Below are positions 1 to 41,186 of a stretch of DNA of 41,186 bases, piece by piece. Below the pieces are notes generated by a model. That model saw only the letters and a program-made list of their open reading frames with translations, was not told the DNA's origin and did not search any database. The stretch is from Lachnospiraceae bacterium (GTDB lineage Bacteria > Bacillota > Clostridia > Lachnospirales > Lachnospiraceae): positions 1 to 41,186 of the forward strand of contig BLLT01000009.1 of NCBI GenBank assembly GCA_011958945.1. The letters are read 5' to 3'. Positions within the stretch are counted from its first letter, which is position 1, and each line of letters begins with the position of its first letter. The translations under genes were made by a program, and so were the position numbers.

Positions 1-30
1 ATTGGCCGCTGGGCCAATTCTTTTTATATA
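1..30 (+). repeat. Dispersed terminator-like repeat, copy A (left-truncated by window edge)
   Basis: The window opens inside a copy of the dispersed repeat described in the findings. Only its 3' half is visible: a perfect hairpin, ATTGGCC with GGCCAAT, followed by a short T-run. The same GGCCGCTGGGCC core recurs near 6181, 13141, 35720 and, in a part cut off by the right edge, is expected after 41186. It ends only a few bases before the ribosome binding site of the PTS gene, so any terminator activity would separate that gene from upstream transcription. Confidence 0.75.
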
Positions 31-52
31 ATATAGAAAGGAGAAAAGAGAA

Positions 53-1450
53 ATGGCGCTGAGTAATGAACAAATTGCAAAAACGGTATTGGAGGCCGTT
101 GGAGGGAAAAACAATGTTACATTTGTAACACATTGCATGACACGGCTTCGTTTTAATCTGAAAGACATGGCAATTCCGGATCAGGAAGCGATGAAAGAAC
201 TGAAAGGTGTACTGGGGGTGGTTGTGTCCGGCGGCCAGTTCCAGGTGGTCATAGGACAGAATGTTCCGAAGGTATATGCGGCGCTCTGTGCGGAGGCGGG
301 AATTGCACAGCAGGACGCAATAGATGAGAATCTGGATGGCCCCAAGGAGAAGCTGACGCTAAAGAGAGCTGGGAGCAATATCCTGAATTATATGGCAGCC
401 TGCATGACACCGATGATTCCGGCAATGATGGCGGCTGCTCTGTTCCGTACGATACAGGTAGCGATAGGCCCGGATATGCTGGGGCTGGTTACGGCGGAAA
501 GCAGCTTTTATATGCTTTGCGACTTTGTGTATAACGCATTTTTTTATTTCCTGCCTGTTTATCTGGGGTATACGGCTTCCAAGAAGCTGAACCTGAATCC
601 CGTGATGGGCATGCTGGCAGCCTGCCTGCTTATTGTGCCGGGCTTTGTAGACCTTGCCGATGCAGGGGCATCGTTTAGCGTGTACGGCATTCCATGTATT
701 GTCAACAATTATTCCCAGAGTGTTCTCCCCATTGTGCTGACGGTGTGGGTGATGAGTTATGTGGACCGGTTTTTCCGCAAGGTTATTCCGGATATCCTCT
801 CAACGATTTTCGTTCCGTTCCTGACAATGGTAGTAATTGTGCCTGTTGAACTGTGCCTTTTGGCACCCATCGGCTCCGTGGCGGGCGATTTTATCGGCAA
901 CGGACTCCTGGCTTTCGGCAATGTGGGAGGTTTTCTGGCGATAGCCGTGGTGGCAGCGGTTTGGGAGTTTTTGGTTATGTCCGGCATGCATACGGTGTTG
1001 ATTGTGTTCGGTATTTCCTCTATGATGACAAATGGGGTGGATAATTTCGTGCTTACGGCAGGGGGCTATGCCACCTGGGCCGCTTTTGGCATGGCGCTGG
1101 GCGCTTTTCTGCGCCTCCGCGACAAGGAGGAGAAGACGCTGGCATTGGGGTATTTTGTTTCAGGCATTTTGGGCGGTGTCACCGAGCCTGTGCTGTACGG
1201 AATCGGCTTCAAGTTTAAAAAGCCCTTTATAGCAATGGCTATCGGCGGCTTCTGCGGCGGCTTGTATGCGGGGCTGATGCACGTAGGGACCTATGTGATG
1301 GGGGCGACTAACTTTTTGTCGGTGTTGGGCTATGTAGGGGGCGGAACGGCTAATATGATTCATGGATGTGTCGGTGCGGTGATTGCCTTGGGCGTATCGG
1401 CGGCGCTTACTTATTTTATTGGATTTACGGAACAGGATTTGCTCGGCTGA
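53..1450 (+). CDS. PTS transporter subunit EIIBC (glucose/beta-glucoside superfamily)
   Basis: A 465-residue membrane permease that would import and phosphorylate a sugar. The N-terminal EIIB domain (about residues 1-80) carries the phosphorylation site Cys28 in the context HCMTRLRF. The EIIC domain (about 105-460) has around ten hydrophobic segments and the conserved GVTEPVLYG substrate-site motif near residue 375. No EIIA domain is fused, as in TreB-, SacP- or MurP-type permeases, so EIIA must be supplied in trans. The ATG at 53 follows AAAGGAG (37-43) at good spacing. The next gene is a ChbG/YdjC deacetylase in the same direction, which suggests an acetylated amino sugar or beta-glucoside disaccharide substrate. 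That specificity is inference; the family call is firm. Confidence 0.92.
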   Translation: MALSNEQIAKTVLEAVGGKNNVTFVTHCMTRLRFNLKDMAIPDQEAMKELKGVLGVVVSGGQFQVVIGQNVPKVYAALCAEAGIAQQDAIDENLDGPKEKLTLKRAGSNILNYMAACMTPMIPAMMAAALFRTIQVAIGPDMLGLVTAESSFYMLCDFVYNAFFYFLPVYLGYTASKKLNLNPVMGMLAACLLIVPGFVDLADAGASFSVYGIPCIVNNYSQSVLPIVLTVWVMSYVDRFFRKVIPDILSTIFVPFLTMVVIVPVELCLLAPIGSVAGDFIGNGLLAFGNVGGFLAIAVVAAVWEFLVMSGMHTVLIVFGISSMMTNGVDNFVLTAGGYATWAAFGMALGAFLRLRDKEEKTLALGYFVSGILGGVTEPVLYGIGFKFKKPFIAMAIGGFCGGLYAGLMHVGTYVMGATNFLSVLGYVGGGTANMIHGCVGAVIALGVSAALTYFIGFTEQDLLG

Positions 1451-1527
1451 TGCGGCGAATCTGCCCGGCCAATACAGCGGGGCGGGAAAGAACGGTTTGA
1501 AATATATATGGAAGGAAGGTTTTTGGG

Positions 1528-2289
1528 ATGATTCGGATGATAATACGTGCGGATGACGTGGGCTACTGTGAGGCGGTAAATTATGGCATTGCCAAAACGG
1601 TAAAGGAGGGGCTTGTAAGGAGCGTGGGCATTATGCCAAATATGCCATCGGCAGCACACGGCATTGGGCTGCTGGAAGGCACTGGTGTCTGCATGGGGCA
1701 GCATACGAATGTCTGCCTTGGAAAACCTTGTGCGGAACCGGATAGGATTCCAAGCCTGCTAAAGGAGGACGGTACATTTAAGAGCAGCCGGACTTACAGA
1801 GAGGCTTGGGCAAAGGGGGAAGATTTCGTTGTACTGGATGAGGCGGTATGGGAGATTGAAGCGCAGTATCGCCGTTTTGTGGAGTTAACAGGCTTGCAGC
1901 CCGGCTATTTTGAGGCGCATGCCGTAATGAGCGAAAATCTTTATAAGGGTTTGGCCATTGTGGCAGAGCGCCATCATTTGCGCTATAGCGATATGACGCC
2001 GGTATCAAATGTCGGCTCCTTTGGCGGAAAACCGGTGGCATGCTGTGCAATGGGCAGCATGAAGCCGGATTATGACCCCTTCCAGTGCCTGAAGGACGCT
2101 GTGGCGGATGCCCGTAAGGATATACCGAATGTGTTTGTCTGCCATCCGGGGTATGTGGATGCCTATCTCCTGCGCAGTTCGAGCCTGACGCTGAACCGCA
2201 CGAAGGAAGTAGAAATGCTGTGTGCCCGGGAGACGAGGGAATGGCTGGCAGCGTGGGAGGTAGAACTGCTCTCCTATGATGAATACTAA
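1528..2289 (+). CDS. ChbG/YdjC-family carbohydrate deacetylase
   Basis: A 253-residue cytosolic protein of the YdjC/ChbG family. Characterised members remove an acetyl group from N-acetylated oligosaccharides such as diacetylchitobiose phosphate. Visible family motifs are RADDVGY near the N terminus (the paired Asp supply metal and catalytic residues), GQHTNV (metal His), FEAHAV (the equivalent of the SHxH motif) and CHPGYVD near the C terminus. The ATG at 1528 follows GGAAGGAAGG. It lies 77 bp after the PTS gene, so the two probably form one operon that imports an N-acetylated saccharide and then deacetylates it. The exact substrate is not visible. Confidence 0.88.
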   Translation: MIRMIIRADDVGYCEAVNYGIAKTVKEGLVRSVGIMPNMPSAAHGIGLLEGTGVCMGQHTNVCLGKPCAEPDRIPSLLKEDGTFKSSRTYREAWAKGEDFVVLDEAVWEIEAQYRRFVELTGLQPGYFEAHAVMSENLYKGLAIVAERHHLRYSDMTPVSNVGSFGGKPVACCAMGSMKPDYDPFQCLKDAVADARKDIPNVFVCHPGYVDAYLLRSSSLTLNRTKEVEMLCARETREWLAAWEVELLSYDEY

Positions 2290-2338
2290 TCAGTGAATTA
2301 ATCTTACATCATTCTTTTTTATATGTCGAAGATTCAGG

Positions 2339-2379
2339 AATCCCTTCCAAGCCAATGACCGTACGGCTTGAAAGGGATT
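2339..2379. terminator. Imperfect hairpin downstream of the chbG-like gene
   Basis: A 15-bp inverted repeat with one mismatch: AATCCCTTCCAAGCC pairs with GGCTTGAAAGGGATT around an 11-nt loop. It lies 50 bp after the chbG-like stop. The downstream T-run is poor (TTTCGTTTCT), so it may be a weak terminator or an RNA-stabilising hairpin. The rest of the 430-bp gap up to tig holds no convincing ORF. It does contain a G/C-rich stretch with small inverted repeats (2415-2505) and the tig promoter. Confidence 0.5.
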
Positions 2380-2573
2380 TCGTTTCTGATGGGGAAAAGA
2401 AGTGGTTTTATTCCTGCAGGAAACGAGCCAAGCAGCCGCACTTGGGCGGATATTTGGCGGCTGCCGAGAGGGCCAATAACCTGCTGCCTGCAGCGGAGGT
2501 GTTGGATTGAAAAACAGTTCATCCGCAAATCCGCAAATCTTTTAAAGAAATACTGGAATTTCCTTTGCCGATG

Positions 2574-2582
2574 TGCTATAAT
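2574..2582 (+). promoter_or_regulatory. Putative extended -10 promoter for tig
   Basis: TGCTATAAT is a perfect TATAAT hexamer (2577-2582) preceded by the TGn extension. It lies about 140 bp upstream of the trigger factor ATG. No good -35 is present at 17 bp, which is normal for extended -10 promoters. The transcript would have a leader of about 130 nt. Confidence 0.5.
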
Positions 2583-2722
2583 CCTACAATGACTGCAATT
2601 ATGTACTTTATTCCCGCAAACAATGCGCTAAGTGCCGTGCTTATGCGATACAGGGCAGCAAGAAGTGCGGGAGGGAGATAAAACCAGCGATAACACCCAA
2701 TATTAAGGAGGAAATTAATAAA

Positions 2723-4009
2723 ATGAGCTTACAGGTGGAAAAATTAGAGAAAAACATGGCAAAGCTGACAATTGAGGTATCTGCTGAAGAACTGGAAAAA
2801 GCGATTGAAAGCGTATACCAGAGAAGCAAGAAAAATATCAGTGTTCCCGGATTCAGGAAAGGCAAAGTGCCGCGCAAGATGATAGAGAGAATGTATGGCA
2901 AGGAAGTATTCTACGAAGACGCAGTAAATGATTTGCTTCCCGATGCATATGAGGATGCCCTGGAGGAGTGTGAGGAGGAAATCGTTTCTTCCCCGAAGAT
3001 TGAAGTGATTCAGGTAGAAGCCGGGAAACCGCTTATTTTTACCGCAGAAGTTGCTACCAAGCCGGAAATTGGCTTAGGCAAATATAAAGGGGTGAAAATT
3101 GATAAAATAGATACGGAAGTAACCGAAGAGGAAGTAAATGCACAGGTGGACAGGGAACGTGAGAACAATGCCAGAAACATCGCAGTGGAAGACAGGCCTG
3201 TAAAGGACGGCGATATGACTGTGATCGACTTTGAAGGTTTTGTGGATGGCGTGGCTTTCGAAGGCGGCAAGGGTGAGGACTACCCGCTGACCATCGGTTC
3301 CGGCGCATTTATCCCAGGGTTCGAAGAGCAGCTTGTAGGTGCGGAAATCGGCAAAGAAGTGGAAGTGAACGTTACTTTCCCGGAGAATTATCAGGCAGAG
3401 GAACTGAAAGGAAAAGCAGCGCTGTTTAAATGTACGGTAAAAGAAATTAAGGAAAAGGAACTTCCGGAACTGGATGACGAATTTGCCAGCGAAGTATCCG
3501 AGTTCGAAACTCTGGCGGAATATAAAGAGGACATAAAGAAGAATCTGTCGGAGAGGAAAGCGCAGGAAGCAAAACGAGCAAAGGAAGATGCAGTTATTGA
3601 TGCAATTATAAATGATTCCGATATAGAAATCCCTGACCCCATGCTGGAGACAGAGCAAAGACATATGGCGGATGATTTTGGCCAGAGGATTCAGATGCAG
3701 GGGATTAATCTGGAACAGTATTTCCAGATTACCGGAAGCAGCTACGATACACTGGTAGAGCAGATCAAGCCCCAGGCTGAAAAGAGGATTAAATCCAGGC
3801 TTGTATTGGAGGCGGTAGCAGCAAAGGAAGGCATCGAAGTTTCTGAAGAGGAATATGTAAAAGAAACGGAGAGAATGGCGGAAATCTATCAGATGGAAGC
3901 AGAAAAAGTAAGGGAAATGCTGGGTGAAAAAGAAAAGAAACAGGTTATGAAGGACCTGGCTATCCAGAAAGCGGTAGATTTTGTTGTAGAAAACGCAAAA
4001 GAGAAATAA
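2723..4009 (+). CDS. tig: Trigger factor (ribosome-associated chaperone)
   Basis: A 428-residue trigger factor, the usual length. The N-terminal ribosome-binding domain carries the signature GFRKGKVPRKM (about residues 43-53) that contacts the ribosome exit tunnel. A central FKBP-type prolyl isomerase domain (about 150-240) follows, with DGDMTVIDFEGFVDG and GSGAFIPGFEEQLVG. The charged helical C-terminal domain forms the chaperone cradle. The ATG at 2723 follows AAGGAGG. Together with clpP, clpX and lon downstream it forms the conserved Firmicute quality-control block. A separate promoter precedes clpP. Confidence 0.97.
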   Translation: MSLQVEKLEKNMAKLTIEVSAEELEKAIESVYQRSKKNISVPGFRKGKVPRKMIERMYGKEVFYEDAVNDLLPDAYEDALEECEEEIVSSPKIEVIQVEAGKPLIFTAEVATKPEIGLGKYKGVKIDKIDTEVTEEEVNAQVDRERENNARNIAVEDRPVKDGDMTVIDFEGFVDGVAFEGGKGEDYPLTIGSGAFIPGFEEQLVGAEIGKEVEVNVTFPENYQAEELKGKAALFKCTVKEIKEKELPELDDEFASEVSEFETLAEYKEDIKKNLSERKAQEAKRAKEDAVIDAIINDSDIEIPDPMLETEQRHMADDFGQRIQMQGINLEQYFQITGSSYDTLVEQIKPQAEKRIKSRLVLEAVAAKEGIEVSEEEYVKETERMAEIYQMEAEKVREMLGEKEKKQVMKDLAIQKAVDFVVENAKEK

Positions 4010-4055
4010 TATATTATGAAAAAATAAAAATTCTCTTAATTTAGCGTCCGTTTAG

Positions 4056-4084
4056 TTGCAAAATCGGATGCAAAGGACTATGAT
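4056..4084 (+). promoter_or_regulatory. Putative sigma-A promoter for clpP
   Basis: A -35 TTGCAA (4056-4061), a 17-bp spacer and a -10 TATGAT (4079-4084) lie 58 bp before the clpP ATG. I looked for a CtsR heptad repeat (GGTCAAA type) or a CIRCE element around it and saw neither. Confidence 0.55.
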
Positions 4085-4141
4085 GAGTTCAGCGGAAATG
4101 GACGAAGTATAGAAACCGGAGGTTTGCAAGGAGGAACGAGC

Positions 4142-4738
4142 ATGAGTTTAGTGCCTTATGTCATTGAACAGACGAGCAGGGGCGAAAGATCCTATGACAT
4201 TTATTCAAGGCTTTTGAAAGACAGGATTATATTTTTGGGCGAGGAAGTAAATGATACTTCTGCCAGTATTGTGGTAGCGCAGCTGCTTTTTCTGGAATCG
4301 GAAGATCCGGAAAAGGATATTCATCTGTATATCAACAGCCCGGGCGGCGTAATTACGGCGGGGATGGCCATTTATGATACTATGAATTTTGTTAAATGTG
4401 ATGTATCCACCGTTTGTATCGGTATGGCTGCAAGTATGGGCGCTTTTCTTCTTGCAGGGGGAGCAAAGGGCAAGCGGTTTGCCCTTCCCAACGCGGAGAT
4501 TATGATTCATCAGCCTGCCGGAGGGGCTCAGGGCCAGGCAACGGAAATTGAAATAACGGCAAAGCATATTCTGGCCACCAAAGAAAAGATGGCGAGAATC
4601 ATGGCACAGAATACTGGGCAGGATTTTGAAGTGATTATGGCGGATACGGAAAGGGATAACTGGAAGACCGCCGAGGAAGCATTAAAGTATGGGCTGATTG
4701 ACAGGATTATTGAAAATCATGCCAGCTTTGGGAAGTAA
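4142..4738 (+). CDS. clpP: ATP-dependent Clp protease proteolytic subunit ClpP
   Basis: A 198-residue serine peptidase subunit that assembles into the double heptameric chamber fed by ClpX or ClpC. The catalytic triad is visible as Ser98 ([11 protein letters not shown]), His123 (MIHQP) and Asp172 (TERDNW). The length is standard. I chose the ATG at 4142 ([10 protein letters not shown]), six codons inside the longest reading frame, because AAGGAGG sits at 4129-4135 and the conserved N terminus begins there. clpX follows about 90 bp later in the same direction. Confidence 0.97.
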
Positions 4739-4830
4739 ACGAAAAGCAATGTAAAAGAGCGGAACTAGTGTACTGAAATGTGAACGTGCCAGTGCACTAG
4801 GCGGGTTATGGAAAGGGCATGGTTATTAAC

Positions 4831-6087
4831 ATGGCGGGAAAGAATTCTGACGATATCAGATGCTCGTTCTGCAATAAAAGGCAGGAACAGGTGAAAAAAT
4901 TAATCGCTGGTCCTGCGGGAGTCTACATCTGCGATGAATGCGTGGAAATATGTGCGGACATTATTGAAGAGGAATACGAGGAAGAGCCGGTAGAAGATGA
5001 ATTTGATATCAATTTATTAAAACCGGTAGAAATCAAAGATTTTCTGGATGATTATGTAATTGGACAGGAAGCGGCAAAAAAGGTGCTCGCCGTTTCCGTT
5101 TACAATCATTATAAAAGAGTTTTGGCACCGAAGGATGATGATGACGGGGTAGAACTTCAGAAAAGCAATATTATTTTGGTGGGGCCTACAGGCTCCGGAA
5201 AAACTTTTCTGGCACAGACTTTGGCGAAAATCATCAATGTGCCTTTTGCAATTGCAGATGCCACCACTTTGACAGAGGCAGGCTATGTAGGCGAAGATGT
5301 GGAGAACATTTTATTAAAATTAATACAGGCGGCTGATTATGATGTTGAACGTGCTCAGTATGGAATTGTCTATATTGATGAAATCGATAAGATTACGAAG
5401 AAAAGCGAAAACGTATCCATTACCCGTGATGTTTCCGGCGAAGGCGTGCAGCAGGCTCTCTTGAAAATCGTGGAAGGTACAGTAGCCAGTGTGCCGCCCC
5501 AGGGAGGGAGAAAGCATCCTCATCAGGAACTTATCCAGATTGATACGACCAATATTTTGTTTATTTGCGGAGGGGCATTTGACGGACTGGAAAAAATTGT
5601 GGAATCCCGTTTGGACAGAAGTGCGATTGGCTTTAACGCAGAGGTTACTTCGAAGCATACGAAGAAGATTGACGACCTGTTAAAGGAAGTGACTCCTCAG
5701 GATTTGGTAAAGTTTGGGCTGATTCCGGAATTTGTAGGGCGTGTTCCGATTAATGTGACTTTGGAAGGGCTGGATAAAGATGCCCTGGTGAGAATTTTGA
5801 AGGAGCCGAGAAATGCCCTGGTGAAGCAGTATAAGAAGCTGTTTGAGTTTGATGGGGTGAAACTGGACTTTGAAGAAGACGCGGTGGAAATGATTGCGGA
5901 TAAGGCGTTGGAACGCAAAACTGGGGCGAGAGGGCTTCGTTCCGTTATGGAAAACGCAATGATGGATGTGATGTACCGGATACCTTCCGATGAATCCATT
6001 ACCAAATGCGTGGTAACAAAAGGGGCGGTAGAGGGAACGAGTGAACCTTTGCTTATCCATCGGGAAGCGATGCGCCCGGCTAAATAG
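4831..6087 (+). CDS. clpX: ATP-dependent Clp protease ATP-binding subunit ClpX
   Basis: A hexameric AAA+ unfoldase that delivers substrates to ClpP. The N-terminal zinc-binding domain has four cysteines in CSFC and CDEC (residues 11, 14, 34 and 37). The AAA+ core shows Walker A GPTGSGKT, the pore loop GYVGED, Walker B IVYIDEID and a sensor region. RSAIGF contains the IGF tripeptide that docks on ClpP. The ATG at 4831 is preferred because GAAAGGG (4811-4817) is at workable spacing. An in-frame ATG at 4819 would leave almost none. A strong terminator follows the stop. Confidence 0.96.
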
Positions 6088-6102
6088 TAACGAGAAATGA
6101 GG

Positions 6103-6130
6103 CGTCGCCGTGGAAAGGCGGCGTTTCTTT
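6103..6130 (+). terminator. Rho-independent terminator of clpX
   Basis: The stem CGTCGCC pairs with GGCGGCG (one G-T pair) around a 7-nt loop and is followed by TTTCTTTT. It lies 15 bp after the clpX stop and is immediately followed by repeat copy B. Confidence 0.85.
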
Positions 6131-6205
6131 TATATAATTAGGAAATTATGCCACAGCGTTGTCAGTCACTAGGAATTGACCGCTGGGCCAACTCTTTTTT
6201 ATACT
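6127..6205 (+). repeat. Dispersed terminator-abutting repeat, copy B
   Basis: Starts directly in the T-run of the clpX terminator. The 5' module reads TAGGAAATTATGCC then CACAGCGTTGTCAGTCACTA. The 3' module is a GACCGCTGGGCCAAC hairpin followed by CTTTTTTAT. Copies D (35674) and E (41144) share the 5' module almost base for base. Copies A, C and D share the 3' module. It codes for no visible protein. Confidence 0.8.
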
Positions 6206-6319
6206 ATTTTTTTATATAATAGGATTCGGATGTCAAAAGCCCTGGCTGTGGGGGAAGCCTGGCAATTAGCACAAAAAGTAATATAGAATAAAGAAACGGG
6301 AATAAACAGGGAAGAGGAA

Positions 6320-8719
6320 ATGGACAGGATGGAAGTATCAATAAGAGCGAGTGAGAAGATATGTATTCCTACAGTGGCGCTGCGGGGGATGGTGATTTTA
6401 CCCCGTACGATTATTCATTTTGATTTGAGCCGTAAAAAATCAATTGCGGCTGTAGAGCAGGCCATGGTGGTGAACCAGAGGATTTTTTTAGTGACGCAGA
6501 AAGAGACGGAAGATAAGGACCCGGATTTTGAAGGGGTTTATCATATAGGAACGGTGGCTCTTGTAAAGCAGGTTATTAAAATGCCGAACAATATTGTACG
6601 GGTCATGGTAGAAGGGATTTCCAGGGGCAAACTTTTAGGACTTACGGAAAATCAAGTGTATCTGGAAGGGGAAGTGAAGGAAATCGATGAGCCGGCCAAT
6701 TTGAGGGGAACCGTACAAGAAGAGGCGATGGTGCGTCAGATTAAGGAATTATTTGCAGGCTATGCGGCATTTTACCCGAAGACAGGGGCGGCAGTGGAAC
6801 GACATATTCAGGATGTTGGTGAACTGGGCTGGGTTTTGGATCAGATAACGATTAATATGCCATTGCAGTATGAAAACAAGCAGAATGTGCTTTCGGCGAT
6901 AGACCTGGAAGAGCGTTATGAGATGCTAGCCGGAATATTGAGCAACGAAATAGAGGTTGCAAAAATCCGTACGGAACTTTCCGAGAAAATAAGGGGGAAA
7001 GTAGAAAAGAATCAGAAGGAATATCTTTTGAGGGAGCAGCTCCAGTTTATCAGGGAAGAACTGGGGGAGGAGAATTCCTATTCCGATGCGGAGCAATTCG
7101 AAGCAGATTTAAAAAAGCTGAAGGCCGGCAAAGAAGTGAAGGAAAAAATCAGCAAGGAAATCGCCCGTTACCGTAGATTATCCCAGAACAGTTCGGAGAG
7201 TGCGGTGGAGCGGGGGTATATAGAAACGTTGCTGGAGCTGCCCTGGGATAAGTATACGAAGGACAATACGGATATTAGCCAAGCCGAAAATATCCTGGAA
7301 CGGGATCATTATGGCCTGAAGCAAGTGAAGGAAAGGGTACTGGAGGCATTGGCGGTACGCTGTCTGACAAAACAGGGGCAGGCACCGATTATCTGTCTGG
7401 TGGGCCCTCCCGGAACGGGGAAGACCTCCATAGCGAAAAGCGTGGCGGAGGCTATGAATAAGAAATACGTGCGTATCAGCCTGGGCGGTGTACGGGATGA
7501 GGCGGAAATCAGGGGGCATAGGAAGACCTATGTAGGGGCTATGCCGGGACGGATTATTGCCGGGCTAAAACAGGCCGGTGTGAAAAACCCGTTGATGCTG
7601 CTGGATGAAATCGACAAGGTGAGCAGCGATTATAAAGGGGATACTTCCTCCGCTTTACTGGAAGTACTGGACGGGGAACAGAATAATAAGTTCAGGGATC
7701 ATTACGTAGAGATTCCGGTGGACTTATCGGAAGTATTGTTCGTCGCCACAGCGAATTCGGTGGCAACCATCCCCAGGCCGCTGTTGGACCGCATGGAACT
7801 CATAGAGGTGAACAGTTATACGGCCAACGAGAAATACCATATTGCCAAAGAGCATCTGGTGGCCAAACAACTGCGCAGGAACGGCCTGGAAGGCGGCCAG
7901 CTTTCCATTAGTGACAGCGCATTGAAGAAAATGATAGAGTGCTATACGAGGGAAGCCGGTGTCCGCGATTTGGAGAGGCAAATCGGCAGCATTTGCAGAA
8001 AGGCAGCAAAAGAAATCCTACAGAAGAAAAAGCAGGGTATTAAAGTGAGTGCTTCCAATCTGGGGAAGTATTTGGGCAAGGAAAAGTATAGTACTAATCG
8101 GGTCAATGAAAAAGACGAAATAGGGATTGTAAGAGGCCTGGCCTGGACTAGCGTAGGCGGGGAAACCTTACAGATAGAGGTGAACGTAATGCCTGGGAAA
8201 GGAGAGGTTGACCTAACCGGTCAGATGGGCGATGTGATGAAGGAGTCGGCAATTACCGGTTTGAGTTACGTTCGCTCTATCAGCAATAAGTATGGAATTT
8301 CCCAGAAAACATTCAGGGAAAATGATTTTCATATACATATCCCGGAAGGCGCTGTGCCTAAGGACGGCCCCAGCGCAGGGATTACCATGGCTACCGCCCT
8401 TTTCTCGGCCATAACCAATACGCCGGTAAAGGCGGATGTAGCGATGACAGGGGAAATTACTTTACGGGGCAGAGTGCTTCCTATCGGCGGGCTGAAGGAA
8501 AAGATTCTGGCTGCCAGGACCGCAGGGATCAAAACAGTGCTTGTACCGGAAAAAAATAAAAAAGATATCGAAGAGATAGAAGGGGAAATCAAAGCCGGGC
8601 TTTCCATTTATTTTGTGGAGAGCATGGAAGAAGTACTCCCCCATGCCCTGGCCGGAGAGATTCATAAAGAAGCTTTCATTGGGGCAAAGAAGCAAAAGAA
8701 AAGGGACGGAAAAGAGTGA
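6320..8719 (+). CDS. lon: ATP-dependent protease Lon (LonA type)
   Basis: A 799-residue soluble LonA that degrades misfolded and regulatory proteins. The N-terminal substrate domain (about 10-210) begins with [13 protein letters not shown]. The AAA+ domain has Walker [10 protein letters not shown] (about 362-370) and Walker [11 protein letters not shown]. The C-terminal peptidase domain has the catalytic dyad Ser685 (PKDGPSAG) and Lys728 ([10 protein letters not shown]). The ATG at 6320 follows GGAAGAGG. engB follows at 84 bp, a widely conserved Firmicute pairing. The 230-bp upstream gap holds the clpX terminator, repeat copy B and an AT-rich stretch that may contain the lon promoter. Confidence 0.97.
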
Positions 8720-8802
8720 AAGCCCAGGCCGGGAGAATACTCTGCCAAGGGTATGAAATTCGTGAATGCCTAAATGAAACATGGTGAAGAAAGGAATTAT
8801 AT

Positions 8803-9399
8803 ATGGTAATTAAGAATGTGAATCTGGAGACAGTCTGCGGGATTACCAGCAAGATGCCAGAGAACGAACTGATAGAATTTGCATTTGCAGGAAAAAGCAA
8901 CGTGGGCAAGTCCTCTCTGATTAACGGCCTGATGAACCGAAAATCATTGGCGAGAACCAGCGCGCAGCCGGGAAAGACACAGACAATAAACTTTTACAAC
9001 ATCAATGACCAATGTTATTTTGTGGACCTGCCCGGATACGGCTATACTACGGCTAATGTAAAAGTAAAGGAACAATGGGGAAAGATGGTAGAGCGCTACC
9101 TCCACGGAACAAAGATGCTGCGTGCTATTTTCCTCCTCATTGATATCCGCCACGAGCCCTCTGCCAACGATAAAACAATGTATGAGTGGATGCTGCACTA
9201 CGGCTTCCACCCCATTATCATCGCTACCAAACTGGATAAGCTAAAAAAAACCCAGGTACAAAAGAATATAAAAATGATAAGGACAGCGCTGAATATGGAT
9301 GGGGACAGCATACTTATCCCATACTCATCCCTTACCAAACAGGGCCGGGAAGAAATCTACGCCCTCCTGGATACGCTTTTGGAAGGGGAAGGCCAATAG
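8803..9399 (+). CDS. engB: Ribosome biogenesis GTP-binding protein EngB/YsxC
   Basis: A 198-residue TRAFAC-class GTPase needed for assembly of the large ribosomal subunit. The G1 motif is GKSNVGKSS (about residues 29-37), the G2 region is PGKTQTINFY, G3 is DLPGYGY and G4 is TKLDKL. The ATG at 8803 follows AAAGGAA. Gene order lon-engB matches Bacillus and many Clostridia. Nothing unusual was seen in length or motifs. Confidence 0.96.
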   Translation: MVIKNVNLETVCGITSKMPENELIEFAFAGKSNVGKSSLINGLMNRKSLARTSAQPGKTQTINFYNINDQCYFVDLPGYGYTTANVKVKEQWGKMVERYLHGTKMLRAIFLLIDIRHEPSANDKTMYEWMLHYGFHPIIIATKLDKLKKTQVQKNIKMIRTALNMDGDSILIPYSSLTKQGREEIYALLDTLLEGEGQ

Positions 9400-9429
9400 C
9401 CTCGGCAAAATATTCAGATACTATGTGCC

Positions 9430-10680
9430 ATGAAAAGAATCAACAAACCTTTGACCACCCAAAACATCAACGAAGGGAGTCCTGATTACCAAATGAAACA
9501 ACTATCCAGAACATATATAAAAGCCCTGATGAACCTGGGAATTGCAATACTGATCTTGCTTCTCATGGTATTCCTTCTTCCGAGAATGATTCTGTTCTTC
9601 ATGCCTTTTGTTATCGGCTGGATCATAGCATTAATAGCCAATCCGCTGGTACAATTTTTTGAAAAAAAGCTGAAAATCAGGAGAAAGGCCGGAACCGTAT
9701 TCGTAGTGGTGGCCGTTATTTCTTTAGTAGTGCTGGCAGGGTATTTGCTTGGCAGCAAAATAGTGCAGGAGACAGTAGGGCTGGTGAATGAACTGCCCCA
9801 AATATGGAATTCTTTGGAGGAGGATTTTCGTACCATAGGTCAAAATCTGGATATTTTGTACAGCCGTTTCCCGAAAGAGATGCGCGAGAGCATTGTGGGA
9901 ATCGGGGAGCAAATGGAAGGTTTTGTAGGAGACATCGTAAGCCGTGTAGGTTCGCCTACTATTGAGGCGGTGGGCAATTTTGCCAAAAATCTTCCCACTA
10001 TTATAATCGGAATCATTATGTGCCTTTTATCCGCTTATTTTTTCGTGGCAGAAAGGGAGTATCTGAATGTTCATGTAAAAAGCCATATGCCGGAAACCAT
10101 TACTTATCGGTGGAACATAATGGCACGGAGTTTTCGCCGTGCAGTTGGAGGATATTTTAAAGCTCAATTTAAAATTGAGGTTTGGATGTATTTGCTTCTT
10201 GTGCTGGGGCTTTGGATATTGAAGGTGGATTATGCTTTTCTGATTGCAATAGGTATTGCCTTCCTGGATTTTTTGCCTGTTTTTGGAACGGGTACGGTGT
10301 TGATGCCATGGGCAGTCATCAAGATATTGAGCGCAGATTATAAAATGGCGGTGGGACTTTTGATTATCTGGTGCGGCGGGCAGCTGGCGCGGCAGATTAT
10401 CCAGCCTAAAATTGTAGGCGACTCCATTGGCGTTCCGCCGATTCCCACACTATTCCTGCTGTTTATCGGATATAAGGCGGCGGGGGTATTCGGTATGATT
10501 ATTGCGGTGCCCATCGGCATTATTCTTATGAATATGTATGAAGAAGGGTTATTCGATACAACCAAAAACAGCATAAAAATCCTTTGGGCGGGGGTTAATA
10601 ATTTCCGTCGCCTGGATGAAAAGGACTTATCGGTAATCAAGGAATATGAAAGTCTGCAAAGGGAGAAGATTGAGGATTAA
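9430..10680 (+). CDS. AI-2E family transporter, YtvI-like sporulation membrane protein
   Basis: A polytopic inner-membrane protein of about 416 residues in the AI-2E/PerM family. Strong hydrophobic segments lie near residues 35-68, 86-108, 178-200 and from 235 to 365, separated by a polar extracytoplasmic stretch of about 70 residues. The DFLPVFGTGTVLMPWA and GVFGMIIAVPIG segments are typical of the family. The length and N terminus resemble the YtvI subgroup named for sporulation. The start is uncertain: the ATG at 9430 has no clear ribosome binding site, while an in-frame ATG at 9493 lies 13 bp after GGGAG. The transported compound, if any, is unknown. Confidence 0.8.
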   Translation: MKRINKPLTTQNINEGSPDYQMKQLSRTYIKALMNLGIAILILLLMVFLLPRMILFFMPFVIGWIIALIANPLVQFFEKKLKIRRKAGTVFVVVAVISLVVLAGYLLGSKIVQETVGLVNELPQIWNSLEEDFRTIGQNLDILYSRFPKEMRESIVGIGEQMEGFVGDIVSRVGSPTIEAVGNFAKNLPTIIIGIIMCLLSAYFFVAEREYLNVHVKSHMPETITYRWNIMARSFRRAVGGYFKAQFKIEVWMYLLLVLGLWILKVDYAFLIAIGIAFLDFLPVFGTGTVLMPWAVIKILSADYKMAVGLLIIWCGGQLARQIIQPKIVGDSIGVPPIPTLFLLFIGYKAAGVFGMIIAVPIGIILMNMYEEGLFDTTKNSIKILWAGVNNFRRLDEKDLSVIKEYESLQREKIED

Positions 10681-10793
10681 AACTTTTTATCCCAAGATTG
10701 TGTCTGCGAAGCAGCCGCAGGCTTGGCAGAACAAAATCAATTTTTGTGCAAAAGGGTTATGCAAAAATAGGGGGAGGATTAGGAGGTACGGAG

Positions 10794-11777
10794 ATGAAAG
10801 TAACGGTATATAGCTGCAGGGAATTCGATGAAAAGGAATTATTTATACAGTATGGAAAAGAATTGGGTATAGAACTGGTCTTGTGCCCGGATGCGCCATG
10901 TATGGAAAATGCAGCGCTGGCGGAAGGGAGCGAATGTATTGACATTCTGACCTCCAAGATGACGGAGGAACTGCTCGGGGCATTGAAGGAGCGGGGCGTG
11001 CGCTATGTGGTGACCCGTACTATCGGCTATGACCATATCGACAGGGAAGCAGCAAAAAAACTGGGGATTACGGTGGCAAATGCCCCTTATGGCCCCCATG
11101 GGGTAGCGGATTATGCCGTGATGCTGATTTTGATGTCCATACGTAAGATGAAAAGGATTATAGAGCGCACCAATATTCAGGACTATACGCTGCAGGGGAT
11201 TCAGGGGCGTGAACTGAAGGATATGACTGTAGGGGTCATTGGCACTGGGAGGATAGGGAGGACGGTAATCCATAATCTATCGGGGTTTGGCTGCAGGATG
11301 TTAGCATATGATTTATTTGAAAATGAAGAGGTGAAAAAGGCTGCAGAATATGTTACACTGGAAGAAATATGGAAGCAGGCGGACATTATCACCTTGCATG
11401 CCCCCCTTACGGAGGACAGTTTTCATATGATTGGCAAGGACACGATTGCACAGATGAAGGATGGGGTGGTAATCGTGAATACGGCCAGGGGCGGGCTCAT
11501 TGATTCCCAGGCATTGATTGCAGGGATTGAATCGGGAAAAGTAGGCGCTGCCGGGCTGGATGTGGTAGAAAATGAATTTGAACTTTACTATTACGACAGG
11601 AAATCGGACGTGTTAAACAACAGGGAACTGGCGGTGCTCAGGGGATTCCCGAATGTAACGGTAACTCACCATATGGCGTTTTATACCGATGAATGTGTCA
11701 AAACGGTGGTAAGGGATTCGCTGATGGGATGCAGGCTTTTTGCCGAAGGGCGTGAAAATCCATGGGAGGTTGCATAA
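10794..11777 (+). CDS. D-isomer-specific 2-hydroxyacid dehydrogenase (D-lactate dehydrogenase-like)
   Basis: A 327-residue NAD-dependent dehydrogenase of the D-LDH/VanH/HicDH group, which reduces 2-keto acids such as pyruvate. The Rossmann motif is GTGRIGR. The substrate Arg lies in NTARGGLID and the catalytic His in VTHHMAFYTDE. Family residues RTIGYDHID and GPHGVADYAV are also present. I chose the ATG at 10794 because it follows AGGAGG at ideal spacing; the frame stays open 32 codons upstream without support. truA begins on the next base after the stop, so the two are cotranscribed. D-lactate as the product is the likeliest reading but cannot be separated from other 2-hydroxyacids here. Confidence 0.9.
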   Translation: MKVTVYSCREFDEKELFIQYGKELGIELVLCPDAPCMENAALAEGSECIDILTSKMTEELLGALKERGVRYVVTRTIGYDHIDREAAKKLGITVANAPYGPHGVADYAVMLILMSIRKMKRIIERTNIQDYTLQGIQGRELKDMTVGVIGTGRIGRTVIHNLSGFGCRMLAYDLFENEEVKKAAEYVTLEEIWKQADIITLHAPLTEDSFHMIGKDTIAQMKDGVVIVNTARGGLIDSQALIAGIESGKVGAAGLDVVENEFELYYYDRKSDVLNNRELAVLRGFPNVTVTHHMAFYTDECVKTVVRDSLMGCRLFAEGRENPWEVA

Positions 11778-12518
11778 TTGCGCAATATAAAAGTAATACT
11801 TCAATATGAAGGAACAAAATACCAGGGCTGGCAGAGACAGGAGAGCACCAAAAATACGATTCAGGGCAGGCTGGAGGCGCTGCTTACGAAAATGTGCGGC
11901 CAGAAAGTGGAGGTGGACGGATCAGGGAGAACTGATGCGGGAGTTCATGCCTATGGGCAGGTGGCTAATTTTCATATTGATACGAAGATGAGCCTTTCGG
12001 AAATCATGGATTATATGAACCGATATCTGCCCGAGGATATTGCGGTGATTGATATTGCGGAAATGCCAGGGCGTTTTCACAGCAGGCTGAACGCAAAAGG
12101 AAAAACTTATCAGTACAGGGTGATAAACAGCGCCGTGCCACATATATTTGATAGAAGATATGCCCACGTAGTGGAGGAGGACCTGGATATGGAGGCTATG
12201 CGGAGGGCGGCAAAAGTACTGTGCGGCACTCATGACTATAAGGCATTTACTTCGAGCAAAAAGAGCCGGAAATCCACGGTTCGGACGGTTAATTCGATTA
12301 TAATAGAAAGAGAAGGCGATGAGATTCTCTTTACATTTAGCGGGAACGGTTTTTTGTTCCATATGGTACGTATTATGATGGGAACCCTGCTGGAGGCGGG
12401 GATGCACAAAACAGATGAGGTACAGATAGAAAAGCTTCTTATGTCGGGAACGAGGCAGGAAGCGGGTCATCTGGTGCCTGCCAAGGGATTAGCTTTGGTG
12501 GAGGTTCGTTATTCGTGA
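11778..12518 (+). CDS. truA: tRNA pseudouridine synthase A (positions 38-40)
   Basis: A 246-residue TruA that makes pseudouridine in the tRNA anticodon arm. The catalytic Asp53 is in GRTDAGVHAYG. Other family motifs are YQGWQRQ, GTHDYKAFTS and FLFHMVRIMMGTL. The start is a TTG directly after the TAA of the preceding dehydrogenase gene, supported by GGGAGG 10 bp upstream and by the conserved start of the protein (RNIKVILQYEGT). It overlaps the next gene by 4 bp (GTGA), indicating translational coupling. Confidence 0.95.
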   Translation: MRNIKVILQYEGTKYQGWQRQESTKNTIQGRLEALLTKMCGQKVEVDGSGRTDAGVHAYGQVANFHIDTKMSLSEIMDYMNRYLPEDIAVIDIAEMPGRFHSRLNAKGKTYQYRVINSAVPHIFDRRYAHVVEEDLDMEAMRRAAKVLCGTHDYKAFTSSKKSRKSTVRTVNSIIIEREGDEILFTFSGNGFLFHMVRIMMGTLLEAGMHKTDEVQIEKLLMSGTRQEAGHLVPAKGLALVEVRYS

Positions 12519-12982
12519 ATAAATCAAAACGCATAAAAATTGTGTTTTTTATATATATTGCAGTAGTAATAAAAGTTATTATATTTAAGTACCCGTGGGA
12601 AGACCTGAAAGCGATTATGGACACGTGGGAAAAAGGCGTTATTTTGGAGGGCTTGGATACCGCTAATTTTACGTTGTTTAAAACGATAAAAATGTATATC
12701 GACTATTCCTATATGCTGAACAGTTTTGAGAATCTAGTGGGAAATGTGGTAGTGTTTATCCCATTTGGATTCCTCCTTCCCTATGTCTATAAAAAAGCCG
12801 CGAAATTTCCGGTTTTGTTTTGCAATGCCTTCTTTTTCGTACTGGGGATTGAAGTGTTTCAGTTATTCAGCGCTTTCGGAGCCTTTGATGTGGATGATAT
12901 CCTGCTAAACTGTTTTGGAGCAGCGCTGGGATGGATGTTTTATTGGCAGTGGGAAAGGATTAGGAAACGGTGGGCGTGTTGA
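12515..12982 (+). CDS. VanZ-like family membrane protein
   Basis: A 155-residue membrane protein with four hydrophobic segments. The central NLVGNVVVFIPFGFLLPYV and GIEVFQLF...FDVDDILLNCFGAALG are the VanZ-like domain signature. VanZ gives low-level teicoplanin resistance in enterococci, but most chromosomal relatives have unknown roles in the cell envelope. The GTG start overlaps the truA stop (GTGA), so it depends on truA translation. Although a D-LDH-like gene sits two genes upstream, no VanA-type ligase or VanX is present, so this is not a van cluster. Confidence 0.85.
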   Translation: MNKSKRIKIVFFIYIAVVIKVIIFKYPWEDLKAIMDTWEKGVILEGLDTANFTLFKTIKMYIDYSYMLNSFENLVGNVVVFIPFGFLLPYVYKKAAKFPVLFCNAFFFVLGIEVFQLFSAFGAFDVDDILLNCFGAALGWMFYWQWERIRKRWAC

Positions 12983-13058
12983 ATGCAGAATAGGCAGAGT
13001 AATGGGCTGTGCGGACATACTTTGATATCCTTACTGATTGACTTTGAAAGTCAATCAA

Positions 13059-13084
13059 ATACCCCGCTGCAAGCAACGGGGTAT
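13059..13084. repeat. CCCCG hairpin 5' of repeat copy C
   Basis: ATACCCCG pairs perfectly with CGGGGTAT around a 10-nt loop. Just upstream is a second dyad, ATTGACTTTGAAAGTCAAT (13037-13055). Neither has a following T-run. The 444-bp gap 12983-13426 thus holds two hairpins, repeat copy C (13085-13165), and an A/T-rich stretch (13310-13400) that should contain the sigma-factor promoter. No gene was seen in it. Confidence 0.6.
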
Positions 13085-13165
13085 CAAACTTGCAGCGTTG
13101 TAAGTCGCCAGGAAAGAATGTGAAGCATTCTTTGGAGTTGGCCGCTGGGCCAACTCTTTTTTATA
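13085..13165 (+). repeat. Dispersed repeat, copy C (longest internal form)
   Basis: Contains CAGCGTTGTAAGTCGCCA (13093-13110) and the GTTGGCCGCTGGGCCAAC hairpin with a CTTTTTTAT tail. Between them is an extra small hairpin, AGAATG with CATTCT, that copies B and D lack. Its 5' flank differs from the others: it follows a CCCCG hairpin instead of a terminator T-run. Confidence 0.75.
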
Positions 13166-13426
13166 ATTTTGAAACTTTTTCCCCGCTTTGTGCGTCTAAT
13201 AATAAAGCGGATATTTGCTTCAACCCCATTTTGCACGGTTTTTAACACCCTGATCAAAAAGAAGCCGGGGCTAAAAGCCCTGCCCACAGACGGTTTTTGG
13301 CGCATTGCAAAAAAGTTGTGCGCAAAAATAAGAAAAAAATAATATTTTTTTTGCAGTATTTTTGGTTTCTATGGGATATTACTATATAGAGACAATAAAT
13401 AATTACGAAAATGAGAGACAGTACAT

Positions 13427-14080
13427 ATGATGGAGAAGAAGAGCGGCAGAAGGGCAGAAGTGTCTGTTTCGAAAACGATAGATATGGAAAAGCTGCAGAA
13501 GAAAATTGACTCCTACAGCAATATGCTGTATCGAATTGCATATTTGCAGTTAAAAAACAGCCAGGATGCAGAGGATGTGGTACAGGAGACTTTTTATCAG
13601 TTTGTGAAAGCCCAAAAAGGGTTTGAAACGCCGGAGCATGAGAAAGCATGGCTAATCAAGGTGACACTGAATGGCTGCCGGAAGATATGGCGTTCTGCAT
13701 GGTACAGGCATTCGGATGTGATGACGCCCGGCGGGAAGGAGGATGACGGGAAAAGGGCGGGCGGCCTGCTATTGGAGGATGTCCACAGCAATATTTATGA
13801 CAGCATTTATGATAATATCGGGAAAAATATCCAGGGTAATATCAAGGATAATATCCTGGAAGACATTCTAATAAAGGAAAGAAACCGGGAAATTATGGAA
13901 GCAGTGTGGAAACTGCCCAGGAGATACCGGGAGGTGATACATCTGTTTTATTTCCAGCAGATGAGTATAAAGGAAATAAGTGAAGTGACGAAGCGGAAGG
14001 CATCTACGGTGACTTCACAGCTGACAAGGGGCAGGGAACTGCTCAGAAAAAATCTGAAGGAGGAGTATCAGTATGAATGA
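13427..14080 (+). CDS. RNA polymerase sigma factor, sigma-70/ECF-like, with tetrapeptide-repeat linker
   Basis: A 217-residue sigma factor. Region 2 (about 25-95) has the NMLYRIAYLQLKNSQDAEDV and ETFYQF core-binding and -10 recognition signatures. Region 4 (about 155-212) is a helix-turn-helix (LPRRYREVIHLFYFQQMSIKEISE, written here in parts: LPRRYREVIHLFY and MSIKEISEVTKRKASTV). Between them the linker holds seven tetrapeptides of the form x-N-I-x at residues 121-148 (13787-13870), which is unusual. The ATG at 13427 has only a weak ribosome binding site. The anti-sigma gene overlaps its 3' end by 8 bp. Such pairs are normally released by an envelope signal and often autoregulate. Confidence 0.9.
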   Translation: MMEKKSGRRAEVSVSKTIDMEKLQKKIDSYSNMLYRIAYLQLKNSQDAEDVVQETFYQFVKAQKGFETPEHEKAWLIKVTLNGCRKIWRSAWYRHSDVMTPGGKEDDGKRAGGLLLEDVHSNIYDSIYDNIGKNIQGNIKDNILEDILIKERNREIMEAVWKLPRRYREVIHLFYFQQMSIKEISEVTKRKASTVTSQLTRGRELLRKNLKEEYQYE

Positions 14081-15128
14081 CTTTAAAGAATGTTATCGGT
14101 CGGCTGTCAATGATATGCTGAGTACAAATGAATTCCATATAGATGCTTCTCAATGTATGGACGAAAGACGGCACAACCGTTTTGTTGTCAGAAGGATGAA
14201 GAGGACAATGACTACGGCATTTTCAGCCGCATGCGTCATTTTTCTGTGCGGCTTCGGAACAGCCAAGGCGGCGGAATATATTGAAAATGTAATAAAAGTA
14301 AACCAATGGGGATTTGAATCCGCAGATGCCGCTACAATGGCCAGAAACGAAGCAGAGAAGACCGAGGCGCATATTATTTCGGAAGAAATAGGGTTAGGGG
14401 CCGAAGATGGGGGCAATAGCCCGGAGATTGCCAGGATTCAAAATGAACCGGGAGCGGATATGCAGGCTGCATTCCCAGGGGAGGAAGATTTGAGAGGGGA
14501 AATACCCCCCATGCAGGAGAGCAGCGTTGAAGACAAGGCAAGCCAAAAAATAGGGCAGCCGGAAGATATGCAAGAAAATCCCATGCAGAAGGGCGGGAAA
14601 GAGGTGGCCATGTCTATGACGGAAGCCGGCACATCGGGGGGCGTGGAAGAAGGAACTGACGCACCGGAAAAAGAGATGGCGCAGGATATAGAAGAAATAC
14701 CGGTAAAAAATTATACATCATGGAAAGAATTTGAAGAAAATGAAGATATTATTTTTCCGCAGCCGTCTATAATAGTGGCTAAAGCTGCAGGAAATGTGGA
14801 TATTACTATTTGCGGCGACTGGGCGATGGCGCGGTATGATGTGGATGGAAAAGTGATTTGGGTAGAACGCACCGATTATGCGCAGACCCAAGGCCATGCA
14901 TCCTCCAAGGTATTTCCGGGAGGTGTCTGCAATGAAAGGACATATACTACTGCCCAGGGGCATACGTACACATTAGTGGATTCGGTGAAGGGAAGCGAAG
15001 AGGAAGAACTTCAGATCCACGGGGCGGTTTCCGTAGGAACTTATGAAGCCTATATTGATTTAATGGGATATACGGAAGCGGAAGCAAAGGAAATAATAGA
15101 GAGTATTGATTTAAGGGAATATGAATGA
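14073..15128 (+). CDS. Membrane anti-sigma factor with C-terminal DUF4367-like domain
   Basis: A 351-residue single-pass membrane protein predicted to hold the upstream sigma factor at the membrane. A short cytoplasmic N terminus (1-45) is followed by one transmembrane helix (about 46-65). Next comes an acidic, Glu/Met/Gly-rich extracytoplasmic spacer (about 75-225). The folded C-terminal domain (about 235-351) ends in YIDLMGYTEAEAKEII, reminiscent of DUF4367 sensor-like domains. The ATG at 14073 follows AAGGAGG and overlaps the sigma gene by 8 bp, so translation is coupled. The anti-sigma role is inferred from position and topology. No zinc-binding HxxxCxxC motif is seen. Confidence 0.8.
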   Translation: MNDFKECYRSAVNDMLSTNEFHIDASQCMDERRHNRFVVRRMKRTMTTAFSAACVIFLCGFGTAKAAEYIENVIKVNQWGFESADAATMARNEAEKTEAHIISEEIGLGAEDGGNSPEIARIQNEPGADMQAAFPGEEDLRGEIPPMQESSVEDKASQKIGQPEDMQENPMQKGGKEVAMSMTEAGTSGGVEEGTDAPEKEMAQDIEEIPVKNYTSWKEFEENEDIIFPQPSIIVAKAAGNVDITICGDWAMARYDVDGKVIWVERTDYAQTQGHASSKVFPGGVCNERTYTTAQGHTYTLVDSVKGSEEEELQIHGAVSVGTYEAYIDLMGYTEAEAKEIIESIDLREYE

Positions 15129-15160
15129 AGGGATCAGGTTTTGCGAGAGGAGGAAACCAA

Positions 15161-15847
15161 ATGAAAAATGTGTTGATTTATAATCAGAGCGAAACAAATA
15201 TGGAAGTATTAAAGATTTTTCTGGCACAGGAAGGCTATCAGGTATATGTGGTCAGCAGGCTGGAGGATGTCATTCGAAGGGTGGGGCAAAAAGATATCCA
15301 TCTGGTAGTGATGGACATTGATTTTCCCCAAAATGACGGGGTGGAGCGTTTAAAGGAAATCAGGAATACGGACAGGATGCCGATTATTGTACTCTCGGCC
15401 AATGACAGGGAACAGATGAAAATAGCGGCGCTGAATGCCGGGGCAGATGATTATGTGATTTATCCGTTTCATCCTCTGGAATTCATGGCCAGGATTAACA
15501 GTCAGTTTAGGCGGTATATCCAGTTGGTGAATATGCGCAATAATATAGACAGGATTTACAGGGTGGATGATTTGGTGATGAATGACGTGCTTAGGAAAGT
15601 GACGGTGTCGGGGAAGGAAGTCAGCCTTACGCCCATTGAATATAAGATTCTCCGTCTGCTGGTGCAGGAAAGGGGAAAGGTATTTTCCATCAATCAGATT
15701 TATGAATCCATTTGGAATATGCAGGCCATCGGTGCGGATAATACGATTGCGGTACATATCAGGCATATTAGGGAAAAAATAGAACGCAACCCCAAAGAAC
15801 CCCATTACCTGAAAGTAGTATGGGGGACAGGGTATAAAGTTGGTTAA
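15161..15847 (+). CDS. OmpR-family response regulator with degenerate receiver
   Basis: A 228-residue protein with an N-terminal receiver (1-120) and a C-terminal winged helix (about 135-228, ending WGTGYKVG). The phosphoacceptor Asp52 is present (VVMDIDFP). However, the acidic pair that binds Mg is replaced by Asn8-Gln9 (LIYNQSE) and the conserved Lys of the KPF motif is Tyr101 (VIYPF). No histidine kinase is nearby. It likely works without classical phosphorylation. The ATG at 15161 follows GAGAGGAGG; an upstream in-frame start overlaps the anti-sigma stop and lacks support. It is probably cotranscribed with the sigma and anti-sigma genes. Confidence 0.88.
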   Translation: MKNVLIYNQSETNMEVLKIFLAQEGYQVYVVSRLEDVIRRVGQKDIHLVVMDIDFPQNDGVERLKEIRNTDRMPIIVLSANDREQMKIAALNAGADDYVIYPFHPLEFMARINSQFRRYIQLVNMRNNIDRIYRVDDLVMNDVLRKVTVSGKEVSLTPIEYKILRLLVQERGKVFSINQIYESIWNMQAIGADNTIAVHIRHIREKIERNPKEPHYLKVVWGTGYKVG

Positions 15848-15881
15848 GAAGATAATATAAAGAAAATAATATAAAGAAGAT

Positions 15882-15960
15882 AATAGGGAACATGAAGAGC
15901 AGGATATTGGGATGGCAGCCGTCTGTATTTCCGATCTTCGTGTTTCCTATTTTTTGTAAA
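15882..15960 (+). terminator. Long-stem terminator of the sigma/anti-sigma/regulator operon
   Basis: AATAGGGAACATGAAGA pairs over 17 positions (two G-U pairs) with TCTTCGTGTTTCCTATT across a 36-nt interior, followed by TTTTT. It lies 35 bp after the response regulator stop. Confidence 0.75.
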
Positions 15961-16046
15961 AGTTCAGCCTTCAATGTCATTAAGTTAGCACGGCGCCCGC
16001 CATCGTTAACTAAATGACATTGCAGGCTGAACTGTTCATTTTTTTT
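15957..16046. repeat. Long hairpin with AACAGTTCAG-family arms
   Basis: AGTTCAGCCT and AATGTCATT pair with AATGACATT and AGGCTGAACT about 30 nt further on, followed by eight Ts. It would form a second terminator directly behind the previous one. Its outer arm (GAACAGTTCAGCC when read on the minus strand) recurs at 29995 and 37065; see findings. Confidence 0.7.
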
Positions 16047-16085
16047 CTTATTTTGACACCCGAATCTTATTTTTTAAAAAATTAC

Positions 16086-16114
16086 TTGACCTTATACTTA
16101 GTATATCCTATATA
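16086..16114 (+). promoter_or_regulatory. merR promoter with spacer dyad
   Basis: A -35 TTGACC (16086-16091), a 17-bp spacer and a -10 TATATT (16109-16114) lie 47 bp before the MerR-family gene. The spacer contains the dyad TATACTTAGTATA. A dyad between -35 and -10 is the classical MerR-family operator position, so autoregulation is likely. Confidence 0.6.
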
Positions 16115-16161
16115 TTCAATATAAGCTTTCGGAAAGCAATAGAAAGGGAAAGGATTTTAGG

Positions 16162-17004
16162 ATGAATATCAAAGAACTGGAACGGCGCACAGGAATAACG
16201 AAGCAGAACATCCGTTTTTATGAGAGGAAAGGTCTTCTGAACCCGGTAAGGAACGAAGGGAATAATTACCGGGAATATGTGGAAGAGGATGTCAAGACTC
16301 TTGAAGTGGTGAAAATACTTAGAAAGCTGGACATGTCCATCGAAGATATCCATAGGATCCTTCAAAAGGAAGTAGAACTGGATGTGGCAGTAAAAGAACA
16401 TCTGGATGTGCTGCGGGAAAAACAAAGCCAGTTGGAAGCCTGTATCCATGTCTGCCAGAAACTGGGCGGTATCAGCCTGGAAGAGTTGGATACGGGGAAA
16501 GTGCTGAAAGAGATGGAAGAGGAGGAAAGAAAGGGAGGTTTATTTATGGCGATTGTGAATGATTATAAAGCGGTAAGCAGGGAAGAGTCATTGAAGGAAT
16601 TCAATTTCGTGCCTAATTCCATGGCTAAGACTTCGGAGGAGTTTTCGGAAGCCCTTTTGGAGTACGCAAAGGAGAAGGGGTTAAATTTGGTGATTACAGA
16701 GCCGGGGATGTACCCGATTTTTGAAATTGATGGGATAGAATATACAGCAGATCGGGTATTTAGCCGCATGGGGGCAGTTATCCGCTGTAGGATGACCCAT
16801 CCGGAACTGGCAGAAAAAGCAGGAGTGTCGCCAATAAAAAGGAAAATTTACCGGATGATTAACAGGTATTTCATTTTTGTGTTGATAGCGGCATTCATCA
16901 TCGTGCCCAGGACCGATAATTGGTGGAGCGGGCTGTTGGTATGCATTATGGTAATGCCTTGGATCATTTGGAATGGTATTCTGTTATGGAGGTCCAGGAA
17001 TTAG
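16162..17004 (+). CDS. MerR-family transcriptional regulator with C-terminal membrane helices
   Basis: A 280-residue protein. The N-terminal MerR DNA-binding domain (1-70) is clear: LERRTGITKQNIRFYERKGL in a helix-turn-helix and wing arrangement with NNYREY. A coiled-coil dimer helix follows (about 73-100). A domain of unknown type (about 125-225) comes next, then two hydrophobic segments at about 235-249 and 256-276. Membrane-anchored MerR proteins are uncommon. No cysteine metal-binding motif of the MerR/ZntR type is seen. The ATG at 16162 follows AAAGGGAAAGGA. The ligand or signal is unknown; a membrane signal is inference from the helices. Confidence 0.88.
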   Translation: MNIKELERRTGITKQNIRFYERKGLLNPVRNEGNNYREYVEEDVKTLEVVKILRKLDMSIEDIHRILQKEVELDVAVKEHLDVLREKQSQLEACIHVCQKLGGISLEELDTGKVLKEMEEEERKGGLFMAIVNDYKAVSREESLKEFNFVPNSMAKTSEEFSEALLEYAKEKGLNLVITEPGMYPIFEIDGIEYTADRVFSRMGAVIRCRMTHPELAEKAGVSPIKRKIYRMINRYFIFVLIAAFIIVPRTDNWWSGLLVCIMVMPWIIWNGILLWRSRN

Positions 17005-17157
17005 CTTGGGTATCAAAAGCCGGCCCTTGTATTGCCCATGCATCGTCTCCTGACAATTAATCCCGCGGAGAAAAAGCACGAAAATCAGTTTTGTGAGGCG
17101 ATGCGGTGGGCGGCCTGCCCTGCCCAATGGATTTCCGTGGGGGGAAAGTGTATTTTC

Positions 17158-17199
17158 TTGACATAACCTTGCCCTATCCTTTATAGTAAGGATAGGGCA
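17158..17199 (+). promoter_or_regulatory. Promoter with perfect 12-bp dyad centred on the -10 hexamer
   Basis: A -35 TTGACA (17158-17163), an 18-bp spacer and a -10 TATAGT (17182-17187). The -10 hexamer is the exact loop of a perfect inverted repeat: TGCCCTATCCTT (17170-17181) and AAGGATAGGGCA (17188-17199). A protein bound there would cover the -10 and start site. It lies about 230 bp before the transglutaminase-like gene. The 403-bp gap 17005-17407 otherwise shows no credible gene. Confidence 0.65.
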
Positions 17200-17419
17200 G
17201 AATTTTGTGCAAAAATGTTGTATAAACCAACGAAGAGTGGATATCAGGGGCTGGGAATACGATCACATATGGGCATCATATAAGGGATGGAACAATGTTT
17301 GGCAATCCGGACGGGGATTAAGAGGAATGCTATACAAAGGAACATCCCAAAATCCGATTTGAGGAAAGAGGAGAGGTTTGAAGAATACATGCAACAGGTG
17401 AAGGAGTATGACTATAAAG

Positions 17420-18340
17420 ATGAAGACAAAGAAGTGGATGAAGGTTTCACTGCTGGTAGTATTGCTATGGGTTAGCCAGGCTGGCACGGTGAATGCATAT
17501 GTAGGGGAATATGCGAAAACGGTGGAACTGAAAGATGGGGCGGTTCCGCTGACAGCGGCGGCAGGTAAAGAAGTAGAAGAGAATGAAAAAGCTGTGGTAG
17601 ATTATTCTAATACAAGCGATGGGTATGTGATGGTGAATTATACTGCAGAGACTGATAAACGGCTGAAGGTACAGGTAACCGGGCCTTCTGCTACATATAC
17701 CTATGATATTAAAGCGAAAAATTGGGTGACCTTTCCCTTATCCGATGGGGATGGGAGTTATAAAGTAACAGTGTATGAAAATGTGGACGGTTCAAAATAT
17801 GCAACGGTGCTGGCAGCTTCCTTTCAGGTAAAATTGAGCAGTGAACTGGCACCGTTTTTGAGGCCAAATCAGTATGTGGATTACAGTGAGGCGACTAAAA
17901 CGGTTGCAAAAGCGGAAGAATTGACCGGGGATGTCCAGGGAACGCTGGAAAAGGTGGAAAAGATTTATAGCTTTGTAGTGGGGCATTTAACATATGATAC
18001 GCAGAAGGCATCTACTGTGAAGAGCGGTTATCTTCCGGCATTGGATAGTGTGCTGACATCAAAGAAGGGAATTTGTTTCGATTATGCCGCCCTTATGGCA
18101 GGCATGCTGCGCAGCCAGGGGATTCCGTGCAAACTGGTGGTAGGTTATGCGGGTACGGCTTACCATGCATGGATTAGCGTTTGGACGGAGGAGTCGGGAT
18201 GGCTGGACGATGTGATATATTTTGATGGGGAAACATGGCATCGCATGGACCCTACCTTCGCTTCCGCCAATTCCAGCAATGCGGCCATTATGGAGTATAT
18301 TGGGGATGGGAGCAATTATACGGCGAAATATCAGTATTGA
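17420..18340 (+). CDS. Secreted transglutaminase-like (cysteine peptidase fold) protein
   Basis: A protein of about 306 residues with a signal peptide (charged KTKKWMK then VSLLVVLLWVSQAG, cleavage near VNA-Y). A beta-rich region (about 40-150) precedes a transglutaminase core. The catalytic Cys is in KKGICFDYAALMAGML, His in AYHAWISVW and Asp in WHRMDPTF. Such exported domains act as proteases or crosslinking enzymes, or can be structural. The ATG at 17420 is preferred over 17408, which sits almost on top of AAGGAG (17401-17406). It lies just upstream of a pilus operon and shares its direction, but a repeat element separates them, so a functional link is only suggestive. Confidence 0.85.
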   Translation: MKTKKWMKVSLLVVLLWVSQAGTVNAYVGEYAKTVELKDGAVPLTAAAGKEVEENEKAVVDYSNTSDGYVMVNYTAETDKRLKVQVTGPSATYTYDIKAKNWVTFPLSDGDGSYKVTVYENVDGSKYATVLAASFQVKLSSELAPFLRPNQYVDYSEATKTVAKAEELTGDVQGTLEKVEKIYSFVVGHLTYDTQKASTVKSGYLPALDSVLTSKKGICFDYAALMAGMLRSQGIPCKLVVGYAGTAYHAWISVWTEESGWLDDVIYFDGETWHRMDPTFASANSSNAAIMEYIGDGSNYTAKYQY

Positions 18341-18342
18341 AA

Positions 18343-18413
18343 TAGGTAGGCAATTGCGAAACTCTAAGCTGTGAGAATATTCAGCAAGTTTATCGGTTTC
18401 GCAATTACCTATT
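18343..18413 (-). repeat. MITE-like element, short internally deleted copy
   Basis: About 70 bp with inverted termini: GGCAATTGCGAAAC on the left and GTTTCGCAATTACC on the right. Its two arms are the reverse complements of the right and left ends of the element at 24434-24649, joined with the middle missing. It is flanked by the direct repeat TATTGAAATAGG (18334-18345 and 18410-18421), which may be a target-site duplication. It begins within a few bases of the transglutaminase stop and may act as its terminator hairpin. Confidence 0.7.
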
Positions 18414-18533
18414 GAAATAGGGAATGTAGGGAGAAAGAGGCAGAATTGCCATAAAAGGATAGGAAGCGCAATTGGCATAGAGGTTAGGGAAAACGGAATT
18501 TTTATAAAATAGATGAAAGGTATGGGGCGCAAA

Positions 18534-19574
18534 ATGAAAAAAATGATTTCACACGAAGATATTTCTTCCATATGCTTAGAATTGTCGCTGCTCCTCCACG
18601 CAGGAATCGGGGTGGGGGATGCACTGGCTCTGCTATTGGAGGAAAGCAGCCAGGAGTATGAAGAACTGTTGACGGGCATAGCAAAAGAAGTGGATGAGGG
18701 GGCTGCGCTTTCAGCCGCTTTGCGAAGCACCGGGCGTTTTCCGGTTTATGTTGCCGGGTTAGTGGAAGTAGGCGAACAGGCAGGGCGTACAGAAGAAGCG
18801 CTCCGTGCCCTTTCCGGATATTATGAATACAGGACAAGGCTGGATCGGCGTGTGCGGAGTGCACTGCTGTATCCGGCAGTGATGCTGATGCTGATGTTAG
18901 TGGTGATTGCGGTTTTACTTATAAAGGTATTGCCTATTTTTGAAGATGTGTATCGCTCTCTTGGGGGGCGTCTGACGGGGATGGCGGGAAGCCTCCTGTC
19001 TTTGGGGCGGCTTTTGGACAGGATTATGCCGGTGCTATGGGTGCTTCTTGCGGCCTTTGTCCTGTTTTTTGGTGTTTTTGCAGTATCAGGGGCTTTCCGG
19101 GAGAAAATTCTGTCATGGTGGAGGAAGCTGTGGGGGGATAAAGGTATCGCCGGGCGGATGAATACAGCCAGGCTGGCACAGGCTTTGTCCATGGGAATGT
19201 CCAGCGGCCTATCTCTGGAAGAGGCGGTCGCTTTGGCAGCAGGGCTGGTAGAGGATGTACCGGATGCCAAAAAGCGGTGCATGGATTGCCGGGACAGGCT
19301 GGAAAAAGGAGAAAACCAGGGGAAGGCATTAAAAGAGAGCGGGCTTTTGCCGGCTGCATCGTGCCGTTTGCTGGAATTGGGACAGCGCAGCGGCTCCGGT
19401 GATGTTTCTATGGAGAAGATTGCCCGGGATATGGCGGAAGAGAGCGAAGCGTCATTGGAAGAAATGGTAGGCAGGGTGGAACCGGCGCTGGTGCTGGTAT
19501 GCTCTATGCTGGTAGGACTCATCCTGCTGTCTGTTATGCTGCCATTAATGCATATAATGTCCACTATCGGTTAA
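18534..19574 (+). CDS. Type IV pilus/type II secretion inner-membrane platform protein (PilC/GspF family)
   Basis: A protein of about 346 residues that would form the membrane platform of a type IV filament machine. It has the duplicated T2SSF arrangement: a cytoplasmic domain (about 10-105) and a hydrophobic helix pair near 105-135 and 165-190. A second cytoplasmic domain (about 210-310, SMGMSSGLSLEEAV) and a final helix (about 320-345) follow. GLVEVGEQAGRTEEAL and LELGQRSGSGDVSMEKIA are the paired family signatures. The ATG at 18534 follows GGGG at reasonable spacing; an ATG at 18513 has no ribosome binding site. It is the first gene of the pilus-like operon. Confidence 0.88.
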   Translation: MKKMISHEDISSICLELSLLLHAGIGVGDALALLLEESSQEYEELLTGIAKEVDEGAALSAALRSTGRFPVYVAGLVEVGEQAGRTEEALRALSGYYEYRTRLDRRVRSALLYPAVMLMLMLVVIAVLLIKVLPIFEDVYRSLGGRLTGMAGSLLSLGRLLDRIMPVLWVLLAAFVLFFGVFAVSGAFREKILSWWRKLWGDKGIAGRMNTARLAQALSMGMSSGLSLEEAVALAAGLVEDVPDAKKRCMDCRDRLEKGENQGKALKESGLLPAASCRLLELGQRSGSGDVSMEKIARDMAEESEASLEEMVGRVEPALVLVCSMLVGLILLSVMLPLMHIMSTIG

Positions 19575-19586
19575 CTGGAGGTTAGC

Positions 19587-19901
19587 GTGAGAAGAAAAAG
19601 GAATGTCTGGAATTTGTTAAAGGGGTTGTTGGTTCCTTGCGCTGCGGGAGCGGTGCTGCTTTGGTTTGCAGCGGCGTTAGATGGTTTGCAGGACGGACAG
19701 GAGGCGGAGGACATTAGACAGCTGGAAGAAGCTTTGCGCAGGGGCTGTGTGGCCTGCTATGCAGCGGAGGGGATTTATCCGCCCAGTTTGGAGTATTTAA
19801 AAGATTATTACGGCATACAGGTGAATGAAGAACGATATACGGTCTATTATGACGCTTTTGCCGAAAATTTGATGCCATCTATTACAGTATTGGAGAATTG
19901 A
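19587..19901 (+). CDS. Small membrane protein of the pilus operon (unrecognised)
   Basis: A 104-residue protein with a basic N terminus (RRKRN), one hydrophobic segment (about residues 12-31) and a soluble remainder. The latter includes the helix EDIRQLEEALRRG and the segment GIYPPSLEYLKDYYGI, which resembles the region after the N-terminal helix of pseudopilins. There is no prepilin cleavage motif. The start is GTG at 19587, preceded by GGAGG, 13 bp after the preceding pilC-like gene. I do not recognise a named family; position and topology suggest a pilus accessory or pseudopilin-like component. Confidence 0.7.
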   Translation: MRRKRNVWNLLKGLLVPCAAGAVLLWFAAALDGLQDGQEAEDIRQLEEALRRGCVACYAAEGIYPPSLEYLKDYYGIQVNEERYTVYYDAFAENLMPSITVLEN

Positions 19902-20004
19902 GAATGGTGGGAATCATTCCTCGGTTTCACATACGGATTGTATGATGGGAAATGTGGATGCAGCACAAAAATTTTAAGGTTGTGGAAAGGGCGTGATTAC
20001 TGGA

Positions 20005-20487
20005 ATGAAAAGGAGATTGACGGAATATCGTTTCAACGGGTTAATCGCTTTATTGCTGTTCGGTGTGTTCGCGGTTTGCGTACTGGGGGTGCTGCTTACG
20101 GGCGCAGATGCATACAGAAGGCTTACAGAACGGGATAAGGATGCGTATAACCGGCGTACTTATGTGCAGTATATGGCGACCAGGGTGCGTCAAGCCGCAG
20201 GGGCGGGCAGCGTGTCCGTAGAGGATTTTGGCGGGGAAGACGCCTTGGTACTGTTAGATGGAAAAGGCTGGGCTACACGGGTTTATTTTTATGACGGATA
20301 TATTATGGAACTGTATACGGAGGACGGTTTCCCGTTAGGGCCGGAAGCCGGACAGAGAGTAATGGAAGCCGGGGGGCTGGAAATGTCTTTAAAGGATGGA
20401 CTACTGTCGGTTACATGCATAGATATCGGGGGAAAGCGGAGCAGCCTGCTATTGTCTCTCAGGGGGAGGAGCAGCGATGAGGAGTAA
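20005..20487 (+). CDS. DUF4860-like pilus-operon membrane protein
   Basis: About 160 residues. The N terminus KRRLTEYRFNG is followed by a hydrophobic helix (LIALLLFGVFAVCVLGVLL), then a conserved-looking segment AYNRRTYVQYMATRVRQA and a beta-rich tail. This pattern matches my memory of the DUF4860 family, found in Clostridial pilus-type operons. There is no Glu at +5 of the helix and no clear prepilin peptidase site. The start may be ATG 20005 or GTG 19993; GAAAGG (19985-19990) suits the later one better. Its 3' end overlaps the next gene by 11 bp. The 103-bp gap before it holds no gene. Confidence 0.75.
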   Translation: MKRRLTEYRFNGLIALLLFGVFAVCVLGVLLTGADAYRRLTERDKDAYNRRTYVQYMATRVRQAAGAGSVSVEDFGGEDALVLLDGKGWATRVYFYDGYIMELYTEDGFPLGPEAGQRVMEAGGLEMSLKDGLLSVTCIDIGGKRSSLLLSLRGRSSDEE

Positions 20488-20926
20488 AGCGCCATTGGTC
20501 TTAATAGAACAGATGATAATGCTGCTGGTATTTGCATTGGCGGCGGCATTATGTTTACAGGCTTTTGTGAAAGCGGATGGAATATCCATGCAGGGGGAAA
20601 GCCGCAGCTATGCAGTAGTTGCGGCACAGAATGCGGCGGAGGTTATCCGGCATAGCGGCGGCAGTATGGAACATGCGCTGTCAAAAGCCGCAGACAGGCT
20701 GGGCGCCCAATACGGGGAGAACGGGCTGGATTTGTATTATGATGCGGAATGGCTGGAGACGGCAGAAGAGGGAAGGTATCATTTGACGGCGCAGGGTCTT
20801 TTGACGGAAGTGCCCGGTTTATGTAAGGCATTGATACAGGTGAAAGATACAGAAGGCAGGGAGGAAGAAGGGAAGCTTCTTTTCGAAATAGAAGTTGCGT
20901 GGCAGGAGGTGGGTTTCCATGAATAA
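20477..20926 (+). CDS. Pseudopilin-like protein with non-canonical leader
   Basis: A 149-residue protein with a very short basic leader (MRSKAP) and then LVLIEQMIMLLVFALAAALC, the layout of a type IV pilin N-terminal helix with Glu at +5. The residue before the expected cleavage site is Pro instead of Gly or Ala, so processing by a standard prepilin peptidase is doubtful. The C-terminal part is predicted soluble and beta-rich. The ATG at 20477 follows GGGAGGAG and overlaps the upstream gene; the next gene overlaps its 3' end by 8 bp. Probably a minor pilin or pseudopilin. Confidence 0.72.
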   Translation: MRSKAPLVLIEQMIMLLVFALAAALCLQAFVKADGISMQGESRSYAVVAAQNAAEVIRHSGGSMEHALSKAADRLGAQYGENGLDLYYDAEWLETAEEGRYHLTAQGLLTEVPGLCKALIQVKDTEGREEEGKLLFEIEVAWQEVGFHE

Positions 20927-21356
20927 AAAGGAAAGGTTTTCGCCGCCTGCGGTAGGGGGTGTTTCACTGCTGGTAGTATTTGCGGTGCTGTGCCTGACCA
21001 TATTTGCCCTTCTGGGCCTGGCTACGGTCCAGGCGGACAGCCGTCTGGCTGATGCCTCGGCAAAAAATGTAGCGGATTATTATGCCGCCGACTGTGAGGC
21101 TCAGGTTATTTTAGCCCGATTGCGCGCCGGAGAAGTGCCGGAGGGGGTGACGGAAAGCAACGGGGTATACTTCTACACATGTCCGGTCGGCGAGACACAA
21201 AAAATAGAAGTGGAAATAAGCCTGGATGGGCAGAATTATGATATTTTAAGATGGCAATTGGTTCCTGCCTGGACGCAGGGGGAAGAAGGCACGGAATCCT
21301 GGGAGGATTTGGAAGATGATGGCCTGAACCTATGGGATGGATCATCGCCGTTTTAA
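20919..21356 (+). CDS. PilX-like or pseudopilin-like membrane protein of the pilus operon
   Basis: A 145-residue protein. A basic N terminus (NKKERFSPPAVGG) precedes a long hydrophobic helix (VSLLVVFAVLCLTIFALLGLA), then ADASAKNVADYYAADCEAQ. The YYAAD-type segment after the helix is typical of minor pilins of the PilX/GspK group that enter the membrane N-terminally. No +5 Glu is present. The ATG at 20919 follows GGAGG and overlaps the preceding stop by 8 bp, so translation is coupled; a longer in-frame start at 20895 is less likely. Confidence 0.7.
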   Translation: MNKKERFSPPAVGGVSLLVVFAVLCLTIFALLGLATVQADSRLADASAKNVADYYAADCEAQVILARLRAGEVPEGVTESNGVYFYTCPVGETQKIEVEISLDGQNYDILRWQLVPAWTQGEEGTESWEDLEDDGLNLWDGSSPF

Positions 21357-21446
21357 AGTATGTTGGAAAGCCGTTTTTTTGTCAGATGATTCCAATACGC
21401 TCCGGAGAACATGTTACATATTACGCAGAAAGGTATGGTTATAGAT

Positions 21447-22508
21447 ATGGCTGAATTGATAGATTATTTGGAAAAGGCAGTGAAGGATAATGCTTCCGAT
21501 TTATTTATTGTGGCGGGAAGCCGGGTGTGCGAAAAAGTAGAAAAATGTATGCAGCCTATCAGCGAAGGCGCTGTGTACCCCCAGGAAACGGAACAGCTGA
21601 TTACGGAGCTGTATGCCCGTGCAAAGCGCCCTATGGCAGAATACAGGGATAAAGGGGATGATGACTTTTCCTTTTCCGTGCCTGGTTTGGCCAGGTTCAG
21701 GGTGAATACATACCGGCAAAGAGGATCTATGGCCGCAGTAGTGCGGGTGGTGGTATTTGAAATCCCAAACTGGCAGTCGCTTCATATCCCCAGCCATGTT
21801 CTGGATTTGGCAGATGTGAGCCATGGGATGGTTCTCGTAACCGGAACGGCAGGAAGCGGCAAATCCACCACACAGGCTTGTATTATTGACAGGATTAACC
21901 GTACAAGGGGCTGCCACATTGTCACTTTGGAGGACCCTATTGAGTTTTTGCATAGAAATCAGAAAAGTATCGTGAGCCAGCGCGAGGTGGCTATAGATTC
22001 CGAAAACTACCTGACCGCATTGCGGGCCTGCCTGCGTCAGGCTCCCGATGTGATCTTGCTGGGGGAAATGCGCGACCATGAGACCATCCGAACGGCTATG
22101 ACGGCAGCGGAAACGGGCCATCTGCTCATAGCGACCCTTCATACGAAGGGGGCGGTGAATACCATTGACCGTATTGTGGATACATTCCCCAGCGGGCAAC
22201 AGCAGCAGGTGCGCGCCCAGCTGGGCATGGTACTGCATACGGTAGTCTCCCAGCAGCTGCTTCCGGATAAAGACGGGGAACTGGTGCCCGCCTATGAGAT
22301 TATGCATATGAATAATGCCATCCGCAGCATGGTAAGGGAAGGGAAGGACCACCAGATAGATAATGCTATTGCCGCAGGGGGTGCGGAAGGCATGGTTTCC
22401 ATGGATCAGTCTGTGCTGGCCCTTTATCAGGAAGGGCGTATTACAAAGGCAACGGCTCTGGAGTATGCGGAACATCCGGAGCAGATGATGCGCAGGCTGG
22501 GGAATTGA
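21447..22508 (+). CDS. pilT: PilT-like type IV pilus ATPase
   Basis: A hexameric secretion ATPase of about 353 residues in the PilT/GspE superfamily. Features in order: N-terminal domain with DNASDLFIVAGS, Walker A GTAGSGKST, the Asp box TLEDPIE, Walker B ILLGEMRDHETI, and the His box HLLIATLHT. The AIRSMVREGKDHQI segment is close to the PilT AIRNLIREGK...QI signature. This favours a retraction-type ATPase over PilB. No PilB-like extension ATPase, prepilin peptidase or canonical major pilin is in the window. The ATG at 21447 lies 12 bp after GAAAGG (21429-21434); upstream in-frame ATGs are poorly placed. Its last 68 bp overlap the convergent ABC transporter gene. Confidence 0.9.
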   Translation: MAELIDYLEKAVKDNASDLFIVAGSRVCEKVEKCMQPISEGAVYPQETEQLITELYARAKRPMAEYRDKGDDDFSFSVPGLARFRVNTYRQRGSMAAVVRVVVFEIPNWQSLHIPSHVLDLADVSHGMVLVTGTAGSGKSTTQACIIDRINRTRGCHIVTLEDPIEFLHRNQKSIVSQREVAIDSENYLTALRACLRQAPDVILLGEMRDHETIRTAMTAAETGHLLIATLHTKGAVNTIDRIVDTFPSGQQQQVRAQLGMVLHTVVSQQLLPDKDGELVPAYEIMHMNNAIRSMVREGKDHQIDNAIAAGGAEGMVSMDQSVLALYQEGRITKATALEYAEHPEQMMRRLGN

Positions 22509-24402
22509 GGCTGGTATTTCCCGTATAAAGTTCGTAGTATTTCCCCTTTTCCTCAATCAGTTCGTCGTGAGTGCCCCGTTCGATGATGCGCCCCTGCTCC
22601 ATGACCATGATGCAATCGGAATTGCGGACAGTAGACAGCCTGTGGGCGATGACAAAGGAAGTACGGCCGGCCATCAGCGCATCCATACCCTTTTGTACCA
22701 GGGCTTCGGTGCGGGTATCGATGGAGGAGGTGGCTTCATCCAGAATCAGCACCGGAGGGTCGGCTACTGCTGCACGGGCGATAGCTAACAGCTGGCGCTG
22801 CCCCTGGCTTAGGTTGGAGCCATCTCCGGTGAGCATTGTCTGATAGCCGTTGGGCAGGCGTTTGATGAAACCGTGTGCATTTGCCAGCTTTGCGGCGGCG
22901 ATGCATTCATTATCCGCAGCATCCAGACGGCCATAACGTATGTTTTCCATTACAGTACCGGTAAACAGATGGGTATCCTGAAGCACAATACCCAGGCTAT
23001 GGCGCAAATCGGGCTTTTTGATTTTATTGATATTGATTCCGTCATAGCGGATTTTTCCGTCCTGAATATCGTAGAAACGATTGATCAGGTTGGTAATTGT
23101 AGTTTTTCCGGCCCCAGTACTGCCGACAAAGGCAATTTTCTGGCCGGGGGTGGCGAACATTTTGATATCTTTCAGGACCATCTTATTTTCATCATAGCCA
23201 AAATCCACACCATCGAAGGTAACATCCCCTTCCAGTTTCACATAAGTAGTAGTTCCCTCCGCTTTATGGGGATGCTTCCAGGCCCATTGATAGGTTTTTT
23301 CCTTTGTTTCCGTTAAAGAGCCGTCTGCACTTTCCCTTACATTGACCAATTCCACATATCCTTCATCATTTTCAGGTGATTCATCCATCATGTGAAACAC
23401 GCGGGCAGCCCCGGCGCCTGCCATAACGATACTGTTAATCTGCTGGCTAATCTGGGTCACGGGCATAGTGAAGCTTTTGCTCAGATTTAAGAAAGCGACC
23501 AAAGTGCCGAGAGTAAGGCCGGAAAAACCGGACAGGGCCAGGAAAGCTCCGGCCACAGCACAGAGCACATAGCTGATATTCCCCAGATTGGCATTGACCG
23601 GCATAGTAATATTAGCGATTTTATTGGCATTGTTGGCGCTCTCCCTAAGCTGACGGTTCAGCTGCCGGAACTGTTCCAGACTTTTTTCCTCATGGCAGAA
23701 TACCTTCACTACCTTCTGACCTTCCATCATCTCTTCAATATAACCATTGACCTTGCCTAAATCGCTCTGCTGCTGCATAAAATACTTGGAAGCCCTCCCG
23801 CCCATTTGAGAGGTAGTATAAAGCATGATAGCAACCATGAAAAGAGAAACCGCAGTAAGGGGGATATTCAGCACTACCATGCTGATAAATGTAGAAACAA
23901 GCGTAATGCTGGAATTAGCAACCTGAGGAAAACTCTGGCCAATCAGCTGCCGCAAGGTATCAACATCATTGGTATAAACCGACATGATATCGCCATGGGC
24001 ATGGGTATCAAAATACTTGATGGGCAGCGATTCCATATTAGAAAACAACTCATTCCGTATTCTCTTCATCGTACCCTGGCTCACATTCACCATAATCCGG
24101 TTGTACCCATAGGCACAAAAGATACCCACACACAAAACGCCGCCCAAAGAAATCAAGGCCTGCGCCAAAGGCCCATAATCCGGAACAGCCATCTGCGTCA
24201 GCGGTAAAATATAATCATCAATCAACCGCTGCATAAATAAAGTGGCACATAGGGTAGTCAGTACCGAAATAAAAATCCCCCCAACCACAGCAACACAAGA
24301 AAACTTGTAATTTTTCAAAATATATCCAATCATCCGTTTCAAGGAAACCGTCTGCCCGGCATCAGGCTTTCCCATACGCGCTCTATTTTTTTGATGCATC
24401 AT
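22441..24402 (-). CDS. ABC exporter half-transporter with consensus ATP site (heterodimer partner 2)
   Basis: A 653-residue fusion of six transmembrane helices (about 30-320) and a nucleotide-binding domain (about 390-625). Walker A is GSTGAGKTT, signature LSQGQRQ, Walker B VLILDEATSS with the catalytic Glu, and the switch His is in VIAHRLST. These are complete. It follows the other half-transporter in the same operon. AAAGGAG (24411-24417 on the minus strand) precedes the ATG at 24402. The normal end (KYYELYTG) is followed by about 24 extra residues read through into the antisense of pilT before a stop. The multidrug-exporter label is inference from the MarR neighbour. Confidence 0.93.
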   Translation of the reverse strand: MMHQKNRARMGKPDAGQTVSLKRMIGYILKNYKFSCVAVVGGIFISVLTTLCATLFMQRLIDDYILPLTQMAVPDYGPLAQALISLGGVLCVGIFCAYGYNRIMVNVSQGTMKRIRNELFSNMESLPIKYFDTHAHGDIMSVYTNDVDTLRQLIGQSFPQVANSSITLVSTFISMVVLNIPLTAVSLFMVAIMLYTTSQMGGRASKYFMQQQSDLGKVNGYIEEMMEGQKVVKVFCHEEKSLEQFRQLNRQLRESANNANKIANITMPVNANLGNISYVLCAVAGAFLALSGFSGLTLGTLVAFLNLSKSFTMPVTQISQQINSIVMAGAGAARVFHMMDESPENDEGYVELVNVRESADGSLTETKEKTYQWAWKHPHKAEGTTTYVKLEGDVTFDGVDFGYDENKMVLKDIKMFATPGQKIAFVGSTGAGKTTITNLINRFYDIQDGKIRYDGININKIKKPDLRHSLGIVLQDTHLFTGTVMENIRYGRLDAADNECIAAAKLANAHGFIKRLPNGYQTMLTGDGSNLSQGQRQLLAIARAAVADPPVLILDEATSSIDTRTEALVQKGMDALMAGRTSFVIAHRLSTVRNSDCIMVMEQGRIIERGTHDELIEEKGKYYELYTGNTSLNSPACASSAPDVPHTPEPLPL

Positions 24403-24433
24403 AGTATAGACTCCTTTCTAAGTTGAATCTCAT

Positions 24434-24649
24434 TAGGTAATTGCGAAACCGATAAACTTGCTGAATATTCTGACAGTATATTTTGGTGAAAAGCCTTTTC
24501 ATGCCATGGAAGCAAGACCGTAGGAAACAGGAGGGCCTTTGCCCGAGTGTTTTCTGTTTTGGGGCTTGCTGCAATGGTTGGCATGTTTGGCTTTGAACAA
24601 AATATATTGTCAGAATATTCTCACAGCTTAGAATTTCGCAATTGCCTAT
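24434..24649 (+). repeat. MITE-like foldback element, long copy, inside the ABC operon
   Basis: About 216 bp that folds end to end into one long imperfect hairpin. The outer arms are TAGGTAATTGCGAAA and TTTCGCAATTGCCTA. The next pair is GAATATTCTGACAGTATATT with AATATATTGTCAGAATATTC. Inner pairs include CATGCCA with TGGCATG and GCAAG with CTTGC, and the tip is AGGGCCTTTGCCC. It is flanked by near-identical direct repeats, TTGAATCTCATTA and TTGAACCTCATTA. It sits between the two ABC genes and could attenuate or process the transcript. It has no coding capacity. Confidence 0.75.
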
Positions 24650-24677
24650 TGAACCTCATTACTGTTATCCCAATGCC

Positions 24678-26426
24678 TCATTCTTCTGTGTTATGGTCAA
24701 AATCTCCCCCGCTCTTCATCTGCACATCATAAATTTCCTGATAAATGGCATTGGATGCAAGCAGTTTCTCATGGGTATCAAAGCCGTTCACTTTACCGTC
24801 CTCCAGGACCAAAATGCGGTCCGCGTCCTGTACGCTGGAAATACGCTGGGAAATAATCAGCTTTGTAGTGCCCGGTATCCTGGTGGAAAAAGCCTGCCGA
24901 ATCCTGGCGTCCGTAGCAGTATCCACAGCACTGGTGGAATCATCCAAAATCAGTATTTTAGGATTTTTCAGCAAAGCCCGTGCAATGCAGAGGCGCTGTT
25001 TCTGCCCGCCGGATACATTGCTGCCCCCCTGCTCGATCCAGGTATTATATTTATCGGGCAAACTCTGGATAAATTCATCTGCGCATGCCAGCCTGCAGGC
25101 TTCCATGCATTCTTCTTCCGTGGCATCTTCTTTGCCCCAGCGCAAATTATCCAGGATTGTGCCGGAAAACAGCACATTTTTCTGAAGAACGACGGCTACT
25201 TGCTCCCGCAGCGCTTCCATATCATAAGAACGGACATCCTGGCCGCCCACACAGACAGAACCTTCCGTTACATCATAAAGACGGCTGATCAGGCTGACAA
25301 AGCTGGATTTCCCACAGCCCGTGCCGCCTATGATGCCGATAGTTTCACCAGCATCAATATGTAAATCAATGTGACAAAGAGTATCTTCACCGCTGCCGTT
25401 TCGATAAGAAAAACTGACTTCATTAAAATCAATGCTTCCATCGGCAATGTCTTTTACCGCACTGTCCGGATTGGATAAATCGGCCTTTTCATCCAGCACC
25501 TGTGCAATTCTCCGTGCGCTGGCAGCACTTAAAGTAACCATGACAAAAATCATGGAAAGCATCATTAAAGACATCATCATACTCATAATATAGCTGAAAA
25601 GTGAAGTCAGGCTGCCAGTTGTTAAAAGCCCGTCCGTAATATAATGAGCCCCCAGCCAGGATAAGACAATGATACATCCGTAAATGGAAAGCATCATGAC
25701 AGGGTTGTTAAAGGCCAGCATGGATTCTGCTTTCACAAAAAGGCGGTACAAATTTTCGGAAGCTTTTGCAAACTTCTCTTTTTCAAAATCTTCCCGTACA
25801 AAGGCTTTTACGACCCGTATGCCCGAAACATTTTCCTGTACACTGGCATTCAGATCATCATATTTTCCGAATACCTGGTCAAAAACCGGCATTGCTTTAC
25901 GCATAATAGTAAAGAGGACAATGGCAAGAAAAAAGAGGGCGCACAAAAAGACTAAGCTTAGCTTACGGCTGATTACAATGCACATAAACATGCTGCATAT
26001 CAGCATCAGCGGCGCGCGGACGGCAATCCGTAAAATCATTTGGTAAGAATTCTGCAGGTTGGTTACATCGGTGGTCATACGTGTAACCAGCCCGGCCGTA
26101 CTATATTTATCAATATTGGAGAAGGAAAAAGTCTGAATATTGGCATACATGCTTTCACGCAGATTACAGGCGAATCCGGAAGAGGCAGAGGCTGCATAAC
26201 GCCCGGCCTGAATTCCGAAAAACAAACTGAAAAAAGCGAGTATAAGCATAACGGCTCCATATAAGCAAACCATCTGCATATTGCCGGCTTCAATGCCTTT
26301 GTCGATGATGGATGCGGTAACAAATGGGATTAATATTTCCATAAAAACTTCCAGGGCCGTAAAGATTGGGGTAAGGATGGAGTCCTTCTTATATTCCCCT
26401 ATTTGCCGATAAAGCGTTTGTAACAT
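24678..26426 (-). CDS. ABC exporter half-transporter with degenerate ATP site (heterodimer partner 1)
   Basis: About 582 residues: six transmembrane helices (about 15-300) followed by a nucleotide-binding domain (about 335-570). Walker A is GGTGCGKSS and the signature VSGGQKQ. In Walker B the catalytic Glu is Asp (ILILDDSTSAVD) and the switch His is Gln (IISQRISS). These changes are the hallmark of the non-catalytic composite site in heterodimeric exporters such as TM287/288 or BmrCD. The partner with consensus motifs is the next gene. The start could be 26438 or 26426. The MarR gene lies just upstream, in the same direction. Confidence 0.93.
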   Translation of the reverse strand: MLQTLYRQIGEYKKDSILTPIFTALEVFMEILIPFVTASIIDKGIEAGNMQMVCLYGAVMLILAFFSLFFGIQAGRYAASASSGFACNLRESMYANIQTFSFSNIDKYSTAGLVTRMTTDVTNLQNSYQMILRIAVRAPLMLICSMFMCIVISRKLSLVFLCALFFLAIVLFTIMRKAMPVFDQVFGKYDDLNASVQENVSGIRVVKAFVREDFEKEKFAKASENLYRLFVKAESMLAFNNPVMMLSIYGCIIVLSWLGAHYITDGLLTTGSLTSLFSYIMSMMMSLMMLSMIFVMVTLSAASARRIAQVLDEKADLSNPDSAVKDIADGSIDFNEVSFSYRNGSGEDTLCHIDLHIDAGETIGIIGGTGCGKSSFVSLISRLYDVTEGSVCVGGQDVRSYDMEALREQVAVVLQKNVLFSGTILDNLRWGKEDATEEECMEACRLACADEFIQSLPDKYNTWIEQGGSNVSGGQKQRLCIARALLKNPKILILDDSTSAVDTATDARIRQAFSTRIPGTTKLIISQRISSVQDADRILVLEDGKVNGFDTHEKLLASNAIYQEIYDVQMKSGGDFDHNTEE

Positions 26427-26454
26427 AAAAATCACCATACCTTTCTGATTAAGT

Positions 26455-26883
26455 TTATTTTATGGAATGGTAAACTTTATACAACAGACGGTTGAGTTCG
26501 TTCTGTTCTTCGGGCGTTAACCCGGAAAATAGTTTACGTTCCGTTTCCACTATAGTTTCCCTGACGCTTAAGCATATTTGAAGGCCATCGTGGGTAAGCC
26601 GTACGTGTTTGACCCGCTTATCATTTTCATCAGAGAAGGAAGCCACCAGGTTTTTCTTTTCCAGCCGGGCAATAATGCCGGCAGCAGTGGACTGGGCCAC
26701 CCCGAAATATTTTTCCAGTTCCTTAAGCATAGCAGTGTGGTCAGGGATTAGATGCAGCATCACCAGCATTTTGAACTGGGTGGACGTAAGATCATAGGTT
26801 AATAGTTGGTTATTAATAGCTTTTTCCACTTTGTCATTGAGCCGTTTAATCAGTTCCCCATTGTGAAATTTCCTGCTTTCCAT
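26455..26883 (-). CDS. MarR-family transcriptional regulator
   Basis: A winged-helix regulator of about 142 residues. The DNA-binding part is LTSTQFKMLVML, LEKYFGVAQSTAAGIIARLEKK written here in sections (KYFGVAQST, IIARLEKKNLV), then the wing DENDKRVKHVRLT. Flanking helices form the dimer interface. I chose the ATG at 26883, which has GGAG seven bases upstream. The longer TTG start at 26919 lacks support and runs through a palindrome. It is the first gene of an operon with the two ABC genes and probably represses it through the dyads at 26915 and 27092. Confidence 0.9.
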   Translation of the reverse strand: MESRKFHNGELIKRLNDKVEKAINNQLLTYDLTSTQFKMLVMLHLIPDHTAMLKELEKYFGVAQSTAAGIIARLEKKNLVASFSDENDKRVKHVRLTHDGLQICLSVRETIVETERKLFSGLTPEEQNELNRLLYKVYHSIK

Positions 26884-26914
26884 GTTTTGCTCCGTTTCTG
26901 CGCTGCAGTTTGCG

Positions 26915-26930
26915 CTCAAATCTATTTGAG
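26915..26930 (-). promoter_or_regulatory. Palindrome in the marR leader
   Basis: CTCAAAT-CT-ATTTGAG is a perfect 7-bp dyad with a 2-bp centre, 32 bp upstream of the MarR start. The size and symmetry fit a MarR-family site, either as a second operator or as a roadblock. Confidence 0.45.
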
Positions 26931-27079
26931 TTTTGCAAGTTTGCGGATACTGCTTAGAACCACGCCCCTTTGAAAGGATGGAAGTTAGCGTGTATTTTAG
27001 GGATTTGTCAGTTTCCTGTGACTTGGTTTGGCCGATACCTTATACCTATATTTCCGGTAAATGTCGGCTATAGTATGTA

Positions 27080-27121
27080 AGCATACCAAAACAATAGCAC
27101 ACTGTCAATAGCGTGCTATTG
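27080..27121 (-). promoter_or_regulatory. marR-ABC operon promoter with overlapping operator dyad
   Basis: On the minus strand: -35 TTGACA (27103-27108), a 17-bp spacer and -10 TATGCT (27080-27085). The perfect inverted repeat CAATAGCAC (27092-27100) and GTGCTATTG (27113-27121) brackets the -35. A dimer bound there would exclude RNA polymerase, the usual MarR autorepression geometry. The transcript leader would be about 190 nt. The 337-bp gap 26884-27220 contains these sites and no gene. Confidence 0.7.
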
Positions 27122-27220
27122 AATTTATTTTTATTTTATAATTCTAATTTTAGGGGAGTTAGAGGTGACTACAGGATAATTCGCTAACCTTGGCTGAAGT
27201 TTAAAGATATGGAAAAGATT

Positions 27221-28321
27221 CTATAGCATCCTCTTTAATCGTTCCACCATAGGCCTGTCAAATCCTTTTGTCAGGATAACGGAAACCGCTAAAGAAGCCA
27301 ATAGGGCGGCAACATATTTTATGCACCAATCCAGCAGAGCACTCCCTGTGGCGGGAATATTCATTTTATCATATATGGCCAGTATAAAGAAATGGAACAG
27401 ATAGATAGGGTAGGAATATTTTCCCAAAAGCCCCCATAGCTTATTATCCGTCCAGATGAGAGGGCATATTTTCTGGCTTATCGCAATCAGGAAAAACCAC
27501 AAGCCGAATAAGGTCTCGGAACTGATAAGAAACAGGGAATTTTGGCCAAAGGCTTGTCCGGCAATCATAACCGATGCAAACACTAACAAAACATAGGAAA
27601 TAAGTTTAGGTCTGGTTATTTTTTCCAGCAATTGGCCTTGAAATAGGAAGTAAAGCATAATTCCCGCAATCAGTACGGGGAACTGGGCAAAAAAATTGAA
27701 TGTGCCCGCGTAAGCGCTGTAAATATAAGAATCTTTACCCTCCGGGAAAATTCGGTAGATAAAATGGCTGAGTATACGGCACAGGAACGCGGAGAGGAGG
27801 AAAAAAGCCGCTGATTTCTCCAGGGAATTAATAATTTTATATAAGTAAGGCGCCAACAGATAAAAAATTGCCAGAGTGCCCAAATACCATTCTACTCCAA
27901 TAATACTGTCGGCATAATGGGGAAACAGTCCATGGAGGAAGAACAGGTGGGCCAGAACATTTTGGGCAGTGATATGTTCTTGTGTACCAAGCCAATAACT
28001 GCTGCCACCCAAAAACAGGGCATAGATGAACAGGGCGAGGTAATATAAGGGTATTAGTCTTATGAATTTGCCGGCCCACCAGGGGATTAGATGATGAAAA
28101 GATATTGCCCGGGAGGATGTTTTGGTATTGAAATAATGTTCCAGGGAAACAAAAGTGAGGTAGGAGGAAAGCAGAAAGAAAAGCTGTACTCCGCATTTTC
28201 CGGCATCCCCTATTTTTTCAAGCAGCCATGGCAGGCCGAGGGTATCGCTGTGAACCATTACGATTCCGCAAATAGCAATTCCCTTAAGTGAATCAATCCA
28301 TGTCATCTTTGGTTTTTCCAT
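27221..28321 (-). CDS. Acyltransferase 3 family membrane protein
   Basis: A 366-residue polytopic protein with about ten hydrophobic segments. The N-terminal WIDSLKGIAICGIVMVHSD, with its conserved His in the first membrane helix, is the Acyl_transf_3 signature (OatA, NodX and similar). Members O-acylate peptidoglycan, polysaccharides or lipids at the outer face. There is no SGNH domain. The ATG at 28321 follows GAGG on the minus strand; an in-frame ATG at 28372 lies inside tandem repeats and is unlikely. It is divergent from spoVAC. The acceptor is unknown. Confidence 0.88.
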   Translation of the reverse strand: MEKPKMTWIDSLKGIAICGIVMVHSDTLGLPWLLEKIGDAGKCGVQLFFLLSSYLTFVSLEHYFNTKTSSRAISFHHLIPWWAGKFIRLIPLYYLALFIYALFLGGSSYWLGTQEHITAQNVLAHLFFLHGLFPHYADSIIGVEWYLGTLAIFYLLAPYLYKIINSLEKSAAFFLLSAFLCRILSHFIYRIFPEGKDSYIYSAYAGTFNFFAQFPVLIAGIMLYFLFQGQLLEKITRPKLISYVLLVFASVMIAGQAFGQNSLFLISSETLFGLWFFLIAISQKICPLIWTDNKLWGLLGKYSYPIYLFHFFILAIYDKMNIPATGSALLDWCIKYVAALLASLAVSVILTKGFDRPMVERLKRML

Positions 28322-28357
28322 TTTTTCCTCATTTCTTCCTGTCTTTTGTATTTTACC

Positions 28358-28427
28358 TTTATCATGATACATTTATCATGATAGTTTTATCATGATAATT
28401 TTATCATGATAATTTTATCATGCTGAT
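28358..28427. repeat. Five 14-bp tandem repeats, each with a 10-bp palindrome
   Basis: Units of the form TTTATCATGATANN follow one another without gaps from 28358 to 28427. Four units contain the perfect palindrome TATCATGATA and the fifth has decayed to TATCATGCTG. The array lies in the 5' leader of the minus-strand acyltransferase, between its promoter and start codon. One helical turn is about 10.5 bp, so 14-bp spacing places the sites on different faces. The array could be an operator cluster or a simple repeat expansion. Confidence 0.85.
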
Positions 28428-28443
28428 CGGCTATGCTGAGACC

Positions 28444-28458
28444 CTTTGCATTGCAAAG
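28444..28458. promoter_or_regulatory. Palindrome CTTTGCA-T-TGCAAAG
   Basis: A perfect 7-bp dyad with a 1-bp centre lies about 30 bp downstream of the acyltransferase -10. It may be a repressor operator near the start of that transcript. Confidence 0.4.
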
Positions 28459-28487
28459 TCCATACAGTTTTTATTATCGAATTATAA

Positions 28488-28515
28488 TTTATAAAAGTAT
28501 GGCATGTTTTGTCAA
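28488..28515 (-). promoter_or_regulatory. Putative sigma-A promoter for the acyltransferase gene
   Basis: Minus strand: -35 TTGACA (28510-28515), a 16-bp spacer and -10 TATAAA (28488-28493). The leader to the start codon would be about 160 nt and contains the palindrome and the tandem repeats. Confidence 0.6.
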
Positions 28516-28547
28516 GTGCTTTTACAACTATTTTCATGATGGCTTTC

Positions 28548-28576
28548 GAATATTTTTCCCGAAAGTCCAGATACTA
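28548..28576 (+). promoter_or_regulatory. Putative forespore sigma-G/sigma-F promoter for spoVAC
   Basis: GAATA (28548-28552), a 17-bp gap and GATACTA (28570-28576) fit the sigma-G consensus well (GHATR and CATWHTA). They lie about 100 bp before spoVAC, which is a sigma-G gene in Bacillus. The divergent acyltransferase promoter starts only about 30 bp away. Confidence 0.6.
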
Positions 28577-28674
28577 TAAAAAAGCAATTAGGAATGCCCT
28601 GTTGCATACAACAAGGGTGGCGACTCGGCAAAGATGCTTTGGGAAATAGCGAAAGAGCAAAGGGAGGAAACAAT

Positions 28675-29133
28675 ATGGATGAGCAAATGAAGCAGGAGTA
28701 TCAGGAATATGTAAAGGAGATGACGCCGACCCATAACCTTTGGCTTCAGATGGCAAAGGCATTCTTGGTGGGCGGTATTATATGTACGGTTGGGCAGTTT
28801 ATTTTAAACTATTGTACAAATACGCTGGGGCTTGATAAGGAGACGGCGGGGAGCTGGTGTTCCTTGCTTTTGATTCTTGGCAGCATATTGCTGACAGGGT
28901 TTAATCTGTATCCGTCAATCGTAAAATTCGGCGGTGCAGGGGCTCTGGTGCCGATTACCGGGTTTGCCAATTCTGTGGCAGCCCCGGCCATTGAATTCAA
29001 AAAGGAAGGGCAGGTATTCGGGGTAGGATGTAAAATATTCACCATTGCCGGGCCGGTAATTTTATATGGCGTTTTTACCAGCTGGGTATTGGGGGTGGGG
29101 TATTGGATTGGAAAGATGATGGGAATTCTTTGA
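28675..29133 (+). CDS. spoVAC: Stage V sporulation protein AC
   Basis: A membrane protein of about 152 residues that forms part of the SpoVA channel moving Ca-dipicolinate into the developing spore and out on germination. It has four or so hydrophobic segments and the recognisable family stretches AKAFLVGGIICTVGQF and ITGFANSVAAPAIEFKKEG. The ATG at 28675 follows GGGAGGAA. The frame stays open 27 codons upstream through the promoter region and is not translated from there. In other Clostridia spoVAD and spoVAE follow directly; here spoVAD is 3.6 kb downstream and spoVAE is not seen. Confidence 0.93.
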   Translation: MDEQMKQEYQEYVKEMTPTHNLWLQMAKAFLVGGIICTVGQFILNYCTNTLGLDKETAGSWCSLLLILGSILLTGFNLYPSIVKFGGAGALVPITGFANSVAAPAIEFKKEGQVFGVGCKIFTIAGPVILYGVFTSWVLGVGYWIGKMMGIL

Positions 29134-29189
29134 TTGGAAATTATTTTGGGTGGGAATTAGCTTTAGGCTGACAGAAATTAGAAAATAGA

Positions 29190-29239
29190 AGATTGAAAAT
29201 TTCAATGCCAAGTTTGTGCCTATGTGGCATCCACAAACT
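29190..29239 (+). repeat. Repeat of about 50 bp, copy 1 (inverted partner at 29835-29892)
   Basis: Begins AGATTGAAAATTTCAAT, continues GCCAAGTTTGTGCC and ends ATCCACAAACT. It contains an internal palindrome (ATTGAAA with TTTCAAT) and a second stem (AGTTTGTG with CACAAACT). The reverse complement of 29835-29892 matches it closely apart from an 8-base A/T insertion. It lies 80 bp after the end of the minus-strand gene. Confidence 0.7.
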
Positions 29240-29319
29240 GGACATGCGTAAAGCCCTAGAAATGCCGGGGCACAAAGGCCGCGCAGAAATGGAGTAAAAA
29301 CTGGAAATAGGAACGATAA

Positions 29320-29799
29320 TTAACTCAATAATTCCCGGAGTCTCTGCCGTGCCTTTCTGGCGGGAATGAGAAAGCCGAGCCTGATAAGGACCTGGGCAAA
29401 GGTGAACATGCCAAGTGATGGACCGAGCAGCGGCAATGCCTGGAGAAAGCCGTCCGCAAAAGCAAACAGCAGTCCGCACAGGAAAAAGAAGGCCATGAAT
29501 CCCAGCCAAATGGAGCAGAAGACAGCCACGGCAGGGTGGAGGCGCATTTTTATTTTAATCTCAGAGCCGTTTCCGGCCGGATGGATAGAACCATGGATAC
29601 AGGGGAGAAAGGAATTGCGGTAGGAAATATTGCTGACCACCCGAAAGCGTGAAGGTGTCACTTTCCCGATAAATTCTTCATTGCAGGGTTGGAATAAACG
29701 CAGCTTTGGCGGTGATGTGACCGCTTGCAAAACGGAACAGATTTCTTCGGGGGTTTTGGATGATGGGAAGCTGTCGTTAAAAGATGGGAGGAGTACCAT
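29320..29799 (-). CDS. Hypothetical membrane protein
   Basis: A protein of about 159 residues. The N-terminal soluble part (1-85) includes EEFIGKVTPSRFRVVSNISY. Two hydrophobic segments follow (about 92-117 and 120-146) and the C terminus is basic (RKARQRLREL). I do not recognise the family; the layout recalls small YcxB-like or TM-anchored proteins of Clostridia. The ATG at 29799 is preferred over 29910 because GAGG sits at good spacing. It is the only minus-strand gene in the spoVAC-spoVAD interval and is bracketed by inverted copies of a repeat of about 50 bp, suggesting it arrived or moved as a unit. Confidence 0.65.
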   Translation of the reverse strand: MVLLPSFNDSFPSSKTPEEICSVLQAVTSPPKLRLFQPCNEEFIGKVTPSRFRVVSNISYRNSFLPCIHGSIHPAGNGSEIKIKMRLHPAVAVFCSIWLGFMAFFFLCGLLFAFADGFLQALPLLGPSLGMFTFAQVLIRLGFLIPARKARQRLRELLS

Positions 29800-29834
29800 A
29801 ATTTCCTCATTTCTGCACGGCATTGTGTGTGGTA

Positions 29835-29892
29835 AGCTTGTGGATACCGTGCGGACACAAACTTGGGATTGAATTTTTTTAATTTTCAATCT
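29835..29892 (-). repeat. Repeat of about 50 bp, copy 2 (inverted relative to copy 1)
   Basis: The reverse complement starts AGATTGAAAAT, then has TAAAAAAA not present in copy 1, then TTCAATCCCAAGTTTGTG, and ends ATCCACAAGCT. It lies just upstream of the minus-strand hypothetical gene, so it may carry part of that gene's promoter or leader. Confidence 0.7.
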
Positions 29893-29985
29893 TTTCCTCA
29901 CTTCGAACATATTATGTATTTACACTGTAACAAATATTACTTACAATGTCAAATTCCCTATTGAGATTGAAATACCGGAATGGTA

Positions 29986-30029
29986 CAATAAGGTAACAGT
30001 TCAGGTTTTGCTGAACTGTTACCTTATTG
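29986..30029. repeat. Perfect 19-bp hairpin of the AACAGTTCAG family
   Basis: CAATAAGGTAACAGTTCAG and its exact reverse complement flank a 6-nt loop. No T-run follows on either strand, so it is not a simple terminator. It lies 30 bp before the MBOAT start codon and would sit in its leader. Confidence 0.75.
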
Positions 30030-30059
30030 TGGAGAGTACAAAAGACAGGATTGGTAGAC

Positions 30060-31424
30060 ATGGTGATATTTTCCGGTTTGGAATTTATTTTTCGTTTTTT
30101 CCCGGCGTTTTTAGCCGTTTATTATATAACACCAAAGAAATACAGGGAATGGGCGCTGCTTCTTGGAAGCTTTATTTTTTATGCGGTAGGAGAGTTATAT
30201 TATGTTCCCTTGCTGTTTGTGGCAGTGTGGCTGAATTATTTTTTCGCAAAGAAAATATATTCCTGCAAGGATACGCGCAGAGGGCGTAAGTGTAGGAAGG
30301 ACAGGGTGATTGCGGCACTTGTGATGGATATTGGGCTGTTGGCAGCTTTTAAGCTGCTGGGGGCTTTTTTGGGCAGCGCGGTTCTTCCGTTGGGGCTTAG
30401 TTTTTTCCTTTTTAAAATGATATCCTTCCAGATTGACGTTTATCGTGGGGAGATGGTACAGAAACCGGGGTTTCGGCAGACTGCGGTTTATTTTGTGATG
30501 TTTCCGCAGCTGGTGTCAGGGCCTATTATGCGCTTCCATGAAGGGGGATTCGGGGAGGAAGAGCGGGAGTACTCATGGGAAAAGGTGGAAGAAGGGCTGC
30601 AGTATTTTATAGCAGGCCTGGGAACGAAAGTGCTGCTGGCGGACCGGCTGGCGATTTTGTGGAAAGATATCCATATGATTGGCTATGAGAGTATATCTAC
30701 CCCTTTGGCATGGCTGGGGGCGGCGGGGTATTCTATGGAATTGTATTTTGATTTTTGGGGGTATTCGCTGATGGCATCGGGGCTGTGTCTGATGTTGGGA
30801 TACCCTTTTATAGAGAATTTCCGCCATCCTTATGCTTCTAAGAGTATCAGTGAGTTCTGGAGGCGATGGCATATAACACTGGGCAGTTTTTTCAGGGATT
30901 ATGTGTATATTCCGCTGGGGGGCAGCAGGGAAGGCATGGGGGTAACGATGCGGAATCTGCTGGCAGTTTGGCTGTTAACAGGGCTATGGCATGGAGGAAG
31001 TCTGAACTTTATCCTGTGGGGATTGGTGCTGTTTGCCCTGATTGCCATAGAAAGGCTGGCGCTGGGGAAACTATTTGGGAAATTCCCATTGATTGGCCGT
31101 TTTTTTGTGTTGGCCATGATTCCTGTCACATGGGTAATTTTTGCGGTGACGGATTTAAGGGAGCTGGGAATATATCTGGAGCGGATGTTTCCTTTTAACG
31201 AGGGAGGGATTGCAGTAAATCCCAGGGATTTCATAAAATATCTGGGGATGTACTGGTATTATCTTTTGGCCGGGGTGGTCTGGTGTGTTCCGGCGGTTTC
31301 CGGTTTCTTCAAAAAGCATCGGAGACATCCGGCGGTGGTACTGTTGAGTGCAGCCATTTTCTGGCTTTCCGTTTATTGTGTGGTCAGTATGGAGAATAAT
31401 CCGTTTGCTTATTTGAAGTTTTAG
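30060..31424 (+). CDS. MBOAT-family O-acyltransferase (AlgI/DltB-like)
   Basis: A 454-residue polytopic membrane protein. The N-terminal VIFSGLEFIFRFFPAFLAVYY, shown in parts as FSGLEFIFRF and FPAFLAVYY, is typical of this subgroup. MFPQLVSGPIMRF, FWRRWHITLGSFFRDYVYIPLGG (seen as WRRWHITLG and YVYIPLGG) and the catalytic His in LWHGGSLNFILWG are MBOAT signatures. Such proteins pass acetyl groups across the membrane to a partner SGNH protein that modifies a cell-surface glycan. The next gene is such a partner. The ATG at 30060 follows AGGA at 9 bp; an upstream start is unsupported. The acceptor glycan is unknown. Confidence 0.92.
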   Translation: MVIFSGLEFIFRFFPAFLAVYYITPKKYREWALLLGSFIFYAVGELYYVPLLFVAVWLNYFFAKKIYSCKDTRRGRKCRKDRVIAALVMDIGLLAAFKLLGAFLGSAVLPLGLSFFLFKMISFQIDVYRGEMVQKPGFRQTAVYFVMFPQLVSGPIMRFHEGGFGEEEREYSWEKVEEGLQYFIAGLGTKVLLADRLAILWKDIHMIGYESISTPLAWLGAAGYSMELYFDFWGYSLMASGLCLMLGYPFIENFRHPYASKSISEFWRRWHITLGSFFRDYVYIPLGGSREGMGVTMRNLLAVWLLTGLWHGGSLNFILWGLVLFALIAIERLALGKLFGKFPLIGRFFVLAMIPVTWVIFAVTDLRELGIYLERMFPFNEGGIAVNPRDFIKYLGMYWYYLLAGVVWCVPAVSGFFKKHRRHPAVVLLSAAIFWLSVYCVVSMENNPFAYLKF

Positions 31425-31442
31425 TGGAGAGTGAAGAATATA

Positions 31443-32687
31443 ATGAAGGAATTTATAAAAAAATGCCCGGTTCTTCTTGTGTTGGCGGCAAGCGGGCTGC
31501 TGTTTTCGCTGATAGGGATAGTCGGTCGGTTTTCGATATATAGGGAGTACGAATTTCATGTGACGGAACGGCCGTATCTAACCCTTATGATGGAAGGGAT
31601 AAGCAAGGGAACAATGCCGTGGGAAGCGGCGGAAGCGATAGGAATGGGAGCAGATGAGTTTCCAGGCGGTTTGTTTTATGAGTGGGGGAATAGAGGGCAG
31701 ATGATTGGGATGCCTTCCGAAGGGGAAGCAGCGGAAGCCTTGCCGCAAGGCGGTGAAGGGGAAGGAAGTGTGTCTGCCTTGGAAAATGGCGAAATTGATT
31801 TAGGCGGCCAGGGCGCAGCGGGAGACTTTGCCGAAACGGCGAATGAGGGTGTCGAAGGGAAAACTGGAGAAGCGGTCAAAGGGGGAGCAGAAGGAAACCC
31901 TGTGGAAGCGGGGGAAGAGGCCGCAGCAGGAGACTTGGCCGCAGCGGCGAAAGAAGGTGCAGCGGGAAACCCTGTGGAAGAGGGGGAAGAGAGCGCAGCA
32001 GGAAACTCCGTGGAAGCAGGAGAACCAAAGGATTCCAACGGGCAGGGCACAACAGAAACGAAGACGGCAGAGGATGGCAGAACCTACAGTTTTCAGGCTG
32101 TAACGGAAGACTATTTTAATGATGCGGCATTTATTGGCGACTCCAGGACGGTAGGCCTGTTCGAATATGGGGGGATAGAGGAGAGGGCGGATTTTTATGC
32201 GAAAATTTCCCTTACCATATATGATGTGTTTACAACGCCGGTGGCAAAGGATGAAGAGACGGGAAAAAAGATTACCGTTGAAGAAGCGCTGATGCAGAAA
32301 AGCTATGGCAAGATATACCTTATGCTGGGAATCAACGAACTGGGAACGGGAACTACGGATACGTTTATGGAGGAATATGAAAAGGTGGTAGCCAGAATCC
32401 GGGAACTGCAGCCGGATGCCATAATTTATGTCCAGGGAATTATGAAGGTGACCGGCGCAAAGGATGCGGAAGACGAAATTTTTAACAATACCAATATTGA
32501 AGATAAAAACCGGGCGATTGCAGGGCTGGCGGATAACAGAGATATTTTTTATATAGATGTGAATGAAGTGGTATGTGATGCGGAAGGCAGTCTGAATGCG
32601 GAATATACCGTTGATGAGGTGCATTTGAAAGCGAAATATTATGAAATTTGGAAACAGTTTTTGCTGGAGCATGGAATTGTGAAATAA
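31443..32687 (+). CDS. Membrane-anchored SGNH-type hydrolase/acetyltransferase with repeat-rich stalk
   Basis: About 414 residues. One N-terminal membrane helix (about 8-27) anchors an extracytoplasmic protein. A long Gly/Ala/Glu-rich stalk (about 90-205) contains imperfect repeats of NPVEAGEEAAAGD and similar. The SGNH domain (about 220-414) has block I GDSRT with the nucleophile Ser, block III GINELG and the block V pair in DEVHLKAKYY. It is 18 bp after the MBOAT gene. The pair resembles AlgI/AlgJ- or PatA/PatB-like O-acetylation systems. The start is ATG 31443 or GTG 31431. Confidence 0.85.
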   Translation: MKEFIKKCPVLLVLAASGLLFSLIGIVGRFSIYREYEFHVTERPYLTLMMEGISKGTMPWEAAEAIGMGADEFPGGLFYEWGNRGQMIGMPSEGEAAEALPQGGEGEGSVSALENGEIDLGGQGAAGDFAETANEGVEGKTGEAVKGGAEGNPVEAGEEAAAGDLAAAAKEGAAGNPVEEGEESAAGNSVEAGEPKDSNGQGTTETKTAEDGRTYSFQAVTEDYFNDAAFIGDSRTVGLFEYGGIEERADFYAKISLTIYDVFTTPVAKDEETGKKITVEEALMQKSYGKIYLMLGINELGTGTTDTFMEEYEKVVARIRELQPDAIIYVQGIMKVTGAKDAEDEIFNNTNIEDKNRAIAGLADNRDIFYIDVNEVVCDAEGSLNAEYTVDEVHLKAKYYEIWKQFLLEHGIVK

Positions 32688-32703
32688 AAAAGAGGAAATA
32701 CTA
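32674..32703 (+). promoter_or_regulatory. Possible forespore promoter for spoVAD
   Basis: GAATT (32674-32678), an 18-bp gap and AATACTA (32697-32703) partly match the sigma-G consensus, 47 bp before spoVAD. The -35 is off by one base, so this is weak. It would allow spoVAD to be expressed with spoVAC despite their separation. Confidence 0.35.
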
Positions 32704-32749
32704 TACAAAGAGTGGGAAGTAGGCAATTGTGAAAGGAGCTTTGTATCGT

Positions 32750-33796
32750 ATGAATCAGGAAAAAAGGGAAACATATACACTTGGAAAACAAAGTATAGAA
32801 TTGAAGCAGCCTGTTTTTATCAGGGATAGTGCCAGCGTGGTTGGAACGAAGGAAGGTCAGGGCCCGCTGGCGGAACTTTTTGATATGATAGGGCAGGATG
32901 ATATGTTCGGCTGTGCTTCCTGGGAAGAGGCGGAAAGCAGCTTGCAGAAGGATGCAGTTTATCTGGCATTAGGGAAGGCGGGGCTGAAAAAGGAGGAGAT
33001 TCGTTATCTTTTTGCAGGGGATTTGCTGGGGCAGTCCATAGCCAGCAGTTTCGGGCTGGCTGGCTATGAGATACCGTTGGTAGGGCTGTACGGAGCCTGC
33101 TCCACATGCGGGCTGTCTTTGAGCATGGGGGCGATGACGGTACATGGGGGATATGCGGAGCATGTAGTGTGCGTGACGTCCAGCCATTTTGCCAGTGCGG
33201 AGAAGGAATTCCGTTTTCCTCTTGGGTATGGAAACCAGCGGCCGCTGTCCGCTTCATGGACGGTGACGGGCAGCGGGGCTTTCGTATTAAGCGGCACGGC
33301 GGGAAAAAAGTCCCGGGCGAAGATTACCGGGCTGACCATCGGGAAAATCATGGATTATGGATTGAAGGATTCTATGAACATGGGGGCGTGCATGGCTCCG
33401 GCCGCCTGTGACTTGATTTATCAACATTTGAAGGATTTTGGGAGAAAGCCGTCAGACTATGATAAAATAATTACCGGAGACCTGGGAACGGTGGGCCAGC
33501 ATGCTCTGTTGGATTTGCTCGGGGAAAAGGACGTGGATATTGCCGGACAGCATATGGACTGCGGGATTGAAATCTATGACGCAAAGGAGCAGGATACCCA
33601 TGCCGGGGGAAGCGGCTGCGGCTGCAGTGCAGTGACATTGTCCGCCTATATCCTGAAAAAGATAGAAGAAGGGGTATGGAAGAGGGTGCTGTTTGTGCCG
33701 ACGGGGGCCCTGCTTAGCAAAACCAGTTTCAATGAAGGACAAACTGTGCCGGGGATTGCCCATGGAGTGGTGATTGAAGGGGTAAGGGATTTCTAG
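32750..33796 (+). CDS. spoVAD: Stage V sporulation protein AD
   Basis: A 348-residue thiolase-fold protein that binds dipicolinic acid as part of the SpoVA apparatus on the spore inner membrane. Family segments visible are VFIRDSASVVGTKEG, GDLLGQSIASSFGLA, GLYGACSTCG (the thiolase-like Cys region), the SSHFASAEKEFRFPL stretch, and GGSGCGCSAV. The length is standard. The ATG at 32750 lies 11 bp after AAAGGAG; the GTG at 32729 precedes that site and is rejected. Its usual partners spoVAC and spoVAE are, respectively, 3.6 kb upstream and absent from the window. Confidence 0.95.
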   Translation: MNQEKRETYTLGKQSIELKQPVFIRDSASVVGTKEGQGPLAELFDMIGQDDMFGCASWEEAESSLQKDAVYLALGKAGLKKEEIRYLFAGDLLGQSIASSFGLAGYEIPLVGLYGACSTCGLSLSMGAMTVHGGYAEHVVCVTSSHFASAEKEFRFPLGYGNQRPLSASWTVTGSGAFVLSGTAGKKSRAKITGLTIGKIMDYGLKDSMNMGACMAPAACDLIYQHLKDFGRKPSDYDKIITGDLGTVGQHALLDLLGEKDVDIAGQHMDCGIEIYDAKEQDTHAGGSGCGCSAVTLSAYILKKIEEGVWKRVLFVPTGALLSKTSFNEGQTVPGIAHGVVIEGVRDF

Positions 33797-33833
33797 TGTA
33801 CCGGAAAAGAAAGTACCGGAGTTTAGGAAGTTT

Positions 33834-33869
33834 AAAGGGATATCGGTGAAAGGCCGCTGTCCCTTTTTT
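33834..33869 (+). terminator. Rho-independent terminator downstream of spoVAD
   Basis: AAAGGGA...CGG pairs with CCG...TCCCTTT, with a small internal loop, then TTTTTT. It lies 37 bp after the spoVAD stop. The rest of the 312-bp gap to the next gene contains only the rpn promoter. Confidence 0.75.
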
Positions 33870-34036
33870 GTGGACAGCCCCGTGCAGCGGGTAATGCGTA
33901 CATATTTTCCCTATGATATTTGGGAACACGAGAATACCCCGTTTTTCTGAATGGAGGGAATCCAGTATTAATCAAAACATTTGCAATCAGGATAATAGAC
34001 CGGAATTTCGCGCCATAACTGGCAAGTTTAATTATC

Positions 34037-34065
34037 TTGAAATATGTTGAGCCAAATAGTATACT
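34037..34065 (+). promoter_or_regulatory. Putative sigma-A promoter for the first Rpn gene
   Basis: -35 TTGAAA (34037-34042), a 17-bp spacer and -10 TATACT (34060-34065), 43 bp before the start codon. Confidence 0.6.
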
Positions 34066-34108
34066 GGAAGCAAAGACGAAACGGCCCGGTGAACGGAAAG
34101 GATAAAGA

Positions 34109-35083
34109 ATGGCAAGAAAAATGCAGAAGCTGAAACCGGACACGGTATTGAGAAACTATTGGAGAAATAATGAACGGTTTGCGGACTTTTTTAATGCAGT
34201 GCTTTTTGATGGAAAGCAGTTAATTAAACCCGAGGAACTGGAGGATAGGGATACGGAGGAGTCTTCCATACTGGAACATAGAAAGTATGCGGAGACTATC
34301 CAGTCGTCCAGGGATAATATCAAGATAAGGAAGCGTTCTACTGTCTATGGGGTGGAATTTGTAATGCTGGGGATAGAACATCAGGGGCATATCCATTATG
34401 CAATGCCGATGAGAATCATGGGCTATGATTATGGTGTTTATAAGAAACAGTATGATGACAATTCATCAAAATATAAGACAGCGGAGGGGATGGAAGCAGA
34501 TGAATATCTGTCACACATGAAAAAAACGGATAAATTTGCGCCATTGATTACAGTAGTAGTATACTATGGAGAAAAGAAATGGGATGGTGCAGTTTCCTTG
34601 CACGGAATGCTGGATATACCGGAAGAGATGAAGGGGTATGTAAATGATTATAAGATGCTGCTTATAGAAGCGGCAAAAAGTGATTTATCATTGAAAAATG
34701 CGGACAATATAGATTTATTTAATTTGTTGCAAATCATTCTGGATAGGGAAATTACAAGGGATGAGGCAAGAGAAAAAGCAATACAATACAGCGAGGAACG
34801 TAAGACAGACAGGGAAGTGGTTATGACTGTGGCAGGTGCGACGAACAGCAAGATTGATTATGATGCATTTGGAAAAGGAGATGGATCTATGTGTACTTTG
34901 TTTGAAGAGATTGCGAAGGAAAATGAAATAAAGGGGATTGAAAAGGGAATCGAAAAGGGAATTAAAGGCATGGTATCCGCATTAAAGGAACTAAATATTC
35001 CGGATGCAACAATAATGCAGAAAATCAGAGAAAAGTTTGAACTTTCCGGGGAAGAAGCGGAGAGGTATATTACGCGGATGTAA
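34109..35083 (+). CDS. Rpn-family PD-(D/E)XK nuclease/putative transposase (paralogue 1)
   Basis: A 324-residue protein of the Rpn (recombination-promoting nuclease, Transposase_31) group, as seen in Lachnospiraceae. The N terminus has FADFFNAVLFDGKQLIKPEEL, shown here as FFNAVLFDG and LIKPEEL. The nuclease core shows SRDN (Asp69, probable metal ligand) and LGIEHQGHIHYAMPMR with the ExQ pair Glu90/Gln92. TVVVYYGEKKWDG follows. The C-terminal tail has a short repeat KGIEKGIEKGIKG and a helical end. E. coli relatives cleave DNA and promote RecA-independent recombination; the role here is unknown. The ATG at 34109 follows GAAAGG. A second, diverged copy is at 39704. Confidence 0.85.
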   Translation: MARKMQKLKPDTVLRNYWRNNERFADFFNAVLFDGKQLIKPEELEDRDTEESSILEHRKYAETIQSSRDNIKIRKRSTVYGVEFVMLGIEHQGHIHYAMPMRIMGYDYGVYKKQYDDNSSKYKTAEGMEADEYLSHMKKTDKFAPLITVVVYYGEKKWDGAVSLHGMLDIPEEMKGYVNDYKMLLIEAAKSDLSLKNADNIDLFNLLQIILDREITRDEAREKAIQYSEERKTDREVVMTVAGATNSKIDYDAFGKGDGSMCTLFEEIAKENEIKGIEKGIEKGIKGMVSALKELNIPDATIMQKIREKFELSGEEAERYITRM

Positions 35084-35115
35084 TGGCCAAATAGGATCAA
35101 AACGGGGGGGAGGAA

Positions 35116-35625
35116 ATGGTAATACGCCACGCATTGAAAGAAGATGTAAAAAAGATTATGGAAATCTATGAATATGCCCGCCGCTTTATGGCGGAGCATG
35201 GGAATCCAAATCAATGGGGCCCTACCAATTGGCCGCCGGAAGAATTGATTGAAAAGGACATTGCGGACGGGAAGAGTTATGTATGTATGGACGAAGGGCG
35301 GATTGCGGGTACGTTTTTCTTCTGCCAGGGGAAGGATATTGAGCCATCCTATCTTGTGATAGAGGAAGGGGAATGGACGGAGGATAGCCCTTACGGAGTG
35401 ATACACCGGCTGGCAGGGAACGGAACGGTAAAAGGAGTGGGAGCCTTCTGTATCGAATGGGCCTTTATGCAATGCGGGCATCTGCGGGCAGATACTCATG
35501 GAGATAATCAGGTGATGCAGAACTTGCTGGAAAAAAGCGGTTTTAGTTACTGCGGGGTGATACATGTGGCGGAGGATAATTATCCAAGGCTGGCATATGA
35601 AAAAGTGTTAGAAAATAATAAGTAA
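35116..35625 (+). CDS. GNAT-family N-acetyltransferase
   Basis: A 169-residue protein with the GNAT layout: IRHALKEDVKKIMEIYEYARR at the start (visible as IRHALKEDV), the strand RIAGTFFFCQGKD, the acetyl-CoA region VKGVGAFCIEWAF (less glycine-rich than the usual QxxGxG), and the closing LRADTHGDNQVMQNLLEKSGF. The substrate is unknown. The ATG at 35116 follows GGGGGGAGGA. It lies 32 bp after the Rpn gene and is probably cotranscribed. A strong terminator follows. Confidence 0.9.
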   Translation: MVIRHALKEDVKKIMEIYEYARRFMAEHGNPNQWGPTNWPPEELIEKDIADGKSYVCMDEGRIAGTFFFCQGKDIEPSYLVIEEGEWTEDSPYGVIHRLAGNGTVKGVGAFCIEWAFMQCGHLRADTHGDNQVMQNLLEKSGFSYCGVIHVAEDNYPRLAYEKVLENNK

Positions 35626-35640
35626 ATAGTGAAGAAAAAG

Positions 35641-35676
35641 ACTGTCGGAATGATAAAAGTTCCGGCAGTTTTTTTA
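35641..35676 (+). terminator. Rho-independent terminator after the GNAT gene
   Basis: ACTGTCGGAA pairs with TTCCGGCAGT (one G-U) around a 9-nt loop, then TTTTTTT. Repeat copy D begins in the T-run. Confidence 0.85.
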
Positions 35677-35744
35677 TATTATAGGAAATTACGCCACAAT
35701 GTTGTAAGCCACTAGGGATTGGCCGCCGGGCCAACTCTTTTTTA
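35674..35744 (+). repeat. Dispersed terminator-abutting repeat, copy D
   Basis: Starts in the terminator T-run with TATATTATAGGAAATTACGC, continues CACAATGTTGTAAGCCACTA, and ends with TTGGCCGCCGGGCCAA and CTTTTTTAT. It is the cleanest complete two-module copy. The 300-bp gap to the next gene otherwise holds a direct repeat TGTCA...TGTCA near 35777 and A/T-rich promoter-like DNA. Confidence 0.8.
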
Positions 35745-36000
35745 TGTAAACGGGCGGATTATATTGTAAATAGTGTCAAAAAAATGTCACAATCTGGCTT
35801 TCCCTTATTTTTCATAAAAAAATCTGATAATAATGAGTATGTTATGATAACAATTGCAACACTTCGGCAAAATAAGGATATATTTTGTATACTACACAAT
35901 AGGAGACGGAGATTTGAAAATTTGAATGGGCAAGGCAAATCATAAAATCTCTGGCTTTGGAAAGGGCATGGTTTTAAGGGTGAAAAAAGGGATGGGCGGT

Positions 36001-37023
36001 ATGGAACTGGAAAAAGAAATCCGAAACCTTGTAGCAGAATATACGAGGGAATTCTGCAGAACGAATAAAATTGAATATGACACTCTGGGAATTAGCAAGG
36101 CTTTGAATATTTCCAGAACACTGGCATCGCAGCATCTGAACAGGATGGTGAAGTCGGGAACATTGATCAAAATTGTATCACGCCCGGTTTACTATCTTGA
36201 TAAAAAGATAATAGAGGATAGTTTTCGGATGCAGCTGGATACAGAAATGTTTTATGCCCTGGAAGACTTGACGGAACTCTTTGATAAAAAACTGGTGGAC
36301 AGAAAGGGGTTTATGGAGGCGGTAGGATATGATACCACTTTGCGCTATTTAACAACCCAGTGCCAGGCTGCCGTAAAATATCCCCCTGGGGGAGTTCCCA
36401 TGCTCATATATGGGGAACATGGGGTGGGGAAAACCTTTTTTTCACAATTGGTGTATGAATATGCGAAGGCGGAATCCGTACTTCCCGCGCAGGCCAAATG
36501 CTGCCTGCTAAATTATTCCAAAGTAAATGATAATAAACCTGACGATGATGCAATTCTTTTCGGAAGCTGCTTTTTGAACGGGAACAAGGAACTTTGTAAG
36601 CGGGCGGGGCTTTTGGAAGAAGCGGCGGGTGGATTTGTCATCATAGAAAACGTGGAGCAGATGTCTGCGAAATGTCTGGAAAAAGTCATCGCATATATAA
36701 GAAGCGGTACGTATACAGTCAGAGGGGATAACCTTATTTACCACAGCAAAACAAGGCTTATACTAACAGTCTGTGAAAATTCCTGTGACATGGTAGAAAA
36801 TGCATTGCTGCAGGTCGTGCCGGTAGTATGTAAGCTTCCGCCACTGGACAAAATTTATCCTATAGAGATAAAGAAAGCGAAAATTCCCAATTATGGAGAC
36901 AAAAATTTTGCGGTGTTGAATAAATTGGGTATGGATGTGAAACCGGGCATTATATTGTGTATGGCGGATGAAATGCTCCCCTATAATCGGGATACATGGT
37001 TTTTTCCGGTATCGGCGTTGTGA
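36001..37023 (+). CDS. Truncated sigma-54-activator-like (LevR-type) regulator without GAFTGA
   Basis: About 340 residues from ATG 36001 (an in-frame ATG at 35926 would add 25). The N-terminal helix-turn-helix (GISKALNISRTLASQHLNRM, at the length limit) is followed by a AAA+ core. Walker A is GEHGVGKT. The segment LFGSCFLNGNKEL stands where LFGxxKGAFTGA is expected, and GLLEEAAGGF follows as usual. Walker B is altered to VIIENVEQ. Full LevR-type proteins continue with PRD and EIIA domains; here the protein stops after the AAA+ region. Without GAFTGA it should not activate sigma-54 polymerase. It could be a decayed remnant or a repurposed repressor. GAAAAAAGGG lies before 36001. Confidence 0.7.
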   Translation: MELEKEIRNLVAEYTREFCRTNKIEYDTLGISKALNISRTLASQHLNRMVKSGTLIKIVSRPVYYLDKKIIEDSFRMQLDTEMFYALEDLTELFDKKLVDRKGFMEAVGYDTTLRYLTTQCQAAVKYPPGGVPMLIYGEHGVGKTFFSQLVYEYAKAESVLPAQAKCCLLNYSKVNDNKPDDDAILFGSCFLNGNKELCKRAGLLEEAAGGFVIIENVEQMSAKCLEKVIAYIRSGTYTVRGDNLIYHSKTRLILTVCENSCDMVENALLQVVPVVCKLPPLDKIYPIEIKKAKIPNYGDKNFAVLNKLGMDVKPGIILCMADEMLPYNRDTWFFPVSAL

Positions 37024-37057
37024 AATGTTATGAGAATATTAGAAATAAGTATATAAG

Positions 37058-37123
37058 GTAACGTAACAGTTCAGCCTTCCGGCTTCGCTGTCACAAGATA
37101 ACAGCCTTTTTGTTAAAAAAGGT
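37058..37123. repeat. AACAGTTCAG-family element and small A/T hairpin
   Basis: ATAAGGTAACGTAACAGTTC and AGCC continue into a GCCTTCCGGC mini-hairpin, then CCTTTTTGTTAAAAAAGG (37106-37123). The first part shares GGTAAC and AACAGTTCAG with the hairpin at 29986 and CAGTTCAGCC with the one at 15957. It lies just downstream of the truncated regulator and may end its transcript. Confidence 0.5.
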
Positions 37124-37214
37124 TGAAAATAATGGAAAGTACTAGTAAAATAGGAAACGATATAATGGTTGCGGTATGGGAAGGGCATTTGCGCAACTGG
37201 AACAGGAGTACTGC

Positions 37215-37445
37215 ATGAGACAGATGGAATTTAAGATGGAGCGTCAGGGTCTGTTAAAAGAAGGGGAGCGCGTGACGGTGACGGAAGGCGTGCTTCCCAG
37301 CAATTATTATTATACCATTGACCCGGCATTGGCCATGTCAGGGAACTATCCGTTCCGTGAGAGGATGCTGGCCAGGGAGGGGATCGTTACGAAGATAATC
37401 GAGAACGAACGGGGGTTTTATGTAATGGCAGAATTCGAGGAGTGA
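37215..37445 (+). CDS. Small conserved-looking hypothetical protein
   Basis: A 76-residue soluble protein, start at ATG 37215, six bases after AGGAG; the frame is open further upstream without support. It is rich in charged residues at the start (RQMEFKMERQGLLKEGERV). EGVLPSNYYYTIDPALAMSG and FRERMLAREGIVTKI suggest a compact beta-rich fold. No membrane segment or signal peptide. I do not recognise the family. It lies about 130 bp before ridA in the same direction. Confidence 0.6.
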   Translation: MRQMEFKMERQGLLKEGERVTVTEGVLPSNYYYTIDPALAMSGNYPFRERMLAREGIVTKIIENERGFYVMAEFEE

Positions 37446-37574
37446 AGGGGATATACTGTCTCGGCGGGGGCAATACCCCGTTGCCAAAAGTCTCAGTGGA
37501 GCCGAAAGAGTTTAATAAAACTAAGCCAAAAACTTACCATGCACAATAAAGCGGTGCAGAAATGGAGTAAAATT

Positions 37575-37952
37575 ATGAGGAAAAAAGTATCAACGGACAA
37601 AGCGCCGGCAGCAATCGGGCCGTATTCACAGGGGATTATTGCAGGCAATGTTTTATATGCATCGGGGCAGATTCCCATTGACCCGGCTACAGGGAATATC
37701 AAAGGGGAGGACATCGTAGAGCAGGCAGAACAGGTGATGAAAAATGTAGGGGCCGTGCTGGAAGAAGCAGGCTATAATTACGAAGACGTGGTGAAGACTA
37801 CCTGCTTTTTGGCAGATATGGCTGATTTTGCCGCATTTAACGGGGTATATGAAAAGTATTTTACCGGGAAACCGGCAAGAAGCTGCGTGGCGGTAAAACA
37901 GCTGCCCAAAGATGCCCTTTGTGAAGTGGAAGTGGTTGCCTGCCATGAATAA
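37575..37952 (+). CDS. ridA: RidA family enamine/imine deaminase
   Basis: A 125-residue trimeric enzyme that hydrolyses reactive 2-aminoacrylate-type enamines released by PLP enzymes. Family motifs are [23 protein letters not shown], the catalytic Arg in KPARSCVAV and [10 protein letters not shown] at the C terminus. The ATG at 37575 is preceded by GGAG. A longer start at 37539 would add an unlikely basic leader. The shikimate-kinase-like gene overlaps its stop by 8 bp, indicating translational coupling. Confidence 0.95.
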
Positions 37953-38529
37953 TACAGCATTGGAGAATTGCACAGCGATGGGGGAGTCTGCAGCATGGAA
38001 GAGTCACATGGCAATGGGAAAGGGTGCTGCATCTGGAAACAACATCGTACTAATCGGTATGCCGGGAGCGGGGAAAAGCACGGTGGGTGTAGTGCTGGCC
38101 AAGCATCTCGGCTGCCGTTTTGTGGATTCTGATATTGTAATTCAGGAAAAAACAGGGCTGCTTTTGCATGAAATCATTGAAAAGCAGGGATTGGATGGTT
38201 TTCTAAAGGTGGAGAATGAAATCAATGCCGCACTGGAAGCAAGGCGGAGCATAATCGCCACCGGCGGAAGCGTGATTTATGGGAAGGAAGCCATGAGGCA
38301 TCTAAAGGTGATGGGAAAGGTGGTATACCTGAAGCTGTCTTACCAGTCAATCGAAAGGCGCTTGGGGGATTTGAACGAACGGGGAGTGGCGGTAAGGGAA
38401 GGGCAGAGTTTGTTGGATTTATACAATGAAAGAGTGCCCTATTACGAGCAGTATGCGGACATCATTCTGGACTGCGAAGATAAGATGATACGGGATATTG
38501 TGGCAGAAATAAAGGAAAGGTTATCATAG
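37945..38529 (+). CDS. Shikimate-kinase-like P-loop kinase with atypical substrate site
   Basis: About 194 residues. Walker A is GMPGAGKS (about 38-45), DSD follows strand 2, and there is a lid region and a C-terminal AEIKERL helix, all as in shikimate kinases. Substrate-binding residues differ: FRxxE is FLKVE, the GGG loop is ATGGS, and the lid Arg-Pro is missing. A related sugar or acid kinase is possible. The start is uncertain: ATG 37945 overlaps ridA but has a weak ribosome binding site and gives a 30-residue N-terminal extension; ATG 38008 or 38014 would give a standard N terminus. Automated labels usually read aroK; I leave the symbol blank. Confidence 0.75.
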
Positions 38530-38531
38530 CA

Positions 38532-39422
38532 ATGAAAAAGATATCGTTTGGCAGCAGTTTGCTTTTATTTTTGGCTGCCTGTATATGGGGAGTGGCTTTC
38601 GTGGCGCAAAGTGTAGGGATGGACTATATGGGGCCGTGTACTTTCAACGGCATCCGTTTCCTCATCGGCGGTACGGTGCTTCTGCCCCTGGTTTATGTAC
38701 GGGTAAAAAAGAAAAAAAATACGCCGGAGGAACTTCCCCCTGCATTGACATTAAAGGGGGGGATATGCTGCGGCCTGGCTATATGTGCAGCTTCTTTGTG
38801 CCAGCAGATAGGGATTATGGAGACAACGGTAGGAAAGGCGGGGTTTATCACTACTCTTTATATCATTATCGTTCCCGTCTTTGGACTGTTTTTACGTAAA
38901 AAAGTACCGGGGAAAGTATGGATAGCAGCGGCAGTGGCGGCAGTGGGGATGTATATGCTCTGCATAAATGAAAGCTTTTCTGTCAGCAGAGGGGATGCAT
39001 TTGTATTTTTGTGTGCAATTATTTTTGCGGTACATATTCTTGTGATTGATTTTTTTTCCCCGAAGACTGATGGGGTGGCGCTGTCATGTATCCAGTTTTA
39101 TACGGCGGGAATTATCTGTACGGCAGCTGCCTTTGCGGTGGAAACGCCAACATGGGGGCAGTTTGTTTCCGGCATTGTACCCATTCTATATGCGGGGGTG
39201 ATGTCCTGCGGGGTGGCTTATACCCTTCAGATTATCGGACAGAAAAATGTGGAGCCTACGGTGGCATCCTTGATTTTGAGCATGGAATCGGTGGTTTCTG
39301 TGCTGGCTGGCTGGGTGATATTGGGGCAGGAACTGTCTTCGAAGGAACTGGCCGGGTGCGTGCTTGTATTTGCGGCGGTGATTTTGGTGCAGTACAATGG
39401 GCGGGCCCCAAAAAAGGCGTAA
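38532..39422 (+). CDS. DMT superfamily (EamA) transporter
   Basis: A 296-residue protein with ten hydrophobic segments in two EamA repeats. The first begins LAACIWGVAFVAQSVG and contains FNGIRFLIGG. The second ends in ASLILSMESVVSVLAGWVILG, split here as ASLILSMESV and LAGWVILGQEL, a family signature. Members export amino acids, nucleotides or drugs; substrate unknown. It starts 3 bp after the kinase-like gene, probably in one operon with ridA. Confidence 0.92.
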   Translation: MKKISFGSSLLLFLAACIWGVAFVAQSVGMDYMGPCTFNGIRFLIGGTVLLPLVYVRVKKKKNTPEELPPALTLKGGICCGLAICAASLCQQIGIMETTVGKAGFITTLYIIIVPVFGLFLRKKVPGKVWIAAAVAAVGMYMLCINESFSVSRGDAFVFLCAIIFAVHILVIDFFSPKTDGVALSCIQFYTAGIICTAAAFAVETPTWGQFVSGIVPILYAGVMSCGVAYTLQIIGQKNVEPTVASLILSMESVVSVLAGWVILGQELSSKELAGCVLVFAAVILVQYNGRAPKKA

Positions 39423-39430
39423 TACATGAT

Positions 39431-39452
39431 GCCCCGCTGTTTGCAGCGGGGG
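39431..39452 (+). terminator. CCCCGCTG hairpin after the DMT transporter gene
   Basis: CCCCGCTG (39432-39439) pairs perfectly with CAGCGGGG (39444-39451) around TTTG. No T-run follows, so termination strength is uncertain. A second hairpin, CGGTTTT with AAAAACCG, lies 20 bp further on. The 281-bp gap to the next gene has no other gene-like content. Confidence 0.5.
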
Positions 39453-39703
39453 TATTGGCCTGGTTAATCGGTTTTCCTGAAAAACCGGCATCCCCTATGG
39501 ACAGAATGAAATTCCTATGGTATACTTTTTCAAAGCATATATTTCTGATATTCTTTTTATTCTAATGAAGTATCATTCCAATGGTTATAAAAACCATCCA
39601 GCGAAATCGTGCTTTTATTTCAAATTACTTTTTAAATATGCAGGAAAGTTTCAATCAAGGGAAAAAAGCCGGTTTGTATGCGTTTCCTGCAAAGGGAGGC
39701 TAA

Positions 39704-40759
39704 ATGGGAAAGGAAGATATTTTACTTAAGTCATATCTCGGCGATGTGCGTAGATATGCGGATTTATGGAATGGCGCATTATTTTGCGGGGAGCAGTTGG
39801 TGAAGCCGGAAGAACTGGAGGAAATCAGCCCAGTGTTGTTAAAAGGAGGGAACATTTTTCTGGAAAAAAGGCGGGATTTGGTGATGAAACAAAACAGGGA
39901 TGGACAATATTTTGCCATTTTGGTAGTGGAAAACCAAAAAAACATAGACTATAGTATGCCTGTAAGGATTGCATTAGAAGAAGCGCTTGCCTATCATTGC
40001 CAGATAAAAGAAATAAGGAAGACAAACGAAAAAGCAGATAAGGAATATCAGGAAGGGAAAAGTCAAAAAGTATATGCAGATGCTGGAGAACGCCTGTATA
40101 TGTTCAGGAAAGAAGATAAGCTGAAGCCGGTAGCAACAATGATAGTATATTGGGGGGAGGAGGCATGGCAGGGGCCTAAAAGTCTGCATGATCTCATAGA
40201 TTTTGGCAGAGAGGAGTCTTTTAACAAACAGTTGAGAAAGCTGATACCAGAATATCCGCTTCACTTTTTAGATTTGAATTATTTTCAGCATTTTGAATAT
40301 TTCAAGACAGAATTACGCCCATTTTTGGAATTATACAAGAAAAGGAATAACAAAGAAGAATTCCGGAAATATGTGCAGGAGAATAAGAAGTATTGGAAGA
40401 TGGATAAAGAAACCTTATATGTATTCAGCCATTTGACTAATTCTAAAAACTTAAAAGAGTTAATAAAAAGCGAACAGGAAAAGAAAGAGGGGGAAAAAGG
40501 GATGTGTAAGGCAATTGATGGATGGATAGAGGATGTAAAGGAAGAAGGAAGAATAGAAGGGAAAATGGAAGGGAAAATAGAAGGAAAAAGGGAATCCGTT
40601 CTTACTTTATTGGAAAGTTTTGGTGAAATATCGGATGGTTTACGGAAAAAAATTGCTGAACAAACAAATGCCTTGGTTTTAGTGGGATGGATAAAATTGG
40701 CTGCGAAAGCTAAAAGCATTGAAGAATTTTCTTTTCATATGGATAAGCTGGATTTATAA
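39704..40759 (+). CDS. Rpn-family PD-(D/E)XK nuclease/putative transposase (paralogue 2)
   Basis: A 351-residue diverged paralogue of the gene at 34109. Shared features are YADLWNGALFCGEQLVKPEEL at the start (seen as LWNGALFCG and LVKPEEL), KRRDLVMK with the probable catalytic Asp58, VVENQKNIDYSMPVR with Glu76/Gln78, and MIVYWGEEAWQG. The C terminus has a charged repeat, EGKMEGKIEGKRE, like that of paralogue 1. The ATG at 39704 follows GGGAGG. It stands alone ahead of a T-box leader. The mobile-element label is inherited from the family; no terminal repeats were found. Confidence 0.85.
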   Translation: MGKEDILLKSYLGDVRRYADLWNGALFCGEQLVKPEELEEISPVLLKGGNIFLEKRRDLVMKQNRDGQYFAILVVENQKNIDYSMPVRIALEEALAYHCQIKEIRKTNEKADKEYQEGKSQKVYADAGERLYMFRKEDKLKPVATMIVYWGEEAWQGPKSLHDLIDFGREESFNKQLRKLIPEYPLHFLDLNYFQHFEYFKTELRPFLELYKKRNNKEEFRKYVQENKKYWKMDKETLYVFSHLTNSKNLKELIKSEQEKKEGEKGMCKAIDGWIEDVKEEGRIEGKMEGKIEGKRESVLTLLESFGEISDGLRKKIAEQTNALVLVGWIKLAAKAKSIEEFSFHMDKLDL

Positions 40760-40766
40760 AAAAGTA

Positions 40767-40795
40767 TTGACATTCGCACAGCACAGTGCTAATAT
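40767..40795 (+). promoter_or_regulatory. Near-consensus sigma-A promoter of the T-box transcript
   Basis: -35 TTGACA (40767-40772), a 17-bp spacer and -10 TAATAT (40790-40795), beginning only 8 bp after the Rpn stop. Confidence 0.8.
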
Positions 40796-40809
40796 GATAA
40801 AAATTAAAT

Positions 40810-41143
40810 AAAGTCATAGAAACCGTTGAAATGGAGATAACGGCAGATGTTGCACTCACAGAGAGCCGGGATGGCTGAGAACCGGCAGAACGCAGTTTGT
40901 CAAATGGACCATGGAGGGCGCAGTCAAAGGCTTCTGGCCGAGTATTCTGCGACGTAAGGCATACGTTAGTTGCCGGGAATATGTTAGTATTTCGCAAAGG
41001 GCAAAGAATCCTTTTCCAGATTATATTTGCTGCGTCCGTTTTATTAGGATTTGCTGGAAAATTTTCTTTGAAACAAGGTGGCACCGCGGATTAAGAAAAT
41101 AATTCGTCCTTGATAACAATGATGTTATCAAGGACGTTTTTTT
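40810..41143 (+). ncRNA. T-box riboswitch leader with terminator
   Basis: A tRNA-sensing leader. The Stem I hallmark AGAGAG (40859-40864) leads into the GCCGG/CCGGC hairpin with GATGGCTGAGA. The conserved T-box AAGGTGGCACCGCG is at 41075-41088. The terminator CGTCCTTGATAACA pairs perfectly with TGTTATCAAGGACG (41105-41136), then seven Ts. The regulated gene lies beyond the window and is probably an aminoacyl-tRNA synthetase or amino acid gene. A candidate specifier after GAAC (40888-40891) is GCA, which would mean alanine, but the specifier loop was not modelled and this is a weak reading. Confidence 0.92.
41105..41143 (+). terminator. T-box terminator hairpin
   Basis: A perfect 14-bp stem with an ATGA loop and seven following Ts. 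Its 5' arm competes with the antiterminator formed by the T-box sequence. Repeat copy E begins at its T-run. Confidence 0.92.
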
Positions 41144-41186
41144 GTATTATAGAAAATTACGCCACAGCGTTGTAAGTCGCCAAGAA
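41144..41186 (+). repeat. Dispersed terminator-abutting repeat, copy E (cut by window edge)
   Basis: The 5' module only: TATTATAGAAAATTACGCCA followed by CAGCGTTGTAAGTCGCCA. It abuts the T-box terminator T-run exactly as copies B and D abut theirs. The GGCC hairpin module is predicted just beyond the right edge. If it has terminator activity, it would lie between the T-box terminator and the regulated gene. Confidence 0.75.

Follow-up and report, generated by a model that had tools for sequence, protein, structure and literature searches.

Group IIC introns are ribozymes of large size that as a rule encode a reverse transcriptase. They insert behind terminator stem-loops (PMC7923331), and the repeat units analysed here occupy the same kind of position, but are 62-91 nt long and without an intron match. 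SPRITE of Streptococcus pneumoniae, reported with 30 copies, consists of one 18-bp duplex and a uridine-rich tract with AAAA/TTTT ends (PMC3049150). In common with our units, it has the shape of a Rho-independent terminator, is enriched near the 3' ends of genes, occurs only in close relatives and both clusters with other repeats and inserts into them, whereas our units have two or three short hairpins, always begin with TATAGGAAA and have a dock that could be measured, docking of SPRITE not being described in the available parts of that paper (PMC3049150). BOX of the same species is likewise modular, its fixed ends enclosing a middle module in some copies, but it carries terminal inverted repeats together with duplications of the target, and the same parts describe no terminator dock for it (PMC3049150). 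REP/RAYT (GTAG) repeats and CGTC palindromes, the latter without a known transposase, are small high-copy hairpin repeats like ours; their tag is unpaired, however, while the CGTC of our family U3 lies within the stem of hairpin 1, and neither Firmicutes nor Clostridi- is named in the main text of that source (PMC3733652). Our literature search, outside which most subscription journals lay, brought up neither a description of this repeat nor one of any short repeat that docks behind terminators.

The stretch of DNA analysed here (the window; 41,186 nt) is the whole of contig C9. A sequence-only reading had proposed five copies of a bipartite repeat in it, and all five were found where they had been placed. 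Window scans with up to three mismatches gave four matches to TTGGCCGCTGGGCCAA (0.60 expected), three to CAGCGTTGTAAGTCGCCA (0.02 expected) and three to TAGGAAATTACGCCACA (0.09 expected). Window and contig being identical, copies A and E, described before as truncated, are interrupted by the contig ends. All window features given below lie on the + strand. Copy A (1..25), interrupted by the contig start, retains a unit's T-run and 3' hairpin; a PTS EIIBC gene starts after it, at position 53. Copy B, a U1 short form (6136..6200; model match C9:6138-6199, E = 1.4e-11), is docked on the hairpin and T-run of the clpX terminator (6099..6131; −19.0 kcal/mol, z −4.4), and the left end of an F6 repeat, TATAGGATTCGG..., is docked after a second T-run (6218..6250). 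Copy C, a U1 long form lacking the first half of module 1 (13093..13162; model match C9:13076-13161, E = 5.6e-15), lies downstream of a CCCCG hairpin (13060..13083). The extra internal hairpin of copy C is no oddity but belongs to the usual 85-nt long form, seen in 9 of 16 aligned copies. Copy D, again a U1 short form (35680..35743; model match E = 2.1e-13), follows a terminator hairpin with T-run (35635..35675; −21.8 kcal/mol, z −7.8). Copy E (41148..41186), interrupted by the contig end, retains a unit's 5' part; its dock is the terminator hairpin and T-run (41105..41143; −20.8 kcal/mol, z −6.8) of a T-box leader (40817..41114; RF00230, 86.3 bits, E = 2e-19), and it probably continues at the start of contig C326 (locus L411), ahead of trpE. 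Among the proposed docks, clpX was borne out by PF06689 and the T-box by RF00230 at a score below the curated cut-off of 93, while the gene before copy D, thought to encode a GNAT protein, had no Pfam match; at curated cut-offs, Rfam gave no match in the window. Relatives of the ClpX protein are the basis for placing the bacterium in the Lachnospiraceae. Copies B, D and E had been said to begin inside the T-run, whereas the measured start lies about 4 nt past it. Folded alone, copy C was far stabler than its shuffles (z −4.5) and copy B moderately so (z −2.7); copy D was no stabler (z −0.9), with 35 of 200 shuffles equally good.

A genome-wide covariance-model search, proposed along with the five copies, returned 79 matches (E ≤ 0.01) in the 5.07-Mb draft, some of them halves at contig ends. 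Truncated copies are also present, and numerous contigs begin or finish inside a copy; we attribute many breaks of this assembly to the repeat copies. The U1 model also matched in two congeners (47 times in G001, 29 times in the other), the genomes richest in copies being drafts; no covariance-model match was obtained in 9 of 15 congeners or in 45 genomes outside the genus. Assignment of each site to its best family, with at least 21 of 28 letters, yielded 89 U1, 44 U3, 19 U2 and 12 F6 sites. A loose U1 pattern with two mismatches, which picks up copies of U3 too and some chance matches in genes, counted 118 'U1' sites (T-run 93/101; hairpin 57/101; strand 73 versus 8). At least four related families, one of them in another genus, share the plan of T-run, NNNT, TATAGGAAA, hairpin and terminator, and the second genus keeps this unit plan with other letters. 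The unit itself, 62-91 nt in length, comprises TATAGGAAA, a small hairpin, in some cases a middle hairpin, and at its 3' end a hairpin with T-run predicted to be a strong terminator. One segment, TTATAGGAAAT, may resemble a Xer/dif half-site. Copy numbers of the families differ greatly among congeners and units of different families stack; on contig C206 of G001, four 91-nt units form an array whose inner junctions copy an unusual host T-run. Solo TATAGGA docks numbered only 16, against 10 in a mirrored control (441-kb sample). Compensatory changes occur in 3 of the 7 pairs of hairpin 1 among 18 sequences, which were hand-picked from U2/U3/U4-type starts, mostly with at least 6/7 pairs and with U1 left out, from a list of 38 rows that are mostly chance docks or non-members, so that the paired share leans toward structure. 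Hairpin 1 alone was counted because, in the alignment of all families together, hairpins 2 and 3 were out of register from one family to another.

How regular is the docking position? A T-run precedes 71 of 77 non-tandem U1 copies, 27 of 32 U3 copies and all 16 of 16 U2 copies, compared to 325 of 4000 random positions and 20 of 243 other ATAGGA hexamers; for T-run plus hairpin, the counts are 39/77, 17/32 and 7/16 versus 46/4000 and 5/243. Given a T-run, a hairpin accompanies it in 39/71 U1 copies and in 46/325 random positions. By the criterion used here, 6/77 U1 copies are without a T-run and 38/77 without T-run plus hairpin. The TATAGGA left end is exact, its commonest spacer after the T-run being 4 nt (54/77). 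Sequences upstream of U1 copies show no relationship to one another, their pairwise identity averaging 0.259 and reaching 0.7 in none of 2926 pairs. Where an upstream gene is present, it lies on the same strand in 57 of 64 cases and on the opposite strand in 7, as compared to 999 versus 1001 in the control. The earlier view that the position is too regular for chance is upheld, with enrichment at unrelated terminators genome-wide and in relatives; neither outcome named beforehand as a refutation, a lack of enrichment or a likeness confined to the generic GGCC hairpin, was seen.

Comparison with relatives revealed empty sites beside kept terminators, as that reading had suggested looking for. 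The clpX terminator carries U1 in the own genome (G000), U3 in G001 and neither in G002, its hairpin and T-run being kept in both relatives. Of two sites on contig C303 of G001, the one at about 14.0 kb is empty in G000 with the terminator kept, and the one at about 24.9 kb is empty in G002 with the terminator kept and its tail changed. In some cases hairpin and unit may be gained or lost jointly: at site C, both the unit and the hairpin upstream of it are absent from G001 and G002, relatives are without hairpin and unit alike at a G001 unit pair near C274:9.3 kb, and at about 69.4 kb of C56 in G001 the units of G000 and G001 sit behind different hairpins. In G002, G003, G012 and G015, ATAGGA- or TTAGGA-like letters come after the terminator of site B, suggesting that old insertions may have decayed there. 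For site D, neither G001 nor G002 had a match downstream.

We propose, at a probability of roughly 60%, that the units form a family of short mobile elements, non-autonomous and belonging to a single genus of Lachnospiraceae, which dock on terminators. Like MITEs, they are short, non-coding and numerous (62- and 85-nt units, 79 matches). Of the two readings offered earlier, a mobile element or a second-stage terminator or small RNA, we prefer the former because empty sites keep their terminator. Against it, target-site duplication could not be demonstrated, no autonomous partner was found in the partial sequence covered, and at two places relatives are without hairpin and unit alike. A duplication test with the loose U1 pattern gave 20 of 46 matches (16.3 expected, p = 0.09), in a setting where the T-run can mask short ones, and a longer duplication test gave p = 0.185-0.65 for U1, 0.6-1 for U2 and U3 and 0.06-1 for six U4 copies. 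Judged by eye, the inverted match between the left TATAGGAAA and the right TTTTTTA(TA) is no more than loose. No autonomous element with TATAGGA ends was found up to 3.5 kb in the partial sequence of each genome. Phages and plasmids gave no repeat match, and viral contigs none to one exact 25-base pattern. As position, strand and some empty sites show, units sit in one orientation only, immediately after the T-run of an intrinsic terminator already in place. The joining is probably done by a trans-acting enzyme that would read the T-run or hairpin on one side and TATAGGAAA with hairpin 1 on the other. As each unit ends in a terminator, its insertion would be silent for the upstream gene and would offer a fresh dock for the next unit, leading to the stacking of different families.

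But does such spread require a dedicated enzyme at all? Replication slippage, or recombination of the illegitimate or short-homology kind, might passively copy a unit flanked by T-runs to further T-runs, an idea which fits the flanking T-runs, the inner junctions of the C206 array, the joint absence of hairpin and unit at some relatives' sites and the failure to find target-site duplications or a partner enzyme. We nevertheless regard it as doubtful, since slippage alone does not demand the exact left end (TATAGGA at 4 nt, 54/77) and the fixed orientation, and the family numbers differ greatly between congeners. An unlikely explanation is a host module under selection at gene ends, serving as backup terminator, RNA-stability or small-RNA element. 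The compensatory changes in hairpin 1, the predicted strong 3' terminator and the mostly sense orientation to the upstream gene would suit it, and module 2 is a good terminator on paper, but selection for a host function was not seen here: 9 of 15 congeners are without a model match, orthologous genes have empty sites, truncated copies exist, no Rfam family was found in the window or on six unit-bearing loci, and copy E, if complete, would stand at an odd spot for a useful terminator, between T-box and trpE.

IS200/IS605 elements cut single strands, use a fixed left target without duplication and recognise a hairpin near their end. Movement of this type by a Y1 transposase would account for the fixed left target, the single orientation, the lack of observed duplications and the hairpin by the left end; it is quite improbable, however, because the gene counts do not track copies, with no Y1_Tnp (E ≤ 0.001) in G001 (47 U1 matches) or G012 (27 U2/U3 pattern matches), both drafts, as opposed to 7 in the own genome and 10, some broken, in G010, which is without repeat matches. 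Hardly credible are remnants of group IIC introns, whose 5' end is GUGYG: their insertion behind a terminator stem-loop is a trait of our units too, but these start with TATAGGAAA, and no Rfam intron match was obtained in the window, in six unit-bearing loci, which gave only tRNA and weak unrelated matches, or in a 140-kb sample.

The units are a clear example of how a short bacterial repeat can be tied strictly, and in one orientation, to intrinsic terminators while supplying a replacement terminator of its own. If they are mobile, the elements would show how small elements multiply without harm to the host and would be a ready test system for the candidate joining enzyme; copy E, if complete, would place a second terminator between T-box and trpE and provide a natural test of hairpin termination. 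A far more tentative extension of the mobile-element reading is a class of elements with insertion coupled to transcription termination, in which the enzyme would read the terminator hairpin with its T-run, or else a complex that has paused or terminated, and join a terminator-bearing cassette, building stackable, replaceable arrays at gene ends. If true, the design that U1-U4, and perhaps further families, share under different letters in two genera would represent a cassette system and not one repeat family.

Although the set as a whole does not support target-site duplication, single duplication-like cases were observed at locus L001 (TTTTGT) and at the U4 copies of L399 and L403, flanked on both sides by TTTGTTC. 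Clear two-ended forms exist in other repeats of the set, namely F6 in L146 and a palindrome in L361. At the clpX terminator of G014, we observed a different insert of about 140 bp with TTTTGTT on both sides, which is absent in G008.

The five copies of U1, a short hairpin-rich repeat, which the sequence-only reading had reported in the window (1-30, 6127-6205, 13085-13165, 35674-35744 and 41144-41186, copies A to E) were all found; the window is the entire contig C9 of a draft assembly of 5.07 Mb in 709 contigs. Copies B, D and E indeed lie behind a T-run, not inside it as had been proposed, but starting about four bases past it, and folding gave strong hairpins for their docks, i.e. the preceding terminators (-19.0, -21.8 and -20.8 kcal/mol, respectively). 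The extra internal hairpin described for copy C is present and turned out to be a feature of the usual long form; this copy is devoid of the first half-module. U1 occurs in two main forms, one of 62 nt without and one of 85 nt with a middle hairpin (AAAGAATGCGAAGCATTCTTT).

A covariance model built from 16 copies yielded 95 matches in the own genome at E<=1, of which 79 reached E<=0.01; some matches are halves of a single copy split by contig ends. With the stricter filters applied in a search of 61 genomes (E<=0.01), 68 matches were obtained in the own genome; six of the 15 congeners had 47, 29, 18, 4, 3 and 1, while the same search returned none in the remaining nine congeners and none in 45 genomes from outside the genus. 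Many contigs of the own genome start or stop within a U1 copy (e.g. C7, C9, C46, C108, C369 and C405), and U1 is thus likely a major cause of the fragmented assembly.

Docking was quantified on unit 5' ends gathered from loci of the 61-genome set, which are no random sample since they were chosen for holding such repeats. Short contig-edge copies having no 60 bases upstream were excluded and each site was assigned to a single family (89 U1, 44 and 19 of the sister families U3 and U2, 12 of another repeat, F6). Leaving out tandem copies, a T-run lies directly upstream of 71/77 U1, 27/32 U3, 16/16 U2 and 6/8 F6 units, compared to 325/4000 random positions and 20/243 other ATAGGA hexamers from a 441-kb sample selected independently of the repeat. 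A T-run together with a hairpin precedes 39/77 U1, 17/32 U3, 7/16 U2 and 3/8 F6 units, against 46/4000 and 5/243 in these controls. The reported docking on terminators is a sound observation. It may be objected that the upstream T-run is part of the element itself. The hairpin is not: sequences upstream of U1 are unrelated (mean identity 0.259; 0/2926 pairs at >=0.7), and where a T-run is present, a hairpin accompanies it at 39/71 U1 units versus 46/325 random positions. The gene upstream of U1 (n = 89) is on the same strand in 57 cases and on the opposite strand in 7 (random intergenic points: 999 versus 1001); of the others, 8 units lie within an ORF of a simple caller, for 10 the stretch contains no gene upstream, and 7 are too near an end of it.

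U1, U2 and U3, three families within the genus, follow a common plan, in which a T-run, a 4-base spacer and TATAGGAAA are followed by hairpins, the last being a predicted terminator with its own T-run, and they are stacked upon each other in many combinations. U1 differs by an insertion in its first hairpin region, where it folds less regularly. A loose U2/U3 pattern gave 39, 42, 20, 14 and 27 matches in G000 (the own genome) and its congeners G001, G002, G013 and G012, with 0 or 1 in each for mirrored controls; the other congeners were at or close to control level. Among 200 genomes of the family, it matched two beyond the own, G098 and G190. The single match in G098 has no T-run before it and equals the mirrored-control level (single control matches in five genomes). 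G190, from another genus, has nine matches (control 0). In seven of them the plan was recognised by eye, complete or shortened, with hairpins of different sequence and following a terminator or a T-rich stretch; the other two are truncated (L393) or diverged (L404). For hairpin 1, in 18 hand-selected sequences whose selection and relatedness bias the result towards structure, paired cells (90.5% versus 80.3% in shuffles) and covariation score (0.354 versus 0.161) were reached in 0/500 shuffles. Three pairs changed on both sides (20/500 shuffles) and nine further pair types occurred (19/500), and the signal was lost when partners were shifted by 1-3 columns.

Relatives do show terminators without a unit. 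Behind clpX (site B), G002 keeps hairpin and T-run and has no U1 copy, while in G001 a U3 unit is docked on the same terminator. As the G002 tail bears CATAGGAAAA and similar short stretches follow clpX in G003, G012 and G015, decayed insertions are possible at all four sites. At ~14.0 kb of G001 C303, a terminator is followed by a U3+U1+F6 stack, and G000 has the same terminator with no stack behind it; at ~24.9 kb, G002 lacks two U3 units, but its tail differs just upstream. Three sites count against this simple picture: at site C, the CCCCG hairpin and copy C are both missing in G001 and G002; at G001 C274 (~9.3 kb), hairpin and both units are missing in G000 and G002; and at G001 C56 (~69.4 kb), the units of G000 and G001 follow different hairpins, with neither in G002.

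Between the proposed alternatives, a mobile element on the one hand and a second-stage terminator or small RNA module on the other, the sequences best support the former, for which passive recombination between T-runs would be the main rival. Statistical tests for target duplication at the units gave no significant signal, and no partner gene was found in the sequence examined. In kind, U1 belongs to the miniature non-autonomous repeats, a group that includes SPRITE and BOX, although of the defining tests of each named family it failed some and left others open; the literature searched held no description of such a repeat having an oriented dock at terminators. A four-unit array in G001 (C206:51396-51753, L340) has a 91-nt spacing. 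Its inner junctions repeat the host T-run, an unusual one (TTATTT), suggesting that the array arose by tandem duplication and not by repeated insertion.

Copy E lies between a T-box leader terminator and the contig end. In G014, the T-box is followed by trpE. Our own contig C326 opens within a long-form U1 copy, followed by its predicted terminator, an F6 start and a coding region for anthranilate synthase component I (N-terminal part). Gene order makes it probable that the C326 start continues copy E on the other side. A complete strong-hairpin unit would then lie between T-box and trpE, which would mean that it terminates poorly or that trpE transcription begins elsewhere. The ORF preceding the T-box (39704-40756) weakly matches Transposase_31/YhgA-like (PF04754; 24.5 bits, cut-off 21).

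Other repeats were also seen. One, starting GCACACGGGCGTCCAAATGAAATGTGTCAGC, often begins directly after a T-run plus AT (L312, L318, L319, L332, L017 and others; 15 matches listed, some being the same copy, at loci biased towards U1). F6 has a two-ended form in G012 (L146:1246-1500), with TATAAGGATTCGGGTGTC and an inverted end over ~250 bp; elsewhere, just one end was seen. G014, a congener with no U1 match, has related inserts (ATAAGGAAGTGCTCCTA and ATAGGAAAATGCTCCTA) behind two different terminators, clpX (L299) and T-box (L397:815-870). Behind this T-box terminator, the same one that copy E follows, the insert is different from U1 and starts ATAGGAAA; the clpX insert has TTTTGTT on either side and is missing in G008.
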